64,000 nt of DNA from Polaribacter pectinis. GTDB taxonomy: Bacteria > Bacteroidota > Bacteroidia > Flavobacteriales > Flavobacteriaceae. Both the position numbers and the translations under genes were made by a program. The stretch covers positions 2,325,501 through 2,389,500 of the forward strand of contig NZ_CP060695.1 of assembly GCF_014352875.1 (NCBI RefSeq), in the 5' to 3' direction. The notes beneath the pieces were generated by a model. The model did no database searches. It saw only the letters and a program-made list of their open reading frames with translations, and had not been told where the DNA came from. Positions 1 to 64,000 of the stretch are shown piece after piece; within the stretch, counting starts at the first letter, position 1, and the number at the start of each line of letters is the position of its first letter.

Positions 1-303
1 CAATGTTAATTTCTGACCTCTATCTTTTACACCATTTCTTAAAACGTCTAATGTTTTGTTTTTAGTGATGTTTTTAGCAATTGTTTCTACAATTTTGGCA
101 TCAGTTAAAGCACCATATTGTTTTTCTAATGCTTGGTATTGTTTAGGTTGTGTATCTTTTACAAAGGCAATAATTTCTGATGGAATTACACACAAATCTT
201 TATCATACAAAGTAGGAGAAACACTTATATACTCATTAACTCTATTTGTTAAGTAGTTTTCTATATGCTCTTCAAAATGAATCTCTTTAGTTCCTGATGC
301 CAT
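1..303 (-). CDS. hsdR: Type I restriction enzyme, R subunit (N-terminal part only)
   Basis: The gene starts at the ATG complementary to 301-303 and runs off the left edge, so only about 101 residues are visible. They read like the N-terminus of HsdR: an acidic opening followed by a segment around SPTLYDKDLCVIPSEIIAFV and TQPKQYQALEK, the usual lead-in to the HSDR nuclease domain. HsdR cuts DNA and translocates it when the HsdM/HsdS complex meets unmodified DNA. It is the last visible gene of the minus-strand operon and starts 3 bp after the stop of the rmuC-like gene. Position after hsdM and hsdS supports the call; the nuclease and helicase motifs lie outside the window. Confidence 0.75.
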   Translation of the reverse strand, partial: MASGTKEIHFEEHIENYLTNRVNEYISVSPTLYDKDLCVIPSEIIAFVKDTQPKQYQALEKQYGALTDAKIVETIAKNITKNKTLDVLRNGVKDRGQKLTL

Positions 304-306
304 AAA

Positions 307-1968
307 TTATTTTGTTAATATATTTATAGAAGCTTCATTTCGTATTCCTTTAGAAAGTTCTTTTTTGTTTTTCACACCCAATTCTTTTAGTTTATTTGCT
401 TGTAATACTAAATTATCATTACCACTACTTAATTGTTTAAAAGAATCATTATAGGAAGATTGAGCTCTATCTAAATGAGTACCTACTTTTTCTAAATTAT
501 CTACAAAACCAACAAATTTGTCATATAATTTGGCTCCTCTGTCTGCAATTGCAATTGCGTGTTGGTTCTGATATTCACGTTTCCATAAATCTACTATTAA
601 TTTTAATGAAGTAATTAAATTTGTAGGGTTCATTAACAGAATACGTTTGTCGTATGCATAATTCCAAAGGTTAGAATCTCCTTGCATTGCAGCAATATAT
701 GCTGGTTCACTTGGTATAAACATCATCACAAAATCTAAGGCTTTGTCATAATCATCATAGCCTTTTGTACTTAATGTAATAATGTGGTTTTTTATTGCGG
801 AAATATGCGCATCTAATTCTCTTTTTTGCTCCTCCACATCTGAAGTTGCTAAGTATCTTGTAAACGCATTTAAAGAAACTTTAGAATCTATAATTACATT
901 TCTATTGTCTGGATATTTTATAACTGCATCTGGGCGCATTTTTTTATTTTCAGAATCAGATCTTAATGGTTTTCCATCATCGCCTGTTAATTGATGCTCC
1001 ATAAAGTATTCTTTATCTTTTCCTAAACCCGATTTTTCTAAAATGTTTTCCAAAATCATTTCACCCCAATTACCTTGGGTTTTTGCCTCTCCTTTTAACG
1101 CATTTGTTAGATTAATTGCATCTTGACTAATCTGCTCGCTTTTAGCTGCTAATTGTTTTACCTTTTCACCTAAAGAAAAACGCTCTTTACTTTCTTTATC
1201 ATAAACATCTTCTACTTTAGTTTTAAACTCTTTAATGTCTTTATTTAAAGGACTTAATAACTCCTTAATTTTGGACTCATTTAACTCAGAAAAAGATTTG
1301 GTATTGTCTTTTAATATTTTGTTTGCAATATTTTGAAACTCAATATTAAATTGCTCTCTAACTTCTTTAATTTCTTTTTGCTCTCTTGCTAACTTTTCTT
1401 GTAAAGAGTTGTTATCTGCGTTTGCAGTTGCCAAATCTTCATTAGTACTATTGTATTTATTTTTAAAAGTTGTTAATTCTTCTTTTAAAGTTGTAATGTA
1501 TTCTTCTTGTTGATTAATTGTGCTTTTAGCCGCTGTAAAATTGGCTGTTTTTGTTGCTAAATCACTTGATATAGTTTTATTTTCGATTATTTTAGTATCT
1601 AAAATTTCTTGCAAACCTTTTAATACATCTGCTTTTTCTTTAAGTGTTTTGGTAAGAGAATTTTTATCTGCAATTAAAGTTGCTTGTTCTTTTTCTAAAG
1701 TTAATGTCAATTTTTCAGCAGTTTCTATATCGTTTTCTAAAATAGATAGTTTAGAATTTTGATTTATAATAGTGTCTTTTTGTTGTTGAAGCGTACTATT
1801 TGTTGTTGCTTTAAATGCTACAAATTCTTTGTCTAAAATAGAAAAGGCTTTTTGACTGTCTTCTTTTTGTTGACTAATTGTTTTATTTGATTTAAAATTG
1901 GCGATAAACCAACCAATAATGAAACCCAAAACAACTCCTAAAATAATATACAATATAATTTCTCCCAT
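307..1968 (-). CDS. rmuC: RmuC-family DNA recombination protein
   Basis: A 553-residue protein with an N-terminal membrane anchor (residues about 4-24), a long coiled coil (about 30-270) and a C-terminal RmuC (DUF195-type) nuclease-like domain. Seen in the sequence are GNWGEMILENILEKSG, RPDAVIKYPDNRNVIIDSKVS and FVMMFIPSEPAYIAA, which are hallmarks of the family. RmuC proteins limit DNA rearrangements and are predicted PD-(D/E)XK-like nucleases. Here the gene lies between the hsdS cluster and hsdR, 3 bp before hsdR, so it is probably co-transcribed with a type I restriction system. That suggests an accessory or regulatory role in it, which is inference. Family assignment is strong. Confidence 0.9.
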   Translation of the reverse strand: MGEIILYIILGVVLGFIIGWFIANFKSNKTISQQKEDSQKAFSILDKEFVAFKATTNSTLQQQKDTIINQNSKLSILENDIETAEKLTLTLEKEQATLIADKNSLTKTLKEKADVLKGLQEILDTKIIENKTISSDLATKTANFTAAKSTINQQEEYITTLKEELTTFKNKYNSTNEDLATANADNNSLQEKLAREQKEIKEVREQFNIEFQNIANKILKDNTKSFSELNESKIKELLSPLNKDIKEFKTKVEDVYDKESKERFSLGEKVKQLAAKSEQISQDAINLTNALKGEAKTQGNWGEMILENILEKSGLGKDKEYFMEHQLTGDDGKPLRSDSENKKMRPDAVIKYPDNRNVIIDSKVSLNAFTRYLATSDVEEQKRELDAHISAIKNHIITLSTKGYDDYDKALDFVMMFIPSEPAYIAAMQGDSNLWNYAYDKRILLMNPTNLITSLKLIVDLWKREYQNQHAIAIADRGAKLYDKFVGFVDNLEKVGTHLDRAQSSYNDSFKQLSSGNDNLVLQANKLKELGVKNKKELSKGIRNEASINILTK

Positions 1969-2030
1969 AACTTTTTCTTTAGATTAGCGATCTAACTTAT
2001 TAATTTCTTTGACTTTTTACACTATTTTTT
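1967..2030 (-). pseudogene. Vestigial copy of the 3' tail of the 2477-2938 gene
   Basis: Just upstream of rmuC, the minus strand reads KEINKLDR followed by a stop and a junction sequence that closely repeats the end of the neighbouring gene (EINELIKKLDC, stop, 2458-2490). Both copies contain TTAGAT-TAGCR-ATCTAA, which can form a small hairpin. The gene at 2066-2461 therefore sits between two copies of the same junction, as if it had been inserted or duplicated in, leaving a gene-tail remnant. This is read directly from the sequence; the mechanism is inferred. Confidence 0.5.
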
Positions 2031-2065
2031 CCATATTTATTTAAAAATAAAAAACACTAATAAAC

Positions 2066-2461
2066 TTAAATCTGATCTTCTTTAAATTCTTCTAATTTTT
2101 CTGGATAACAATCTATGAAGGTAGTTACATCTCTTAAATATGCTCTTATCAATAGCGTGCGTTCTTTTAATATTTTTAAAGTATCTATTGATTCCGAATT
2201 ATTAACTGCCATTTCTAATTTATCATGTGAGAATACATAAGCATTTAATAATATGTTTTGAAAAATCAATAGTTTTTCTTTTTTAAAATGCTCGTATCTA
2301 CTATAGCCGTGAGTTAGACTATGATTAATAATAATTGAAATTTTCTCACTATTTTCTTTTTTAAAAGGGACAGGCATACTTAATTGACCCTTTTCATGAG
2401 TAATCTTTAACTTAGCATATGAGCTATTACTTATTATTTCAATACTTTTTATATTATTCAT
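2066..2461 (-). CDS. Hypothetical protein inside type I R-M operon
   Basis: A 131-residue protein with no recognised domain. The N-terminal third is probably beta-rich (IKSIEIISNSSYAKLKITHE), the rest helical. It lies in the hsdS-to-rmuC interval, 15 bp after the preceding gene, in the same direction, so it is probably co-transcribed. The flanking duplicated junctions at about 1967-1998 and 2458-2490 suggest it was added to the operon later than its neighbours. Function unknown; a role in controlling the restriction system is possible only by position. Confidence 0.6.
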   Translation of the reverse strand: MNNIKSIEIISNSSYAKLKITHEKGQLSMPVPFKKENSEKISIIINHSLTHGYSRYEHFKKEKLLIFQNILLNAYVFSHDKLEMAVNNSESIDTLKILKERTLLIRAYLRDVTTFIDCYPEKLEEFKEDQI

Positions 2462-2476
2462 AACTTTCTCTTTAGA

Positions 2477-2938
2477 TTAGCAATCTAATTTTTTAATTAA
2501 CTCGTTAATTTCTTCTCTTTTCTGTTGAATTTCTAAATACGTTTCTAACTCTTCTTCCAAGGCTATTTTTTGAAGTTTCAATTCTTCAATTTCTTCTTCT
2601 AAAATGGTTTTTGTTTCGTTTTGAGCTTTTAGAATTAATTTTTCTAATTCTTCTTGCTCCATATTATGAAACATATTTAGATAGTCTGCATAGGACTGAA
2701 AATTTCTTGTTACTACTTCTTTTAAAATAACACCTTTAAAATTAAAAACTAATCTTTTTAAACCAGATTCCTTATATCTACCTTTTAGATTAACAACAAC
2801 ACCATTATGAAGTTCATAATCGTTATACAATCTTGACCATTTACATCTATCAACAATAACAGTATTTGTTGGTGTATTTGTTTCTTCATCGAAAATATCT
2901 ACTTCGTACATATCATTTTTTACAATACATTTTATCAT
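2477..2938 (-). CDS. Hypothetical coiled-coil protein after hsdS
   Basis: About 153 residues from the ATG at 2938 (MIKCIVKNDMYEV). A longer start at 2965 exists but would overlap hsdS by 25 bp; the shorter one begins right after the hsdS stop and is preferred. The first 90 residues look like a compact beta domain (DIFDEETNTPTNTVIV, VVVNLKGRYKES), followed by a strongly charged coiled coil to the C-terminus (EEEIEELKLQKIALEEELETYL). No family recognised. Same strand and tight spacing argue for translation coupled to hsdS. Confidence 0.6.
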   Translation of the reverse strand: MIKCIVKNDMYEVDIFDEETNTPTNTVIVDRCKWSRLYNDYELHNGVVVNLKGRYKESGLKRLVFNFKGVILKEVVTRNFQSYADYLNMFHNMEQEELEKLILKAQNETKTILEEEIEELKLQKIALEEELETYLEIQQKREEINELIKKLDC

Positions 2939-2940
2939 AA

Positions 2941-4299
2941 CTAATTGTTTTTTGGTGCTTGCCAATCTCTTACATCTATTTTACCTGTTACCGCTTCACT
3001 AATGATAGCTTGACGATAGGATTTTAGTTTTTTGATGGAATCTTGAGATTGCCTTATCGCTTCATCTATTTTTTTTGTTGAACTATTTAAAAACTTGACA
3101 ATATCTTGTTGTTCTTTTAAAGTTGGCAATGCAATTCGGTAATTTTCAACATTTTTTACATTTAAATTTCCTTGTCCACCACCTTCAACAGTTCCTTCTA
3201 ATGCTAAATTTTTAGCATATTCTGTTGAAAAGAAATACATCAAAAATGTCGACAATAACTTTTGGTTTGTTCTTATATGTGTTAGACTTACATATACAGA
3301 AAACTCAAAATCTATGTCTACAACTGCGGCTTCTCCTATACCTGCACCAACTCTTGTAACTAATAAATCTCCTTTTTGTGGTTTTCTAATTTTAGTTAAT
3401 TTCTGATGAAGTTCTTTTGAAATAAAACGATATTTATGAAGTTTAATCCTTCCAGGTTTTACATTTTGAGCAGATAAAAATGGAACTCCTTCATTATCTT
3501 CTACATATTTAGGAGTTGCGGCTAAACCACAAGTTATAAAATCTGTTAACCAAGTCAACTTAACCATATCCCAATGTTCTGGGATTTCTCCTAACCACTC
3601 AATACCAGAACTTTTCATTTTGGCATTATTGTTTAAACCTTTGGTTACTGCTTCATTAATAATTGCTTGTCTTTGTGCTTGTAATTTTTTTATAAGCAGC
3701 TCTTTTTTATCAATTAAAGCATCTATAATAGTTGTTTTATGGTCTAAATAAGTATTTATTTTATTTTGTTCCTGTAAAGGTATTATTGGAACTGATAAAT
3801 TCATAATTGTTGGTTTACCTAAACCAAATCTGGTAACCCCATTTGAGTTTAATTCAAAATATGTTTTTACAATATTTATTTGTAAGTATCTAAATATGTA
3901 TTTTCCGCTTAAAATATTTTTATTAGTTTCAATAATAGCTAAATGATAACCGCAAACAGCATTTTCCAAAGTTTTTAATACATAGGTTGGTACGCCAATA
4001 TCATTAGCACTTTCGGAATCTTTTGTAATAATAACTTGGTCTTTCTTTAATTGAAATTTTTCAAATTCATTTTGTGTACAACTTCCTACACTTAAGTTGG
4101 TTGATTCATCTATAACTTCATTTTTATAAGCATCTGGATAGTGACAAATCTCTACACGCCTTTCAGTTTCATATTGATGCCTATCAACACTACTAAAAGA
4201 AATATTCGCATTATATTTTAATTTAGCAATATTCCAATTTTCAGGAATCTTATCAATCCAATCAACTCCACTTTCTTTATATACATCGTATTTCTTCAT
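2941..4299 (-). CDS. hsdS: Type I restriction-modification specificity subunit
   Basis: A 452-residue HsdS with the classic two-half design. Each half opens with the same signature (SGVDWIDKIPENW near residue 10, SGIEWLGEIPEHW near 230), continues with a variable target-recognition domain, and ends in a conserved helical spacer (IPLQEQNKINTYLDHKTTIID and LPTLKEQQDIVKFLNSSTKKID). HsdS selects the bipartite DNA target for the HsdM methylase and HsdR nuclease. Its ATG overlaps the hsdM stop in a TAATG arrangement, so translation is coupled. The two recognition domains differ clearly, so a two-part asymmetric target is expected. Confidence 0.95.
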   Translation of the reverse strand: MKKYDVYKESGVDWIDKIPENWNIAKLKYNANISFSSVDRHQYETERRVEICHYPDAYKNEVIDESTNLSVGSCTQNEFEKFQLKKDQVIITKDSESANDIGVPTYVLKTLENAVCGYHLAIIETNKNILSGKYIFRYLQINIVKTYFELNSNGVTRFGLGKPTIMNLSVPIIPLQEQNKINTYLDHKTTIIDALIDKKELLIKKLQAQRQAIINEAVTKGLNNNAKMKSSGIEWLGEIPEHWDMVKLTWLTDFITCGLAATPKYVEDNEGVPFLSAQNVKPGRIKLHKYRFISKELHQKLTKIRKPQKGDLLVTRVGAGIGEAAVVDIDFEFSVYVSLTHIRTNQKLLSTFLMYFFSTEYAKNLALEGTVEGGGQGNLNVKNVENYRIALPTLKEQQDIVKFLNSSTKKIDEAIRQSQDSIKKLKSYRQAIISEAVTGKIDVRDWQAPKNN

Positions 4300-6083
4300 T
4301 ATGCCAATAAATCATTTAAAAGTGTAGCAATATCTTTTTCTAACTCAATAATATCTGCTTTAATTTCAGCAGCAGGTTGTAAACCTTTGTATTCATAAAA
4401 ATATTTGGCAAAGTTAATTTCGTAACCAATGCGGGTTTTGTCATAATCTATCCAAGCATCTGGCACGTGTGGTAACACTTCTTTGGTAAAATAGTTTTCT
4501 ATATCTTCGGTTAATGGCACATTTTCTTTGTCTCTTTTTTTAGAATCTGGTTTTGGGTTTCCTTTACTTAACACCTTTTTACCATCTTTGTACAAAGGTT
4601 GTTCTATGGTTAATTGGTAAAAACCAAAATCGTCGTTATTATAAATTTTACAATAGTCGTTTTCTTCAAAATTGGTGTAAATTTCTATTAATGCATTTAT
4701 GTGCTCTTGGGTTAATTCGTTTCGTTTGTTTCCCAAACTTTTTTTGTTAGAACGTGCAAAAATATGTTCGATTTCTTCTTTCCCTTTGGCATTTGTACCT
4801 GTTACTTTAGATGCATTTGCATTTATTAACTGCACTTTTCCTTTACGTGCTTTCGTTTTTTTATTGGTTAAAAACCAGATATAAGTATTGATACCTGTGT
4901 TGTAAAACAAATCTTTAGGCAAGGCAACAATACACTCTAACCAATCGTTTTCTATAATCCATTTACGTATATTGCTTTCGCCACTTCCTGCATCACCAGT
5001 AAACAAGGGAGAACCATTGGTTACCACACCAATACGAGAACCATTTTTCTCATCCATTTTAGAAATCATGTGTTGTAAAAACAATAATTGCCCGTCACTA
5101 GTTCTTGGTGTTCCTGCATAAAAACGTCCTGCAGGGTTTAATGCTTCGTTTTCAATAAAGTTTTTATCTTTTTTCCAAGTAACTCCATAAGGCGGATTCG
5201 CCATCATATAATGGAATTTCTTCCCTTGAAATTGATCGTCTGTAAATGAGTTTCCGTGTTTTACATCTCTTGGGTTTTCTCCAGAAATTAAGGCTTCCGA
5301 TTTTGCAATGGCACAAGATTGCTCGTTTAATTCTTGTCCGTATGTTAAAATAGTTGGCTTGTTTGGGTTGTCTTTACAAACCTCATCTAACACAAAATTC
5401 TTACCTAAATTCACCATTCCACCTGTACCACAAGCAGGATCAAAAATAGTTCTGATGATTCCTGTTTTAGATAATTCGTCTTTTTCTGGCGTAAAAATAA
5501 TGGCATTCATTAAGGCAATTACATCTCTAGGTGTAAAATGCTCTCCTGCTGTTTCATTAGATTGCTCGTTAGAAACACGGATCAATTCTTCAAAAACATA
5601 CCCCATAGAATGGTTGTCTATAGTATCTTGATGTAGGTCTATTTTACAAATAGCGTCTATCATTTCATACAACAAACGGTTTTTTACCAAACGTGCAATT
5701 ACTTTATCGAACTGAAAGCTTTCTAAAATGTCTCTTACTTCTGCATTAAAACCATTTAAGTAATTATTAAAATTGATTTCTATGTATTGTGGTTCGTCTT
5801 TTAAAGAATGTAAAGTATGTTTTGAGGTGTTATAATAGGTTAAGCCTCCTGTTGCTTTCTTTAGGATTGGGTCTAAATTATCTTCACTTACTTTGTCTCT
5901 AAAATCGTTATAAGATTTGCGTACGTTCTCGTTAACCTTTTCGAGCATACAATCTAATCTTCTAATTACCACAAATGGTAATAACACATCTCCTATTTCA
6001 TTTTTCTTAAAGGCATCTCTTAATACATCGTCTGTAATTCTCCAGATAAAACCTACGTCTACTTTGTTGTTATTGGTGCTCAT
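4299..6083 (-). CDS. hsdM: Type I restriction-modification methyltransferase subunit
   Basis: A 594-residue N6-adenine methyltransferase. Motif I FDPACGTGG is near residues 214-222 and motif IV NPPYG near 296-300, with an HsdM_N-type helical domain before them and a C-terminal helical tail that contacts HsdS. With HsdS it methylates the host target, protecting the chromosome; with HsdR it forms the restriction complex. A perfect TATATTTG promoter element lies 25 bp upstream, so hsdM probably has its own promoter inside the larger operon. That would let methylation start independently of the upstream ATPase genes. Confidence 0.95.
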   Translation of the reverse strand: MSTNNNKVDVGFIWRITDDVLRDAFKKNEIGDVLLPFVVIRRLDCMLEKVNENVRKSYNDFRDKVSEDNLDPILKKATGGLTYYNTSKHTLHSLKDEPQYIEINFNNYLNGFNAEVRDILESFQFDKVIARLVKNRLLYEMIDAICKIDLHQDTIDNHSMGYVFEELIRVSNEQSNETAGEHFTPRDVIALMNAIIFTPEKDELSKTGIIRTIFDPACGTGGMVNLGKNFVLDEVCKDNPNKPTILTYGQELNEQSCAIAKSEALISGENPRDVKHGNSFTDDQFQGKKFHYMMANPPYGVTWKKDKNFIENEALNPAGRFYAGTPRTSDGQLLFLQHMISKMDEKNGSRIGVVTNGSPLFTGDAGSGESNIRKWIIENDWLECIVALPKDLFYNTGINTYIWFLTNKKTKARKGKVQLINANASKVTGTNAKGKEEIEHIFARSNKKSLGNKRNELTQEHINALIEIYTNFEENDYCKIYNNDDFGFYQLTIEQPLYKDGKKVLSKGNPKPDSKKRDKENVPLTEDIENYFTKEVLPHVPDAWIDYDKTRIGYEINFAKYFYEYKGLQPAAEIKADIIELEKDIATLLNDLLA

Positions 6084-6107
6084 TTATTGGTTTGTTGTTG
6101 TATGGTA

Positions 6108-6115
6108 CAAATATA
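6108..6115 (-). promoter_or_regulatory. Bacteroidota -7 element upstream of hsdM
   Basis: Reads TATATTTG on the minus strand, matching the TAnnTTTG consensus, and ends 25 bp before the hsdM ATG. No clear -33 TTG is seen at the usual spacing, so this is a likely but unproven internal promoter. Confidence 0.5.
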
Positions 6116-6150
6116 TATTTTATGTGTGCGATTGATGTGCGTTGATTGGA

Positions 6151-6621
6151 TTATTCATTCAACAAGTTGTCGAACCTTCTTTTTAGCTGAATATCTTTCA
6201 TTATTTGAAAACTTGATATTTTTTTAACTTTACTTAAATTGGTGAAAATTTTTTCTTCGTTTCCATAATTAATACAATCAGGATCGTAAGCTAAACCGGA
6301 AGCTTCATGAAAAGTTTTTCTTTTCACATATTCAAAAACAAACTCTGGACTTTCATTAATTTTTAATGCAATATCTTTAGTATTTTTCCATTTATAATAA
6401 TCGCTGTTAAAAGCTCTTAATTCATTTTTTAATGATAATAACAGTTCTTGTCCTCTAATACTAATTTCATGATAATCTCTAATATCAGAAGGGCTACCTT
6501 CATTATAAATTATATATTGCAACAAGTTTAAATCAAATGCCTCATTAAACTTATTGATTATAACATTATAATGTCCATCTAAAAGCTGACTTCTAAATTC
6601 TGATACATTCATTATTTTCAT
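6151..6621 (-). CDS. Hypothetical protein between ATPase pair and hsdM
   Basis: A 156-residue, mostly helical, soluble protein with no recognised family. The ATG at 6621 (MKIMNVSEF) or one three codons later could be used. It starts 7 bp after the stop of the upstream gene, so it belongs to the 10346-to-6151 transcription unit with the WYL regulator, the AAA ATPase and its partner. There is no signal peptide or membrane segment. As part of a compact defence-like operon it may be a third component of the ATPase system, but nothing in its sequence shows an activity. Confidence 0.65.
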   Translation of the reverse strand: MKIMNVSEFRSQLLDGHYNVIINKFNEAFDLNLLQYIIYNEGSPSDIRDYHEISIRGQELLLSLKNELRAFNSDYYKWKNTKDIALKINESPEFVFEYVKRKTFHEASGLAYDPDCINYGNEEKIFTNLSKVKKISSFQIMKDIQLKRRFDNLLNE

Positions 6622-6627
6622 AGCGAC

Positions 6628-7605
6628 TTAATTAAAGTTTAAAAAATTTGAAATTTTATCTCCTTGAATAAAATCTGGATTATTGCTATTTAAAAAAGTA
6701 ATTGTATGCTGAATATCTTCAATTAATTTTATTGCTAAATCATGATTCTCTTTTTTAGCCAAACTTGAATAAGAGATTTCTCTTCCTTTTGTAATTTTTT
6801 GACCTCTATTATTCCAAAAACTAAACGTATCTCCTGAATAGATTCTACTATAGTTTGTTAAAACACCTCTATCATGCTCTCGTTTTGTAAAAATAAGCGT
6901 AAAAGATGGCCGTTTTCCTAATTGGCTTGACAATTTAGAAGTTATTTTTTTCTTGATTTCATCAAAAGTATAATTAGAACGACTTGGATCTGTTACTATG
7001 ATAACATTTGCTTTCGTAAATGATTCTATACACAAGACGTCTAAATAATTTATTAAGTTTACATCAACTGTATCTGTATCAGTATCCTTATTGCTTAAAA
7101 TATAAGGATCTATAATTAGTATATCTGTTAAAGGCAATGAATATTCTTTTAAATCACTCCATGTTTTAAAATCGTCTCCATTAATTCTCCATTTCTTTTC
7201 AAAATCGTAATCATTTTGATTTATAAAGAGTTTATTAAGAACTTGTATTTCTTCACCTACTTTACCAACTAAAACACAACCCGCATTTTTAAATTTTTCA
7301 GTTTCATCATCTTCCAATAAATATACAGAAGTTAATTTTTTTGAACAAAAAGAATTTGAACTATTAGATTTTAATGGTCTTGCAGGTTCTTTATAATCAA
7401 ACTTTATTTCATTATGCTCTCCCATACCTTGACTTAAAGTAGTTATCCAATTTAATAATAAAGGACTTTCTTTCAAATCATTTTTTGGGAAATTAAAATA
7501 AACATTTAGTTGCTTTTTTAATAATTTATTACAATCATCAAACAACTCATGGCTTTTCGATTTTACAAAAGATATTAAGTTAGATTTATCTATATAAATA
7601 TCCAT
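6628..7605 (-). CDS. Partner of AAA ATPase, possible PLD-like domain
   Basis: A 325-residue protein whose start lies 2 bp from the ATPase stop. The N-terminal half is unrecognised. The C-terminal half alternates strands and helices (DILIIDPYIL, ANVIIVTDPSR, SFTLIFTKREHDRGVLTNY, RIYSGDTFSFW). The last block resembles the H-D-R...SG pattern of the phospholipase-D-like domain found at the end of MIT-type proteins, which suggests a phosphodiesterase or DNA/RNA-binding fold. That comparison is from memory and weak. Tight coupling with the upstream ATPase argues for a two-component sensor/effector system of the kind common in phage defence islands. Confidence 0.6.
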   Translation of the reverse strand: MDIYIDKSNLISFVKSKSHELFDDCNKLLKKQLNVYFNFPKNDLKESPLLLNWITTLSQGMGEHNEIKFDYKEPARPLKSNSSNSFCSKKLTSVYLLEDDETEKFKNAGCVLVGKVGEEIQVLNKLFINQNDYDFEKKWRINGDDFKTWSDLKEYSLPLTDILIIDPYILSNKDTDTDTVDVNLINYLDVLCIESFTKANVIIVTDPSRSNYTFDEIKKKITSKLSSQLGKRPSFTLIFTKREHDRGVLTNYSRIYSGDTFSFWNNRGQKITKGREISYSSLAKKENHDLAIKLIEDIQHTITFLNSNNPDFIQGDKISNFLNFN

Positions 7606-7607
7606 AA

Positions 7608-9314
7608 TTATAAAATATCAAAAGCTAAATTAGAACTCACATCAAAAAAACCAGAACCAAATTCATTTGTAAATTTCCCATCTTTTCTATAAATCATAGA
7701 ATATGGTTTAGCATCTTTATCGAAATAATAGGCTTCAAATGGAATTTTAGCATTTTCATCTTTTTCATTAATTTGTTTCACAATAATTTGAGACATTCTT
7801 ATCATGTATTCTGAATGAGTTTCAAGAATAAAGTTGATTCCAAATTCTCTATTAGCATCTAAAAACAGTTCTGCTAATTTAGATTGAAGACCTGGGTGTA
7901 AATTTGCTTCTGGCTCTTCAATAAGAATAATTGATAAATCCTGTTCAAATAAAGCACCTTTTTTAGCAATTTTTCCTTGAGTTTCTATAATACTTGAAGC
8001 TATTGCCAAAAGAATTGAAAATATTTGCCCTGCACCAAAACCTTTATCCGATAAATTAATCCACGTTTCATCTTCATAAATTTCAATTTTTGAAACTGTA
8101 GACTCGTAAGTCGATATTTTGTAATCTTCACCTATATCAAAATAGTCTTTAGACATCCATTTTTTCATAAATTTTTGTACATCTATATCTGCATGCAACT
8201 GTTTTTCAAAATGGTTTTTAGTCAAGTAGTTAATATCAACATTTTTGTTTTCATGAATAAACAATTTACTTTGATTACTTCTGTGAGGACTTAAATGCCT
8301 GGTATTAAAAGATAAAGCTAATAAAAGTTCATCTCCAAGTTTATTCGCTTTATCAAGTTCTAAACTTTCATCAGAATTTTTAAAATTATTCTTAATTCTA
8401 TTATTTCCAAGATTATTATCAACTAAATACTGTGGTAAAACTATCCTTAAAATTTTATCAATCCTTCTGTCAGAAATACCAAAGTCTTCTAAAGAAAATG
8501 TTGGACTATACATTAAACGATCTTTAATTAATTGCCCCTTTTTATTGAGCTTTTGTTGTATTTTTTTCAACTTCTTTTCTCCATCAGAAATATTTTGAGT
8601 TACATCAATTATCTTCTTTCTATTTTCTTCAATTATTTTATCATATTTAAGATAGACATTAGCCAAATCTTTAGTCTCTTCAGAATTAAGATCTAACGTG
8701 TTGTCTCCTGTGTAAGAGTATTCATTCATTAAAAGCATTTTATGAGAATACTTATCAAATTCTGCATAAAGACCTTTCAATTCTTCTTTATCCATTTCAA
8801 TAATATTAGAAACGGTCAATTCTAAAGCTAACGTATTAAGTTTATCTTCTTCTTCTTTATTATCAATAATCCTTTGATTTAAAAAAAACGCATCTATCTG
8901 AAGCTGATAAGTTTTAGAACTTGTTTGGCTAATTTCTAAAGTTGCTTTATCTTCTCTCTTGAATTTCATTTTTTTTAGAAAACCTATTAAGTTATTCTCG
9001 CCTATTTCAAAAGTTAAGGAAATATCATATCCTTTATTTTTATATTCAAAAACTAAATCTTTTTTTAAATTAATAAAGCTTGTTCTATTAACTGCATTTT
9101 TATAACTTTCTATTTTATGTTTGTAAAAATTTTCACCATGAAAATTTAATTCAAAATGATTATTAGATTTCACATAATCCTCTAAAAGTAATAAAGACTT
9201 AATTACTGTTGATTTTCCAGAATTATTTGTTCCTGTAAAAAAAGTAATTGGAGCTAAATCTAAATCCCAGCTATCTTTTACTTTTCTAAAATTCGATAAT
9301 TTTATTGTTTCCAT
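7608..9314 (-). CDS. AAA (ABC-like) ATPase of OLD/DUF3696 type
   Basis: A 568-residue ATPase. Walker A is GTNNSGKST (residues 28-36); the C-terminal part has ILIEEPEANLHPG (Walker B and D-loop region, near residue 466) and FILETHSEYMI (H-loop). A coiled-coil insert lies around residues 150-270. The architecture is that of AAA_15/AAA_21 family proteins that act with an effector in many anti-phage systems. It follows the WYL regulator by 6 bp and is followed 2 bp later by the partner gene, so the three are one operon. No TOPRIM nuclease domain is visible, unlike OLD nucleases; the effector is presumably the partner. Confidence 0.85.
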   Translation of the reverse strand: METIKLSNFRKVKDSWDLDLAPITFFTGTNNSGKSTVIKSLLLLEDYVKSNNHFELNFHGENFYKHKIESYKNAVNRTSFINLKKDLVFEYKNKGYDISLTFEIGENNLIGFLKKMKFKREDKATLEISQTSSKTYQLQIDAFFLNQRIIDNKEEEDKLNTLALELTVSNIIEMDKEELKGLYAEFDKYSHKMLLMNEYSYTGDNTLDLNSEETKDLANVYLKYDKIIEENRKKIIDVTQNISDGEKKLKKIQQKLNKKGQLIKDRLMYSPTFSLEDFGISDRRIDKILRIVLPQYLVDNNLGNNRIKNNFKNSDESLELDKANKLGDELLLALSFNTRHLSPHRSNQSKLFIHENKNVDINYLTKNHFEKQLHADIDVQKFMKKWMSKDYFDIGEDYKISTYESTVSKIEIYEDETWINLSDKGFGAGQIFSILLAIASSIIETQGKIAKKGALFEQDLSIILIEEPEANLHPGLQSKLAELFLDANREFGINFILETHSEYMIRMSQIIVKQINEKDENAKIPFEAYYFDKDAKPYSMIYRKDGKFTNEFGSGFFDVSSNLAFDIL

Positions 9315-9320
9315 ATTATG

Positions 9321-10346
9321 TTATACGTATTTTTTAGCTAGAGTCTTTATTCTCTGTGCAATTTTACATCTTAACTCCAAAGGTTCTAAAACTTCAAACC
9401 CTTCTCCTCTTTCTAAAATTTTAGATTCTAATTCGTAATTTAAAATTACTTTTAGAGTAATATCTATATACCCTTTTTCTAAAGTTTTTAAATTCTCCTT
9501 ATTTCCAGAAGATTGAGATTCGTGAATTGGTTTTGTTTGCACATAAGGCCACAAATCTTTACTTACTCTTATTTTTACTTTTTGTGGTTTTTGACTCTCT
9601 TTTAAAGTAACACCAATTGCATCTTCGAAATATTCTTCAAAATTAATATCTGAATTGATGAATTCAATCTTTAACTCATTTATACTTTCAATTCTATCCA
9701 ATGCTTTTTTAAAAACTTTCCCTTCTGATACATTATATCCAAATACAAACCAACGATTGTTATATTGTTTTAAATAATATGGATGTAACTCATATTCTTC
9801 AGTATTATTTTTTGTAAAACTTTTACTTACAATTTTTAAAGGTGTCTTATAAATAATTGCTCTGTATAATTCAGATATATATTCTAAACCAGAAACATAA
9901 GGATTATTTTCAAAACCTATAACTGGTTCTTCTGAAGTTAATAAACCAAAACTGGATTCTAAACGAGTTGACAAATCATTTACCCACTCAAATTGAGGCA
10001 TTCCTTTAAATCTATTTAAGGTCATTAAAGCTTCCTTTAATTGACTTGCTTCAGATTCATTTATTGGCTGATTATTAATAGAGAAACTTAAATCGCTATA
10101 TCTTCTGTAAACGCTTCTACCCTCTTTAATTTCTTCAATTGGCGCATTGTAACCTTTTGAATCTTTCATGAAAAGAATATCATCGTAAATCTGTCTTTTT
10201 TGAATTCCAGAATTTGAAGGATCATAATCGAATAATGCTTCGTTACACTCTTCAATTAGATCATTAATGAAATATCTTTTACCTGGATTTCTAAAACATT
10301 TATCTAATGTTTGATATCTTAAAATAGCATTTTTGTTTGTAGACAT
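9321..10346 (-). CDS. WYL-domain transcriptional regulator
   Basis: A 341-residue protein with an N-terminal winged helix-turn-helix (about 1-90, RYQTLDKCFRNPGKRYFINDL), a central WYL domain (about 150-235, with HPYYLKQYNNRWFVFGY) and a C-terminal WCX-like extension. WYL regulators bind nucleic-acid ligands and commonly head phage defence operons (CapW and BrxR are named examples) as autorepressors. It is the first gene of the minus-strand unit that continues through the ATPase pair to the restriction genes. The promoter region in front carries a promoter-like pair and repeated TTGTTTTA boxes that could be its operator. Confidence 0.88.
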   Translation of the reverse strand: MSTNKNAILRYQTLDKCFRNPGKRYFINDLIEECNEALFDYDPSNSGIQKRQIYDDILFMKDSKGYNAPIEEIKEGRSVYRRYSDLSFSINNQPINESEASQLKEALMTLNRFKGMPQFEWVNDLSTRLESSFGLLTSEEPVIGFENNPYVSGLEYISELYRAIIYKTPLKIVSKSFTKNNTEEYELHPYYLKQYNNRWFVFGYNVSEGKVFKKALDRIESINELKIEFINSDINFEEYFEDAIGVTLKESQKPQKVKIRVSKDLWPYVQTKPIHESQSSGNKENLKTLEKGYIDITLKVILNYELESKILERGEGFEVLEPLELRCKIAQRIKTLAKKYV

Positions 10347-10379
10347 ATTTTCTTTTTCAATAGATAATCATAGCGACCT

Positions 10380-10409
10380 TAAATATAATTAAAACAACTT
10401 GTAAAACAA
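10380..10409 (-). promoter_or_regulatory. Promoter of the WYL/ATPase/R-M operon with possible operator
   Basis: On the minus strand, TTG (10407-10409) is followed after 19 bp by TATATTTA (10380-10387), a 7 of 8 match to TAnnTTTG at the normal spacing. Between them lie two direct copies of TTGTTTTA and the small palindrome ACAACTTGT, plausible binding sites for the WYL repressor encoded just downstream. Confidence 0.5.
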
Positions 10410-10439
10410 TTTAATTAATTATGAATTCTCTTTTTATTT

Positions 10440-10858
10440 ATGTTGGTGCAAATCTAAAAAGTATGAATGCACCTATTCTGCACATATTTTAAAGATAGAT
10501 TGAACTTGCCAAAACTTAATTTTTGATTTATATTCGTTTTAATGATTTATTAGCGTGCAGGTAGATTGCATTGTATAAAGCAATATTTGCACTGTTCTTT
10601 GAAATAAAACCGTAGTATAAAAAATTGATTACCTGTTTAGGCAGGTGTTCTGCTGTATTCGGCAGTAGGTTGCAGTTTACTGTAACTAAATGTTATTATC
10701 GTTATTGTATTGAAGTTAAGTCTTCTTATAGTAATATTTTTTTATATTTTTTTAAGTATTATTTTTTTAATTATTTATAATTATTAATTTATTACAATTC
10801 ATAAAGAAAGAATTGATGCTGCGGTTTTTATTTTAAAAATAAATCAATTCTCAAAAAA
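10440..10858 (+). ncRNA. Candidate retron non-coding RNA (msr-msd) and leader
   Basis: This 419-bp stretch before the reverse transcriptase has no gene but several stems. They are GGTGCA/TGCACC (10445-10473), GTGCA/TGCAC enclosing TTGC/GCAA (10555-10592), ACCTG/CAGGT (10631-10646), CTGC/GCAG (10650-10665) and TTGCAG/CTGTAA (10670-10685). A 9-bp stem AGAATTGAT/ATCAATTCT follows directly before the start codon, with a very AT-rich stretch in between. Retron RNAs sit in this position and are rich in such hairpins. I could not identify the paired a1/a2 ends or the branching G with certainty, so the boundaries are approximate. Confidence 0.45.
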
Positions 10859-12241
10859 ATGAAATTAGCTATTGACCAAGAAAAAAAAATAAAACAACTT
10901 TTTGCTAAAATGAATAGCAAAGAGGAGTTTCTTCAACTTTTAAATTTCTCTAAAAAGATTATTTATAAGGAGGAAACAATTCCATTTACTATTACACAAC
11001 TAAATTTTTACATTTCTAAAGACAGTAATAAGTTCAATTCCAAAAAAAAATATTACCACACTTTTGAAATCAAGAAAAAATCTGGAGCCCCCAGAACCAT
11101 TCACGCACCTTGCAAAGGCTTATTAGAGTTTCAAAAATCTTTAAATATAATACTTCAAGCACTTCATAAACCACACGAAGCTGCAACTGGTTTTGTACCA
11201 AATAAATCAATCGTTGAGAATGCAAAAAAGCATATAAATAAAAATTATGTGTACAATATTGATTTAAAAGATTTCTTTCCGAGTGTTGATGCTGCAAGAG
11301 TTTGGGGTAGATTAAAAGTAGCACCATTTAATTTAGGGAGTTCTGATAACAGAAAACAGATTGCCAATATGATAAAATCTTTGTGTTGCCATAAAATGAA
11401 AGTTGAGAGATTTGTGGACAATAACTGGATTAAGTTAGAAAAACTTGTTTTACCTCAAGGTGCAGCAACATCACCAACGCTTACCAATGCTATCTGTGAA
11501 AGAATGGATATTAAATTGACTGGTCTTGCCAATCGTTTTAATTTGGATTACACAAGATATGCAGATGACATTACTTTTAGTAGTAACCATAACACATACA
11601 AAATATCATTAGAAAAAGAAGAAGCAATTTTTGAAAAAGACACCACGTTTGATATTGAATTAAGACGCATTATTAAAGAACAGAATTTCCATATAAAAGA
11701 AACAAAAGTAAGATTACAAAAAAGAGGCTATAGACAAGAAGTTACTGGTTTAGTGGTAAACGACAAAATAAATATTAAAAGAAGCTATATTAAAAGTGTA
11801 AGGCATAATTTGTATTTATGGGAAAGGTTTGGTTATGATAAAGCTTATGAATTATTTTTAAATAATTACTTAAAGGAAAAAGGACACACTAAAAAAGGGA
11901 ATCCTAATATGTTGATGGTGCTTGAAGGGAAGTTGTTATATTTAAAAATGGTAAAAGGAGAATCAGATTCTACATACTTAAAACTAAAAAGTAGGTTTGA
12001 TAAACTATCTATTACACCACAACCTGTGGAGAAAATCAAAAAAAGACTAACTCTAAAGGAAAAAAGATTAAAAACTGACAATGCTAAAAATAAATCTGAT
12101 ATTTCAAGTATTGAATTTATGAAATTGGTAGCTAAAGCGAAAGCAAAAAAAGAAGCTAATAAAAAGAAGAATATTAATAAAATTTTAGATGTACTTTTTG
12201 AAAAGGGTTTAGATGAAGCTATGAAACTTTACGATAAATAA
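10859..12241 (+). CDS. Retron-type reverse transcriptase
   Basis: A 460-residue reverse transcriptase. Visible are the first catalytic aspartate in DLKDFFPSV (D135), QGAATSPTLTNAI, and YADD at residues 234-237. Two features typical of retron enzymes are present: the NAxxH motif (NAKKH, residues 121-125) and a VTGL box (VTGLVVN) in the thumb region. Retron enzymes copy their own RNA into a branched RNA-DNA hybrid that guards a toxic effector against phage. The C-terminal 60 residues are highly basic and could bind nucleic acid. A structured leader precedes it and an unknown gene follows 1 bp after its stop, as expected for a retron with an accessory protein. Confidence 0.88.
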   Translation: MKLAIDQEKKIKQLFAKMNSKEEFLQLLNFSKKIIYKEETIPFTITQLNFYISKDSNKFNSKKKYYHTFEIKKKSGAPRTIHAPCKGLLEFQKSLNIILQALHKPHEAATGFVPNKSIVENAKKHINKNYVYNIDLKDFFPSVDAARVWGRLKVAPFNLGSSDNRKQIANMIKSLCCHKMKVERFVDNNWIKLEKLVLPQGAATSPTLTNAICERMDIKLTGLANRFNLDYTRYADDITFSSNHNTYKISLEKEEAIFEKDTTFDIELRRIIKEQNFHIKETKVRLQKRGYRQEVTGLVVNDKINIKRSYIKSVRHNLYLWERFGYDKAYELFLNNYLKEKGHTKKGNPNMLMVLEGKLLYLKMVKGESDSTYLKLKSRFDKLSITPQPVEKIKKRLTLKEKRLKTDNAKNKSDISSIEFMKLVAKAKAKKEANKKKNINKILDVLFEKGLDEAMKLYDK

Positions 12242-12242
12242 T

Positions 12243-13025
12243 ATGGCAAAACATAAAAAGGAAAATTTAGAAAAACTTCTTAAATTAATTGAAGAAATTA
12301 GTAATGATTCTGAAAACTTATGGTTTAAGGAGGAATTGTCAAAACGTTTTCAAAATGATTCTACAATAAATAACGATAGTACTTTAATTAAGAATATTCA
12401 CGAATATTGTATCAAAGAAATAATTGCAGATCAGGCTAATAAATTTTATAAAGACTTTAAAATTAAAGAAATTAAGGAAACTTTAATTCAAGATTTTATT
12501 AGAATGGAGCAGTTTCGAAGAGAAGATAATTTTGAGGATTTTAGTTTAGCAATGTTTCAACAAATCGAAAATATAGTAATTTATTTATATGAAAAATATT
12601 CTTTAAATAAAAAAGTTGTTGCTTCGTCAAATGAATATATTACATCAATAATCAATTCAAGTTCAAAAAAATTTTATAGAAATTCTAGAGGGCCTAAAAT
12701 TGGTAGATTTATAACGATGAAATTTGATGAGAAAAAACATTTTAATATTTTAAACGAGAAATGGTTTTTTAATCATAAGTTTAGAGCTGTACTTTATTAC
12801 TTTTATTTTAATGAATTAATTAAGTTTAATACCCAAGGTTTTGATGAAATTTACAATCAAGGTAATAATTTATACTTAATTCGAAATAGAAACCATAGAG
12901 GATTAGCACCAACTTATTATCAACAGAAAGTATATGATGAAATAATCCCATCTCATAATAAGTATTATTTCAATTTTCTAGGTTTTTTAGAAAGATTTAC
13001 TTCAAATATAAATACCAATTTATAA
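12243..13025 (+). CDS. Unknown partner of the retron reverse transcriptase (possible effector)
   Basis: A 260-residue, helix-rich, soluble protein that begins 1 bp after the reverse transcriptase stop, so both are translated from one message. No family is recognised with certainty. Near residues 213-218 it has LIRNRNHRG, which recalls the R-N...H signature of HEPN ribonucleases. The spacing (R-x3-H) is shorter than the usual R-x4-6-H, unless the preceding residues are counted differently. By position it is the best candidate for the toxic effector of this retron. That is inference from gene order. Confidence 0.6.
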   Translation: MAKHKKENLEKLLKLIEEISNDSENLWFKEELSKRFQNDSTINNDSTLIKNIHEYCIKEIIADQANKFYKDFKIKEIKETLIQDFIRMEQFRREDNFEDFSLAMFQQIENIVIYLYEKYSLNKKVVASSNEYITSIINSSSKKFYRNSRGPKIGRFITMKFDEKKHFNILNEKWFFNHKFRAVLYYFYFNELIKFNTQGFDEIYNQGNNLYLIRNRNHRGLAPTYYQQKVYDEIIPSHNKYYFNFLGFLERFTSNINTNL

Positions 13026-13086
13026 TTATTGCATAACCATTGCACACATCTATCGTTAGTTTGTATCAAAATTAAAAAGATAGATT

Positions 13087-14436
13087 ATGAGAAATGCAAT
13101 TACAATTTTAGATCATTTACAATTTGACTGTCCAACACAAGAACAAAGAACTGCCTTATTAGGTATGTCAGACTTTGTTAAAAAAGAAAACAAAGATGAT
13201 TTCTTTATTTTGTGTGGCGCAGCTGGAACTGGGAAAACTTCAATTACTACAGCATTAATTGGTTATTTAAACACTAAATGTATTGCATACAATATAGCAG
13301 CACCAACAGGTAGAGCTGCCAGAATTTTAGGTAGAAAATCTAAAACAATTAATAGTACAATCCATTCTTTAATTTACAATGTGTCTTCAAATGCTAAAAC
13401 TGGTGAAGTTATTTTTCGTTTAAAGAATAATGATGTAAAAGATTTTAATGTTTACATTATAGATGAAGCTTCTATGATTTCAGCAAAACCTCCTGTTGAT
13501 TCTGATAGTTTGTTCAAGTCTAAAAACTCACTTTTATCAGATTTAATAAAGTTTGTAAAATCTGGAAATAGTAATAATAAAATCATCTTTTTAGGAGATA
13601 GCAATCAATTACCTCCAGTAAACGAAAAAATATCATTAGCACTTTCAAAAGAATATTTAAATACTACTTTTAAATTAACTGGAGAAGCAAAACTTTTAAC
13701 GGAGGTTAAAAGACAAGAAGATGGAAGCTATGTTCTTAAAAATGCTACAAAATTGAGGTTGGGTATTGAAAATGACTTAAAACATGTACCTCTTCATGAT
13801 ATTAGAAAATTATCTATTGAAGATGCTTCAAGAGATTATGTTTTGGATTATTTAGCAAATGGTCAAGATGCTATTATTTCGATTGGCTGCACTCACAAAA
13901 TGAATAAAATGTTCAACAATAATGTGAGAAATAAAATTTATGGGTTTAATAAAAAAGTTGTCGAAAAAGAAGATTTGTTATTAGTCAATCAAACTTGGAA
14001 AAGAAATGATTTTCAATTATATAGTGGAGATCATATTGTTGTAAAAGACATCGACTTATCAAAAACCGAAAAAGTAGCAGGTTTACATTTTGTGCCAATA
14101 AAAATTGAATCAAAAAACATGGAAGGTAAATTAGAAATAATTGATGATTATTTACTCTTAGATTCATTAAACAACCCACAAGGTATTCATGCAAAACAAG
14201 AAAACATTTTACGTCATGAAAGGTTTCAAAAAAATAAAGTATTTAGAGAAACCTTAATGCCTTGGGACGATAGATATGTTGGTGCAATAAGAGCCACTTA
14301 TGGACATTCAATTACATGCAACAAAGCACAAGGTGGTGAATGGGACAGAGTTTTGGTAAATTCTTACTTTATGCCTTCGTTAAAGTTTCAATATACCGCC
14401 ATCACAAGAGCAAAAGAAAAAGTTTGTTTTTATTAA
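13087..14436 (+). CDS. RecD/Pif1-like superfamily 1 DNA helicase
   Basis: A 449-residue helicase. Walker A GAAGTGKT is at residues 44-51; IIDEAS (motif II), GDSNQLPPV (motif III), YGHSITCNKAQGGEW (motif V region) and QYTAITRAKEKV (motif VI) follow in order. This is the RecD2/Dda-like SF1B layout with a UvrD_C_2-type end, acting 5'-3' on DNA ends or forks. It lies 61 bp after the retron partner on the same strand and could be transcribed with it. Whether it is part of the retron, a general helicase of the integrative element, or a separate defence gene cannot be decided here. Confidence 0.85.
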   Translation: MRNAITILDHLQFDCPTQEQRTALLGMSDFVKKENKDDFFILCGAAGTGKTSITTALIGYLNTKCIAYNIAAPTGRAARILGRKSKTINSTIHSLIYNVSSNAKTGEVIFRLKNNDVKDFNVYIIDEASMISAKPPVDSDSLFKSKNSLLSDLIKFVKSGNSNNKIIFLGDSNQLPPVNEKISLALSKEYLNTTFKLTGEAKLLTEVKRQEDGSYVLKNATKLRLGIENDLKHVPLHDIRKLSIEDASRDYVLDYLANGQDAIISIGCTHKMNKMFNNNVRNKIYGFNKKVVEKEDLLLVNQTWKRNDFQLYSGDHIVVKDIDLSKTEKVAGLHFVPIKIESKNMEGKLEIIDDYLLLDSLNNPQGIHAKQENILRHERFQKNKVFRETLMPWDDRYVGAIRATYGHSITCNKAQGGEWDRVLVNSYFMPSLKFQYTAITRAKEKVCFY

Positions 14437-14442
14437 AATTAA

Positions 14443-14880
14443 CTATGGGTTAATTGTAAACTTTACTCCAAAATAAACCAACTCTCCTTTTTCTAAATCA
14501 AAATGAGGAATTTGACCAAATTGATTTACAGCCATATTTTTAATTTTATGATAGCGTTTTAAATTGGCAACTAGTCTTACAATATCTCCTTTTGTAGCTG
14601 GCTTGTCTTGCTCAGAAATTAATATATTTTTGGCTACTTCAACCAAACCTATTCCTAGTGCAGCATTAGCAACACCAGCAACACTTACTTGTTCTATTTT
14701 AGTTTTACTCTCTTCCTTTTCTTCTTTTATCTGAAGATTTGTTGATTTAATTGATACATCAACATTTTTAAAACGATGAAACGAGACCCTACAAGAAGCA
14801 CTACAAAACCGCTGTATTTTTCTTCTTTTTGGAACGAAATCCTTTTTACAATATTGACAGGTATATTCTCTTTCTTCCAT
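14443..14880 (-). CDS. Zinc-ribbon protein, conserved module of the integrative element (copy A)
   Basis: A 145-residue protein opening with a two-pair cysteine cluster (CQYCKKDFVPKRR then FCSASCRVSFHR), like a small zinc ribbon, followed by a charged linker, a small hydrophobic stretch (VAGVANAALGIGLVEVAKN) and a C-terminal region with DKPATKGDIVRL. A clear paralogue lies at 50047-50451 in the second element, again near the integrase. Conservation of the pair in two tandem elements suggests a role in element maintenance, excision or regulation. No named family is known to me. Confidence 0.75.
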   Translation of the reverse strand: MEEREYTCQYCKKDFVPKRRKIQRFCSASCRVSFHRFKNVDVSIKSTNLQIKEEKEESKTKIEQVSVAGVANAALGIGLVEVAKNILISEQDKPATKGDIVRLVANLKRYHKIKNMAVNQFGQIPHFDLEKGELVYFGVKFTINP

Positions 14881-14944
14881 ATTTAAACAAATTAAGCGTT
14901 AATTGTACGTACAAATAACGCTTAATTTATATAAAACGCAACAT

Positions 14945-15625
14945 TTAGTCAATTTTTATATTAAAAACACTCTCTAACAAATACATTTGAGATTCTTCAT
15001 CTGTAATATATTTTTGCCTTTTCTTTTTCACTTTTTTTGAAGTTTTATCATCTCTGTTATTATCCAAAGGAATGTTTTCTTTTAATTTTTCATAATTAAT
15101 AGTATCACTAGTATACCAAGTTTTCTTCTCTTCTTCTGATGATGGAAAAGTTTCTTCAATTGCTGTAAAGTGTTTCTGATAATGAATATCCTGAAGTTCA
15201 AATAAGTGTAAGTATTTCTTAAGGTGTTTCTCTTTCGATACTTTTAATACCCTTAACATTTCTTGAGAAAAATACATACAAACATATAAAAGCTGTTTGT
15301 AGTTTTTCTCTAAATACTCAAATTGCTCAGGTTCTAAATTTTGTTTGTAATCTATTAAAAGAAACAAATTCTTTTTAAGAACATCTTGTTTTTTTAATAA
15401 TAGTTGTAAATCTGTATCAGCTTCTAAATGATAATTAATTTCTAAACTTTCACAAATCCATAATCTATCAAAGGGTTGCATTATTTCTTGCAATTCTGCT
15501 ATCTCTTCAAACTCAACATACTCTAATACTGTATCTATAGGAATATAAACAATGGAAGGATACATCAATCCTGCTCGTAAAAGCTCATAGATTTCAAATG
15601 TATTTTGTACTGTTTTTTTACTCAT
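14945..15625 (-). CDS. Unknown gene next to integrase A
   Basis: A 226-residue soluble, helical, highly charged protein with no recognised domain. A lysine-rich patch (KTSKKVKKKRQKYIT) near residues 190-210 may contact DNA. It starts 3 bp after the integrase stop on the same strand and is therefore co-transcribed with it. The equivalent slot in element B is filled by a 324-residue gene (50823-51797). The two show little obvious similarity apart from position, so the slot, not the sequence, is conserved. It may encode a recombination directionality factor or regulator, but this is only positional. Confidence 0.6.
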   Translation of the reverse strand: MSKKTVQNTFEIYELLRAGLMYPSIVYIPIDTVLEYVEFEEIAELQEIMQPFDRLWICESLEINYHLEADTDLQLLLKKQDVLKKNLFLLIDYKQNLEPEQFEYLEKNYKQLLYVCMYFSQEMLRVLKVSKEKHLKKYLHLFELQDIHYQKHFTAIEETFPSSEEEKKTWYTSDTINYEKLKENIPLDNNRDDKTSKKVKKKRQKYITDEESQMYLLESVFNIKID

Positions 15626-15628
15626 AGC

Positions 15629-17218
15629 TTATTTAAAAAGGTTTGAATAGTCTTCAGGTAATTCAGCATCAATTTCTCTTAAATATTTCTCCAAAGCACT
15701 CATTGAGCTATGCCCTGTAATGAGCATTAAATTACTTTTTGCCTCAAAAGGAGCTGAATCTTCTCTCAACTTTCTATATAATTTAGAGATAAATGTGTGT
15801 CTAAAGCTATAAATACCATAATCTTCATTCAATTTAAAATGATCCTTTACTACCCTTCTAAATCTTTTAGAAAAATGATCTCTTCTATTGGTTTCATTGG
15901 CATCCCAAAAAGCTCCAATTTTATTTGGTGTAAATAAAAACGATTCTTTATCTAATTTGGATAAATCTGGTAATTCATCAAATAAAATACTAGGAATAAT
16001 TTTCGTTTTTAAAGGACTGTTTTTTGCTTTAAACTGAACTGTTTTTGTATCTAAATTGATATCCTTAATTCTTAGTCGACAAACTTCTATAGGTCTTATA
16101 AAATTATAAGCAACAAACTTTATAAATAGCAATAAATTAGGGTCTTCTTTAATTAAGTATTCAAAAATACTTTCTTGTACTTTTAAAGTATATGTTTTAT
16201 GCCTTTCTGGTTTCGATTTCATAACAGGAATTGAAGGAATATAATTTTCTTCAATTACTTCATTATTTTTTAAAACTTGAAATAAACTACCCAATTCTGT
16301 TCTATAATTATTTCGATTTCTGGCACTTGTTTTTAAAGCGATATCATTTAAATATGCCATTAAATCTTTTCTAGTAACATCTTTAATACTTTTCTTTTCT
16401 GGATACGTTTCTTGCATCCAAACAACAAAGCGATTACTTTTAGATTTATAATCTCGAATTGTTCTTTCACTTACTTCTTTCGATTTTAATTCTAATGCTA
16501 AATCGAAAGCTTTGGCTATAGAAATAATTTCTAAAAATTCATTTCTTTCATTTACGTGCGATTCATGCACGTAATCTTCGTGCTGACTTTTTGCAGTATT
16601 TTTAACAATTTCACTGGTGTTTTCGACTGTTCCATTATCATCTGCACGTACTTGCACGTACTGTTTCGTTTTTACGTGCTCTTCATTATTCAGCTTTTTG
16701 GAAGATGTGTTTTCATCTTTAAATACTTTCTCATTATTCTCTTCAGTGTTCACTTTTGGAACAATAACGTTATCTGCCAACGCATCTTTAATTGCGTTTT
16801 TAACTGCTTGGTTAATTACTGAATTTAAATCCTCTTTCTCGGAGTCATCTTTTGATTCAACTTTTGGTTTAGTTTGTGCTTCTTCATTAACTAATTTATG
16901 ATACAGATCAGAATTTTCTTCGAAAGGATTAAAGCCCAGTTTAAGTAATTTTAGTAAGTTTTTTCTGTAGGAAGTTAAAATAGCCAACCTTGCTTCTTTG
17001 GTTTTGTAATTATTTACTTTACCATAGATATTGGCCATTCTTGTCATTTTTCCTGTTTCAGGGTTTCTGAAAGAAAAACGGACATACCAACGCTTCTTTA
17101 AATCGCCATTTGCAATGTAAATTTTGGGTATAGAAAAAAGTTGTGATTTTTTCGAATCGTGTTCCAAATCGTGTTCAATTTTTGTAGTAAAGGTAAGATA
17201 TTCATAAATTGATTGCAT
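15629..17218 (-). CDS. Tyrosine site-specific integrase of element A
   Basis: A 529-residue tyrosine recombinase. The N-terminal part (WYVRFSFRNPETGKM) is an arm-binding domain, followed by a long poorly conserved linker, a SAM-like core-binding domain (about 230-330) and the catalytic domain. Active-site elements seen are FIRPIEVCRL, FRHTFISK and a final ITGHSSMSALEKYLR with the presumed tyrosine. It begins 51 bp from the partial tRNA repeat, the normal position for a tRNA-targeting integrase. It is a clear relative of the integrase at 51810-53120 (shared RFSFRNPETGK-, GFNP(F/Y)E(E/D)NS and KYLR(E/D)IDAELP(E/D)DYS blocks). The linker is unusually long compared with its relative. Confidence 0.92.
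   Translation of the reverse strand: MQSIYEYLTFTTKIEHDLEHDSKKSQLFSIPKIYIANGDLKKRWYVRFSFRNPETGKMTRMANIYGKVNNYKTKEARLAILTSYRKNLLKLLKLGFNPFEENSDLYHKLVNEEAQTKPKVESKDDSEKEDLNSVINQAVKNAIKDALADNVIVPKVNTEENNEKVFKDENTSSKKLNNEEHVKTKQYVQVRADDNGTVENTSEIVKNTAKSQHEDYVHESHVNERNEFLEIISIAKAFDLALELKSKEVSERTIRDYKSKSNRFVVWMQETYPEKKSIKDVTRKDLMAYLNDIALKTSARNRNNYRTELGSLFQVLKNNEVIEENYIPSIPVMKSKPERHKTYTLKVQESIFEYLIKEDPNLLLFIKFVAYNFIRPIEVCRLRIKDINLDTKTVQFKAKNSPLKTKIIPSILFDELPDLSKLDKESFLFTPNKIGAFWDANETNRRDHFSKRFRRVVKDHFKLNEDYGIYSFRHTFISKLYRKLREDSAPFEAKSNLMLITGHSSMSALEKYLREIDAELPEDYSNLFK
16553..16680. repeat. Clustered GCACGTA boxes within the integrase linker
   Basis: Within 130 bp of the integrase linker coding region the word ACGTGC/GCACGTA occurs five times in both orientations. 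This part of the protein is not conserved with the other integrase, so the repeats may be protein or DNA signals, for example extra recombinase arm sites. Low confidence in function. Confidence 0.3.
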
Positions 17219-17247
17219 AAAAAAACAGTTTAGAGACCTAAACTGTT
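17219..17247 (-). terminator. Hairpin terminator between tRNA remnant and integrase A
   Basis: On the minus strand a 10-bp stem AACAGTTTAG/CTAAACTGTT with a 4-nt loop is followed by a T run that reaches the integrase start codon. It would stop transcripts from the tRNA side just before the integrase. An equivalent hairpin with a different stem but a similar loop exists at 53178-53207. Confidence 0.7.
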
Positions 17248-17268
17248 GTTTTATACTGATTTAAAGTA

Positions 17269-17311
17269 GTAGCGGGAACTGGACTCGAACCAGTGACCTT
17301 CGGGTTATGAG
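17269..17311 (-). other. att site: 43-bp copy of initiator tRNA 3' half (element A/B junction)
   Basis: Identical over 43 bp to 53230-53272, the 3' half of the tRNA gene from the discriminator base to the anticodon loop. After position 17311 the sequence departs from tRNA, so this is not a functional tRNA but a duplicated attachment site. It is the boundary between element A (left) and element B (right). Confidence 0.88.
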
Positions 17312-17360
17312 TTCGACAAAAACCGCCAAAACACCCTTATTTGTAGCCAAATATTATAAA

Positions 17361-17384
17361 ATCGTTTACGATAGCGTTTACGAT
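17361..17384 (+). repeat. Tandem 12-bp repeats at left end of element B (possible arm sites)
   Basis: Two adjacent 12-mers, ATCGTTTACGAT and AGCGTTTACGAT, lie 50 bp inside the left att site. A matching pair, AACGTTTACGGT and AGCGTTTACGGT, lies inside the right end at 53127-53150. Paired repeats at both ends of one element are the usual arrangement of integrase or excisionase arm sites. The rest of 17312-17638 is AT-rich and shows no gene. Confidence 0.55.
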
Positions 17385-17638
17385 GATTATTATTAATTTC
17401 TATTCAAATATACACATTATTATAAGATAACTAACATCTATAAAAAAACTAAAATATCACCTAGCATTAAGCAAATATAATTTTACTTTTTTTTTAAAAA
17501 AATTTTATGATGAAACATTCTGCATCTAATTATTTATTATCAGTACTTCGCTTAAAAAACACTCTTTTAAAAATATTTTGATACCAAAAAACAAATAATT
17601 AATTCTTTTTTATTAAATTTAAGAGCTATACAAAAAGA

Positions 17639-18796
17639 ATGAATAATCTACCTACTATTATTTTAGAACAAAAAGTCCATCGAAAAATACCTCAACTATT
17701 ATTAAAGTTTAAGTATAACGACTTATTAAAAGATACTTTAAAAAAAATTAAAGGTTCTAAATGGAGCATTACTTTAAGATCGTGGTATCTTGAAGATACA
17801 AGTCAAAATTTAGAATTAGTCCATAAATATTTTGATAAGATAGCCATTATAGATGATAGTAAAATATCTAAAAAAACACTTTTTAAACGGAACCTTACTG
17901 AAGATGAAAAAGTACTACTTAACCAATATTACTCTTACCTAAAGGGTAAAAGATATAGTTTAAGCACAATACAAACCTATACATTCTTTGTAGCTGATTT
18001 TATTAATTTTCACACTAAAACCCCATTAAACGAATTAAACAACAGAAGTGTTGAGTTATTTATAGAAAAAGTATTCATTGAACGTAAATATTCAGTAAGC
18101 TCCCAAAGGCAGTTCATTAGTGGATTGAAATTATTTATAGCATTCTATCCACACACACAAATTAATGACTTATTTCTAGAAAGACCTAAAAAATCAAGAA
18201 AACTACCAAATGTACTCTCACAGGAAGAAGTTTTAGACATTATAAGATCTACACAAAACTTAAAACACAGAGCTATTCTTGCATTAATTTATTCTTGTGG
18301 GTTAAGAATAAGTGAATTGATAAATTTAGAGTTAATAGATTTTCACATAGATAGAAAACAACTAATTATCAAAGATAGTAAAGGACGAAAAGATAGATAT
18401 GTAAGTTTAGCTGAAAGTTTTCTACCACTACTATCCAATTATTATTATTCTTACAAACCAAAAAAATATTTCGTTGAAGGGCAGAAAGGTGGAAAATACA
18501 GTGCTGAAAGTGTTAGACAATTTTTAAAAAAGAGTTGTTTAAAAGCGAATATAAAAAAACCAGTAACACCACACACATTAAGACATAGTTACGCAACTCA
18601 TTTATTAGAAAACGGAGTAGATATAAGATATATTCAATCTCTACTAGGACATTCGAAACCAGAGACTACTATGATTTACACACACGTAAAAAGAAAGGAT
18701 TTATTAGAAATTCAAAATCCGTTAGATTTAGCTTTACAGAAATTAAAAAACACGGATAATAATAACGAAAAACTTGGTTTATCCCCTAAAATATAA
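17639..18796 (+). CDS. Integron-integrase-like tyrosine recombinase
   Basis: A 385-residue tyrosine recombinase with an extra N-terminal domain (about 1-85), a SAM-like core-binding domain (about 95-185) and a catalytic domain. All catalytic residues are present: R223 (CGLRISEL), K248 (KGRKDR), H312 and R315 (HTLRH), H338 (LGHSKPET) and Y347 (YTHV). The end IQNPLDLAL resembles the RSPLD tail of IntI1. The stretch that in IntI1 holds the IntI-specific additional domain, just before HTLRH, is absent. It is therefore XerC/D-like in build, a type frequent in Bacteroidota. It lies directly upstream of, and codirectional with, 21 attC-bounded cassettes, so it is the probable recombinase of the array. 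Classical intI genes usually face away from the cassettes. Confidence 0.85.
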   Translation: MNNLPTIILEQKVHRKIPQLLLKFKYNDLLKDTLKKIKGSKWSITLRSWYLEDTSQNLELVHKYFDKIAIIDDSKISKKTLFKRNLTEDEKVLLNQYYSYLKGKRYSLSTIQTYTFFVADFINFHTKTPLNELNNRSVELFIEKVFIERKYSVSSQRQFISGLKLFIAFYPHTQINDLFLERPKKSRKLPNVLSQEEVLDIIRSTQNLKHRAILALIYSCGLRISELINLELIDFHIDRKQLIIKDSKGRKDRYVSLAESFLPLLSNYYYSYKPKKYFVEGQKGGKYSAESVRQFLKKSCLKANIKKPVTPHTLRHSYATHLLENGVDIRYIQSLLGHSKPETTMIYTHVKRKDLLEIQNPLDLALQKLKNTDNNNEKLGLSPKI

Positions 18797-18836
18797 TTAT
18801 TATACAATATATTTGATTACATATAACCAGTTGGGC
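18797..18836 (+). other. attI-like primary insertion site
   Basis: The short gap between the integrase stop and the first gene contains a single core, GTTGGGC (18830-18836), with no hairpin partner upstream, as expected for attI. The first cassette begins at the T after its G. The 33-bp AT-rich segment to the left would hold any accessory recombinase sites. Confidence 0.7.
18808..18815 (+). promoter_or_regulatory. Candidate cassette promoter (Pc-like) at attI
   Basis: TATATTTG is a perfect match to the Bacteroidota -7 consensus and points into the cassette array from within the attI region. A TTG at 18774-18776 is too far (31 bp) for a standard -33 element, so strength is uncertain. Confidence 0.4.
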
Positions 18837-18842
18837 ATAATT

Positions 18843-19472
18843 ATGAAATCCGTTCTAAAATTAACATTTTTACTAATCTTCAGCTATTCGTCTTTTAGTC
18901 AAAATGATGGAAAAGAGAAATTGAATTTAGTCTTTTATGATAATTGTTCAAACAAAATAATAGAACCGGAATTTGAAATTGAATCGTTACCCGAAATAAA
19001 CTATAAAGCCATTACAATATTCGTTAATCGTGGAAATTTAATCGGAGAATATTCAATAATTTTAGAAAAGAAAAAAGACACAATAAGAATACCAAAAATT
19101 CTCTTTTCATTTGGAAACGAATTACACTCAAAGCGCTGGAATTATATGAATTGCGAAAAAGTTTGTGACGGAACTGAAACTGATTTTAACTCAAATGGGA
19201 ACAAAAGATTCGAAGGAATATTTAAAAACGGAAAACCTATTGAAATTATAAATTATAGACAAAACGGAGAATTACTTACTCAAACTTTTTACGAAAATCT
19301 AACTCTGAATTATAAAAGAGTAAATTACTTCAATGAAAATGGAGAATTGACATATTATGAAATATATAAAAATAAAAAAAGGAAAACAACAATTAAAACG
19401 TTTGACAAAAAGGGAAAACTAATTAATAGAACAATTGAGAAAAAACACATTGAAAAAACAAAATGGAATTAA
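18843..19472 (+). CDS. Cassette 1: secreted YwqK/MORN-repeat-like protein
   Basis: About 209 residues from the ATG at 18843. A longer reading from 18774 would run through attI and is rejected. It has a signal peptide (MKSVLKLTFLLIFSYSSFSQ). The C-terminal half contains repeats of the kind GNKRFEGIFKNGKPIEIINY and NENGELTYYEIYKNKK, as in MORN/YwqK-like proteins. Such repeats are common in exported Bacteroidota proteins, where they may bind surfaces or lipids. It is nearest the attI site, so by integron logic it is the most recent insertion and the best expressed. Its precise role is unknown. Confidence 0.7.
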   Translation: MKSVLKLTFLLIFSYSSFSQNDGKEKLNLVFYDNCSNKIIEPEFEIESLPEINYKAITIFVNRGNLIGEYSIILEKKKDTIRIPKILFSFGNELHSKRWNYMNCEKVCDGTETDFNSNGNKRFEGIFKNGKPIEIINYRQNGELLTQTFYENLTLNYKRVNYFNENGELTYYEIYKNKKRKTTIKTFDKKGKLINRTIEKKHIEKTKWN

Positions 19473-19482
19473 AAATAACTAT

Positions 19483-19617
19483 GCCCAACACCGTGTATAA
19501 AAAATTGCTTATTTTTAGCTTAAACAAAGTTAGTTGCATTTTTGCAAACTTCTGAATTTCCTTTGGAAATTCCTCGTTCACAAAACCGCAACTTTCCATA
19601 ACACAACAACGTTGGGC
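19483..19617 (+). repeat. attC-like site 1
   Basis: Left core GCCCAAC, right core GTTGGGC. Inner arms read GTGTATAAAAAATTGC against GCAACTTTCCATAACAC, with an inner GAATTTCC/GGAAATTC hairpin. The end of cassette 1 (CTATGCCCAAC) is complementary to the start of cassette 1, not only to its own right core. Confidence 0.85.
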
Positions 19618-19629
19618 AAAATAAAAAAA

Positions 19630-20430
19630 ATGAAAAGAATCATTTCAATTTTAGTAATAGTTTTTCTAATTTCTTCTTGTCAAAAAGAGAAAAAAATTAC
19701 GAATAAAAAATTAGAACCCGAAGTTATAAAAAATCATTACAAGCCTATATTTTTAAGTTTTAGTCCTGAAATGACAAAATCTGAATTTGAAAAAGAAATT
19801 AGGGAAAAAACGTGGGACAAAACTCTTGAATTAGGAAAATTTATAATTGAACTAAATTCTAAAAAGTATAAGTTTGAAATACAAAAGGGGGAAAATTCAA
19901 TTAATTTATTTTACGGTGAATCTGAAATTTTAAATAGAGAATTTTTGAATCTAAAAAAATCAAAAGTTATAATAGAAAATCAGAAAATATTAATGAATTC
20001 TTTAATTCAACTTTTCAGAAATAAAAAAGAATATATTGAATATAAAATGCCAAAACTGAAAGAAGATAAAAAGGAATTATATTTATTTAGAAATAAAGAA
20101 AGGTCAGTTTTACTTTCTTTCTTAAATTCTGGAAACATTGTAAGAAGTACTAAAGAAGACTTTGAGTATTATAAAAATTTGGAAAACAAGAATGATTCAG
20201 ATTCCTTTTTTGTTTCAGCAATGCAATTTAAGGAGAAAAAACAAACTGAACATTATTTGAATTATATGTGGATAAGTTATTATTCAAATGAAGAAATGGA
20301 TAAATTAATAAGTTCTAAAAAAAGAATTTTAGATAAAAAATCAGAAGAAGAAAAACAAAAGATTAAAAAACTAAAAATGGAAGAAGAAATGAAAAATAAG
20401 AAAATAATTGAAAATCAAAAATTATTATAA
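19630..20430 (+). CDS. Cassette 2: lipoprotein of unknown function
   Basis: 266 residues from the ATG at 19630; the upstream in-frame extension falls inside attC 1. The N-terminus MKRIISILVIVFLISSCQ ends in a lipobox with Cys, so this is an outer-membrane or periplasmic lipoprotein. The body is charged and probably mixed alpha/beta; the last 40 residues are a lysine/glutamate-rich helix (KKSEEEKQKIKKLKMEEEMKNKK). No family recognised. Confidence 0.7.
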   Translation: MKRIISILVIVFLISSCQKEKKITNKKLEPEVIKNHYKPIFLSFSPEMTKSEFEKEIREKTWDKTLELGKFIIELNSKKYKFEIQKGENSINLFYGESEILNREFLNLKKSKVIIENQKILMNSLIQLFRNKKEYIEYKMPKLKEDKKELYLFRNKERSVLLSFLNSGNIVRSTKEDFEYYKNLENKNDSDSFFVSAMQFKEKKQTEHYLNYMWISYYSNEEMDKLISSKKRILDKKSEEEKQKIKKLKMEEEMKNKKIIENQKLL

Positions 20431-20439
20431 TAATACTTT

Positions 20440-20572
20440 GCCCAACACCGTACAAAATTAATTGCTTGCTTTTAGTTTACTTACGAAAATCCTCGCGGAT
20501 TTTCTTTGTCAGTAATTATTTATTAACTTCATTGCTTAACATCGCAACTAATCTTGTACAAACAAGTTAGCA
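20440..20572 (+). repeat. attC-like site 2
   Basis: Left core GCCCAAC matches the start of cassette 2; right core GTTAGCA opens cassette 3, so the two cores of this site do not match each other. Inner arms GTACAAAATTAATTGC and GCAACTAATCTTGTAC differ only by two A/C oppositions. Confidence 0.85.
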
Positions 20573-20594
20573 CCAATACGAGAAAAACCAACGA

Positions 20595-22955
20595 ATGAAA
20601 AATATTACATTGAAAACATTACTATTTCTACTACTCTTTATAAGCCAAATTTCTTTTGGACAAAGACTTACATTGAACGACATTGAAAATATTTGCAACA
20701 AATCAAATTGGGAAAGTGTCAATCAATTTCTAATGAATAAAAATTGGGAATACTATGAATCTGAAAAGGGAAATTCCGAAAAGTATAGCACTATAACTTG
20801 GTCTTATGAAAAAACTTATGGAGATAAGGCTTCTGCTTGGTTTTACCTTTATACTTATGAAGGATTTCCAAATAAATTAAGTTATTCCGTTTTTAATAAG
20901 CCTTCATATTCTGCTATCCAAAATTCACTAAGTTCGAAAGGTTACAAACTTCAAAATAGCGAAATTGAAAACAATGAATTAATTTCTACATATGCGAATA
21001 GCAAATTTATTTTAAAAATAACAACAGAAAAAAGAGAAAAAAATAGTTATTCAAGTTTTGACGAAAGTATTACTGCATACAGATTTTTATTAATAAAAAA
21101 GTCAAGTATTTATGACCCAGATAACGGAAAGAAAGTCGATTACTATTATGGCAACACAAAACAAGCTGAATATACAAAAGTAAATGGAAAAATTAATGGT
21201 GCTTTAAAAGTCTATTATGAAAATGGAAAACTAAAAAAGACAGGTTATTATAAAAATGGTTTAGCAAATGGAAACTTTGTAGAGTATGACGAAGAAGGAA
21301 ATAAAACGTTTGAATATTATCAGAGTAACGATGAAAAAAATGGAAAATTAACAGCTTACGAAGACAATAAAATATCTTATTCAACTCACTACAAAGATGA
21401 TATTCAAAATGGAGAGAGAACCGAATACTATTATGATGACGAAAGCGGAAGACTATACCTAAAAGTAATTGGAACCTTATTGAATGGAGAAAAAGAAGGA
21501 AATTGGAGTTTAATCTTCATAGATAAAGAAAAAGGTGAAAGAATATTAACAAAAACAAATTACTCGAAAGGTTTAAAAAATGGTTATTCACAAGATATAA
21601 AAGGAGACAGCTTAATAATAGCAAACTATACAAACGACAAATTAGACGGCAACTACAAAGTATATTTAGATGTTACGAAAACTGTATTTGGAGGTGTTAT
21701 AGAGACTGATGTTTCAAAATTATTTTTAATATCAGAAGGGAAGTATCAGAATGATAAAAAAACAGATTATTGGAAAGACTATTCCTTAACAAAATCTTTA
21801 AGTAGTGAAGGAAACTATTTGAACGATGAAAAAACTGGCGAATGGAAAAATTACTATTCAAAATATACTAATGACGATAAACCTACACACTATTCAGAAA
21901 AACTGTACTTAATAGAAAATTATAGAAAAGGAAAACTAAATGGATTGACAACTCGATTTTCCTATTTGAATAAAGAGAAATACAAGTGTTCAGAATTAGA
22001 CGAAAACAATAAGCCAAAAGATTCTTGCACTCGAATGGTTTACCAAAAAGTTTTACAAAAATCTAATTATAAAAACAACAAATTGAATGGTGCTTTTGAG
22101 TTAAGAGATTCATTAGACATTTTAGTAGCAAAAGGTAATTTTGCAAATGACCAAAAAATTGGCAAATGGTTTCATCGATATAAAGATGAAGATTATGACG
22201 GTAACCCTTACACATATTTTATGGAAGGCTCTTATGAAGATGATGAACGAGAAGGAGAATGGATATACTATTATAAAAAAGGAGAAATCAACAAAACTAT
22301 AAATTATTCAAACGGAGAATTTGATGGAAAATTTACAGAATGGAATAATCAAAATAAACCAAAAGAAATAAAACGTTTTGATGATGGAAAATTTAGGGAA
22401 CTAATTGTTTATGATAGTATAGGACAACAGCCTGAAAGAAAATTTGAAATTTTTGATGAATATTCAAACAGATATAAATGCAGATTTACCCAATACTTGC
22501 CAAACGGAAAAATTTCTCAAGTTTATTGGTTAAAAAAAGAAAATGAAATAAGTCATAATTGGTTTGAAATTTCATTCCTATTAAAACTAAAAGAAAACGA
22601 CAAGTCAAAAATTTATAAAGACGGAACATATAAGAATTATGACATAAATAATAGACCTCTAATTATTGGAGAATACTTTGAAGAAAGTAAAATTGGAGAT
22701 TGGACTTACTATTACTATCCCCAAAAAGTCAAAATAGAAATCGAATATGACGACAATATAATTATTTCGGAAAAGTACTTGGATCTAAATGATGCTTTAT
22801 TCTCTGGAAAGTTCACTTATATTAACGAAGAAGATAATATTAAAGAAATTCGTAAAATTAAGAATGGTTTAAGAAATGGAAATACGGAATTTATCGACAT
22901 AAATACAGGAAAAAGAATTAAAAAAGTAAAATACAAAGACGGAAAAATAAAATAA
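20595..22955 (+). CDS. Cassette 3: large secreted MORN/YwqK-repeat protein
   Basis: A 786-residue exported protein (signal peptide MKNITLKTLLFLLLFISQISFGQ). After an N-terminal domain of about 165 residues it consists of many degenerate repeats of the type GNTKQAEYTKVNGKINGALK, YYENGKLKKTGYYKNGLANG, FANDQKIGKWFHRYKDED and EDDEREGEWIYYYKKGE, the pattern of MORN/YwqK antitoxin-like repeats. These form long beta-sheet solenoids. Related proteins are annotated as toxin-antitoxin YwqK-family antitoxins in Bacteroidota, but the exported location here makes a cytoplasmic antitoxin role unlikely. At over 2.3 kb it is an unusually long single-gene cassette. Confidence 0.75.
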   Translation: MKNITLKTLLFLLLFISQISFGQRLTLNDIENICNKSNWESVNQFLMNKNWEYYESEKGNSEKYSTITWSYEKTYGDKASAWFYLYTYEGFPNKLSYSVFNKPSYSAIQNSLSSKGYKLQNSEIENNELISTYANSKFILKITTEKREKNSYSSFDESITAYRFLLIKKSSIYDPDNGKKVDYYYGNTKQAEYTKVNGKINGALKVYYENGKLKKTGYYKNGLANGNFVEYDEEGNKTFEYYQSNDEKNGKLTAYEDNKISYSTHYKDDIQNGERTEYYYDDESGRLYLKVIGTLLNGEKEGNWSLIFIDKEKGERILTKTNYSKGLKNGYSQDIKGDSLIIANYTNDKLDGNYKVYLDVTKTVFGGVIETDVSKLFLISEGKYQNDKKTDYWKDYSLTKSLSSEGNYLNDEKTGEWKNYYSKYTNDDKPTHYSEKLYLIENYRKGKLNGLTTRFSYLNKEKYKCSELDENNKPKDSCTRMVYQKVLQKSNYKNNKLNGAFELRDSLDILVAKGNFANDQKIGKWFHRYKDEDYDGNPYTYFMEGSYEDDEREGEWIYYYKKGEINKTINYSNGEFDGKFTEWNNQNKPKEIKRFDDGKFRELIVYDSIGQQPERKFEIFDEYSNRYKCRFTQYLPNGKISQVYWLKKENEISHNWFEISFLLKLKENDKSKIYKDGTYKNYDINNRPLIIGEYFEESKIGDWTYYYYPQKVKIEIEYDDNIIISEKYLDLNDALFSGKFTYINEEDNIKEIRKIKNGLRNGNTEFIDINTGKRIKKVKYKDGKIK

Positions 22956-22962
22956 GTACTGG

Positions 22963-23094
22963 TGCTAACAACGTATATAAAAAATAGCGGTTTAATCGCT
23001 TAATCAAAAGAAAATGAATTAATTAAAGGTATGTTATAAACCGAAAAGTGAGTGCATAAAAATCCGCTACTTTTTATATACAAAACCGTTAGCC
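22963..23094 (+). repeat. attC-like site 3
   Basis: Left core TGCTAAC (extended to GGTGCTAAC) pairs with the start of cassette 3; right core GTTAGCC opens cassette 4. The arms GTATATAAAAAATAGCGG and CCGCTACTTTTTATATAC differ by a single A/C opposition. Confidence 0.85.
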
Positions 23095-23106
23095 ACAAGC
23101 TGAAAA

Positions 23107-23190
23107 ACCAACCGCACAGTCAAGCACATTTCATTTTTTTCGTGCCTCAAAAAATAAAAAGAGCTTGCCTTTTTCCCACGCTCGACACTC
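23107..23190 (+). repeat. Second-family hairpin, 5' copy in cassette 4
   Basis: Imperfect hairpin CAAGC-ACA-TTTCATTTTT against AAAATAAAA-AGA-GCTTG, followed by CCCACGCTCGA. The ACA/AGA internal loop and the downstream CCAACGCTC-like box recur in five other copies in this window, always at the edges of the three large defence cassettes. Confidence 0.6.
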
Positions 23191-23245
23191 TAATTCAGAA
23201 AAAATACTTATATTAGCCAAATATTGTCAAGTCAAAAATAGACTT

Positions 23246-23548
23246 ATGAAAAATATTGGAGATACATTACGTGCATTAAGAGAATCAAAAGGACTTCTTC
23301 TGAGAGAAGTTGGGGCGGAATTATCTCTTGACCCAACGCTTCTTAGTAAAATTGAGCGAAATGACCGAATGCCGACAAAAGAACAAGTCAATGCACTTTC
23401 CGAATTTTATGAAGATAAAAAGAATGAAGTCGTAATAGCTTGGCTTAGTGACAAACTTGTATATGAAGTGCAAGACGAAGACTTAGGTTTAATTGCAATG
23501 AAAGTTGCCGAAAAGAAAATAGAATATTTAAAAACTCAAAAGAGCTAA
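23246..23548 (+). CDS. Cassette 4: XRE-family controller of R-M system
   Basis: 100 residues from the ATG at 23246 (MKNIGDTLRALRESKG); the in-frame extension upstream covers the hairpin repeat and is rejected. A helix-turn-helix of XRE type is clear (LLREVGAELSLDPTLLSKIERNDRMPTKEQVNALSEFY), followed by a short C-terminal extension. Its TAATG overlap with the next gene couples translation. Small XRE proteins ahead of type II R-M genes usually act as controllers that delay nuclease expression in a new host, which suits a system carried on a mobile cassette. Confidence 0.85.
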   Translation: MKNIGDTLRALRESKGLLLREVGAELSLDPTLLSKIERNDRMPTKEQVNALSEFYEDKKNEVVIAWLSDKLVYEVQDEDLGLIAMKVAEKKIEYLKTQKS

Positions 23549-24462
23549 TGGACATTACAAAAGAAACAGCCAAAAATAAAGCAGAACTCTTAAAATACTT
23601 TAGAGATAGGTCAAGCGAATTTATTGCAGAGGTTAATAAGGAATATGGTAATACCGAATTTAAAAAGAAAGCGAAAAAGTTAAACACATTACTTGTTAGA
23701 GCTAGGAATACAATAATTGAGATAGTAGAGCAAAAAGGCAAGAAAGACGATTGGTCAAATCAAGAGATTTTAGAATGTGTTTTAATGGTTACCTACTGCA
23801 ATTATGTAGTTATGCTAGAAGTTAGACATTCTGTATGGCCTTATGAGTATATGGCTTTTTCACGAAGAATTGGAGAATTATGGGAGCCTTTCTGCAAATT
23901 GGCATTTGAATATCCTATTAACGATTTAGAGTTATTTGTTCCACCACTTTTCGCTGATGTTAAAAAACAATTGGCTGATGAAGTTCAAGAATATATAAAC
24001 AATCTAGACATTTCAGCAGAACAAAAAGAACAACTTAATAAGTACTACGATAAAGTATGGAGTTTAGTTATGTCTGGAGAAATTCAACTTGAATTAGACT
24101 TACACTTTATATTTGAAGGTAAAAAATATGTAGTAGATTTTAAAAGTGGTTTTGGTTCTAATGAAAAAGGTAATGTAAATAGACTTCTTCTTGTTGCAAG
24201 TATTTATCATAATCTAGAAGATGATTATCAACCACTGATTTTTGTTCGAGCAACTGAAAACAATAATTATTTCAACACTTTAAAAAATTCAAAAACGTGG
24301 AGTGCATTTTCTGGGGCAGAAACTTATGGCGAGCTTCATAAATATTCTGGATTTGATATTAGCACTTGGATTGTTGAAAATATAAATTGGACTGAAGATT
24401 TAGATAGCGATTTTGTAAAACATTTAGAGGATAACGACTTAACTCAATATTTAACTTGGTAG
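23548..24462 (+). CDS. Cassette 4: putative type II restriction endonuclease
   Basis: A 304-residue protein between a controller and a methyltransferase gene, overlapping the former by 1 bp and 3 bp before the latter. Near residues 184-206 it has ELDLHFIFEGKKYVVDFKSGFGS, a good PD-(D/E)XK nuclease core with the DFKSG reading as D-x-K. The N-terminal 170 residues are helical. The sequence is not similar to a restriction enzyme I can name, so target and cut are unknown. Context and motif together make a nuclease role likely. Confidence 0.75.
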   Translation: MDITKETAKNKAELLKYFRDRSSEFIAEVNKEYGNTEFKKKAKKLNTLLVRARNTIIEIVEQKGKKDDWSNQEILECVLMVTYCNYVVMLEVRHSVWPYEYMAFSRRIGELWEPFCKLAFEYPINDLELFVPPLFADVKKQLADEVQEYINNLDISAEQKEQLNKYYDKVWSLVMSGEIQLELDLHFIFEGKKYVVDFKSGFGSNEKGNVNRLLLVASIYHNLEDDYQPLIFVRATENNNYFNTLKNSKTWSAFSGAETYGELHKYSGFDISTWIVENINWTEDLDSDFVKHLEDNDLTQYLTW

Positions 24463-24465
24463 ATT

Positions 24466-25968
24466 ATGATTAGTGAACAAAGAATATTTCAAGCATATTA
24501 TACTAAGTCAGAGCCAATCGTTTCATATATGGTTGACTTGTTAGACTTAGACGGAACAGAGTCAATATTTGAACCCTGTGCAGGAGATGGTGTTTTTATT
24601 GACCCTATTTTAGATAAATATCAAAATATTAAAATAGACGCATTTGAACTGAACGAAAATGCTTGTGATACTTTGAAATCAAAATATCAAGATTTAGAAA
24701 ACATATCGATTAAACAAACAGACACATTAACGGATTTAGATTTGGAGTTTCTATGTTCAATGGGTGGAAAATATGATGCTGTAATAGCTAATCCGCCATA
24801 TGGAGCTTGGAGAAACACAATTGACAGAGCTACTTTAAAGAAAAGATTTAACGGATTTTACGCAAAAGAAAGCTACTCTCTTTTTCTTTATCGAAGTATA
24901 GAATCATTAAATGAAGGCGGAAAATTAGTTTTTATAATTCCTGACACTTATCTAAACCTAAATATGCACAAGGATATTAGAAAGTACATATTATCTAACA
25001 CCAAAATAAAAGAGATAGCTTTATTTCCTTCCTCGTACTTTCCTGGAGTTAATTTTGGCTATGCAAATTTATCAATCATTGCATTAGAGAAATCTAGTGA
25101 CTATAAATTAAACTTAGAAAACACATTCAGAATAATTAAAGATTATAAATCCGTTGAGGAACTAGGAAATGAAAAAATAAAACACCTAACGAAACTAAAT
25201 ATTCAACAGAAAAACGTTTTAAAAAATGATGGATATATTTTTCTAACCAATACGAATCCTAGTGTTTCTGATTGTATTAGACAGGCGAAAACGAGCATTG
25301 GAGAAGTTTGCGACTGTGCAACAGGTTTCTATTCTGGAAATGACAAGGATAGATTAAAAGTTTTGAGCAAAGAGATTCGTAATTCAAAAAGATATGACGA
25401 AGTTGATAAAGAAAAAATAACTTATGACTGTAGCTCAAGACCTTTAGATGGAATTGAAAATGAGCAAATATATGTTCCAATAGTTAAAGGTGGAAATGTA
25501 AGATATTACAAAGCTGACAATTGGTTTATGGAATGGTCAAGTGATATAGTTAGTTTTTACAAAAAAGATAAAAAAGCTCGTTATCAAAATTCTTCATATT
25601 ATTTTAGAAAAGGAATAGCTGTACCAATGGTTAGTTCTAGTTCAATAACTGGTGCTATTATTGAAAATAGACTTTTCGACCAATCAATAGTCGGAATATT
25701 TCCAAAAAAAGAAAGCTTAATCCACTATTTCCTTGCGTTTTTCAATTCACCAACTTGCAATAAGTTAATTAGAACAATAAATCCTTCAACAAACAACTCT
25801 TCTAATTACATAAAACGTATTCCATTTATACAACCAAGTATTGAACAAGAAGATACTATAACAGAAAACATAAAACAGATTATCGAACAAGTTAAAGTTT
25901 CTGGAGATTATGAAATTGAATTAGAAACAGAGAATAATAAAATGATTGCGGAATTGTACGGATTTTAG
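24466..25968 (+). CDS. Cassette 4: N6-adenine DNA methyltransferase (Eco57I-like)
   Basis: A 500-residue N6-adenine methyltransferase. Motif I FEPCAGDGVFIDPIL is near residue 34 and motif IV NPPYGAW near 108, followed by YSLFLYRSIESLNEGGKLVFIIPD. The C-terminal half (from about 260) is a target-recognition domain ending in YIKRIPFIQPSIEQEDTI. This is the Eco57I/TaqI-like gamma class. It protects the host against the nuclease encoded directly upstream. A complete controller-nuclease-methyltransferase system in one integron cassette may stabilise the array, since loss of the cassette would expose the chromosome. Confidence 0.9.
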   Translation: MISEQRIFQAYYTKSEPIVSYMVDLLDLDGTESIFEPCAGDGVFIDPILDKYQNIKIDAFELNENACDTLKSKYQDLENISIKQTDTLTDLDLEFLCSMGGKYDAVIANPPYGAWRNTIDRATLKKRFNGFYAKESYSLFLYRSIESLNEGGKLVFIIPDTYLNLNMHKDIRKYILSNTKIKEIALFPSSYFPGVNFGYANLSIIALEKSSDYKLNLENTFRIIKDYKSVEELGNEKIKHLTKLNIQQKNVLKNDGYIFLTNTNPSVSDCIRQAKTSIGEVCDCATGFYSGNDKDRLKVLSKEIRNSKRYDEVDKEKITYDCSSRPLDGIENEQIYVPIVKGGNVRYYKADNWFMEWSSDIVSFYKKDKKARYQNSSYYFRKGIAVPMVSSSSITGAIIENRLFDQSIVGIFPKKESLIHYFLAFFNSPTCNKLIRTINPSTNNSSNYIKRIPFIQPSIEQEDTITENIKQIIEQVKVSGDYEIELETENNKMIAELYGF

Positions 25969-26072
25969 CCAACGCTGAAAGCCATACACATTTGCAATTC
26001 GCTACAGCCAATACACAAGCCAAAAATTGCAAAAGAGTATGTCTTTGCCAACGCTAGCAAGTTTGCGGAAAA
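25967..26072 (+). repeat. Second-family hairpin, 3' copy in cassette 4
   Basis: GCCAACGCTGAAAGC, then hairpin CATAC-ACA-TTTGCAATT against AATTGCAAA-AGA-GTATG (25983-26041), then GCCAACGCTAGCAAG. It follows directly after the methyltransferase stop. Nearly the same sequence recurs at 39973 and, in shorter form, at 49706. Confidence 0.65.
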
Positions 26073-26080
26073 AAGCCAGT

Positions 26081-26277
26081 GGCTAACAACGTGTATAAAA
26101 CATAGCTAATATAGGCTTTTCGAGAGGTTTTTGCTTATTTATAAAGTACGCCAAATTTTTTATTTGGTTATATTTAGAAAAGAAAATTAAACATAAAAAT
26201 AAAAAATTCGGCTCGTGCTAAATCCGAAAAGTTAGTGTTTATTTATACGCTACGTTTCATACACAAGACCGTTACCA
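26081..26277 (+). repeat. attC-like site 4
   Basis: A long version (197 bp). Left core GGCTAAC, right core GTTACCA. Inner arms GTGTATAAAACATAGC and GCTACGTTTCATACAC. The extra length is an inner hairpin with AT-rich arms around 26150-26210. Confidence 0.8.
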
Positions 26278-26282
26278 CACAT

Positions 26283-26981
26283 TTGAGAAAAACATTCTAC
26301 ATATCGACAATTTTAGTTTTTACATCAATCATTTTATTCGCTCAAAATAAAATTGAATTAGTAACATATAATTGTATTTATAAAGATGGTACAATGTTCT
26401 CAATAAAAAGAGCAAATCCGAAAATCTTAACTGAACAGAATTTTATTCAAGAAGATAAATATTGGAATAATCATAAGAAGATAATTATGAACAATTCTGA
26501 ATTTTTAAAAATTCAATACACGAATATTTTTGGACAGAAAATCGATACAATTTTTACAAACACAAAGGAACTAACTGAAATAAAAATTTGCGTAAACAAG
26601 TTTAAAGATTACGAGAAAAAATCTCTAATAAAAGAATCAATCGAAAATAATGAAAGTTGGATTTTGAACACAACTTGGGGACATCAAACTTTTGAATCTG
26701 ACAAACTGATTTTAAAACCTAAAAACGGATTTTTAAAATATAAATATTACAAAAACGGAAAAAGAATAAAACGTGGAAAAATAAAAATAACAGAATCCGT
26801 CATAGAAAAAATAGCATTGTTTGAGCGTAAACTGAATCTAATGCAAAATGCTGACAATTCTTGTAATTTCGGAATCAATTATAATCTTAACAATGGAATT
26901 GAAAAGTTGAATTTTCAAGACGACAGTTGTTCTGGGTTTTCGAATGAACAATTATTGTCTGAATTAAAAATAGCGGAATAA
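26283..26981 (+). CDS. Cassette 5: secreted protein of unknown function
   Basis: About 232 residues if translation starts at the TTG at 26283, which gives a clean signal peptide (LRKTFYISTILVFTSIILFAQ). No ATG exists in a better place, since the longer upstream reading lies inside attC 4. The mature part has KYKYYKNGKRIKRGKIKITES and a cysteine pair near the C-terminus (SCNFGINYNL, DDSCSGFS). No family is recognised. The TTG start lies 12 bp after the core, in a TTTGAGAAA context shared by cassettes 14 and 20, so the recombination site may supply part of the translation start region. Confidence 0.55.
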   Translation: MRKTFYISTILVFTSIILFAQNKIELVTYNCIYKDGTMFSIKRANPKILTEQNFIQEDKYWNNHKKIIMNNSEFLKIQYTNIFGQKIDTIFTNTKELTEIKICVNKFKDYEKKSLIKESIENNESWILNTTWGHQTFESDKLILKPKNGFLKYKYYKNGKRIKRGKIKITESVIEKIALFERKLNLMQNADNSCNFGINYNLNNGIEKLNFQDDSCSGFSNEQLLSELKIAE

Positions 26982-26989
26982 AAAACGTG

Positions 26990-27123
26990 TGGTAACACCG
27001 TATAAAAAAAATTGCTAAATTAGTGCTTAAACAAAGGCAGTTGCATTTTTGCCAACTTCTGAATTTCCTTCGGAAATTCCTCGCTGACAAAACCGCAACT
27101 TTTCTTATACAACAACGTTGGCA
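26990..27123 (+). repeat. attC-like site 5
   Basis: Left core TGGTAAC, extended as GTGTGGTAAC to a perfect 10-bp match with the cassette 5 start; right core GTTGGCA. Inner arms GTATAAAAAAAATTGC and GCAACTTTTCTTATAC. Nearly the same sequence as sites 16 and 18. Confidence 0.85.
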
Positions 27124-27135
27124 ACAAGCTAAAAA

Positions 27136-27726
27136 ATGAAACACACATTGAACATATTACTTCTGATTTTAACTTTGGTTTCGTGTAAAAACCAATCAAA
27201 ATCTGAATTAAATAAAGTAGAATTAAAAAAGGAAATTGCTCAAATTGAAAAAGAGGAATTAAAAGAAGTTAATAAACTGAAAACTATTCCAAACGATTTG
27301 CGAAAACTTGGTGCTTTTGACTTTTTTGACTCTGATGAAATTATGAGAATTTGGAGATTTCCAGAAGGCGGAGCTGTATTTGAGGAATTAATAGAAATAA
27401 AAAGAAATGGAAAAGAATGGAGTTCTATTCGATATACATATTTACTAGACGAATATATTGACAAACCTGAATATCAAAAATTTAGAAAAAAGCAAACTCT
27501 GAAATTAAAGAAAGAACAAATTTTAGAGTTTATCAATAAAAAGTTATTGCAAGAAAACATAAAACCGACTAAAGAAGACCAAATTTGCTTATGTGATATC
27601 TATTTAGCGGAATATCGACTTAACAATGAACAAAATTATTTTGAATTCTTTTTAAGAGAAGAAGGAAATAAAAATATTTCAAAAGTTAATTTAATGAAAT
27701 TTCTGAATGAAATAATATCTGAATAA
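27136..27726 (+). CDS. Cassette 6: lipoprotein of unknown function
   Basis: A 196-residue lipoprotein (MKHTLNILLLILTLVSCKN, lipobox Cys17). After a short charged coil (LKKEIAQIEKEELKEVNKLK) it has a compact domain with FDFFDSDEIMRIWRFPEGGAVFEELIEI and a C-terminal NISKVNLMKFLNEI segment. No family recognised. It starts 13 bp after the core site. The short distance between core and ATG is typical for this array and leaves no room for a private promoter. Confidence 0.7.
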   Translation: MKHTLNILLLILTLVSCKNQSKSELNKVELKKEIAQIEKEELKEVNKLKTIPNDLRKLGAFDFFDSDEIMRIWRFPEGGAVFEELIEIKRNGKEWSSIRYTYLLDEYIDKPEYQKFRKKQTLKLKKEQILEFINKKLLQENIKPTKEDQICLCDIYLAEYRLNNEQNYFEFFLREEGNKNISKVNLMKFLNEIISE

Positions 27727-27733
27727 AGCCTGT

Positions 27734-27867
27734 TGCCAACACCGTATATAATTTATTGCTGGCTTCTCGCCTACTTACGAAAGTCCTCGCGGACTTTCTT
27801 TGTCCGTAATTATTTACTAAATTAGTTGCTTGAAACACGCAACAAACCATATACAACAACGTTGGCA
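27734..27867 (+). repeat. attC-like site 6
   Basis: Left core TGCCAAC, right core GTTGGCA. Arms GTATATAATTTATTGC and GCAACAAACCATATAC: all three differences are A opposite C. Confidence 0.85.
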
Positions 27868-27920
27868 TTAATTTAAAAAAAAATCGTAAATTGTAATTTA
27901 TAATCAAATAAAAAACAGAC

Positions 27921-29378
27921 ATGAAAAAAATTTTACTTTTAGTTATCTATGTTATTGCGTTTCAATTACATGCGCAAACTTACATGTATGGCACAACTTA
28001 TGAAGGAGGTGCGAATGGGCTTGGAATCATTTACAGAGTTGACCAAAACGGCCAAAACTTTCAAAAAGTTTTTGATTTTACAACTAGTACGGGTGGTAAA
28101 CCATTAGGAGGTTTAACACTAGCAAATGGTAAACTTTATGGTTTTACTACAGAAGAAGGGCCTGTTGATAACCCTGGAGCTACCGCTGGGTTCGGATCTT
28201 TTTTTAGTTTTGACCCTCTAACAAATAATTTAACTGTAATTGAATCACTTGATGATAAATCTATAATTGGTAGTGACATTAATCATAGTCCACTTCTTGC
28301 TAATGATGGAAAGCTCTACATTATTAGTGCACAAAGTGAAGTCGGTGTATTTAATAGTATAATATCAACTTATGACCTAGGTACGCAAGCTATTTCTGTT
28401 TTAGCTACCTTAGATAGAACTACTCACGGTCAAGGAAGATCAAAATTAATGCAGGCTAGCAACAACCATTTTTATATTGCTACCTCCAATGGTGGAACAA
28501 ATGATTTTGGAACGATCACTCGTTGGAATACCTCTACAAATCAACTAGAGGAGTTATTTAATTCAACTGGACCTGGTGAATCTCCAAATCACGGTTTTAA
28601 AAATGCACAAAATGGTTTAATAGAAAGTAGCGATGGATATCTTTATGGTACATCTACACAAGGTGGTGATATAACAGATGTAGGTGTGTTATTTAGAATT
28701 AAATTAGATGGTACAGATTACAGTGCATTAGAAGTTTTCAAATCAGGAATACAAGACCAGGGTTTTTATCCATATAGTGGTCTAACAGAATTGAATGGAC
28801 TTTTATATGGTAATACATCAGAAGAAAATATAGATAACGTAAACGCTGGTACACTTTTCACTTATAATTTAACAACTGGTGTTGTTGATTATTTTTACAC
28901 ATTAGATCTTGAAGGTTATACACCTAAAGGAACTATGACATTATCAACTAATAACCGTTTATACTTTACAACTACAGGTGAAAACGGCGGAAATAATGGT
29001 AGCCTAATTGAATACAATCCTATCAATGGTAATGTAACTCAAAGACATTCATTCAACGGAACTAATGGTTCTAAACCATATTATGATGAATTAGCTGTCG
29101 TGGATTTCACTTCCTTGAGTATTGATGAATCTTCTTTACTAGATAATATTGTCAATACATACCCGAATCCATTTCAGGACGTAGTTAATATTAAAGTTGA
29201 GGGGTCACATCTGATTGAAACTATTAAAATATTAGATCTTAAGGGTTCTGAATTGTATATTGACAATTCTAAGTCAAATGAATCTAATGTAAATACATCT
29301 TTTCTGTCATCAGGTGTTTATTTATTGTACATCCAAACAGATTTAGGTAGCACAACAAGAAAGATAATAAAAGAATAA
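27921..29378 (+). CDS. Cassette 7: secreted repeat protein with type IX sorting domain
   Basis: A 485-residue exported protein: signal peptide MKKILLLVIYVIAFQLHAQ, then about 370 residues of beta-propeller-like repeats with the recurring pattern G-x-LYG-x-T-x-x-GG (GLTLANGKLYGFTTEEG, LIESSDGYLYGTSTQGG), the style of choice-of-anchor 'GloVer' repeats. The C-terminal 75 residues (from VNTYPNPFQDVVNIKVEG, with SSGVYLLYIQ) form a Por secretion-system type A sorting domain. It should be passed through the outer membrane by the type IX system and anchored at the surface. It links the cassette pool to a Bacteroidota-specific secretion route. Confidence 0.88.
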   Translation: MKKILLLVIYVIAFQLHAQTYMYGTTYEGGANGLGIIYRVDQNGQNFQKVFDFTTSTGGKPLGGLTLANGKLYGFTTEEGPVDNPGATAGFGSFFSFDPLTNNLTVIESLDDKSIIGSDINHSPLLANDGKLYIISAQSEVGVFNSIISTYDLGTQAISVLATLDRTTHGQGRSKLMQASNNHFYIATSNGGTNDFGTITRWNTSTNQLEELFNSTGPGESPNHGFKNAQNGLIESSDGYLYGTSTQGGDITDVGVLFRIKLDGTDYSALEVFKSGIQDQGFYPYSGLTELNGLLYGNTSEENIDNVNAGTLFTYNLTTGVVDYFYTLDLEGYTPKGTMTLSTNNRLYFTTTGENGGNNGSLIEYNPINGNVTQRHSFNGTNGSKPYYDELAVVDFTSLSIDESSLLDNIVNTYPNPFQDVVNIKVEGSHLIETIKILDLKGSELYIDNSKSNESNVNTSFLSSGVYLLYIQTDLGSTTRKIIKE

Positions 29379-29382
29379 CTAA

Positions 29383-29513
29383 TGCCAACAAGGTATAAAA
29401 GCAATAGCGGTTTGGGTGTAATCTCAAACCGCTATTATATTTAATAGCCAACTTTGCCTACTGAAAGGAAGAGCATCTAATTCCGCTACTGTTCTTATAC
29501 AAGTCCGTTGTAC
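29383..29513 (+). repeat. attC-like site 7
   Basis: Left core TGCCAAC, extended CTAATGCCAAC; right core GTTGTAC. Arms GTATAAAAGCAATAGCGG and CCGCTACTGTTCTTATAC; an inner AATAGCGGTTTG/CAAACCGCTATT hairpin is especially strong. Confidence 0.8.
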
Positions 29514-29521
29514 AATATTAG

Positions 29522-30100
29522 ATGAAAGAAGAAATTAAGATTTTAGACAAACAAGTAAATCAACTGAATAATGAAAGTGATAGAGCTTGTATTATTTTAG
29601 CAGGTTCGATTATAGATGATGTATTGTACAAAATATTTGACAGATATCTTGTTTCGTTTCCATCTTCAAATGACCCTTTATTTAATAACAATGGAGCATT
29701 ATCAACACTTTCAAATAAGATTGACTTGGCTTACAGATTTGGAATAATTAGCAATCAAATGTGCAAATCATTGCATTCAATTCGAAAACTGAGAAATATA
29801 TGTGCTCACGAGTACGAATCAATCACTTTTAATGACCAAAAAGTTAAGGACATATCAAACAATCTATTTAATATTACAAAATTGACTTCAGCTGTTATTT
29901 CACAAAATGTTGAAAAAATTAATACTCGAGCGAAATTTACTTTTGCATTTTCTTATTTAATTCACGAATTGAACATAATACACAAATCTGTTAAACCTCT
30001 TGAATCGAAAGAAATGGAATTTGGGTTGACTGAAACTGCTGCTAAAGAATATATAGAGTCCAAAACAAGTAATAATTTGAATGACGAAAATAAAAATTAA
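29522..30100 (+). CDS. Cassette 8: MltR/DUF4145-like HEPN-type protein
   Basis: A 192-residue all-helical protein. IILAGSIIDDVLYKIF near the N-terminus, ALSTLSNKIDLAYRFGII in the middle and SIRKLRNICAHEYES near residue 90 match the MltR/DUF4145-like group. RNICAH satisfies the HEPN ribonuclease signature R-x4-H. Relatives include the mannitol operon repressor fold and stand-alone HEPN toxins. There is no neighbour in the cassette that would act as antidote. Whether it is an active RNase or a regulator cannot be told from the sequence. Confidence 0.7.
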   Translation: MKEEIKILDKQVNQLNNESDRACIILAGSIIDDVLYKIFDRYLVSFPSSNDPLFNNNGALSTLSNKIDLAYRFGIISNQMCKSLHSIRKLRNICAHEYESITFNDQKVKDISNNLFNITKLTSAVISQNVEKINTRAKFTFAFSYLIHELNIIHKSVKPLESKEMEFGLTETAAKEYIESKTSNNLNDENKN

Positions 30101-30104
30101 CATT

Positions 30105-30235
30105 GTACAACACCGTATATAATTTATTGCTAGTTCTAGCCTACTTACGAAAATCCTCGCGGATTTTCTATTCGGTATTTATTTGCTAAATTACTTGCTA
30201 AACCACGCAACAAACCATATACAAACACGTTGGCA
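30105..30235 (+). repeat. attC-like site 8
   Basis: Left core GTACAAC (ATTGTACAAC), right core GTTGGCA. Arms GTATATAATTTATTGC and GCAACAAACCATATAC, identical in form to site 6. Confidence 0.85.
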
Positions 30236-30250
30236 ACAAGCTGAAAAAAA

Positions 30251-31804
30251 ATGAAATCTGAACTAAAAATATACTTTTTCCTTCTAATAACATTACTGTT
30301 TTCCTGCAAAGAAGAACCTAACAAGATAGAACCCAAAACAAAAAAACCTAATAAAATTGTTTTAATTTCAATAAATGCACCAGCAAAATATACTCATTTA
30401 ATAAAACAAGACAGCATTGGAAAAACACTAAAAGATAGTTTAGGTCCAAAAGCTTTTTACATCAAAAATGGTTTTACATATCTAGATTATATGAATAACG
30501 AACAAACGTGGTTACCCAAACCAAATGTTCGTGACACTATAGTTATTGAGTGCTATTCTGAATACCTTGAATTCACTACAAACAATTTTTTTACTTCAAT
30601 ACACGATACCTTTTTAGTGAAAAATGGAGATACCGTTGTTTTTAATTATAATTATAATATACCAAAAGCGGAGATAACTAATAGAAAGGTAAATAATGAA
30701 GAACTAAATTATAATAGTTATAGACATAAAAAATTATTCAGTAATAAATATACAAGCCATCACCTGATTTTTGCAAATCTTTTTATAGATAACGATATTA
30801 AAAACCATGAACAAAATTCCATTGATTACTTCAACAAAGCAAAAAATGATTTTATTAGAGAAACACAATTATTAGATTCTTTATTAAAATCAAAAAGCAT
30901 TACGGAGACAAATTACAATTATCGAAAAGATGCTTTGAATATGTTAATGGAAAAGCACAAAAAACTCAAGAATATTAAAAAGTGGTTGGAACAAAACAAA
31001 TCTTTAAGAGATAAAGAAACCATTGAGCAACTTTTCGGTTTCGATTTAGCCAAAACAGACTCTTTAATGAAATTTTCATTCTTTAGAGATTATTTAAACA
31101 ATATTTCGAAGTATGATTTGGAATTTATAGAGGAAAACAATGGAAATTCAGGTGCTTTTTACATAGATTCAAGAATTCGTTTTGACTCTATTTTAAAAGA
31201 TAGACGATTTAATCAAGTTGCTAAAAATTATTTACTTTTCAATGCTTATGACGGAATTGGTCAAAATTTCAGAATCAAAGACAAAGAAAAATATTTTAAA
31301 AAACTACAGGAAAACACGACAAATAGAGAGCAACTCGAAAAATTGCAGAAAGACTATAAATTAGATTTCAGCAAGTCTGACAAACTGATTTTAACCGACT
31401 TAAAAAATGATACAATTACTTTTTCTAATGTTTTAAAAAACAACAAAGGAAAATGGCTTTATGTTGATTTTTGGGCAAGTTGGTGTAGACCTTGTCGAGA
31501 GACAATGCCAGAATCTAACAAGCTCAAAAAAGAATTAAAAAATGAAAATATTGAGTTTATATATTTGGCTCTAAATGACAGAAAAGAAAATTGGCAAAAG
31601 GCAATTAAAACTGATAGTCTTTCGAACAGTCATAACTATTTTATAGAAAACGGAAATGTTTCTAAAGTTGTTGAGGATTTAGGAATTAAAACAATACCAC
31701 ATTATTTAATTTATAATCCTAATGGAGAATTAATAAATGGATTTGCAAATCGACCAGGAGAAGGAGCAAAAGAACAATTAAGAAAATTATTGACGGAAAA
31801 ATAA
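30251..31804 (+). CDS. Cassette 9: thioredoxin-like (TlpA) lipoprotein
   Basis: A 517-residue lipoprotein (MKSELKIYFFLLITLLFSCKE). The first 370 residues are an unrecognised helical domain. The C-terminal 140 residues are a TlpA/ResA-type thioredoxin fold with WLYVDFWASWCRPCRETMPESNKL near residue 410 and a cis-proline segment GIKTIPHYLIYNPNG. CRPC is the redox-active pair. Such proteins reduce or reshuffle disulfides in the periplasm of Bacteroidota. An enzyme of this kind as a single cassette gene is notable but consistent with the exported cargo of neighbouring cassettes. Confidence 0.85.
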   Translation: MKSELKIYFFLLITLLFSCKEEPNKIEPKTKKPNKIVLISINAPAKYTHLIKQDSIGKTLKDSLGPKAFYIKNGFTYLDYMNNEQTWLPKPNVRDTIVIECYSEYLEFTTNNFFTSIHDTFLVKNGDTVVFNYNYNIPKAEITNRKVNNEELNYNSYRHKKLFSNKYTSHHLIFANLFIDNDIKNHEQNSIDYFNKAKNDFIRETQLLDSLLKSKSITETNYNYRKDALNMLMEKHKKLKNIKKWLEQNKSLRDKETIEQLFGFDLAKTDSLMKFSFFRDYLNNISKYDLEFIEENNGNSGAFYIDSRIRFDSILKDRRFNQVAKNYLLFNAYDGIGQNFRIKDKEKYFKKLQENTTNREQLEKLQKDYKLDFSKSDKLILTDLKNDTITFSNVLKNNKGKWLYVDFWASWCRPCRETMPESNKLKKELKNENIEFIYLALNDRKENWQKAIKTDSLSNSHNYFIENGNVSKVVEDLGIKTIPHYLIYNPNGELINGFANRPGEGAKEQLRKLLTEK

Positions 31805-31811
31805 AGCCAGT

Positions 31812-31943
31812 TGCCAACACCGTATAAAAAAAATTGCTGGTAAAAGCCAATTTACGAAAGTCCTCGCTGACTTTCTATTTGGCTTTTATTTGCTAACTTT
31901 AGTACCTAAACCACGCAACTTTTCTTATACAAACACGTTACCA
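31812..31943 (+). repeat. attC-like site 9
   Basis: Left core TGCCAAC, right core GTTACCA. Arms GTATAAAAAAAATTGC and GCAACTTTTCTTATAC. The 3' junction AAAATAAAGCCAGTTGCC is shared with cassettes 16 and 18. Confidence 0.85.
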
Positions 31944-31952
31944 ACAATTAGA

Positions 31953-32750
31953 ATGACCAACATAAATCCGAATAGAATCAAGTTTTATCAATTCCTAAAC
32001 GATGACATTTCATTGGAATTATTTGAAAGTTGGGTTTATAAAAACAAAGAGCTTGAAAATATAATTCAAGAAGACGATTATAATGATTTATTAGCTTTTA
32101 CTTTTAAAAGTAGAGAAACCAAGAATTTTATAAAATCGATTGTTAAGAAACATTTTGACTGGAAAGAATATGAAAAATGGAGAACAATTGAATTACTTAA
32201 AAAGATTAAATCTGGTAAAATTGAAATTGTTTTGGCAACTCGAAAATTAAGAGAATTATATCTTGAACAAGAAGAAAAAATTAAAAGACCATTTCTGACA
32301 ATTGGTCTTGCAATTGGTTATGAAAGCGTACTTGATAATTGTCCAATAGAAACTGAATATAATCAATGGAATTCTGACGTTTTGAAAAAACAACTTGAAC
32401 CTGTACAATGGTATCAAAACCGAATTTTAGAAGACGTTGAACAAGAACTTAACGAATTACTAAACCCTGAAATAAAAACTATTGACCTTGGGAAAATTGT
32501 GAGTATTAAAGATTTTCACGACATTTTTTCGGAAAGACTTTACTTCCCTGAATTTTATGGAAATAATTGGGATGCTTTTTGGGATTCGATAATTGGAATC
32601 GTTGAAATGCCAAAAAAATTGACCTTAACCAATTGGGAAAAATTCGAAAAAACATTTAAAAAAGATTCGAAAATTTTGAAAGAAATTATAAAGGATTATA
32701 ACAATCAAAATACTGAAAATAAAAAAATAACTGTTGGTAACACCGTATAA
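31953..32750 (+). CDS. Cassette 10: barstar-like protein with unknown N-terminal domain
   Basis: 265 residues from the ATG at 31953; the upstream extension lies in attC 9. The C-terminal 85 residues (IVSIKDFHDIFSERLYFPEFYGNNWDAFWDSIIGIVEMPKKLTL, with the lines before and after) are a good barstar domain, the fold that blocks barnase-type ribonucleases. The first 180 residues are unrecognised. The reading frame runs into attC 10 and uses its TAA as stop (end VGNTV). No nuclease gene is nearby, so this is probably a stand-alone immunity gene against ribonuclease toxins of competitors. That is inference. Confidence 0.8.
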   Translation: MTNINPNRIKFYQFLNDDISLELFESWVYKNKELENIIQEDDYNDLLAFTFKSRETKNFIKSIVKKHFDWKEYEKWRTIELLKKIKSGKIEIVLATRKLRELYLEQEEKIKRPFLTIGLAIGYESVLDNCPIETEYNQWNSDVLKKQLEPVQWYQNRILEDVEQELNELLNPEIKTIDLGKIVSIKDFHDIFSERLYFPEFYGNNWDAFWDSIIGIVEMPKKLTLTNWEKFEKTFKKDSKILKEIIKDYNNQNTENKKITVGNTV

Positions 32751-32867
32751 ACTTTATTGCTGGTTTTGGCTCACTTGGGAAATTCCTTCGGAATTTCGCC
32801 GTTCGTGTTTTATTTATTAAATTCACTGCTTAAACAACGCAACAAAGCTTATACAACAACGTTGCCA
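32735..32867 (+). repeat. attC-like site 10
   Basis: Left core TGGTAAC, right core GTTGCCA. Arms GTATAAACTTTATTGC and GCAACAAAGCTTATAC. Overlaps the last codons of the cassette 10 gene. Confidence 0.85.
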
Positions 32868-32901
32868 TTAATACGGAAAAACTCAAACCTTGAATTAGAA
32901 A

Positions 32902-33096
32902 ATGGAAAAATTTGACATATTTGCTATTTTGTTTATTGCTTTCGGAATCTACTGTGCGATTGGTTTGAAAAAAGATTATGCTGATTACAAAAAATCAAAT
33001 CATTATTTAGAATATAATATTTACGTTAGAAATATAGGAGTTGTTGTTGGAAGTATAATTATGTTCTTTTATGAACTTTCAAGATTATTTTCTTAA
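32902..33096 (+). CDS. Cassette 11: small membrane protein
   Basis: A 64-residue protein with two predicted membrane segments (FAILFIAFGIYCAIGL and VGVVVG-like GVVVGSIIMFFYELS), joined by a short charged loop. It is the only clear gene in this cassette. The 242 bp after it (33097-33338) contain many stops and no supported gene. Small two-helix membrane proteins are frequent integron cargo. No family recognised. Confidence 0.55.
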   Translation: MEKFDIFAILFIAFGIYCAIGLKKDYADYKKSNHYLEYNIYVRNIGVVVGSIIMFFYELSRLFS

Positions 33097-33338
33097 TGAT
33101 TTAAATAGAAAATTTAAAGCATAAAAAACAAAAATTTAAATTAAGCAACGCGGAATTTACTAATCAAGTATTGAAAAAAAACACAAAACGGAACTGAATA
33201 AAAAAACTCTCCGACTTCCACTCTTTGGGAAAAATATGAATCGGAATTTAAGCAAGTTTGAGTAAATTAAAAACGGAGAAAAACATATACTTCGGAAAAA
33301 AGAAAACGGAATGATTTCTATGTAAAAAAAAGTACTAA

Positions 33339-33472
33339 TGGCAACAACGTGTATAAAAAATTGCGTAGTTTAGTGCTTAACCAAAGGCAGTTGCATTTTT
33401 GTTACGTCTGAATTTCCTTCGGAAATTCCTCGCACACAAAACCGCAACTATTCATACACAAAACCGTTGTGA
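33339..33472 (+). repeat. attC-like site 11
   Basis: Left core TGGCAAC (CTAATGGCAAC), right core GTTGTGA. Arms GTGTATAAAAAATTGC and GCAACTATTCATACAC. Confidence 0.85.
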
Positions 33473-33484
33473 GCAAGCTGAAAA

Positions 33485-34252
33485 ATGAACTTCGTAAAAG
33501 ACGACATACCGAAATGGATTAAACCATATGCTGAATTAGGACCAGGATTTGAGCTTGACGTCAAAATCAATCACGACAACTTTTTTTGGTATTTACAAGC
33601 TATGTGTAGTCCGCCAAATTTTGAGAAATATTTGATTTTATTACATCCTTTTTGGATAAACTACAAAGCAAAAGAACTTAATAAAAAAGTTAACTTTTTA
33701 AGAGATAAAGATGTCAACGAAGAAGAATTTGAAAGGCTTACTTATTCGGAATTCTTTAAAAAATATGACGAGGAATTCAATTTAAAAACAGCGAAAAAAG
33801 TAAAAGAAAAAATTGCAGACAAGTATTTAAGAAAAAATAATGACTGGCCAAAATACATTTGGTATCCAGCCGAGGGAGAAGCTGAATTATCTGACTTGGA
33901 ATTTATCACTCAATCACTGATTAAAAAATATGGAGACTTGGAATCTGACTTTTATTATGTTTTAATGAAAACTAAAGAGATTTACGAAGACCAAATATTG
34001 CGTGGAAATTTATCTGAATTACCAAAAGTCTGGGACTTTGAACCCGAAATTAGAGATAGCCCAAGTGCAATCTATCCGACAACAGGAAATGATTGGTTTA
34101 TAATTACAGATTACGACTGTCCAATGACATTTATTGGTGGAAAATCGGAATTGATTGACGAAATGCTAAAAAACAAACCTAAAGGAATTGACCTTTACGA
34201 AATAATACCGAAATACGAACAGAAAAAAGCCAACTCACAACAACGTGTATAA
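33485..34252 (+). CDS. Cassette 12: hypothetical protein
   Basis: A 255-residue soluble protein starting 13 bp after the core. No signal peptide or membrane segment. Visible blocks are FFWYLQAMCSPPNFEKYLILLHPFW, DWPKYIWYPAEGEAELSDLEFI and DWFIITDYDCPMTFIGGKSELIDEML. The last resembles the end of several contact-dependent immunity families, but no named family can be assigned. The frame continues into attC 12 and ends there (QQRV). Confidence 0.65.
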   Translation: MNFVKDDIPKWIKPYAELGPGFELDVKINHDNFFWYLQAMCSPPNFEKYLILLHPFWINYKAKELNKKVNFLRDKDVNEEEFERLTYSEFFKKYDEEFNLKTAKKVKEKIADKYLRKNNDWPKYIWYPAEGEAELSDLEFITQSLIKKYGDLESDFYYVLMKTKEIYEDQILRGNLSELPKVWDFEPEIRDSPSAIYPTTGNDWFIITDYDCPMTFIGGKSELIDEMLKNKPKGIDLYEIIPKYEQKKANSQQRV

Positions 34253-34365
34253 TTAATTGCTTGGTCTGTGTGTACTCGGAAAATCCTACGGATTTTCCTC
34301 TGGTTCGTTTTCTTTTAGTAACTTAGTTCTCGCCAACGCAACTAATCATACACAACACGTTGTGC
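34235..34365 (+). repeat. attC-like site 12
   Basis: Left core TCACAAC, right core GTTGTGC. Arms GTGTATAATTAATTGC and GCAACTAATCATACAC. Confidence 0.85.
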
Positions 34366-34464
34366 AAAATTTAAAATTACGGTAAATTTGAAAAATTTAG
34401 GAAATAAAATCAATCAGAAATACTAACACAAAAATAAAGCATTCTGATTTGTTAGTATCTAATT

Positions 34465-35310
34465 TTAATCAAAAAAAGGTCTAACATTATTTTTTTGAAT
34501 GTAATCTTCAATAATTCCGACTTCGCTAATATCGACAAACTCTAGAAATTCAGTATCTCTAATATGTTCCCATAGCAAATGGTTTTTGTTTACTCTCTTT
34601 TGAGGTTCTCTTCCTAAAACAAAATATTTTCCTCTAGAGTCACCTTCTAATTCTATAGCTTTTGTTAAAGACACAAATCTAGTAACATCATTTTCAAGAT
34701 AATAATGACTTTTTTCAAAGTCTATTGTTTGTCCAGCTACAGGTATTCCATTTACACCTATAAAATCTATATCTATTGGTGCAAATAAATTTTCAAAATC
34801 ATCAGAGGTCAATGTCTTTTCAATGTTAACTTTCTCTTGAATTTTAGGAAATAATTGCTTTTTGACTATAGAATGAACATTAAATTCAGGTTCAACATTC
34901 GTGTCATTAGAAAATTTAAAAATATATTTTTCAAAAATTCTTTTAAATGTATTATCATTTAAATCTACATCAATCGTTTTTGGTTCAGAAAACTGAATAA
35001 TATTATTTGAATATCTAGAAAGATAAACTAAATAACTCTCATTAATCCAATCATTCTTAAAATCTCTTTTAATAAATAATTTATTAGAGTCAACTATATT
35101 ATCAGAAACAATCTCTTTATCAATTGACTTAAGGTAACTTTTAACTAAACCATATCTCTCACTATTTAAAATACCTTTAAAAGCAGAAAGCTTGTCCGAA
35201 GAGAATTTAAAATAATTTTTAGAACCATTAGACACAAGAACGCCTATACTAACTCTTTCATTAAGAGTAGTATTCAAATTAACGTAAAGTATTGAATAAA
35301 TAGTTTTCAT
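34465..35310 (-). CDS. Cassette 13: DUF3037-like partner of HipA-like kinase
   Basis: A 281-residue protein on the strand opposite to the array. It opens YSILYVNLNTTLNERVSIGVLVSN and continues with a helical body; this opening is typical of DUF3037-type proteins, which are found next to HipA-like kinases. It begins 1 bp after the stop of the kinase gene, so the pair is one operon. Reverse orientation means it needs its own promoter and cannot rely on a promoter at attI; the 120 bp between 36134 and the attC, AT-rich, may contain it. Confidence 0.7.
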   Translation of the reverse strand: MKTIYSILYVNLNTTLNERVSIGVLVSNGSKNYFKFSSDKLSAFKGILNSERYGLVKSYLKSIDKEIVSDNIVDSNKLFIKRDFKNDWINESYLVYLSRYSNNIIQFSEPKTIDVDLNDNTFKRIFEKYIFKFSNDTNVEPEFNVHSIVKKQLFPKIQEKVNIEKTLTSDDFENLFAPIDIDFIGVNGIPVAGQTIDFEKSHYYLENDVTRFVSLTKAIELEGDSRGKYFVLGREPQKRVNKNHLLWEHIRDTEFLEFVDISEVGIIEDYIQKNNVRPFFD

Positions 35311-35311
35311 T

Positions 35312-36133
35312 TTAATTAGCTACAAAAGATTGTATAAACTCTCTAAAGTTCGATTCACATTGATTTTTCCAATCATCAGAAAATAAATTGTCAATAATTC
35401 TTTTCTTAATTAAGACTTTGTCGATATTCCAAGAGTCTGGTACTAAATCTAAAATATCGTCTAATTTATTTTCACATTCTTTGGTGCAAATGTATAACAT
35501 TTCAACCAAGTTATTCACAATGTCTGTTAATTTCCTGTCTTTTCCAAATAAAATTTTTGCTATATCAGTTTTAATTATTGATTCATCCTCAGTCAAATCT
35601 GTAATTCCATAATCAAGGAATGACATATTAAAAATATTTACGTGGTCGATTGCATAAAAAAAACTCATATTATCAGGAGAAACGGATAAAAGCAAATTGA
35701 AGTTGTTATGATTCCTATCTTCATTTGCTGTCCAAATATCAAATAGTGCTATTTTTAAAAAATCCGTTTTATCAGATATTTTATTTCTAAAAGATTTTTC
35801 CTGAAACATTGACACCATAGTATGATCTAATTCTTTAGAAGTTTCTAGATATAAAGATCCAAAACATTGCTTTTCAAACCAACCTATCTGTAATTGCGGA
35901 AATTTTTCATTTGGAATATGTTCTCTTTTAACATTAATAAGACAAGTTTCGGGTGTTTTAATTCCCCATATTTTAGCAAATTCAGATGCTATCAACTCGT
36001 TAAACAAATATTTAGGAAACCTATCATACTTACATACCCAATCTCTGAAATCATTGCAAGTTACAAGTAGCGGACTACTTCCTTGTGTGTCAAAAACTTT
36101 ATGAACATCTTCAATTGTATGAAGTAATTGCAT
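35312..36133 (-). CDS. Cassette 13: HipA-like kinase
   Basis: A 273-residue protein with features of the HipA-like kinase family: FDIWTANEDRNHNNFNLLLS (catalytic loop with D and N) near residue 130, and FFYAIDHVNIFN (metal-binding D) near 160. It lacks the full-length HipA N-terminal domain and is shorter than HipA (about 440 residues). HipA kinases phosphorylate a tRNA synthetase and slow growth; the short forms with a DUF3037 partner are less studied. As a pair this resembles a toxin-antitoxin module and may stabilise the array. Confidence 0.75.
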   Translation of the reverse strand: MQLLHTIEDVHKVFDTQGSSPLLVTCNDFRDWVCKYDRFPKYLFNELIASEFAKIWGIKTPETCLINVKREHIPNEKFPQLQIGWFEKQCFGSLYLETSKELDHTMVSMFQEKSFRNKISDKTDFLKIALFDIWTANEDRNHNNFNLLLSVSPDNMSFFYAIDHVNIFNMSFLDYGITDLTEDESIIKTDIAKILFGKDRKLTDIVNNLVEMLYICTKECENKLDDILDLVPDSWNIDKVLIKKRIIDNLFSDDWKNQCESNFREFIQSFVAN

Positions 36134-36186
36134 TAAAAAATTATTATATACTTATTATACAAGCAAATATATCAAATAAAAACTTT

Positions 36187-36319
36187 GCACAACAACGTAT
36201 ATAAAAAATAGCTAAATAATCGCCTAACTTAATTTGTATTACTTATTTAATAACGTTATTTTAGTCGGAAAAGTATGTGAGTACTTACACGCTACTTTTC
36301 ATATACAAAACCGTATGCC
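36187..36319 (+). repeat. attC-like site 13 (damaged right core)
   Basis: Left core GCACAAC (TTTGCACAAC). The right core reads GTATGCC instead of GTT-type. The end of cassette 14 is GGCATACAAC, so the expected core was GTTGTATGCC and three bases (TTG) seem to have been lost here. Confidence 0.75.
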
Positions 36320-36349
36320 ATTTGAGAAAAAAATTCCGAACTAAAGAAA

Positions 36350-37051
36350 ATGATATTTACCTCTGACAAAGATTATAAATCAACCAAGAAAATAAAACAA
36401 GGAATTTCAACAATAAAAAAGGAATTTGAACCACTTGCGAAATGGATTGACCAAAAATACGATGTCAAAACTTTAAACATCATTTTCGATTATATCCATA
36501 AAAATAAGTCTCAACCACGAATACAAATTTGTCTTGAATACGCAAGAGACAAAGGAAAGTTTATGGATAATAAAACTTATAATTTTGATAAGCGAAAACA
36601 AAAAGAGGTTGCTGAAAAGTTTGCAGAAATAACTTCAAACTATGAATTGGAAAATAAAACGAATTGGATTAAAAGATTATTTAAACTAATATATAAATCA
36701 AAAAATGTATTTGTTTACTTTTCTGACTTTGAAACAATTGCAAAAGATGAGGCAAATAAGAACATACCTGAAAAAGAAATTAAGAAACTGAAAACGGAAA
36801 TAAATAATCCAGAATTATGGGGAATTGATAGAAGGTTTAATTCTGTAACATATTTTTTACAAACTGATGAACAATTAAAGAAATATGAATATTCTGAAAC
36901 ACACAAGAAATGGAAAGAGCAATATTTTGAATTACTAAAAGAATATGATGAGTTTAAGTATTTCAAAAAAGAATATTTTAATATCCATTTGGACAGTAAA
37001 GAAAATTTTGACACGAATTATGAAAGTAATTGGTATTACTATTACAAATAG
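36350..37051 (+). CDS. Cassette 14: hypothetical protein
   Basis: A 233-residue soluble, lysine-rich, mainly helical protein. Blocks visible are STIKKEFEPLAKWIDQKYDVKTLNIIFDYIHK and PRIQICLEYARDKGKF in the first third and NNPELWGIDRRFNSVTYFLQTDEQ near residue 170. No signal peptide or known family. It is the single gene of its cassette. The core before it is damaged, so this cassette may be unable to excise. Confidence 0.6.
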   Translation: MIFTSDKDYKSTKKIKQGISTIKKEFEPLAKWIDQKYDVKTLNIIFDYIHKNKSQPRIQICLEYARDKGKFMDNKTYNFDKRKQKEVAEKFAEITSNYELENKTNWIKRLFKLIYKSKNVFVYFSDFETIAKDEANKNIPEKEIKKLKTEINNPELWGIDRRFNSVTYFLQTDEQLKKYEYSETHKKWKEQYFELLKEYDEFKYFKKEYFNIHLDSKENFDTNYESNWYYYYK

Positions 37052-37058
37052 AAAAAAC

Positions 37059-37194
37059 GGCATACAACACCGTATAAACAAAATTGCTGGTTTTAGCTCA
37101 CTTGCGAAAGTCCTCACGGACTTTCTTGGTTCGTAATTATTTACTAACTTTACTGCTAAATCATCGCAACTTTGCTTATACAATCACGTTGTGC
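37059..37194 (+). repeat. attC-like site 14
   Basis: Left core ATACAAC (GGCATACAAC), right core GTTGTGC. Arms GTATAAACAAAATTGC and GCAACTTTGCTTATAC. Confidence 0.85.
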
Positions 37195-37202
37195 TTCATT
37201 AT

Positions 37203-37296
37203 GAAAACCAGCCGCACAAACAGCACTTCTGGTTTTTTTTGCAGACACGAAAGCCAACGCTAAAAACCAAAAGAGCTGTTTTTTGCCAACGCTCGA
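37203..37296 (+). repeat. Second-family hairpin, 5' copy in cassette 15
   Basis: AACCAGCCGCACA, then hairpin AACAGC-ACT-TCTGGTTTTT against AAAAACCAAA-AGA-GCTGTT, then TTGCCAACGCTCGAATT. It precedes the PHP-ATPase gene. Apart from this repeat, 37195-37379 holds no gene. Confidence 0.6.
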
Positions 37297-37379
37297 ATTA
37301 GATTGAGGAAAACCGTAATATAATAAGTTAGGAATGAAATAAGTTTACGGAATTAAGTGACTACTGACCAAATTAAAGA

Positions 37380-39974
37380 ATGAAAGAAATAGAAAAAGGT
37401 TCTCAATGGAGAAAATGGGATTTACATTTTCACACACCTACATCATACGATTACGGAGATAAAACAATAACAAATCAAGAAATCATTGATACTTTATCTA
37501 CCAATGAAATTTCTGTAGTTGCGATAACTGACCATCACATAATAGATATTGAACGTATTACCGAACTACAAAAATTAGGACAGGAAAAAGGTATTACTGT
37601 TTTACCAGGAATTGAATTTCTTTCAGACGCTAGAGGTCGTGCACCAATTCATTTTATAGGTATCTTCTCAGAAGATTGTAACTTAACCCATATTTGGGGA
37701 CAAATAGAAAATAGAACCAATATATCCAAAATTAAAGGAGAAGGCGCTAAAATTAATGAAGTCTATTGTAACTTAGAAAATACAATTAAATTAATTAAAG
37801 AATTAGGAGGAATTGCGACAATTCACGCTGGAGAAAAATCCAATTCCGTTGAGAACATTACTCATTCTTTACCACACGGAGATGCACAAAAAACTCTGAT
37901 AGCAAAACTTATAGATTTTTATGAACTAGGAAAGCCAGATGATAAAGACGGTTATGTTAATGTTGTTTTTCCTGCAATAAAGAAGCATCTTCCAATGATA
38001 ATCTGTTCAGATAATCATAACGTGAAAAAATATGTTCTAAAAGAAAATTGTTGGATAAAGGCAGACACGACTTTCGAAGGTCTCAAGCAAGTTATTTTCG
38101 AGCCTAAACAAAGAGTTAGAATTCAAGGTTTGAAACCACATCAAAAAGCTGGTTATCAAGTTATAGAATCCGTTAAAATATCTCACACAAATTTCAACCC
38201 ACAAACGATATATTTTAATCAAAATTTAAGCTCAATAATTGGTGGGCGTTCAACTGGTAAATCTATATTATTGGGTGCTATCGCAAAAAAATTAAACTGC
38301 GATAAAGACGTAAAAGCAGAAAATGAAGATTACACTAATTTTGTAAATGAAGTTGTTGCCAACATAGTTGTTACTTGGAAAGATGGAACTGTAAACGACA
38401 ATAGAGATATTGAATACTTTCCACAAAGCTATATGTACACATTAGCAAGAAACAGAAATAAAGAACTTGATAATCTTATTGAAAATATCATTAAACAAGA
38501 TAGCTCTAAAAATCAATTGATTTCGAACTATGAAACGTTTAGTAGTGAAAACAACACTGACATTACTAACAAGGTTAATAAAATATTTCAACTTCAGGAA
38601 GACTTAATAAAAAGGCGAAGCCTTTTAAAAGAAAAAGGAGATAAAAAAGGTATTGAAGCAGAAATTGAAAAACTCACAAAAGAATTAGCTGAATTAAAGA
38701 GTAAGTCTCAAATATCTGAAGACAATTTAGATAAATATTCAAAATTGAGAGCTCAAAAAGATTCCGTTTCTAAATCAAATGAAATTTTAGGAGATGAAAT
38801 TTCTAGAATTGAAAACTTAAAAGAGAAGTTTTTCATCAACAAGGAAATTGAATTTGAACTTGTGTCAATTTCAGAAGAAAACCGTGTAATAATCAAAAGG
38901 AAGTTTGATGAATTAAAAGTAAAGTTTCAAAGAGAATGGGAAACGGAAATTGACAAAATACAGACTTCTAATACTGCTGTTAAAACCGTAAACGAAAAAA
39001 TCATAGAAGGAATAATTATAGACCCAATTTATTTAAAAGGTTTGGAGGCTTTTCAGAATAACACTCAGTACAGAGAAGTTGAAAGCAAATTGAAAATTCA
39101 AAAAGACAAGCTTGCAGATATATTGATAATTACTAAAGAGGTTGACAAGTTAAAAGAACAAATAGAAGCTTTCAAAACTTCTATAAAAGATTCACATCGA
39201 GAATTTTTAAACAAAATAGAAGCTTTCAGAGAGGATTTAAGTGTGTCTAGAGACAAATTAGAGATAAAGGCATCTGCAAAACTAAATAAGCGTAAATATA
39301 AAGATTTACTATACAATAGTATAAACCAACAAAGTCAGCAAGGGCAAACAATAGTCGGAGTTAACCTAGATACTAACGAAAACTATTTTAGTTCGGTAAA
39401 TCAAATATTTGAAAAGCTTCTAGAAAAGAATATTACTTTAAAAGGTCAATACAGTCATAATTCACTTTGTCAAAAATTAATGGCAAGTAACTTTTTTGAA
39501 ATATCTTACGACATAGTTTATGATGATATTTTCAATCAGATGTCAGAAGGTAAAAAAGCATTCGTTGTTTTACTCTTACTACTTGATTTTAGCAGTAAAG
39601 ATTGTCCAATATTAATTGACCAACCGGAAGATGATTTAGACAATAGAGCAATCTATAAAGACTTAGTTGCATACCTCATTAAGAAGAAAAAAGAACGTCA
39701 GATAATATTAGTTACACATAATCCAAATATAGTGGTTGGTTCAGATTCTGAATTAATAATTGTAGCCAATCAAAATGGAAATGATTCACCAAACAAAAAC
39801 GGAATTAAATTTCAGTACGTTTCTGGTAGTTTAGAAAACACAAAAGAAAAAGACAAATCTATTGGAATAACTTTAGATTCTCAAGGTATCAAACAACACG
39901 TATGTGAAATATTAGAAGGTGGAAATGAAGCCTTTAAACAAAGAGAAAGGAAGTATGCGATTGCAATGGAATAG
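37380..39974 (+). CDS. Cassette 15: PHP-domain/SMC-like ATPase (TrlF-type)
   Basis: An 864-residue fusion. Residues about 1-240 are a PHP phosphoesterase (WDLHFHTPTSYDYG, AITDHH, GIEF, HAGE, CSDNHN provide the metal ligands). The rest is an ABC/SMC-like ATPase with Walker A GGRSTGKSILL near residue 285, a long coiled coil (about 390-650), Walker B DCPILIDQPEDDLDNR near 745 and VTHNPNIVV. This layout is that of TrlF-type proteins found in defence islands. The PHP part would hydrolyse a phosphate ester, possibly DNA ends, gated by ATP. It is the only gene in this 2.9-kb cassette and is bracketed by the second hairpin family. Confidence 0.85.
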   Translation: MKEIEKGSQWRKWDLHFHTPTSYDYGDKTITNQEIIDTLSTNEISVVAITDHHIIDIERITELQKLGQEKGITVLPGIEFLSDARGRAPIHFIGIFSEDCNLTHIWGQIENRTNISKIKGEGAKINEVYCNLENTIKLIKELGGIATIHAGEKSNSVENITHSLPHGDAQKTLIAKLIDFYELGKPDDKDGYVNVVFPAIKKHLPMIICSDNHNVKKYVLKENCWIKADTTFEGLKQVIFEPKQRVRIQGLKPHQKAGYQVIESVKISHTNFNPQTIYFNQNLSSIIGGRSTGKSILLGAIAKKLNCDKDVKAENEDYTNFVNEVVANIVVTWKDGTVNDNRDIEYFPQSYMYTLARNRNKELDNLIENIIKQDSSKNQLISNYETFSSENNTDITNKVNKIFQLQEDLIKRRSLLKEKGDKKGIEAEIEKLTKELAELKSKSQISEDNLDKYSKLRAQKDSVSKSNEILGDEISRIENLKEKFFINKEIEFELVSISEENRVIIKRKFDELKVKFQREWETEIDKIQTSNTAVKTVNEKIIEGIIIDPIYLKGLEAFQNNTQYREVESKLKIQKDKLADILIITKEVDKLKEQIEAFKTSIKDSHREFLNKIEAFREDLSVSRDKLEIKASAKLNKRKYKDLLYNSINQQSQQGQTIVGVNLDTNENYFSSVNQIFEKLLEKNITLKGQYSHNSLCQKLMASNFFEISYDIVYDDIFNQMSEGKKAFVVLLLLLDFSSKDCPILIDQPEDDLDNRAIYKDLVAYLIKKKKERQIILVTHNPNIVVGSDSELIIVANQNGNDSPNKNGIKFQYVSGSLENTKEKDKSIGITLDSQGIKQHVCEILEGGNEAFKQRERKYAIAME

Positions 39975-40075
39975 CCAACGCTGAAAGCCATACACATTTG
40001 CAATTCGCTACAGCCAATGCTAAGCCCAAAATCGCAAAAGAGTATGTCTTTGCCAACGCTAGCAAGTTTGTGGAA
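39973..40075 (+). repeat. Second-family hairpin, 3' copy in cassette 15
   Basis: Begins GCCAACGCTGAAAGC directly at the stop codon, contains CATAC-ACA-TTTGCAATT and GCAAA-AGA-GTATG, and ends TTTGCCAACGCTAGCAAGTTTG. It is almost the same as the copy after the methyltransferase of cassette 4, although the genes are unrelated. Confidence 0.65.
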
Positions 40076-40085
40076 AATAACGAAA

Positions 40086-40281
40086 GCACAACAATGTATA
40101 TAAAAAATAGGGCGGAAAGTGCTAAAACGAAGGCTTGTGTTTATTTGCAAAGTCCGCCATATTTTTAATTTGTATTTTAGAAAAACGAAAAGATAAAAAT
40201 AAAATGAAAAATATGGCTAAGTTCAAAATCGAAAGTAAGTGCTTACCAACTGCCCTACTTTTCATATACTAAACGTTGGCA
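40086..40281 (+). repeat. attC-like site 15
   Basis: Long version (196 bp). Left core GCACAAC, right core GTTGGCA. Arms GTATATAAAAAATAGGG and CCCTACTTTTCATATAC. A one-base shift in the extended core pairing sets it apart from the others. Confidence 0.8.
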
Positions 40282-40307
40282 ACAAGCACAAAACTGAACT
40301 CTGAAAA

Positions 40308-40850
40308 ATGACGAAATTAAAAAGTTACATAATATTAATTCTGATTTTGATAAGTGTTTCTTGTAGTCAGAAAAAATCAAACAAAACTGATTTAGAAAAT
40401 TATATTGAGTCAATTAAAGAAAAAAATTCATTAACTGAAAATCCTTTAATTCTTATTGACGGTTACATCAGAGAATATGAATTAATGAATACCGAACAAA
40501 TTTTATTATTAGAAGACGATATTTTGAGCGTAAAATATTTTGAAAAGGAAAAATCTTTAAAAATATTTGGAGAAAGTGGGAAAAACGGAGCAATATTTAT
40601 ATCAACATTAAATCAAATAATAGCGGTTGATGATATTAATCCTGAAAAGAGAATTATTTATATTTTGAATGGAAATATAATATCAAAAAAGGATTTTGAG
40701 GAAATAAACGAAAACAAAATAGTAGAAATTGAAACTTTAAAAGAAAAAAAAATAATAGAGAGATTTTCAACAGAGAACTATGAAGAATTGATTTATGTTA
40801 TTACGAAACAAGAAACTGAAAAAATAAAGCCAGTTGCCAACACCGTATAA
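40308..40850 (+). CDS. Cassette 16: lipoprotein (copy 1 of duplicated cassette)
   Basis: A 180-residue lipoprotein (MTKLKSYIILILILISVSCSQ) of unknown function. The mature part has NPLILIDGYIREYELMNTEQILLLEDDILSVKYFEKEKSLKIFG and SGKNGAIFISTLNQI, which recalls the TonB-dependent-receptor plug-like repeats GKNGAI(F/V)(I/L)(S/T). A plug-like fold is possible. The frame ends inside attC 16 at its TAA (end PVANTV). An identical protein is encoded at 42462-43004. Confidence 0.75.
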   Translation: MTKLKSYIILILILISVSCSQKKSNKTDLENYIESIKEKNSLTENPLILIDGYIREYELMNTEQILLLEDDILSVKYFEKEKSLKIFGESGKNGAIFISTLNQIIAVDDINPEKRIIYILNGNIISKKDFEEINENKIVEIETLKEKKIIERFSTENYEELIYVITKQETEKIKPVANTV

Positions 40851-40968
40851 AAAAAATTGCTAAATTAGTGCTTAACCAAAGGCAGTTGCATTTTTGCCAA
40901 CTTCTGAATTTCCTTCGGAAATTCCTCGCTGACAAAACCGCAACTTTTCTTATACAACAACGTTGGCA
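40835..40968 (+). repeat. attC-like site 16
   Basis: Left core TGCCAAC, right core GTTGGCA. Arms GTATAAAAAAAATTGC and GCAACTTTTCTTATAC. Identical to site 18 up to the crossover region, after which the right cores differ. Confidence 0.85.
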
Positions 40969-41036
40969 ATAATAGATGAAAATCGTTATGAATTAATATT
41001 TTGTTAATATTAATCTGATTTCAAATTTAAAAAATA

Positions 41037-41044
41037 TATTTTTG
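41037..41044 (+). promoter_or_regulatory. Candidate private promoter in cassette 17
   Basis: TATTTTTG fits TAnnTTTG 38 bp before the first ATG of the cassette. The 113-bp AT-rich leader is longer than in other cassettes, which suggests this multigene cassette carries its own promoter. Confidence 0.45.
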
Positions 41045-41081
41045 TATTTTTATATAAATTAAATTATTATATTTAAGTATA

Positions 41082-41420
41082 ATGAATAAAATAAAAAGTA
41101 AATACATATTTAAAGATAGTTACAACCCTAAATATGTTAACGGAGCTCAAGGAGGTATTAGTCCTCAAGGGGAAATTGTAATAAATTTCTACTTAGAAAG
41201 AAACGCTCTTCCAATTTCTCAAACCTATCAAATAGAAAATGATAAAGTTGCACCAAAAGAAATTGAATCTGAGCCATCTGATTTAAATAATAGCTTTGTA
41301 AGAGTTATCGAAAATGGAGTGATAATGAATTATCAATCAGCTAAAGAAATTTATAAATGGTTGGGGAATAATATTGAAAAACTAGAAAAACTAGAAGATT
41401 TAGCTAAAGGGAAAAAATAA
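41082..41420 (+). CDS. Cassette 17, gene 1: hypothetical protein
   Basis: A 112-residue soluble protein. The first half is probably a beta structure (GGISPQGEIVINFYLERNALPISQTYQI), the C-terminus a helix (SAKEIYKWLGNNIEKLEKLEDL). No family recognised. It is the first of three genes in one cassette, 5 bp before the second, so the three probably form a functional unit such as a toxin-antitoxin or sensor module. Confidence 0.6.
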   Translation: MNKIKSKYIFKDSYNPKYVNGAQGGISPQGEIVINFYLERNALPISQTYQIENDKVAPKEIESEPSDLNNSFVRVIENGVIMNYQSAKEIYKWLGNNIEKLEKLEDLAKGKK

Positions 41421-41425
41421 TATCA

Positions 41426-41926
41426 ATGGATACAACTGATATAATTAAACGTACAATGATTATTAGCTTAGGACTTACCATGACTAATTCAACTGAATCT
41501 GAAAGGTTTTTCATTCCTTCTGATTTAGAAACTCACAGTATAGTTAACACAACATCATTACCATCCTCAACAAGATTTAATAATTCTCATAGATTTTCTT
41601 TAGAGCAATTAAAACTTAATAAAAGAAAATTAAACAGTTTGAAACACTTGCAAGAAGACTGGAATGGATATAATGGTGAAACTATTGAAGACTCTCTAAT
41701 TTCTGATATTGAGAATTTAATTTCGACTTTAGATTATCAGCCACAAATTTTCCCAACAGGTAGAGGTTCTATACAAATTGAAAAATATTTAAATGACGAA
41801 AATCTAGTGGAAATTGAAATATCTTCAAATGAAATTTTTGTATACCAAGTAAAAAACGGAGAAGAAATTGAAAAAGAAATTTCAATTTCAGAAATAAATG
41901 ATTTTATTAGTGAGCTTTACACCTAA
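41426..41926 (+). CDS. Cassette 17, gene 2: hypothetical protein
   Basis: A 166-residue protein. The centre contains LKHLQEDWNGYNGETIEDSLISDIENLI, a 'DWNGYN' pattern that is common in small paired genes of unknown role, and the C-terminus a beta/alpha part (LVEIEISSNEIFVYQVKNGEE). No recognised signal or membrane segment, although residues 9-20 are mildly hydrophobic. Its 3' end overlaps the next gene by 29 bp, so translation is coupled. Confidence 0.6.
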   Translation: MDTTDIIKRTMIISLGLTMTNSTESERFFIPSDLETHSIVNTTSLPSSTRFNNSHRFSLEQLKLNKRKLNSLKHLQEDWNGYNGETIEDSLISDIENLISTLDYQPQIFPTGRGSIQIEKYLNDENLVEIEISSNEIFVYQVKNGEEIEKEISISEINDFISELYT

Positions 41927-42293
41927 AAAATTAAATAACTCAATAAATAATAATGAATTCTTATATCGTGGAATCATTGAAATTAATTGGGATTTTCAAA
42001 ACAATAGACCTAGTTCTGCCACATTCAAAGATTCAAAAGGTGTTTCAGTTGATAGAGAAGCAGATAGAACTGAAAAAGAATGCATTGACTTTCTGAAAAG
42101 TAGTAAAGATTTTTTTTCAATTTGTAAGGTAAAAGCTGAAAGTGTACGCAATAGAAATGGTATAATAAAATATCTTCCAATAGAAAAAAATATATATCAT
42201 TCAGAAATACACGATTCCGAAGAAAGAGTACAAATGAGAGGCAGTAAGCCAAAGAAAATTAGAGACGAATCTATAGTTGTTTATAATAAATAA
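41898..42293 (+). CDS. Cassette 17, gene 3: hypothetical protein
   Basis: A 131-residue protein if the ATG at 41898 is used; a GTG at 41910 is an alternative that shortens the overlap with the previous gene. The central part reads LYRGIIEINWDFQNNRPSSATFKDSKGVSVDREADRTE, a conserved-looking block of a small family that I have no name for. Together with gene 2 it resembles a linked two-protein unit. Confidence 0.55.
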   Translation: MILLVSFTPKKLNNSINNNEFLYRGIIEINWDFQNNRPSSATFKDSKGVSVDREADRTEKECIDFLKSSKDFFSICKVKAESVRNRNGIIKYLPIEKNIYHSEIHDSEERVQMRGSKPKKIRDESIVVYNK

Positions 42294-42300
42294 CTACTAT

Positions 42301-42435
42301 TGCCAACACCGTATAAACTTTATTGCTAGCTTTTTGCCTACTTGCGAAAAACCTCACGGATTTTCTTTGTTTGTGTTTTATTTACTAACTTTAGTGTTTG
42401 TAACTCGCAACAAAGCTTATACAAACACGTTGGCA
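42301..42435 (+). repeat. attC-like site 17
   Basis: Left core TGCCAAC (TATTGCCAAC), right core GTTGGCA. Arms GTATAAACTTTATTGC and GCAACAAAGCTTATAC. Confidence 0.85.
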
Positions 42436-42461
42436 ACAAGCACAAAACTGAACTCTGAAAA

Positions 42462-43004
42462 ATGACGAAATTAAAAAGTTACATAATATTAATTCTGATT
42501 TTGATAAGTGTTTCTTGTAGTCAGAAAAAATCAAACAAAACTGATTTAGAAAATTATATTGAGTCAATTAAAGAAAAAAATTCATTAACTGAAAATCCTT
42601 TAATTCTTATTGACGGTTACATCAGAGAATATGAATTAATGAATACCGAACAAATTTTATTATTAGAAGACGATATTTTGAGCGTAAAATATTTTGAAAA
42701 GGAAAAATCTTTAAAAATATTTGGAGAAAGTGGGAAAAACGGAGCAATATTTATATCAACATTAAATCAAATAATAGCGGTTGATGATATTAATCCTGAA
42801 AAGAGAATTATTTATATTTTGAATGGAAATATAATATCAAAAAAGGATTTTGAGGAAATAAACGAAAACAAAATAGTAGAAATTGAAACTTTAAAAGAAA
42901 AAAAAATAATAGAGAGATTTTCAACAGAGAACTATGAAGAATTGATTTATGTTATTACGAAACAAGAAACTGAAAAAATAAAGCCAGTTGCCAACACCGT
43001 ATAA
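42462..43004 (+). CDS. Cassette 18: lipoprotein (copy 2 of duplicated cassette)
   Basis: Encodes the same 180 residues as 40308-40850, and its leader and attC are also the same, so the cassette is an exact duplicate with one three-gene cassette (number 17) between the copies. Lipoprotein with lipobox VSC; mature part with the SGKNGAIFIS block. Absence of differences means the duplication is recent. Sequence identity starts at the core and ends in the next core, as expected for cassette recombination rather than random tandem duplication. Confidence 0.75.
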   Translation: MTKLKSYIILILILISVSCSQKKSNKTDLENYIESIKEKNSLTENPLILIDGYIREYELMNTEQILLLEDDILSVKYFEKEKSLKIFGESGKNGAIFISTLNQIIAVDDINPEKRIIYILNGNIISKKDFEEINENKIVEIETLKEKKIIERFSTENYEELIYVITKQETEKIKPVANTV

Positions 43005-43122
43005 AAAAAATTGCTAAATTAGTGCTTAACCAAAGGCAGTTGCATTTTTGCCAACTTCTGAATTTCCTTCGGAAATTCCTCGCTGACAAAACCGCAACTT
43101 TTCTTATACAACAACGTTGGGT
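42989..43122 (+). repeat. attC-like site 18
   Basis: Left core TGCCAAC, right core GTTGGGT. Same as site 16 through GTTGG, then different, which places the crossover at or just after the G of the core. Confidence 0.85.
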
Positions 43123-43134
43123 TTAATTAAAAAA

Positions 43135-43551
43135 ATGAAAAGAGAAGAACATTTAGAATTTTGTAAAATATGTAGGAATCGTGAATTTGACTTTCACAAA
43201 GGATTACTATGTGGTTTAACAAATGAACTTGCAAATTTTGAGAATAACTGTGAAACTTTTGAAAAAGATAATGAAGCTGAAGAAGTTGAGTTTTTAAGCA
43301 AAATGGAAAATACTGGAGATCATATAAGTGGAGATGACTTTGACTTTAAAAAAAATAAAAGTAAAGGCTTTGACAAAATGGCTTTAGGAATAGTTTTAAC
43401 GGCTGTATCTTTCTTTATATCTGATTATACAGGAGTTTATGTTGTTACATTTGGAATTATTGCATACGGATATAGACAACATTCAAGAGGTGTTGAACAA
43501 GAAAAAATTTTTATGAAGGAAAAAGAAAAAAGTGAGAAAGGAAAAAACTAA
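43135..43551 (+). CDS. Cassette 19: small Cys-motif membrane protein
   Basis: 138 residues from the ATG at 43135; a TTG inside the core would add six residues and is not needed. The N-terminal 35 residues hold four cysteines in the pattern FCKICRNREF, LLCGL, NNCETF, which may bind zinc. Residues about 88-120 form one or two membrane segments (MALGIVLTAVSFFISDYTGVYVVTFGIIAYGY), and the tail is charged. This 'C-C-C-C plus membrane anchor' layout is common among small flavobacterial proteins. No function known. Confidence 0.65.
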   Translation: MKREEHLEFCKICRNREFDFHKGLLCGLTNELANFENNCETFEKDNEAEEVEFLSKMENTGDHISGDDFDFKKNKSKGFDKMALGIVLTAVSFFISDYTGVYVVTFGIIAYGYRQHSRGVEQEKIFMKEKEKSEKGKN

Positions 43552-43685
43552 ACCCAACACCGTGTAAAAAAAATTGCTGGTAAAAGCCTACTTACGAAAA
43601 TCCTCTCGGATTTTCTTGGTTCGTGTTTTATTTACTAACTTTATTGCTTAAACCACGCAACTTTTCCTACACAACAACGTTACCC
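43552..43685 (+). repeat. attC-like site 19
   Basis: Left core ACCCAAC, right core GTTACCC. Arms GTGTAAAAAAAATTGC and GCAACTTTTCCTACAC, three A/C oppositions. Confidence 0.85.
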
Positions 43686-43697
43686 AACATTTGAGAA

Positions 43698-44153
43698 ATG
43701 AAACCTGGAATTGAAATAACAGACACTGAATTAAAATTTACGGAGTTTTCCTCGAAAGAAATTGGATTAGCGAAATATTGCAAATCATTTAGCTTAAATC
43801 TGAATGAAATAAAATTAATCGGAATTAGTCCGAGACTTGCTTTAGACGATGAATCGATTTTTTTACTCATCATTGACAAATCAGAAAAAATATATCCTAT
43901 TCCTGACAAGATTATTGGAACAAAAGGATTGGAGAAATTTGAAAAGCATTTTGATTTAAGTTCTATCCAAAGTGAATGGGAAAAATTTGAATACGATGAC
44001 CATCATGGAAAAATGGATAAAGTCGTTTATCCGAAAGAAAAATATTGGAATGACTTGTTTGAAAAAGATTGGAAATTGAGAATTAGAACTCTTTATAGTT
44101 GGGCTCAACCGAAATCATTTTATGGAAATCTGAATAAAAAAAACGTTGGGTAA
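43698..44153 (+). CDS. Cassette 20: hypothetical protein
   Basis: A 151-residue soluble protein. The first 85 residues look like a two-sheet domain (IEITDTELKFTEFSSKEIG, LNEIKLIGISPRLALDDESIFLLIIDKSEKIYPIPD), the remainder is helical with many aromatic residues (WNDLFEKDWKLRIRTLYSWAQPKSFYGNL). No family recognised; its size and style fit immunity-type proteins. The frame runs to the last base before the core of attC 20 (end NVG). Confidence 0.6.
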   Translation: MKPGIEITDTELKFTEFSSKEIGLAKYCKSFSLNLNEIKLIGISPRLALDDESIFLLIIDKSEKIYPIPDKIIGTKGLEKFEKHFDLSSIQSEWEKFEYDDHHGKMDKVVYPKEKYWNDLFEKDWKLRIRTLYSWAQPKSFYGNLNKKNVG

Positions 44154-44279
44154 CAACGTATAAAAATAATTGCTAATTTAGGCTTAAACAAAGGTAGTTG
44201 CGTATTTGCTACATCTGAATTTCCTTCGGAAATTCCTCGCACGCAAACACGCAACTATTCTTATACAAGACCGTTGTGC
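44148..44279 (+). repeat. attC-like site 20
   Basis: Left core GGGTAAC (CGTTGGGTAAC), right core GTTGTGC. Arms GTATAAAAATAATTGC and GCAACTATTCTTATAC. Confidence 0.85.
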
Positions 44280-44327
44280 ATAATGCGGAAATTCGTGCAA
44301 AGTATTTAAATTAGTGCTAAAAAAGCC

Positions 44328-44412
44328 AACGTGAAAACAGCACATTTATTTTTTTTGCCAACGCGAAAAGCCAACCGAAAAAAAATAAAAGAGCTGTTTC
44401 TTGCAAACGCTC
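44328..44412 (+). repeat. Second-family hairpin, 5' copy in cassette 21
   Basis: Hairpin AACAGC-ACA-TTTATTTT against AAAATAAA-AGA-GCTGTT, then TTGCAAACGCTCAAAAC. It lies just upstream of the SMC-like gene. Confidence 0.6.
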
Positions 44413-44437
44413 AAAACGAAATAAAACGAAAAAAAGA

Positions 44438-47161
44438 ATGCTGAATAAAATTGTAATCATAAACTCTGAACTTTACGCCAAAGCAAGTATTCACATCGGA
44501 GAAAGTTCGAGTATTCAAATTACAGCTGAAAATAATGTTGGAAAAAGTTCTTTCATTAACGCACTTAATTTCTTATACATTACAGATAAAGACCAAATGC
44601 GATTTGAAGACGACAGAAAATTGTCCGATTCAATGAAGCATTATTTTGATGGAACTAGCTTACATAGTTTTATAATCTTTGAAATACTAAAAAATGGCTA
44701 CTACTCTATTCTTGTAAAAGCTACACCCGAAAACACTATAGAATATTATAAAATTACAGGAGAATATGATGAATCTTGCTTTGTAGAAACAAACAATGGA
44801 AAATTTAAAGCAAGAAGATGGAATAATGTTCTTCAATTACTTACGCTTAAAAACCCAACTGATGTTCCTGTTAAACTTTCAAATGAAGAATTATATAATT
44901 TGGTTTACAATTCTGATAAGAATAAAAATCCTGTTGTTTGGCTTAAAAAAAATGTAAAAAGAAACGGAAGAAAATCTTTCTCAAATAATTTCACAGATAT
45001 TTATAGACACCTAATTAGAACTAGTGATATTAATGAAAAGTCATTTAAAAATGCTCTTTTAGTAGCAGATGGTCAACAACACATTCCTTTAAATGTACTT
45101 TCCAGTACTAGTTTTGAAAAAATTGAAGAGTTTGAGAAAAAGAAAACACATCTTCAACATTTAATTTCGATTAAAACAGATTTCGAAAAGCTAAAACTAC
45201 TTAATGACGAATTTATAAGTCAAGAATCAATTTTAGGTAAATTAAAAAATACGTTTCTAAAAAAATTCAATACAGTTGAGCAAGAATTAACTGATAAAAT
45301 AAATGATAATAGTGAACTTTCTATTTCTATAAAAGATTTACAAATCAAAATAGATGTAAACTTAACAAAAGAAAGAGACACTTTAATAAGTTCTAAAACA
45401 ACGTTAGAAAACAAAAGTATAGCACTTGTAAATGAAAACAAGTTAATATCTATAGAGTTAGACGAGCTAAAAGAATACGAACCAACTAATGACAATTTAC
45501 TTTATCAAGGTTTAAAGAGTAATTTAAAGGACGAAGAAAAAAAACATACTGATTTAGTCTCTAAACTAAGTCAATTGGAACGAAGTAAATTTACTGAAAG
45601 AGAAATTTTAGATGCTATTAGAAATCTAAAAACTAATATTGATAAAAAAGAAAATGCGATTAAACGCTTTGACAATTTATTATATCAGAACATTTCTAAA
45701 GATGAAGAAACAATCAAAAAGATTTATACTTTTTTAAATCGAGATATAGCGGAACTTGATAAATCAAAAATTATAAAAGAAATTACAAATTCCGATTTCC
45801 CTTTACAGTTTTTTGACGGCTTAATAGATGTTGCAGATGTTGAGATAAAGAAAGAGCTTCCTACAATCAAAAACCTTCAAGAAGAACTCTTAGTTAAAGA
45901 AAAAGAGTTAATTGAAAAAAAATCTCAATTACAAATTGTACAAAATAGAAAAGGTGTTGAAAAGGAAATTCAAGCATTAAGCAATTCGATTAAAACCAAT
46001 TCAGAATTTCTAAAAAGAATTGACAAAAAACCTGAATTAAAACTCAAAAGTGAAAGTAACGACAAGGAAATTGGAGTTCTTAAAAAAGAACTAAAAGATA
46101 ATGCTCAAAAAATAATAGATAAAGATTTAGAAATTGGCAAAACAAAAAATGCCTTATCACTAAAAATAAAAGAAAGGGCTAAATACAAAGATGATTTAAC
46201 GAATATTAAGAAACAATATCAGGAAATATTAGATTCAACAGATATTTATGAAATTGAAGAAATTTTAGATGTTGAATTTGAAAAAATATCTGAAAATTTT
46301 CAATCAAGATATAAAAAATTTCTACGCATTAAAGAGAATAGAAATAATCTCAAAAATGATTTACACAACGTTTTGAAAATGGATGTGAAAGACATTAAAA
46401 AATTCATTCGAGATGTAGATGAAGAAATGGTAAACATTCCACAAACCGAAAAAGTTATAAATAACCTTTTAGATACACTATCACACGAAATTGGAAGTCC
46501 AACACATTCTTTCATTACACAATACAATGATTTTAAAACTTTTGTTTCGAGAAGTTATAACCAAAGATTAGCAGAATATCCTATTTCAAATATTCAGAGT
46601 GTTAAAGTAAAGATTGATGATAATACTGATTTAATTAAAGATTTAGAAAAAATCTCTCAACTCAAATTCTCAGACGGTTTAGACTTTGATAATGCAAATT
46701 CAGAATCAAAAGAAGCATTACAAAGACAATTAACAAATAGTAATGGTAAAGCAATTAACATAGTTGATTTATTTAAAATAAATGTAGAAATAACAAAAGT
46801 TACTGGTAAAACTGAAACTATAGACCTTTCTAAACAAGTGCAATCAAGAGGAACTAATATTGTTTTAAAACTATATTTATTCTTAAATATTCTAAAAGAA
46901 TTAGTTCACAATAACACCGAAAACCGTACCATAATTTATGTAGACGAACTTGATGCTATCGGTCAAAAAAACGTCAAGCATTTAATACAGTTTTGTAAAG
47001 CAAATCATTTTGTACCAATTTTTGCAGCACCTAGAAAAGTTGAAGGAATTGAAAAATATTATTTATTAAAAGAACCTCAAACAGATTCGAAAAATAAAAG
47101 AAAAAAGATTTCATTTGGCGAACTACAATCGTTCCCAGTAATTTATCGTGATGCAGAATAA
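44438..47161 (+). CDS. Cassette 21: SMC-like ATPase of Wadjet-type system (JetC-like)
   Basis: A 907-residue ATPase. Walker A AENNVGKSS is near residues 30-38, a very long coiled coil covers about 230-700, and the C-terminal head has QSRGTNIVLKL and Walker B TIIYVDELDAI near 833. This is the SMC/MukB/RecN-like plan. With the following TOPRIM-type and two MukF/MukE-like genes it forms a four-gene condensin-like module like Wadjet, which recognises and cuts small circular DNA such as plasmids. It is shorter than typical JetC (about 1,100 residues) and gene order is ATPase, TOPRIM, then the two small subunits. The subfamily is thus uncertain. Confidence 0.75.
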   Translation: MLNKIVIINSELYAKASIHIGESSSIQITAENNVGKSSFINALNFLYITDKDQMRFEDDRKLSDSMKHYFDGTSLHSFIIFEILKNGYYSILVKATPENTIEYYKITGEYDESCFVETNNGKFKARRWNNVLQLLTLKNPTDVPVKLSNEELYNLVYNSDKNKNPVVWLKKNVKRNGRKSFSNNFTDIYRHLIRTSDINEKSFKNALLVADGQQHIPLNVLSSTSFEKIEEFEKKKTHLQHLISIKTDFEKLKLLNDEFISQESILGKLKNTFLKKFNTVEQELTDKINDNSELSISIKDLQIKIDVNLTKERDTLISSKTTLENKSIALVNENKLISIELDELKEYEPTNDNLLYQGLKSNLKDEEKKHTDLVSKLSQLERSKFTEREILDAIRNLKTNIDKKENAIKRFDNLLYQNISKDEETIKKIYTFLNRDIAELDKSKIIKEITNSDFPLQFFDGLIDVADVEIKKELPTIKNLQEELLVKEKELIEKKSQLQIVQNRKGVEKEIQALSNSIKTNSEFLKRIDKKPELKLKSESNDKEIGVLKKELKDNAQKIIDKDLEIGKTKNALSLKIKERAKYKDDLTNIKKQYQEILDSTDIYEIEEILDVEFEKISENFQSRYKKFLRIKENRNNLKNDLHNVLKMDVKDIKKFIRDVDEEMVNIPQTEKVINNLLDTLSHEIGSPTHSFITQYNDFKTFVSRSYNQRLAEYPISNIQSVKVKIDDNTDLIKDLEKISQLKFSDGLDFDNANSESKEALQRQLTNSNGKAINIVDLFKINVEITKVTGKTETIDLSKQVQSRGTNIVLKLYLFLNILKELVHNNTENRTIIYVDELDAIGQKNVKHLIQFCKANHFVPIFAAPRKVEGIEKYYLLKEPQTDSKNKRKKISFGELQSFPVIYRDAE

Positions 47162-47966
47162 GACTTTTTATAACTTCATATTAAAAATTTTAGAAGAGGG
47201 AAAAATTAACGCTTCCTCTATTAGTGCGTCTGTTAAAAAAAGTGGCGACTTTAAAACTTTACTTAATGGTAATTTTATTTCCTATTCGCAAGCTGTTACA
47301 GGTGGTGGAAGTTATATTTTAAACGATAAAGAAAATTTGCAACTATTTTTCAGAAGCAAGTTTCCTAAAGAACTTCAAGATAGTTATTCTGCTGTTGGCA
47401 ATATTGGAACATATAGAAATACAAAAACAGGAAAAAGAAAGAGTCAAAATATAATCTTAGTAAGAGGTTTTAAAAATATTAAGATAAATTCTGAAATTGT
47501 AGATTTAGAAAAATCAACTAATTTATTTGGTGCTTTTAGTGCTCAAGTAAATAATTTAGAAACAGATAAAATTTGTATTGTAGAAAATTTAGATTCATTT
47601 TTGTTATGTGAAAAAGTAATTGATAATGATTTTGTGTTTATCCATACTTATGGTGGTTTAGGAAAATCCATTTTAAATAAGTTAAAAACAAAAAAAGTTC
47701 TTATTTTTCCTGATTACGACTACAAAGGATTGCAAAACTATTTGATGGTTAAAAAAGTCTTTCCAAATGCAGAGATATTTATTCCATCGAATTACGAAAT
47801 ACTTTTTAATACATTTTCAAGAACAATTAAAACAAAACAAGGAAGAGAGCAAAACCCAAGTAAAGAAGTAAAAGAATCGACTGACGAGAATGTTGTAAAA
47901 ATCAGGACAGACATTTATAAAACTAAACGATTTTTAGAACAACAAGCATTATTTGTAAAAATATAA
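47151..47966 (+). CDS. Cassette 21: TOPRIM-like nuclease subunit (JetD-like)
   Basis: 271 residues from the ATG at 47151, overlapping the ATPase stop. The C-terminal part contains ICIVENLDSFLLCEK (acidic TOPRIM glutamate) and VLIFPDYDYKGLQNYLMVKKVFP (the D-x-D pair), in the order and spacing of JetD/DUF2220-type TOPRIM domains. The N-terminal part is a short winged-helix-like region. In Wadjet systems this subunit cuts the DNA that the ATPase complex has captured. It is shorter than known JetD proteins. Confidence 0.7.
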   Translation: MQNKTFYNFILKILEEGKINASSISASVKKSGDFKTLLNGNFISYSQAVTGGGSYILNDKENLQLFFRSKFPKELQDSYSAVGNIGTYRNTKTGKRKSQNIILVRGFKNIKINSEIVDLEKSTNLFGAFSAQVNNLETDKICIVENLDSFLLCEKVIDNDFVFIHTYGGLGKSILNKLKTKKVLIFPDYDYKGLQNYLMVKKVFPNAEIFIPSNYEILFNTFSRTIKTKQGREQNPSKEVKESTDENVVKIRTDIYKTKRFLEQQALFVKI

Positions 47967-47968
47967 AG

Positions 47969-49192
47969 ATGATTAAGTTATCAGGTAAATACATATTAAA
48001 ATTTCTGCAAAATCATTATGAATTTGTACAGGAAGCTTTTAACTCTAGTAAGCCAGACTTTATTATAGATAGCGATATTCTTGAAAAATTAATTGAAGAA
48101 TATAATATCAGTAATGACCCAAAGATTTCAATAACAAAGCTAATTGATGTTAAGTTTTGCAGACAGCTTCCAACAAAAGACTATAAATTAGATATTCACT
48201 ATACTTCTTTTTTACAATTTATTTTTGATGATTTCACGCTTGATTTACCTCAAACTTTAAAAGATAGATACAGGACTATTTTTGAGCTATTTACAGAATT
48301 AAAAACAACAGAAAAGCCTAACAAAATAATTGTTCTTATTCAAAGTATCATAACTGTAATTGATGTATTTCTAAATGATATTCATAGACAAACCCAAAGA
48401 CTATTAAGCGACACAGAATCATTAAAAGTAAATGCGGATGAATATTCTGATTTATCAAAAAGATTAGAAAAAGCAGTTTTTTGGATTGACGAATACATTG
48501 AACCACTTAATAAGATTTTAGAAAAAGGACATCCTGAATCATTTTATTCTGCTCTTGTTGAAATCCAAAAATATACCAGCGAAAAACAATATGTTGCCAG
48601 CAGTTTTAAGCTAAAGAGAGAATATAAAAAACTTTATGGTTCTGTAATTTACGCTCGCACAGAATTAGACCATAATTTACAAAAACTAACAAGAGAATTA
48701 AGACCACTATTAGATAGAATTAAAAGCGATTCTATCATTTTAAGTGGATTTTATCATTTTGTGGAAAATGTAGATTATCCAGAAAATTATATTATACCAT
48801 TACCTAAACCTATTAAGAAAATCAAAGGAAGTGCTATATTCAAAGGATTTCATAGTGAAGCAGAATTTTTTGTAGACCAATTCATTTACAAAACTTCTGA
48901 CATTTATTATGAAGAGCAGATTGAAGAACAAGAATGGCTTCCAGATTCAACATATTTTAAAGAACAAATATTAAAAGAAGATAAAATTGAAGATTTTTAT
49001 TTGTGGTGTTTTGATGCTTTAAAAAAACATACTGATGAGATTACATTATCGAAATATTTTTCTATTACCAATCTTTTATTAGAAGAAGATTTGGTGGCTG
49101 AATACAGAGAAGACGATAGAATTACAATTGAGTTAAAAGACGCTTCTATAAAAATACCTAAAGTACGAGTTTATGAAAGAGTATCCAAGTGA
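47969..49192 (+). CDS. Cassette 21: kleisin-like subunit (JetA/MukF-like)
   Basis: A 407-residue helical protein that follows the TOPRIM gene by 2 bp. It has a winged-helix-like N-terminus (LSGKYILKFLQNHYEFVQEAF), a long helical centre with DIHRQTQRLLSDTESLK and RTELDHNLQKLTRELRPLLDRIK, and an acidic C-terminal domain that again looks like a winged helix (TLSKYFSITNLLLEEDLVAEYREDDRI). This is what is expected of the kleisin that bridges the SMC heads. Assignment rests on size, order and these features. Confidence 0.65.
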   Translation: MIKLSGKYILKFLQNHYEFVQEAFNSSKPDFIIDSDILEKLIEEYNISNDPKISITKLIDVKFCRQLPTKDYKLDIHYTSFLQFIFDDFTLDLPQTLKDRYRTIFELFTELKTTEKPNKIIVLIQSIITVIDVFLNDIHRQTQRLLSDTESLKVNADEYSDLSKRLEKAVFWIDEYIEPLNKILEKGHPESFYSALVEIQKYTSEKQYVASSFKLKREYKKLYGSVIYARTELDHNLQKLTRELRPLLDRIKSDSIILSGFYHFVENVDYPENYIIPLPKPIKKIKGSAIFKGFHSEAEFFVDQFIYKTSDIYYEEQIEEQEWLPDSTYFKEQILKEDKIEDFYLWCFDALKKHTDEITLSKYFSITNLLLEEDLVAEYREDDRITIELKDASIKIPKVRVYERVSK

Positions 49193-49706
49193 GCATAAAA
49201 AAATAGTTAATGAATTATTAGACGGAAAATTCATTATTTCACCAAGTCCATTGTTTTACACATTACAGGAACTTGAAGATGAATACACAGAGTTTTTCGA
49301 AAAATCATTTAATTTCAAATTAAATATTGAAGCGGATTTTAGTTACTTATCTTCTAATGAAGTAAACGAAAAAAGAACACGTGATTTTACTTTATTTCTA
49401 GCCATACTTTCAAGAGAATTAGATTATTCTGGCAAGAATTTTCGAGATAAAATAGAAGTAGGTTCGTTTGATATTAGCGAAACTGAAGAATTATTAAGAC
49501 AGTCTAGTAAGTGGGAGATTTTAGAAAAAACTACAGTTTCCGAATTTGATAAATTTATTAAGACTTGGAGAAGTAAGAATTTAATTGTAATTGATGGTAA
49601 TAAATTCAAATTTACAAAAGCTGTAAAGCTATTTTTTACTTTTGCTATGGAAATTGCAGAAGAGAAACTTAAAGAAAAAACAGAAGATGAAAAAGCCAAG
49701 GCATAA
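49173..49706 (+). CDS. Cassette 21: small subunit (JetB/MukE-like)
   Basis: A 177-residue protein overlapping the previous gene by 20 bp. It opens with KKIVNELLDGKFIISPSPLFYTLQELEDEYTEFFEKSFNFKLNIEADFSYL and ends with a winged-helix-like part and a lysine/glutamate-rich helix. Size and order fit JetB/MukE, the kleisin-associated subunit. It completes a module of four overlapping or near-overlapping genes that is entirely contained between one pair of core sites, making this the largest cassette (5.6 kb). Confidence 0.65.
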   Translation: MKEYPSEHKKIVNELLDGKFIISPSPLFYTLQELEDEYTEFFEKSFNFKLNIEADFSYLSSNEVNEKRTRDFTLFLAILSRELDYSGKNFRDKIEVGSFDISETEELLRQSSKWEILEKTTVSEFDKFIKTWRSKNLIVIDGNKFKFTKAVKLFFTFAMEIAEEKLKEKTEDEKAKA

Positions 49707-49786
49707 ACCCATACACATTTACAATTCGCATCAGCCAACTCTACACCAAAAATTGCAAAAGAGTATGTCTTGCCAACGCTCAATCC
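49706..49786 (+). repeat. Second-family hairpin, 3' copy in cassette 21
   Basis: Hairpin CATAC-ACA-TTTACAATT against AATTGCAAA-AGA-GTATG (49710-49766), then TCTTGCCAACGCTCAATCCG. A diverged copy of those at 25967 and 39973. Confidence 0.6.
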
Positions 49787-49835
49787 GAACTAAATAATAA
49801 ACATCGGAAAACAAGCTGAATGAAAAAAGCACTAT

Positions 49836-49969
49836 GCACAACAGCGTATAAACTTTATTGCTGGCTTTTTGCTTACTTTCGAAAGCCCTCCAAGACTTTC
49901 TTGGTCAGTAATTATTTACTAAATTAGTTGCTTGAAACACGCAACAAAGCTTATACAATCACGTTGCCA
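49836..49969 (+). repeat. attC-like site 21 (last in array)
   Basis: Left core GCACAAC (TATGCACAAC), right core GTTGCCA. Arms GTATAAACTTTATTGC and GCAACAAAGCTTATAC. No further cassette follows; the core after it has no partner downstream. Confidence 0.85.
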
Positions 49970-50046
49970 GTAATTTGAAAAAAAGTATTTTAAGGTTTAT
50001 TTGTTCAGCTTCGCTGGATTTTTGTGGTCGTTTAAAACAATGATTT

Positions 50047-50451
50047 TTATTTATACACAACTATTTTAAGAACAGTATCAAAAAAAGGTTTTTTACCTAA
50101 CAAGTCCTTGGATAAATTTCTAATTTCTTGATACCTAATTAATTTTGTTAATTTTAGTATATCTCCCTTTGTTGCTGGTTTGTTTTCTTCTTTAGTAAAA
50201 AGAGTACTTAATGTTTTTACTGCCAAATTTCCTAAAGCTGCATTTCCTACACCAGCGAAGCTGACTGCTTCTATTTTTGTTTTTTCCTTCTGGACGATAT
50301 TTTCTTTTAGAGATAATTCTTTACTGATTTTTGAGCTTTTTAATTGATGTTTTCGAACACGACAACTATCACTACAAAACTTTTGTACCCTTCTTCTTTT
50401 TGGTAAATATTCCTTTTTACAATATTCACACACATACATTCTTGGTTCCAT
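50047..50451 (-). CDS. Zinc-ribbon protein, conserved module of the integrative element (copy B)
   Basis: A 134-residue paralogue of 14443-14880: CEYCKKEYLPKRRRVQKFCSDSCRVRKHQ at the N-terminus (two cysteine pairs), a charged linker, SFAGVGNAALGNLAVKTLS and ENKPATKGDILKLTKLIRYQEI. The shared PATKGDI block suggests the same role in both elements. It is transcribed towards the cassette array and ends about 77 bp from the last attC. Confidence 0.75.
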   Translation of the reverse strand: MEPRMYVCEYCKKEYLPKRRRVQKFCSDSCRVRKHQLKSSKISKELSLKENIVQKEKTKIEAVSFAGVGNAALGNLAVKTLSTLFTKEENKPATKGDILKLTKLIRYQEIRNLSKDLLGKKPFFDTVLKIVVYK

Positions 50452-50510
50452 TATGCGTTAATTTTACGTAAGATTAATGTTTAATCGTTCTTTATTACAA
50501 TATTTTACCC

Positions 50511-50690
50511 CTATTTGTTAAAAACATGAGCCAATAAATAATCAATAGCATCTTCTTTTTTTAATTGCTTGCTGCTTATTTTATTGTTTGTTTTTGAGAA
50601 CATGAAATCTTTTTTTAGTTTTTCAAACAACAACAATTGCTCCTCTTTTGGAAGGGCTTTTGCTACTTGATAAACTATTTCTGAATTCAT
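50511..50690 (-). CDS. Small protein, 59 residues
   Basis: An ATG at 50688-50690 opens a 59-residue frame ending at 50511. The product (MNSEIVYQVAKALPKEEQLL, then FEKLKKDF...) is a short, charged, helical protein; the ALPKEEQLLLFEKL pattern resembles the N-terminus of small antitoxin-like proteins (DUF2281 style). The gene lies between the zinc-ribbon gene and the integrase-linked gene of element B, on the same strand. It has no counterpart in element A. Codon use and frame look real, but support is limited by length. Confidence 0.5.
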   Translation of the reverse strand: MNSEIVYQVAKALPKEEQLLLFEKLKKDFMFSKTNNKISSKQLKKEDAIDYLLAHVFNK

Positions 50691-50822
50691 TTCTAATCGA
50701 TAACTAAGGTCTATTCGAAGTTAAAGATTATAGGTACAGAAAGGGGTTAGAAATAGATGTCCGAAGGATGTCTTTTTATGTCTGTGTGAAGTATTTTATG
50801 TCAAATGCGGAATTCATCCTCT

Positions 50823-51797
50823 TTAAGAAATCAATTCTTTGAGTTGCTCCTTAATTTTGAGCACTCTAAAATCGTGAGACCGATTTACGTCTCTAGCATA
50901 ATTTCTTAATTTAGTAGTTGGAGTGTTATGTTCAGTATTTAGGTAGTTGATAAAAGATTCTTTCTTTGCTTGTATCAAATTCAATTCTAATAAAGCTTGG
51001 TGTAAGCTATCAATATTAGAGGGTTTGTTTTCGTTTAATTCTTCAATAAAATTATTTGTAAATCTAAATACATCAAAACTTGAGAATGTGTTTTGATATT
51101 TTTTATACCGATCCTTCAATTTACCCAATTTACTAAACACTACATCTTCTGTAAATTGATAACGGTCATTCAAACTAATTAAAACTTTTAATTGTTTTTC
51201 AAAATCAAGCATAGATAAAAAATTATTATGCTCTAAGAATTCAGAAGACTTAAAATAGGCTTCATTACCACCTAAAAATGAAATTAATGAATCATCAGTA
51301 GCTAGCGCTGAACACTTTGCTTTTCTTACACTTTTTAATTTTAAAAACCGATTATACTCTTTTAAATTTTCTATTCCGTTTTTGGAAAATTCCTTTTTTA
51401 AAAAATCTATTCCTTTTACATCTACGCTATCATAAATTTCTATAAAAAGTTCACGAGCTACCTTTTTTTGCTCTAAAAACTCCATTCCGAAAACACTATC
51501 GTTAAAGTTTTTAAAAAAAAGATAAAAGTGAGTATCAATATCACTTTGGCTAATATCTAGAACGTAATCATAAAACTCATCTAATAAATCTTCTGATGGT
51601 TTCTTTTTTATGCTTAAATCTGGCAGGTATAGAACGTTGTCTTTTACAATTAATTTTGATGATGATGATGATGATGCAGAATTGTAACAAACATAAACTC
51701 CGCCATTTATTAGGGCATCAATTTGTTGCTCTCTTGTCAAATCATAAAAATCTGTATTCTTCTTAATACAAGACCAAAACTTACTTTTTCTATGCAT
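50823..51797 (-). CDS. Unknown gene next to integrase B
   Basis: A 324-residue soluble helical protein in the same slot as 14945-15625, 12 bp after the integrase stop. Residues about 40-48 are a run of serines coded by a repeated TCA triplet (51658-51681). No family is recognised. The C-terminal RDVNRSHDFRVLKIKEQLKELI could be a DNA-binding helix. Being always next to the integrase, it may take part in recombination control. Confidence 0.6.
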   Translation of the reverse strand: MHRKSKFWSCIKKNTDFYDLTREQQIDALINGGVYVCYNSASSSSSSKLIVKDNVLYLPDLSIKKKPSEDLLDEFYDYVLDISQSDIDTHFYLFFKNFNDSVFGMEFLEQKKVARELFIEIYDSVDVKGIDFLKKEFSKNGIENLKEYNRFLKLKSVRKAKCSALATDDSLISFLGGNEAYFKSSEFLEHNNFLSMLDFEKQLKVLISLNDRYQFTEDVVFSKLGKLKDRYKKYQNTFSSFDVFRFTNNFIEELNENKPSNIDSLHQALLELNLIQAKKESFINYLNTEHNTPTTKLRNYARDVNRSHDFRVLKIKEQLKELIS

Positions 51798-51809
51798 TTT
51801 TGTTTTTAA

Positions 51810-53120
51810 TTATTTTCTTAATAATACTGAATAATCATCTGGTAACTCGGCATCTATATCTCTTAAATACTTCTCTAATGCAACCATTGTTGAATGTCCT
51901 GTAATTGGCATCAACATACTCCTTGCTTCATGTTGAGATTTACCTTGATTCCTATAACTGTTATACATCTTCGTAATAAAAGTATGTTTAAAGCTATACA
52001 TTCCAAATTCCGTACCTAACTTGAAGTGTTCTTTAATTTTTTTAAAGCGTTTAGAAAATTCGTTTCTTTTATTAGTTTCTTCTGCATCCCAATCTTCTCC
52101 TATTTCAAATCTACCAAAAAGGAAGGCTTTTGGGTCTTTTAATGATAAATCTGGTAGGCTATCCAATAAAATAGTTGGCAGTCTTTTAATTTGTACAGGT
52201 TTGTTCTTTGCTTTAACGTATATTTTCTTGTCTATAACATCAATGTCAGCAATTTTTAACCTACATATCTCAATAGGTCTTAATATGCTATAGGAAATAA
52301 ATTTTACAAATAGTAATAAATGTGGATCTTCACTTTTCATATATTCGTAAATATCTTTCTCTTGTTTTGGGGTGTATGTTTTATTTCTTTTTGGTACTGT
52401 TTTCAAAACAGCAATTTTACGTACGAAATTTTCTTTTACGATTTCATTATCTTCCAAAAGCTGAAACATAGATGCAATATCTGTTCTAGAATTATTGCGA
52501 TTTCTTGCACTCGTTCTTTTTAAAACATCATTTAGATACTCAATAATTATTTTCTTTGTTATAAAGGTGATGGGATTATCGAAATAAGTTTTCTCTTTTA
52601 ACCATTTCTCAAAAAGACCTATCCTGCTCTTATACTGAACAAAAGAATTTTTGTTCATCATATTTGCTTTTAAATCTAAAGTGAATTCAAAAGCACTTAA
52701 AATAGACGTAGCATTTGTCTCTTTAATAGTTGGCTGTTGCTGTTCTATTGCCTTACTGTTGCTTTCTTGTTGTTTTTCTGTTGCTTTGTTTTTGCTCTTC
52801 TGTGTGGCATCTGAAAAAATAGCTTCTTCCAAAGCACTGTTATCTTCATAGGGATTAAAACCATATTGCAACAATTCTAACAAAGATTGTTGCATCGTCT
52901 TTAAAAAAGCATAACGATCCTTCTTGGTTTTTAATTTGTTTGCGCCAGCTTTTATAAAATTTTGCTTTACCAATTTTCCAGTTTCTGGATTTCGAAATGA
53001 AAAATAAACAAACCAATCTTTAGACATTGCTTTCTTTTTCTCTTGTAAAGTGAGTTTTGACCAAGTGGAAATATCTACTCCTCCTGTGTAGATTTTTGGT
53101 TCTGAATAATTCATTTTCAT
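51810..53120 (-). CDS. Tyrosine site-specific integrase of element B
   Basis: 436 residues from the ATG at 53120 (MKMNYSEPKIYTGG). A longer reading from 53201 passes through the 12-bp repeats and the terminator and does not match its relative, so it is rejected. It has an arm-binding N-terminus (WFVYFSFRNPETGKL), a core-binding domain (about 150-250) and a catalytic domain with ILRPIEICRL, FKHTFITK and ITGHSTMVALEKYLR. The second arginine of the H-x-x-R box reads K in SFKHT, a substitution also tolerated in some families. The gene lies 110 bp from the 3' end of the initiator tRNA gene, the site it should use. Confidence 0.92.
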   Translation of the reverse strand: MKMNYSEPKIYTGGVDISTWSKLTLQEKKKAMSKDWFVYFSFRNPETGKLVKQNFIKAGANKLKTKKDRYAFLKTMQQSLLELLQYGFNPYEDNSALEEAIFSDATQKSKNKATEKQQESNSKAIEQQQPTIKETNATSILSAFEFTLDLKANMMNKNSFVQYKSRIGLFEKWLKEKTYFDNPITFITKKIIIEYLNDVLKRTSARNRNNSRTDIASMFQLLEDNEIVKENFVRKIAVLKTVPKRNKTYTPKQEKDIYEYMKSEDPHLLLFVKFISYSILRPIEICRLKIADIDVIDKKIYVKAKNKPVQIKRLPTILLDSLPDLSLKDPKAFLFGRFEIGEDWDAEETNKRNEFSKRFKKIKEHFKLGTEFGMYSFKHTFITKMYNSYRNQGKSQHEARSMLMPITGHSTMVALEKYLRDIDAELPDDYSVLLRK

Positions 53121-53126
53121 GGTAAA

Positions 53127-53150
53127 AACGTTTACGGTAGCGTTTACGGT
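53127..53150 (-). repeat. Tandem 12-bp repeats at right end of element B (possible arm sites)
   Basis: AACGTTTACGGT followed by AGCGTTTACGGT, matching the pair at 17361-17384 near the other end. They lie between the integrase start and the tRNA terminator and may also control integrase expression. Confidence 0.55.
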
Positions 53151-53177
53151 ACGTAAAAGTAAGAAACTTAAAGACAT

Positions 53178-53207
53178 AAAAAAACGAATTGTGAGACACA
53201 ATTCGTT
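53178..53207 (-). terminator. Terminator after initiator tRNA
   Basis: Minus-strand stem AACGAATTGTG/CACAATTCGTT with a 3-nt loop followed by a T run. It ends the tRNA transcript before the integrase. The element A boundary has its own similar hairpin, so each element seems to bring a terminator with its attachment end. Confidence 0.75.
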
Positions 53208-53229
53208 GATTCTAATAGCATTAAGCTTT

Positions 53230-53303
<74 letters not shown>

Positions 53304-53378
53304 ATTTGGACTGCAAATATACAATACAATGTAAGTAAAAACCAAACTTTATTTTAATTATTTTTTAATACTCTAAAA

Positions 53379-53409
53379 TTGAATGAACTGTAAAAAGGAA
53401 TTATCTTTG
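53379..53409 (+). promoter_or_regulatory. Promoter of era
   Basis: TTG (53379-53381), 20 bp, TATCTTTG (53402-53409): a full match to the Bacteroidota pattern. The ATG is only 4 bp further, so the message is probably leaderless or nearly so. Confidence 0.65.
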
Positions 53410-53413
53410 CAAC

Positions 53414-54298
53414 ATGACACATAAAGCTGGTTTTGTAAATATTATTGGAAATCCTAATGTTGGTAAATCAACGTTAATGAACGCGTTAGTAGGTGAAAAA
53501 CTTTCTATTATCACTTCTAAAGCACAAACAACAAGACATCGAATTTTAGGAATTGTAAATGACGAGAATCATCAAATTGTGTTTTCTGACACGCCAGGAA
53601 TTATAAAACCTGCCTATGAATTGCAATCTTCTATGATGGATTTTGTAAAATCTGCTTTTGAAGATGCAGATATTCTAATTTATATGGTGGAAGTTGGTGA
53701 GAAAGAGCTTAAAAACGAAGCATTCTTCAATAGAATTATTCATAGTGAAATACCTGTTATACTATTATTGAATAAAATTGATAAATCTACGCAAGAAGAA
53801 GTAGAAGAAAAAATTGAATATTGGAAAACCAAAGTACCAAATGCAGATGTTTTTGTAATTTCTGCTTTAGAAGGTTTTAATGTTTCCGAAGTTTTCGAAA
53901 AAATAAAAGAATTATTACCAGAAGGTCCTGCTTTTTACCCGAAAGATCAATTAACAGACAAACCAGAACGCTTTTTTGTGAATGAAAAAATTAGAGAAAA
54001 AATATTAATTCATTACAAGAAAGAAATTCCATATTCTGTAGAAGTAGAAACGGAAGAGTTTACCGAAGAGGAACATATTGTTAGAATTCGTTCTGTAATT
54101 ATGGTAGAAAGAGAAACTCAAAAAGGAATTATTATTGGTCATAAAGGTTCTGCCATAAAAAGGGTTGGTGCAGAAGCAAGAAAAGATTTAGAGAAATTTT
54201 TCGAGAAAAAAGTTTTTATAGAATTGTACGTTAAAGTAAATAAAAACTGGAGAAGCGATAAAATTCAGTTGAAACGTTTTGGTTATAATCAAAAATAA
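53414..54298 (+). CDS. era: GTPase Era, ribosome assembly
   Basis: A 294-residue GTPase: G1 GNPNVGKST (12-20), G3 FSDTPG, G4 NKID and G5 SALEG, followed by a C-terminal KH domain (IIIGHKGSAIKRVGAEARKDLEKFF). Era binds the 3' end of 16S rRNA during small-subunit maturation and links it to cell division. Full length for the family. It is the first chromosomal gene after the tRNA gene and the integrative elements. Confidence 0.97.
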   Translation: MTHKAGFVNIIGNPNVGKSTLMNALVGEKLSIITSKAQTTRHRILGIVNDENHQIVFSDTPGIIKPAYELQSSMMDFVKSAFEDADILIYMVEVGEKELKNEAFFNRIIHSEIPVILLLNKIDKSTQEEVEEKIEYWKTKVPNADVFVISALEGFNVSEVFEKIKELLPEGPAFYPKDQLTDKPERFFVNEKIREKILIHYKKEIPYSVEVETEEFTEEEHIVRIRSVIMVERETQKGIIIGHKGSAIKRVGAEARKDLEKFFEKKVFIELYVKVNKNWRSDKIQLKRFGYNQK

Positions 54299-54301
54299 AC
54301 T

Positions 54302-54820
54302 TTAAATATATTCTATCATAAAATCATGTAATTCTTGCATTTGAGATTTACCTGTATCTTTTCCTATTTTTCCTAAAAAGTAAAGTAAAATCCAAAATAG
54401 AGGAAGAAACACCATCATTATTAACGGAAAAATAATTGATTCTTTTAGAGATAATTTTGTGTATAATAAAACACAAAATCCTAAAAAAGAAATTCCAATT
54501 ACAAAGTGTATAAACATAAAAAGCGTCCAAACTTGTGGTTTAGGACCAAATAAACCTTTTAATTCAGATTTATTTCCAGGTCTTTCTAAAACTTCTAAAT
54601 GTAATTGTGGCGACCAAAAATGTTCGTCCTCTTTGGCAACACTTATAAAAACGTGGCCATCTACAAAACTTCCTCTAAAAGATATCTCTTCTTTTTTAAA
54701 TGCTTCAGAAAAACGATTTATGATCACTTCAGAATTTTCTTCCAAATCAATTGAAAAACGCGGTCTTAAAAAAAGTTCACTATTTCTTTTCTCTATTAAA
54801 AGTGTCTTTTTATCGCTCAT
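54302..54820 (-). CDS. Conserved membrane protein between era and der
   Basis: A 172-residue protein with a soluble N-terminal domain (about 1-95; RPRFSIDLEENSEVIINRFSEAF and ISVAKEDEHFWSPQLHLEV) and two membrane segments (WTLFMFIHFVIGISFLGFCVLLY and IIFPLIMMVFLPLFWILLYFLG). It is convergent with era, with only a few bases between the stops. I recall such a protein between era and der in other flavobacteria, but no function. Confidence 0.75.
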   Translation of the reverse strand: MSDKKTLLIEKRNSELFLRPRFSIDLEENSEVIINRFSEAFKKEEISFRGSFVDGHVFISVAKEDEHFWSPQLHLEVLERPGNKSELKGLFGPKPQVWTLFMFIHFVIGISFLGFCVLLYTKLSLKESIIFPLIMMVFLPLFWILLYFLGKIGKDTGKSQMQELHDFMIEYI

Positions 54821-54876
54821 AAAAACCAGATATTATAACTGTCTAAAAATACGATTAATTATCATATAGTAAATTG

Positions 54877-54884
54877 TATCTTTG
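54877..54884 (+). promoter_or_regulatory. -7 element of der promoter
   Basis: TATCTTTG, 18 bp before the der ATG. An in-frame TTG start at 54882 would lie inside this element, which argues for the ATG at 54903. Confidence 0.6.
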
Positions 54885-54902
54885 CAAAAAATTATCAATA
54901 AG

Positions 54903-56213
54903 ATGAATAGCATTGTTGCCATTGTAGGAAGACCAAATGTAGGGAAGTCAACACTTTTTAACAGATTAGTACAACGTAGAGAAGCAATTGTAGATTCTGT
55001 AAGCGGAGTTACAAGAGATAGACATTATGGAAAATCTGACTGGAACGGAAAAGAATTTTCTGTGATAGATACAGGTGGTTATATTATTGGTTCTGATGAT
55101 ATTTTTGAAGAAGAAATCAGAAAACAAGTAAATCTTGCTATCGAGGAAGCAGATTTAATTGTTTTTGTGGTAAATGTAGAAGATGGTATTACACCTATGG
55201 ATGCAGAAGTTGCAAAGCTTTTACGCAAGGTTAAAAAACCAATTTTTACCGTTGTTAACAAGGTAGATAACGCAATGCGTGAGCCAGATGCAGTAGAGTT
55301 TTACAATTTAGGATTGGGAGATTATTATACAATTGCATCTATTAATGGTAGTGGAACTGGAGATTTATTAGATGCTTTGGCAGAAAAAATGCCAGAACCA
55401 GAAGAAATAGATTTAGAGAAAGAAGAATTACCAAGATTTGCTGTTGTTGGTAGACCAAATGCAGGAAAATCTTCATTTATAAATGCTCTTATTGGACAAG
55501 ATAGAAATATAGTTACCAATATTGCAGGAACTACAAGAGACTCTATAGACACAAAATACAATCGTTTCGGGTTCGATTTTAATTTAGTAGATACAGCTGG
55601 AATTAGAAAAAAATCGAAAGTAAAAGAAGATTTAGAATTCTACTCTGTAATGCGTGCAGTTCGTACCATAGAATATTCAGATGTTATTATTTTAGTGGTA
55701 GATGCAACCCGTGGTTTTGAAGGTCAAGATCAAAATATATTTTGGTTGGCAGAAAAAAACAGAAAAGGTGTTGTTATTTTAATTAATAAATGGGATTTAA
55801 TTGAAAAAGAAACTAACACAATGCGCGATTTTGAAGCAATGGTTAGAAAACAAATTGAACCTTATACAGACGTACCAATTGTCTTTATTTCTGCTTTAAC
55901 AAAACAACGTTTATTTAAAGCTATAGAAACTGCTGTAGAAGTTTTTGAAAAAAGAAAAAAGAAAATACCTACAAGTAAATTAAATGATGCTATGTTGGAA
56001 ATAGTTAAAAGCTATCCACCACCAGCAACTAAAGGAAAATATGTAAAAATTAAGTATTGTATGCAATTACCAACGCAAACACCACAATTTGCATTTTTCT
56101 GTAATTTGCCACAATATGTTAGAGATCCGTACAAACGTTTTATTGAAAATAAACTAAGAGAAATGTACGATTTTTCTGGTGTACCAATTACTATTTATTT
56201 TAGACAGAAATAA
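54903..56213 (+). CDS. der: GTPase Der (EngA)
   Basis: 436 residues from the ATG at 54903. Two consecutive GTPase domains: first G1 GRPNVGKST (residues 9-17), G3 DTGG; second G1 GRPNAGKSS near 180, G3 DTAG. A C-terminal KH-like domain ([29 protein letters not shown]) follows. Der is essential for large ribosomal subunit assembly. A strong hairpin terminator closes the gene at 56243-56284. Confidence 0.97.
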
Positions 56214-56242
56214 AAAATTAGATTTTTTTTATCAATTCTCAT

Positions 56243-56284
56243 AAGATTATAACTCATTATTAAATAAGTTATAATCTTTTTTAT
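56243..56284 (+). terminator. Terminator after der
   Basis: AAGATTATAACT and AGTTATAATCTT form a 12-bp stem followed by TTTTTT. Confidence 0.8.
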
Positions 56285-56391
56285 TTGCTAATAATTCTCT
56301 TGAAATATAAAATTTTTTCTAATTTTATATTTTATAACCACAAAAAAAGTAAGTAAATTAGGCTTAAATCGACTATCAAATAACAATTTTG

Positions 56392-56399
56392 TAAATTTG
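56392..56399 (+). promoter_or_regulatory. -7 element upstream of the GAF-domain gene
   Basis: TAAATTTG fits TAnnTTTG and lies 19 bp before the ATG at 56419. Confidence 0.5.
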
Positions 56400-56418
56400 C
56401 TTATAAATATTTCAAAAA

Positions 56419-58806
56419 ATGAAAATCAAAGAATTGAGTTTAGTTTCTAATATTGACTTACCTCTAGAATTGAACATTTCTTTTCAAAAGGTTTTTACAC
56501 TTTTTAAAAAATATGCCAATAAGGATTTTGAGAAACATCCATTTTATGCTTCGGCAAATGAAATGGTGAAGATTTTTGAAAAAAACCCAGAACTAAATAC
56601 AGGTTTTTCAGACCTTTCATTAGTTGAAAAATACAGCGAACAAATAAACCTATTGTTAGACCCTTTATTTCCAGAACCTTTAAGGTTAAATGAAATAAAA
56701 GCAGCAACAGTTCCTTTTTCTTTTACATCTTTAAAATACACAGATCGTTTAAATAATATATTAGAAAATGCAGGTGAAGATTACGAGTTTAAAGTTCGTA
56801 ATTTCGAAGATGACAGTATGTACATAATGGCATGTACATTTATTTTAGGATTCGTTTATGATTTTAATATAGACATAAAAAGACCATTTTATTTTGATAT
56901 TCCAGATAAAACAACTGGAACAATGAAATATTACAGAGCTGCATTTAACGCAGATTTTACTGAAATTATTCCAACAAATAAAGCACCAAAATTAACACAA
57001 GAAGATTTTAAAGAGTTGCTAAATAATTTTGATGACGTTGAAATTTGGAAAGAGAAATTTCCTGTTAATAGTTATATTTTTAAAGGATTTGGGCTTTTAA
57101 ACTTGTTCGACGTAACATCTGAAGAAATGCTGTCTTCCATAAAAGCTAATTTATTAGCTGGTGATGACAACCTAATTTTTAAACTTCAAAATAATTTAAG
57201 AGATTTTTATAGTATTAAAGATTTAAAATTAGGGTATTCTATTTTTGATAACGTAAATGATAAAATTTGCGAAACTTCTATTAGTAAAGCCAACAGTATT
57301 ATTCTTTCTAAAGACAGCGAAATCAATTGTGGTGATGGATATTTCTGTAACAGAATAATTCAAAAGGTTTTTGTTAACCATGAAACATTTACAATTTCAG
57401 ATGTAGAAGATTATGGTGTAAAAACCGATAAAAATCCTTTTTACCAAACTTTACATGATTCTGGTATACAAAGCATTATCATCATCCCTATTAAAGCTAC
57501 TAAAAATGGAGATTTAGCATTGTTAGAAATTGCTTCTCCAAAAGCGTATGATTTGAATTCAGTAAATATCAACAAATTAAAAGATATTATTCCTGTTTTT
57601 GAAGCTGCAGTAAAAAGAACTTCAGAAGAACGTCAGAATGTTTTAGAAGCTACAATTCAAGAAAATTACACATCAATACATAGTGCTGTAAAATGGCGTT
57701 TTTATCAAGCTGCAGAAAAATATCATGTAGATTCACAAACAAATGATACTGCAAAATTAGATGAAATTATATTTGATGATGTCTATCCTTTATTTGGTCA
57801 AAGTGATATAAAAGGATCTTCTGACGCAAGAAACAATGCTATACAAGAAGACTTAACAACACAACTTACATTAGCAATTTCTGTATTAAAAGATGCTTGT
57901 AAAACAGAAAAATTACCTATTTATAACGAATTAATGTTTAGGGTTTCTACGTACTTAAAAGATGTAAACAAAGGTTTAAGTGCTGGAGATGAAATAAATA
58001 TTTTAGACTTTTTAAAAAGAGAAATATATCCTGTTTTTAATCATATTAAAAACATAAATAAAACACTTGCCAACAAAGTAGACATTTATACAAATCGTTT
58101 AGATGCAGATTTAGAAGTAGTTTATGAAAAAAGAAAAGACTATGAAGATAGTGTTACTCTTATAAATGATAAACTGGCAAAATTTATTGATAAAAAACAA
58201 AAACAGGCTCAAAAAATGTTTCCTCATTATTTTGAGAGATATAAAACAGACGGTGTTGAGTACAATATGTACATTGGGCAATCTATTACAAAAAGTAAAG
58301 TTTTTAATGATTTGTATTTGTACAACTTACGTTTGTGGCAATTGCAAATAACTTGTGAGATGGAAAATCTTGCTTTTTATGAGCGAAAAAACATGAAACA
58401 AGATTTACGTGTAGCTTCTTTAATTTTGGTGCATAGCAATGCTATGGCAATAAAATTTAGAATGGATGAAAAACAGTTTGATGTAGATGGTGCTTACAAT
58501 ATTAGATATGAGATTATAAAAAAGCGTATAGACAAATCTCACATAAAAGGAACTGAAGAACGTTTAACAGTTCCTGGTAAAATTGCAATTGTATATTCTC
58601 AAGAAAAAGATGCTTTAGAATATATTAAATATATAAAATTCTTACAATCTAAAAATCAATTAGGGGCTATAGAATTTTTAGATTTAGAAGACCTACAAGG
58701 TGTTTCTGGTTTAAAAGCTTTGCGTGTAGAAGTTATTTATCAAAAAGATTTTGATGAAACAAAAACAATTACTTTAAATGATTTAATAAGAGAAATAGAA
58801 TCTTAA
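56419..58806 (+). CDS. GAF-domain protein
   Basis: A 795-residue soluble protein. A GAF-like sensor region is visible around residues 270-400 (LGYSIFDNVNDKICETSISKANSIIL, QSIIIIPIKATKNGDLALLEIASP), with helical parts on both sides. No kinase, cyclase or output domain is recognised. Similar long GAF proteins occur near der and the following HD-domain gene in related genomes, as far as I recall. Its last codons overlap the end of the convergent neighbour by 4 bp. Confidence 0.8.
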   Translation: MKIKELSLVSNIDLPLELNISFQKVFTLFKKYANKDFEKHPFYASANEMVKIFEKNPELNTGFSDLSLVEKYSEQINLLLDPLFPEPLRLNEIKAATVPFSFTSLKYTDRLNNILENAGEDYEFKVRNFEDDSMYIMACTFILGFVYDFNIDIKRPFYFDIPDKTTGTMKYYRAAFNADFTEIIPTNKAPKLTQEDFKELLNNFDDVEIWKEKFPVNSYIFKGFGLLNLFDVTSEEMLSSIKANLLAGDDNLIFKLQNNLRDFYSIKDLKLGYSIFDNVNDKICETSISKANSIILSKDSEINCGDGYFCNRIIQKVFVNHETFTISDVEDYGVKTDKNPFYQTLHDSGIQSIIIIPIKATKNGDLALLEIASPKAYDLNSVNINKLKDIIPVFEAAVKRTSEERQNVLEATIQENYTSIHSAVKWRFYQAAEKYHVDSQTNDTAKLDEIIFDDVYPLFGQSDIKGSSDARNNAIQEDLTTQLTLAISVLKDACKTEKLPIYNELMFRVSTYLKDVNKGLSAGDEINILDFLKREIYPVFNHIKNINKTLANKVDIYTNRLDADLEVVYEKRKDYEDSVTLINDKLAKFIDKKQKQAQKMFPHYFERYKTDGVEYNMYIGQSITKSKVFNDLYLYNLRLWQLQITCEMENLAFYERKNMKQDLRVASLILVHSNAMAIKFRMDEKQFDVDGAYNIRYEIIKKRIDKSHIKGTEERLTVPGKIAIVYSQEKDALEYIKYIKFLQSKNQLGAIEFLDLEDLQGVSGLKALRVEVIYQKDFDETKTITLNDLIREIES

Positions 58807-60005
58807 ATTGGCATTCCTTGGTAAGAAAAAGAAATTGCAAAAGCAATTACACTAGCTATAATACCAATCATAAAAACTGTATACGTAAGCCTTAAAATTT
58901 TGTATTTTCTATTTAAAACCAAGCCTAAAAAGTATAAATCTTTAGTTAGAGAACCATATAAATAATCTCTATCTGTCATCATTTCAGAAATTCCCCACTC
59001 AAAATCTTCTAATTCCATTTGATGGAAATTACCAAAAAACAATAAATTTACTTTTTTATTAGCCACATCTTCTCTTGTAAATTTACCTTCTGTAACATTT
59101 GGTCTTGTTGCTAAAATTGATAAAATTATAGACGCAACTGTAAAAACTATAAAAATAATAGTTGGTACAAATAGATGTGTATTGGATGGATTATCTAATT
59201 TTGGTAATAAGTTAGATAAAGCTAAAGAAACAATAATTGCATTTACCGAAAGTAAAATATTTGCTTTAGTATCTGCAATATCACTTAAAGTAATATGGTT
59301 TCTTAAAGCAACTCTAAACATAGTTTCTACACCTCTTTCTGGCACATCACTTTTATTTTTCTTTATATCTAAAGCTTCTTTCTTTTGCTTAAACTTCTTG
59401 TTATCTGCTTTTGTCTTTTTTTGAGACTTTAACAATTTGGCAAGGTTCTTACCTTTAGATTTTGTCCAATTTTTTAGAGCATATTCTGTATAATAGCGGT
59501 GGTGTTGTGTAAAAAATTTTATGTTACCTGCAATCCATTCTGCATTTGTTTGAGTTTTAACACCTAAAAGTTCCCACTCTTTTCTCAAAAGAGAAGTATA
59601 ATCAAAAAAGTTTTTACTAGCTAAATGTGCACAATCGGCGTCAATAATAATTTTTTCTAAATCATTTGTTGGCTCAAAACCCATTTTGGTTGCCAAAATT
59701 AAATTAGAAATTGCTTCAATTCTTTTTTTAGTGACTTTATTACTTTCTAAAAAAGCTGTAGCAATCTTAACGCTTTCTGCTTCATGATTTTCTGTTCCTT
59801 TTACAAAACCAGTATCATGAAACCAAGCAGCAATTTGTAAGTTTTCACTATCGCTTTTATCAATTTCTAAATTTTCTATTAACTCATTTATTTTTTCAAC
59901 TACTCTTTGAGTATGAGCCAAATTATGATACACGTAAATAGTATCTAATTCTGTATTCAATAAATTAAAAACATGCTTTTCAGCAGCAATCAATAGTGCG
60001 CTCAT
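58803..60005 (-). CDS. HD phosphohydrolase fused to Pycsar-type membrane (PycTM/DUF5706) domain
   Basis: A 400-residue fusion. The first 200 residues are an HD-domain phosphohydrolase (H27, H31, H63-D64 and a later DAD); a lysine-rich linker (KKTKADNKKFKQKKEALDIKKNK) follows. The C-terminal 190 residues match the PycTM/DUF5706 layout: VALRNHITLSDIADTKANILLSVNAIIVSLALS, a paired membrane segment FVPTIIFIVFTVASIILSILATRP, and a final one. In Pycsar defence, PycTM senses cyclic CMP/UMP and permeabilises the membrane. Here the domain is fused to a hydrolase that could degrade such a nucleotide. No cyclase gene is nearby. It seems to be a chromosomal housekeeping form. Confidence 0.82.
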   Translation of the reverse strand: MSALLIAAEKHVFNLLNTELDTIYVYHNLAHTQRVVEKINELIENLEIDKSDSENLQIAAWFHDTGFVKGTENHEAESVKIATAFLESNKVTKKRIEAISNLILATKMGFEPTNDLEKIIIDADCAHLASKNFFDYTSLLRKEWELLGVKTQTNAEWIAGNIKFFTQHHRYYTEYALKNWTKSKGKNLAKLLKSQKKTKADNKKFKQKKEALDIKKNKSDVPERGVETMFRVALRNHITLSDIADTKANILLSVNAIIVSLALSNLLPKLDNPSNTHLFVPTIIFIVFTVASIILSILATRPNVTEGKFTREDVANKKVNLLFFGNFHQMELEDFEWGISEMMTDRDYLYGSLTKDLYFLGLVLNRKYKILRLTYTVFMIGIIASVIAFAISFSYQGMPI

Positions 60006-60230
60006 TATAATTTTATTTTAGGAAAACAAAAATAGATAAATTAAGTTATCTTTAGATTTGTATATTTTGTCGTAAATTTAGCTATTACTTTCAAAGTTAC
60101 AAATTAAATATAGAAGCTATATTCTTTTACTTTTTTTTATCAAAAACCTAAAAAATATTCTTTATTAAAAATAGAAAATAATTTTTCTTCTAAACACTAA
60201 ATGTTAGAAAAGAATTAAAAAATAATAACT

Positions 60231-60503
60231 ATGTCTACAATTCAAAATATTAGAAATTATTTTGCTTCAAAATCAAAAGGAGATACATCTAAAAAAGCAC
60301 CAAAAGGAGTTTGCCCAAACTGTTGGGGAAAACAAGAATGGGAAGGAGAATTTTACAAACTAAACAAAGGCAATAAATTAGTTGGTAATGACCAAACCTA
60401 TAATAATTTCATCAATGAAATTGTTGAAAATAAGATTACTGGCATTTCTATAAATGAAGATACTTTTGAGTGCGAAACTTGTAAAATAAATTTTAAAAAA
60501 TAG
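60231..60503 (+). CDS. Small zinc-ribbon-like protein
   Basis: A 90-residue protein with CPNCWGKQEW near residue 28 and CETCKINF at the C-terminus, together a four-cysteine metal site. The region between is GNKLVGNDQTYNNFINEIVENKITG. Preceded by a 225-bp non-coding stretch in which I see only AT-rich sequence. The next gene starts 17 bp later. No named family. Confidence 0.7.
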   Translation: MSTIQNIRNYFASKSKGDTSKKAPKGVCPNCWGKQEWEGEFYKLNKGNKLVGNDQTYNNFINEIVENKITGISINEDTFECETCKINFKK

Positions 60504-60520
60504 TTTTAAACTTTTTATAA

Positions 60521-61540
60521 ATGATTCATGAAATCCATGAAATAATACAACAAGCCATCATTAGTCAAGAAAAAGGATTAAAAAATGTGCTTGCTTCTGT
60601 TGTACATTTAGAAGGTTCATCTTATAGAAAACCTGGCGTTAGAATGTTAATTTCTGAAGATTTAAGTTCAGTAGGTGCTGTTAGTGGTGGTTGCGTAGAA
60701 AAAGAAATTATACACAGAGCAAAAAGTGTTTTTTCTAACAAAAAAGCAAAAATAATTACTTATGATGGTAGGTATAGACTAGGTTGCGAAGGTGTTTTAT
60801 ACATTTTAATTGAACCTTTTTCAATCTCAAAATTATTTTTAAATGAATTTTTAAATGCAAAAAAAAACAGAGAAACTATTAAAATTGACTCGATTTTCTT
60901 AAAAAAGGATGAAACTTTCGGAAACTTTGGTTCTTATGTTACTTTTAAAAATAAACGTCAATTTACATTTAATGATTCTTTTGATTTTCAAATCAAAAAT
61001 GAAGCAATAACTTTTACTAAAACCCTACAACCTGCTTTTAAGTTGATAATTATTGGTGGTGAACATGATGCTGTGAAATTATGTAAGATTGCCTCAAATT
61101 TAGGTTGGGAAATAGATGTAGTTACCTCTATAAAAGACCCAAAAAATAAAGCTGATTTTCCAGGAGCAAATTCTGTAATCGGTGAAACTCCAGAAACAAT
61201 TCAGTTCAAAAACATAAGTACAAATTCTGCAGTTGTAATTATGAATCATAGTTATGTACAAGACTTGAAATATGTAATTAATTTATCTAAACATAATCCA
61301 AAATATATTGGAATTTTAGGAGCACCAAATAGAAGAGAACGTTTATTTAATGAGCTTTTTGAATTAGTTCCAGATCTTTCAGAAGATTTTTTAGACCTTA
61401 TTTACACTCCTGCAGGTTTACATATTGGTGCCCAAACTCCAGAAGAAATTGCAGTTTCTATAGTTGCTGAAATCTTATCTGTAGTTAGAAAAAAAGAACC
61501 TTTTTCTTTAAGAAACTTGAATGGAAAAATTAATAATTGA
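60521..61540 (+). CDS. XdhC/CoxI-family maturation factor
   Basis: A 339-residue protein with an XdhC_CoxI N-terminal domain (VVHLEGSSYRKPGVRMLI, VGAVSGGCVEKEI) and a C-terminal Rossmann-like domain (FKLIIIGGEHDAVKLCKIA, GILGAPNRRERLF, GLHIGAQTPEEIAVSIVAEIL). XdhC proteins bind the molybdenum cofactor and insert it, sulfurated, into xanthine-dehydrogenase-type enzymes. The following gene is a MobA/MocA-like nucleotidyltransferase, the normal partner, so both serve molybdenum hydroxylase maturation. The enzyme itself is not in this window. Confidence 0.9.
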   Translation: MIHEIHEIIQQAIISQEKGLKNVLASVVHLEGSSYRKPGVRMLISEDLSSVGAVSGGCVEKEIIHRAKSVFSNKKAKIITYDGRYRLGCEGVLYILIEPFSISKLFLNEFLNAKKNRETIKIDSIFLKKDETFGNFGSYVTFKNKRQFTFNDSFDFQIKNEAITFTKTLQPAFKLIIIGGEHDAVKLCKIASNLGWEIDVVTSIKDPKNKADFPGANSVIGETPETIQFKNISTNSAVVIMNHSYVQDLKYVINLSKHNPKYIGILGAPNRRERLFNELFELVPDLSEDFLDLIYTPAGLHIGAQTPEEIAVSIVAEILSVVRKKEPFSLRNLNGKINN

Positions 61541-61543
61541 TTG

Positions 61544-62143
61544 ATGAAAAATATTGCTGTTTTAGTTTTAGCCGCGGGAAAATCTTCCCGAATGAAAGCA
61601 ATAAAACAATTGGTAAAAATAAATGGTAAAACACTATTAGACATTACTTTAGAAAAAGCAAAAAGTGTTTTTCCTAACGATGTATTTTGTGTTTTGGGTG
61701 GAAATTCTGATAAGATAAAAAATGAAATCACCACAAAAAACATCACTTTTATAAACAATGCAGGATTTAAAAGAGGTTTAAGTTCAAGTATTGTTACTGG
61801 AATTGAGTTTCTAAAAAAAAATAATTTCAACTATAATGTAATTTTTATTTTATTAGCAGACCAACCTTGCATAGAAATTGAATATTTAAAATCTATGGTT
61901 CGTTTATATAAAGAAAGTCCATCTAAAATAGTAGCTTCTAATTATAAAACTAAATATGGTGTGCCAGCAATTTTCCCTGAAAAGTTTTTTTCTGAATTAT
62001 TATTGATAGAGGAAGATAAAGGTGCAAAAGAGTTAATGAATAACAAAAATAATGATGTTATTTGCTCTGAATTTAAAACTAATTTAATTGATATTGATAC
62101 AGAAGAAGATTTAATTCTTTTTAAAAAATCAATTTCAAAATAG
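61544..62143 (+). CDS. MobA/MocA-like NTP transferase
   Basis: 199 residues from the ATG at 61544 (a TTG codon directly before could add one residue). The signature LVLAAGKSSRMKAIKQLVKINGKTLLD at the N-terminus, LLADQP near residue 106, and a final IDIDTEEDL identify the MobA-like nucleotidyltransferase fold. It most likely makes the cytosine or guanine dinucleotide form of molybdenum cofactor for the enzyme served by the XdhC gene 3 bp upstream. MocA (cytidylyltransferase) is the better fit because it partners XdhC. Confidence 0.88.
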   Translation: MKNIAVLVLAAGKSSRMKAIKQLVKINGKTLLDITLEKAKSVFPNDVFCVLGGNSDKIKNEITTKNITFINNAGFKRGLSSSIVTGIEFLKKNNFNYNVIFILLADQPCIEIEYLKSMVRLYKESPSKIVASNYKTKYGVPAIFPEKFFSELLLIEEDKGAKELMNNKNNDVICSEFKTNLIDIDTEEDLILFKKSISK

Positions 62144-62144
62144 C

Positions 62145-62152
62145 TATTTTTG
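62145..62152 (+). promoter_or_regulatory. -7 element of phosphatase gene
   Basis: TATTTTTG lies 5 bp before the ATG at 62158, again predicting a very short leader. Confidence 0.55.
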
Positions 62153-62157
62153 CATCT

Positions 62158-64000
62158 ATGAAATTATTAAAATACTCATTATTTACAGCTTGTTTACTCC
62201 TTATTTATTCTTGTGCAACTATAGAGATGCAAGTTGTAGAAAATCATAAATATACCTCTAGAAAAGATACTTCTAAAGTAATACATTCTTTCTACCTAAT
62301 TGGCGATGCTGGTAATTCAGATTTATATAGTAAAGATTCTGCTTTAGCGCATTTAGAAAGAGAAATTCATAAGGCTCCCAAAAAATCTACATTGTTGTTT
62401 TTAGGAGATAATGTTTACCAAAGAGGTATTCCACCAGAAGAATCTAAAGGCTATACGTTAGCAGAACATCGATTAAAGGTACAAACAGATATTGGTAAAA
62501 AATTTCCAGGAAAAACTTTATTCATTCCAGGAAATCATGATTGGTATAGTGGTTTAAAAGGTTTACGAAGACAAGAAAAATTAGTTGATAAAGCTTTAGG
62601 TAAAAACTCTTTTCTACCAGAAAAAGGCTGTCCTTTAGAAAAGGTAGAAATTTCTGATGATATTCAGTTAATTATAGTAGACACACATTGGTTTGTTACC
62701 AATTGGGATAATCATCCAGGAATTAATGATGATTGCCAAATTAAAACAAGGGAAAAGTTTTTTGAAGAATTTGAAGGTTTGGTTAAGAAAGCTAGAGGTA
62801 AGACAACAATTATAGCTTTGCATCACCCAATGTTTACAAACGGCCCTCATGGAGGTTATTATTCATTAAAAAGCCACATGAAACCAGCTCCTATTTTAGG
62901 AACTGCTATTAATATTTTACGTAAAACTTCTGGTGTTACAAATACAGACCAACAAAATGATAAATACAATCAATTAAGAAAAAGAATAATTACTATTTCT
63001 CAAGCAAATGATAAAGTTATTTTTGTGTCCGGTCATGAGCATAGCTTGCAATATATAGTTCAAGATAATATTCCACAAATTGTAAGCGGTTCTGGTTCTA
63101 AAATAACAGCTACTAAAAATGTAAATGGTGGTAAATTTTCTTACGCTTCACAAGGTTTTGCTAGGTTAGATATTTATAAAGATGGTGCTTCTACAGTTCA
63201 TTTTTACACTGCAAAAGACCGTAAAATAGTTTATGAAGCAAATGTTTTTAAAGCTGATAGTATTATTGAATACAACAATTTTCCGAATGCAAAATTAAGC
63301 GAAAAAGAAGCGGCAATATATTCTACTAATGAAGTAAAAAAAGGTGGAGTTTACAACATGCTTTGGGGAAATAGATATCGTAAATATTTTGGGCAAAAAG
63401 TAGTAGCACCAACTGTTCGTTTAGACACATTATTTGGCGGTTTAAAACCTGTTAGAAAAGGTGGTGGACATCAATCTAAATCACTTCGTTTAGAAGACAA
63501 AGATGGTAGAGAATATGTTATGAGAGCTTTGCGTAAAAATGCTGTACAGTATCTACAAGCTGTGGCATTTAAAGATCAATACGTAGAAGGGCAATTTGCA
63601 GACACTTATACAGAAGACTTGTTATTAGATGTATTTACAGGTTCTCATCCTTATGCGCCATTTACAATTGGAGAATTAGCAGACGCTATAAGTGTTTATC
63701 ATTCCAAACCTGTTTTATATTTTGTTCCTAAACAAGAAAGTTTAGGAGGCTTTAATGAAGATTTTGGTGGCGAATTATATATGATAGAAGAAAGAACAGC
63801 TTCTGGTCACGGAGATAAAGAACATTTTGGTTTTTCTGATGAAATTATAAGTACAGACGATTTAAGAAAAAATCTTGCAAAGGATGAAAAATATATTTTG
63901 GATGAAAAATCTTACATAAGAGCACGTTTATTTGATATGCTTATTGGAGATTGGGATAGGCACCAAGACCAATGGCGTTGGGCAGAATTCGAGGAAAATG
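62158..64000 (+). CDS. Metallophosphatase lipoprotein (C-terminus beyond window)
   Basis: 614 residues are visible and the frame is open to the window edge. A lipobox is seen at MKLLKYSLFTACLLLIYSC (Cys19). A calcineurin-like metallophosphatase follows: FYLIGDAGNSD, FLGDNVYQRG, IPGNHDWYSG, LHHPMFTNGPHGG and SGHEHS are the five metal-binding blocks. After residue 380 a second part begins with GVYNMLWGNRYRKYFGQKVVAPTVRLDTLFGG and DRHQDQWRW, seen before outer-membrane barrel domains of large flavobacterial phosphatases. It probably acts at the outer membrane on phosphate esters. Confidence 0.85.
   Translation, partial: MKLLKYSLFTACLLLIYSCATIEMQVVENHKYTSRKDTSKVIHSFYLIGDAGNSDLYSKDSALAHLEREIHKAPKKSTLLFLGDNVYQRGIPPEESKGYTLAEHRLKVQTDIGKKFPGKTLFIPGNHDWYSGLKGLRRQEKLVDKALGKNSFLPEKGCPLEKVEISDDIQLIIVDTHWFVTNWDNHPGINDDCQIKTREKFFEEFEGLVKKARGKTTIIALHHPMFTNGPHGGYYSLKSHMKPAPILGTAINILRKTSGVTNTDQQNDKYNQLRKRIITISQANDKVIFVSGHEHSLQYIVQDNIPQIVSGSGSKITATKNVNGGKFSYASQGFARLDIYKDGASTVHFYTAKDRKIVYEANVFKADSIIEYNNFPNAKLSEKEAAIYSTNEVKKGGVYNMLWGNRYRKYFGQKVVAPTVRLDTLFGGLKPVRKGGGHQSKSLRLEDKDGREYVMRALRKNAVQYLQAVAFKDQYVEGQFADTYTEDLLLDVFTGSHPYAPFTIGELADAISVYHSKPVLYFVPKQESLGGFNEDFGGELYMIEERTASGHGDKEHFGFSDEIISTDDLRKNLAKDEKYILDEKSYIRARLFDMLIGDWDRHQDQWRWAEFEEN

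Follow-up and report, generated by a model that had tools for sequence, protein, structure and literature searches.

Canonical integrons, known from class 1 elements and from the IntI arrays of other Bacteroidota, are the closest described systems to the locus reported here, and the available text of two studies attributes their choice of recombining strand to extrahelical bases in attC, recognised by a domain that only IntI possesses (PMC3053210, PMC4792948). The accessible part of PMC8138268 describes an 'integron-like' subgroup in which this insert is incompletely conserved; such enzymes have thus been observed before. According to the excerpts of PMC4792948, CTXphi integration uses a stem without extrahelical bases; unlike that Xer/CTXphi case, the system described below has a dedicated enzyme whose gene adjoins its own attI and cassette array. 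Bacteroidota are listed among the phyla with integrons (PMC8618304, available in part), and for Bacteroidetes/Chlorobi the available text of the IntegronFinder 2.0 survey names complete integrons in Chlorobi, Ignavibacteriae and Salinibacter ruber (PMC9024848). The accessible text of the open-licence PMC literature (preprints excluded) yielded no account of attC sites marked by wobbles, nor of integron integrases in Flavobacteriaceae that lack the insert.

The locus lies in a 64,000-nt window of the Polaribacter pectinis genome (NZ_CP060695.1, positions 2,325,501 to 2,389,500), by which we mean the whole stretch of DNA analysed. On its forward strand a tyrosine recombinase of 385 residues, P0001 (17639..18796), XerA/IntI-like but with an N-terminal extension of ~90 residues and without the IntI-specific insert, is followed by a putative attI (18804..18836), with its crossover triplet GTT at 18830-18832, 33 nt past the integrase stop, and by a cassette array (18830..49969) with 21 attC-like sites, 20 of them found by our detector and one, with a broken core, at 36187. 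Sites 1 to 7, all on the forward strand like those that follow, occupy 19483..19617, 20440..20572, 22963..23094, 26081..26277, 26990..27123, 27734..27867 and 29383..29513; sites 8 to 14 occupy 30105..30235, 31812..31943, 32735..32867, 33339..33472, 34235..34365, 36187..36319 and 37062..37194; and sites 15 to 21, the last closing the array, occupy 40086..40281, 40835..40968, 42301..42435, 42989..43122, 43552..43685, 44148..44279 and 49836..49969. As in canonical integrons, the array stands behind attI; in contrast to them, the integrase gene has the same direction as the cassettes, pointing into the array, and attI lies behind the gene.

The logic of the cassettes, as far as it can be read from the DNA, is that of an integron: R'' and R' cores are matched within a cassette, the sites are imperfect palindromes with asymmetric spacers, and crossover appears to occur at GTT. 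R' and R'' were identical (4 of 4 positions) within one cassette in 179 of 249 neighbouring pairs, compared with 28 of 248 for the two cores of a single site and 6.8% after shuffling, and by eye 19 of the 20 window cassettes have matching cores. One cassette of 1652 bp (27859..29510, forward strand), running from the GTT core at 27861 to one base past the next GTT, recurs with 99.9% identity in the genome's second array, and the identity between the window's attI region and that array ends exactly at GTT 18830-18832. Both breakpoints lie at GTT, which places the crossover within this triplet. The GTT behind the integrase stop also matches the R'' of the first window site, and across 48 loci examined the attI core matched the first site in 26, against 3.7 expected with R'' dealt at random, lying 25-50 nt behind the gene in 22 of these 26; the other 22 loci showed no such match. 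An attI beside the integrase at the start of the first cassette, and GTT-bounded cassettes that pair with the ..AAC of the same cassette, are features by which a canonical integron is recognised, and both are present here.

The integrase departs from that model. Its linker at the insert region spans 57 residues, against 99 in IntI1, and 59 of the 61 relatives that accompany arrays have 57-62 residues there, with 58 and 57 counted by eye in the remaining two (L154 and L085, respectively). The profile TIGR02249 matched it at 206 bits, below the cut-off of 265, and left the insert region unmatched; the additional I2 domain specific to IntI is absent. In this it resembles Xer recombinases, whose catalytic fold without an insert it shares, although the predicted structure (pLDDT 78.7, pTM 0.48, with the tyrosine region low) is of moderate quality and was used for the fold alone, and the fold search hardly touched residues 1-86. 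In the tree the window integrase groups beside IntI and not with the genome's own other Xer-like proteins (L171 and L172), which stand apart with L128 at support 100/98, a grouping that depends on a midpoint root and on only three such rows, two of them on long branches.

The initial annotation had reported that A faces C at two fixed positions of the inner arms in nearly every site, and this is borne out: on the top strand, A in the left arm faces C in the right at position 12 in 21 of 21 window sites and at position 7 in 20 of 21. It had named sites 7 and 11 as the only exceptions. Each does carry one additional mismatch (in site 7 an opposite-direction G facing T at position 9, in site 11 A facing A at position 10), but both keep the fixed pairs, and the unlisted site at 22963 (site 3) has an ordinary A.T pair at position 7. 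Site 1 has one extra base in its right arm and retains both fixed pairs if aligned from the inner end, site 15 has 18-nt arms, and site 13, whose 3' core box is not GTTNNNN, was the one missed by the detector. With the fixed positions masked as N, the arm pattern found 21 sites genome-wide and matched in 135 of 299 family genomes, against 0 for a reversed-pattern control among the matches listed, which argues that the window sites are not a product of chance; in a sample of the phylum, sites occurred in 14 of 395 genomes and a control match in one other genome.

Position 12, which lies +15 nt from the AAC of R'', was A/C in 289 and A/A in 8 of 297 distinct equal-arm sites of related loci. The larger set did not show the two directions of mismatch equally often, which the initial annotation would have taken as a refutation: 218 sites held 497 bottom-strand wobbles and 6 top-strand ones. 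Sites share ancestry within arrays, as do arrays within lineages, so that the counts in all these comparisons are not of independent events. In 113 near sites the right arm has an extra base before +19; part of the family thus does have a bulge, though not of the classical sort.

Canonical-IntI arrays of the same phylum provided a matched control. Of their 56 sites, 50 had a left-arm bulge at +8..10, 45 had one at +15..18 and 42 had two such bulges, while none bore the mark. Insert-less arrays carried the mark in 377 of 416 sites (334 of 367 among near and 43 of 49 among distant relatives), and no site of either group had both classical bulges. These figures refer to palindromes found on both strands and oriented by the control, which kept 56 of 118 IntI, 367 of 666 near and 49 of 99 distant ones; 11 of the 20 canonical-IntI loci retrieved had mated sites and 9 had none, two of the 11 account for 27 of the 56, and a few of the canonical-IntI rows look spurious. 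The pair of extrahelical bases near +9 and +16 that belongs to a canonical integron is thus missing from the insert-less arrays; here T·G wobbles occupy +10..12 and +15, where classical sites have bulges at +9 and +16/17. Among the near sites 33 of 367 lacked A/C at +14..16, and among the distant ones 6 of 49. Many rows without the mark look like chance palindromes or alignment slips, but a variant with A facing A recurs and is real (loci L082, L085 and L126). Enzyme type correlates with site type, and both enzymes coexist in one genome (G314), where each is accompanied by its own kind of site (loci L196 and L150).

The conserved feature narrows to a single position in arrays whose integrases are distantly related and whose stems differ. 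There, +15 was A/C in 45 of 49 sites: in 18 of 18 from another genus group of the same family and in 27 of 31 outside it, with 3 of 3, 5 of 6, 7 of 7, 4 of 5, 5 of 5 and 3 of 5 in six other families. Positions other than +15 showed no directional bias (35 against 34), and +6 was of the opposite wobble kind in 27 of 49. For these sites the detector returned 58 matches, where a single shuffle of that sequence gave 5; 49 of the 58 were kept and 9 excluded. One of the excluded matches (L160, 6850) shows the opposite direction, judging from its spacers, but is not on the strand that carries the other sites of its locus. The proposal that the wobbles allow a nearly continuous bottom-strand helix therefore stands as regards their direction and conservation; since +15 alone is constant in the distant arrays, a continuous helix is insufficient, and the pattern argues for a position-specific mark. 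On these comparisons we think it probable, though by no means certain, that the locus belongs to an integron-like system in which T·G wobbles, and not extrahelical bases, mark the strand that recombines.

Folding of both strands, which the initial annotation had suggested for the 21 sites, was carried out on 362 distinct sites. The bottom strand was the more stable in 347, with mean energies of -20.6 kcal/mol for the bottom and -17.5 kcal/mol for the top strand (mean difference 3.1 kcal/mol); the claim that the bottom strand can fold into a nearly continuous helix and the top cannot was right about the preference but too strong about the top strand, which folds too. Calculated for isolated strands, the bottom-over-top bias was 2.95 kcal/mol in near sites (345 of 367) and 2.11 in distant ones (41 of 49), in contrast to -0.12 at IntI sites (27 against 26). 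Near sites also favoured bottom-strand apical loops of the GNA/GNNA type (236 of 306, with 2 the other way round), a bias not found at IntI sites (0 of 12) or among the 20 hairpins of the distant set (4 against 2). Such a preference, absent at IntI sites and reinforced in near sites by a further class of bottom-strand loop, might by itself select the strand, any bottom-strand wobble sufficing to give more extrusion and longer folding. We regard this purely thermodynamic account as unlikely, because the pair is fixed in both place and letter: C on the left facing A on the right would wobble as well, yet occurs at +15 in none of 297 near or 49 distant sites, and elsewhere the distant sites wobble on either strand equally, or at +6 mostly the opposite way.

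Xer-type enzymes normally act on duplex sites, and a letter-specific pair would suit recognition of the duplex, in which A and G would be letters of the L'' and L' half-sites that distinguish their sides, with no choice made by folding. Reading a duplex would not, however, need the surrounding stem letters to covary as they do across sites and families: 87 distinct arm pairs contain all four Watson-Crick types at each of +12 and +13, beside a +15 that is A/C in 83 of them, which leaves this reading quite improbable. Open reading frames longer than 120 residues in the array are all on the forward strand, except that at 34465-36133, so that transcripts carry the mismatched arms and A.C mismatches could have been selected because they loosen hairpins in cassette mRNA; this we consider very doubtful, as it predicts mismatches anywhere and in either order, not one fixed place across different stems, and canonical-IntI sites, compared by their arm sequences, show none at the mark. 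It is barely credible that the pairs are remnants of repeated C-to-T change on one exposed hairpin strand, for although deamination of bottom-strand C in the left arm would leave A/C, it should strike many positions in both kinds of array, while the mark is concentrated at +10..12 and +15 and in one kind.

Under the favoured reading of a wobble-marked strand, the XerA/IntI-like integrase without the insert would put circular cassettes into the attI behind its own gene, with the folded bottom strand of each attC-like site as substrate. T·G wobbles would lie on the arm where classical sites expose extrahelical bases, fixed at +15 and usually with at least one at +10 to +12; the wobble at +15, 1-2 bases from the classical inner bulge, would be the position-specific mark for the recombinase. 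The wobbles would also stabilise the bottom hairpin by 2-3 kcal/mol relative to the top, assisted in Flavobacteriaceae-type sites by the GNA/GNNA loops. The sequences themselves show the cassette logic, crossover inside GTT, the conservation of folding, where the mark sits and which way it points, the lack of the insert and of the paired bulges, and the agreement between enzyme and site type. We infer that these sites are the integrase's substrates, that it uses their bottom strand and that the T·G pair is read; the role of the integrase is suggested by adjacency, attI and co-occurrence. The initial annotation's idea of a different device for strand choice fits, since the asymmetry is directional and conserved, favours folding of the bottom strand and occurs where both classical extrahelical bases are lacking, its continuous helix having been too strong a version.

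Phage sites offer a parallel. In the Polaribacter phage P12002L (NC_028924), 5 of 8 matches carry the +15 mark, four of them also that at +10. The available text of PMC9892861 describes the attC of this phage as a cluster without an integrase, of which P12002L_attC2 was recombined by IntI1, the enzyme assayed, on the bottom strand, the top strand giving no clone, and attC1 was not recombined; that text makes no mention of wobbles or an insert-less integrase for the cluster, and P12002L_attC2 is linked to the marked sites here only by its phage of origin.

More tentatively, these enzymes may form a sister lineage of the integron integrases that never had, or has lost, I2 and that uses a fixed T·G wobble for strand choice across Bacteroidota. 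Searches requiring IntI with its insert probably would not report such arrays as complete integrons, as a comparison of the taxa named in the accessible part of PMC9024848 with the 135 of 299 genomes of one family that have such sites suggests. If the reading is true, the lineage could be a living form of the intermediate sought in PMC4792948, on its available text, where the question is whether the I2 domain or the bulged attC came first; alternatively, it would be an independent second solution to strand choice. A large group of arrays without bulges or insert, but with another mark near the same place, makes the link between bulges and domain testable from the other side, and bears on the origin of single-strand cassette recombination.

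The window (2325501–2389500 of a 3.47-Mb single-contig genome) encodes a plus-strand tyrosine recombinase at 17639–18796 (Phage_integrase, 131 bits, with a SAM-like N-terminal domain), which shares 73–83% identity with 119 relatives among the matches listed, whose named hosts are Polaribacter apart from one Tenacibaculum; the window's own host is very probably a Polaribacter. Downstream of this gene, and in the same direction, 21 palindromic attC-like sites extend from 19483 to 49969; products of the cassette genes (23165–49192) include a helix-turn-helix protein, an Eco57I-like methylase, a HepT/Abi-like protein, a thioredoxin-domain protein and an AAA/PHP protein. On the other side, 10859–17330 carries a reverse transcriptase, a 260-aa protein, an AAA/UvrD-type helicase and a second tyrosine recombinase (15629–17218, minus strand), and is possibly an integrated element. 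An apparent tRNA-gene 3′ end (~17281–17330) adjoins this group, and ARAGORN called no tRNA there.

Each attC-like site begins with NNNNAAC (R″) and ends with GTTNNNN (R′), and the R″ of each following site repeats, in complementary form, the four variable letters of the preceding R′, so that the match lies within one cassette. By eye, this match was found in 19 of 20 neighbouring pairs in the window, and the core letters of attI match site 1 likewise. The one unmatched pair directly follows a broken site (36187–36319) whose 3′ core reads GTATGCC rather than GTTNNNN; the two genes ahead of it (34465–36133) are oriented against the array. Over all loci fetched, agreement at all four letters was seen in 179 of 249 neighbouring pairs, compared with 28 of 248 within single sites and 6.8% after shuffling. 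The genome contains another such array (2233254–2272908; loci L069 and L070), whose integrase is 98% identical to that of the window, and a third relative (1905267–1906364) has five internal stop codons. From integrase to attI, the two arrays differ at 30 of 1230 bases, with identity ending exactly after CCAGTT, and a cassette (27859–29510 by BLAST) is 99.9% identical between them, its identity starting two letters 5′ of the GTT core and stopping at GTT plus one base, with differing flanks. As both breakpoints fall at GTT, the cassettes moved by crossover within GTT in integron fashion, and the window array is integron-like. An array of this type lies on a plasmid of Chryseobacterium sp. SNU WT5 (NZ_CP041688), where a group II intron reverse transcriptase (21738–23054) sits between two sites.

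The inner arms in the window read GTATAA-A-NNNN-A-TTGC on the left and, as reverse complement, GTATAA-G-NNNN-G-TTGC on the right. We write such differences as left letter/right letter in reverse complement, so that A/G denotes a left-arm A opposite a right-arm C in the top strand, which becomes T·G in the bottom strand. The fixed A-C pairs claimed in the initial annotation were indeed present, at position 12 (+15 from the AAC of R″) in 21/21 sites and at position 7 in 20/21. To avoid choosing sites by arm asymmetry, we oriented sites by spacers alone (left 2–4, right 5–7), which yielded 218 distinct sites with arms of equal length, spread over 67 loci; 49 unequal-arm sites were left out. Position 12 was A/G in 215 and A/T in three; A/G also occurred at position 7 in 200 and at position 8 in 70. 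Rather than both directions being equally frequent, 497 wobbles fell on the bottom strand and six on the top (29 other mismatches), upholding the proposed direction; outside positions 7, 8 and 12, the ratio was 12 to 5. With named relatives added (362 distinct sites, 297 equal-arm), +15 was A/G in 289 and A/T in eight, with A/G at +10 in 268 and at +11 in 105. Over 87 distinct arm pairs, +12 and +13 each showed all four Watson–Crick types while +15 was A/G in 83; since adjoining positions vary in pairs, it is the hairpin that is conserved, including a non-Watson–Crick pair. Three loci (L082, L085, L126) repeat a variant with A facing A at +15. At another (L093), one identical arm pair recurs in 20 of 22 sites, with the right arm one base longer (16 vs 17 nt) and A/G retained before TTGC, a subtype combining a right-arm bulge with the mark.

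The asymmetry extends to integrase relatives only ~35–46% identical, from six other families (counting a Weeksellaceae plasmid) and another genus group of the window's family. Detection gave 58 matches against five in one shuffle, of which 49 in 15 loci were retained; many of their stems are very different and G+C-rich (e.g. GCGGTTTGGCAAAAGTGGCG / GCGGCTTGGCGAAGGTGGCG). A/G stood at +15 in 45 of 49 sites (27/31 in the six families, 18/18 in the window's family); the remaining four comprise three with A/G shifted to +14 or +16, by our reading of the alignments, and one in which C faces C. Wobbles elsewhere were even (35 bottom, 34 top), and in 27 of 49 sites the +6 pair, near the core, is of the opposite kind, with T opposite G in the top strand and an A·C mismatch in the bottom one. 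In this set the bottom strand was nevertheless the more stable in 42 of 49 sites. The conserved item is therefore a bottom-strand T·G at +15 rather than any overall surplus of bottom-strand wobbles; the direction proposed initially was right.

Of 247 genomes from the phylum, 70 carry canonical IntI (TIGR02249 above cut-off); counting any TIGR02249 match raises this to 71, none from the window's family. We fetched 20 such loci, 11 with mated sites, and ran the same detector on all array sets. In 56 IntI sites, a left-arm extrahelical base lay at +8 to +10 in 50, at +15 to +18 in 45 and at both in 42, the +15 to +18 bulge being A, i.e. bottom-strand T, in 44 of 46 occurrences; A/G at +14 to +16 occurred in none. 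In contrast, A/G at +14 to +16 was found in 334/367 near sites (42 insert-less loci) and 43/49 distant sites (13 loci), with both left-arm bulges in 0/367 and 0/49. Of three class 1 sites in three plasmid loci, one was bulged at +9, +13 and +17, another at +16 and the third at +9 and +16. In one genome the two systems coexist and keep separate site types (four bulged sites, L196; three A/G sites, L150). The mark thus shares its arm with the classical inner bulge and sits 1–2 bases away from it, T being the bottom-strand base in both; mapped by base and order, that bulge appears to correspond to T12″ of PMC3053210.

Folding each strand with DNA parameters bore out the expected bottom-strand advantage: of 362 distinct sites, 347 were more stable as the bottom strand (mean difference 3.09 kcal/mol). 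Folded separately, the arms favoured it in 359 of these sites (1.96) and the central part in 305 (1.02). Marked sites were biased to the bottom strand both near (mean 2.95, 345/367) and distant (2.11, 41/49), and canonical-IntI sites showed no bias (−0.12, 27 against 26). A second asymmetry was seen in the longest central hairpin of near sites: 236 of 306 had a bottom-strand GNA/GNNA loop, a type unusually stable in DNA, two showed the opposite arrangement and 68 had another loop (33, 2 and 49 distinct stem-loop combinations). Such loops numbered four against two among 20 distant hairpins and 0/12 in IntI sites, so this asymmetry is a near-site feature only.

Most likely, the T·G at +15 serves as a strand mark in place of the extrahelical T, which an integrase without the I2 insert would read, hairpin stability contributing in addition. 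In PMC9892861, IntI1 recombined the Polaribacter phage site P12002L_attC2 into attI1 when its bottom strand was supplied, and among the sites that reacted it did not differ significantly from attC-aadA7; no recombinant came from the top strand, and P12002L_attC1 did not recombine. The P12002L genome gave eight matches, five marked at +15 by alignment (32488, 32794, 38876, 39119, 39512) and a sixth (40758) marked in one alignment placement. If attC2 is among them, a wobble-marked site would already be known to recombine by its bottom strand only, though with a classical-type enzyme. PMC4792948 presents the question of how the I2 domain and extrahelical bases arose together as a chicken-and-egg problem, and points out that both are absent from XerCD and CTXphi. 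The window system likewise lacks both but, unlike these, is a dedicated array, and therefore bears directly on the origin problem as framed there.
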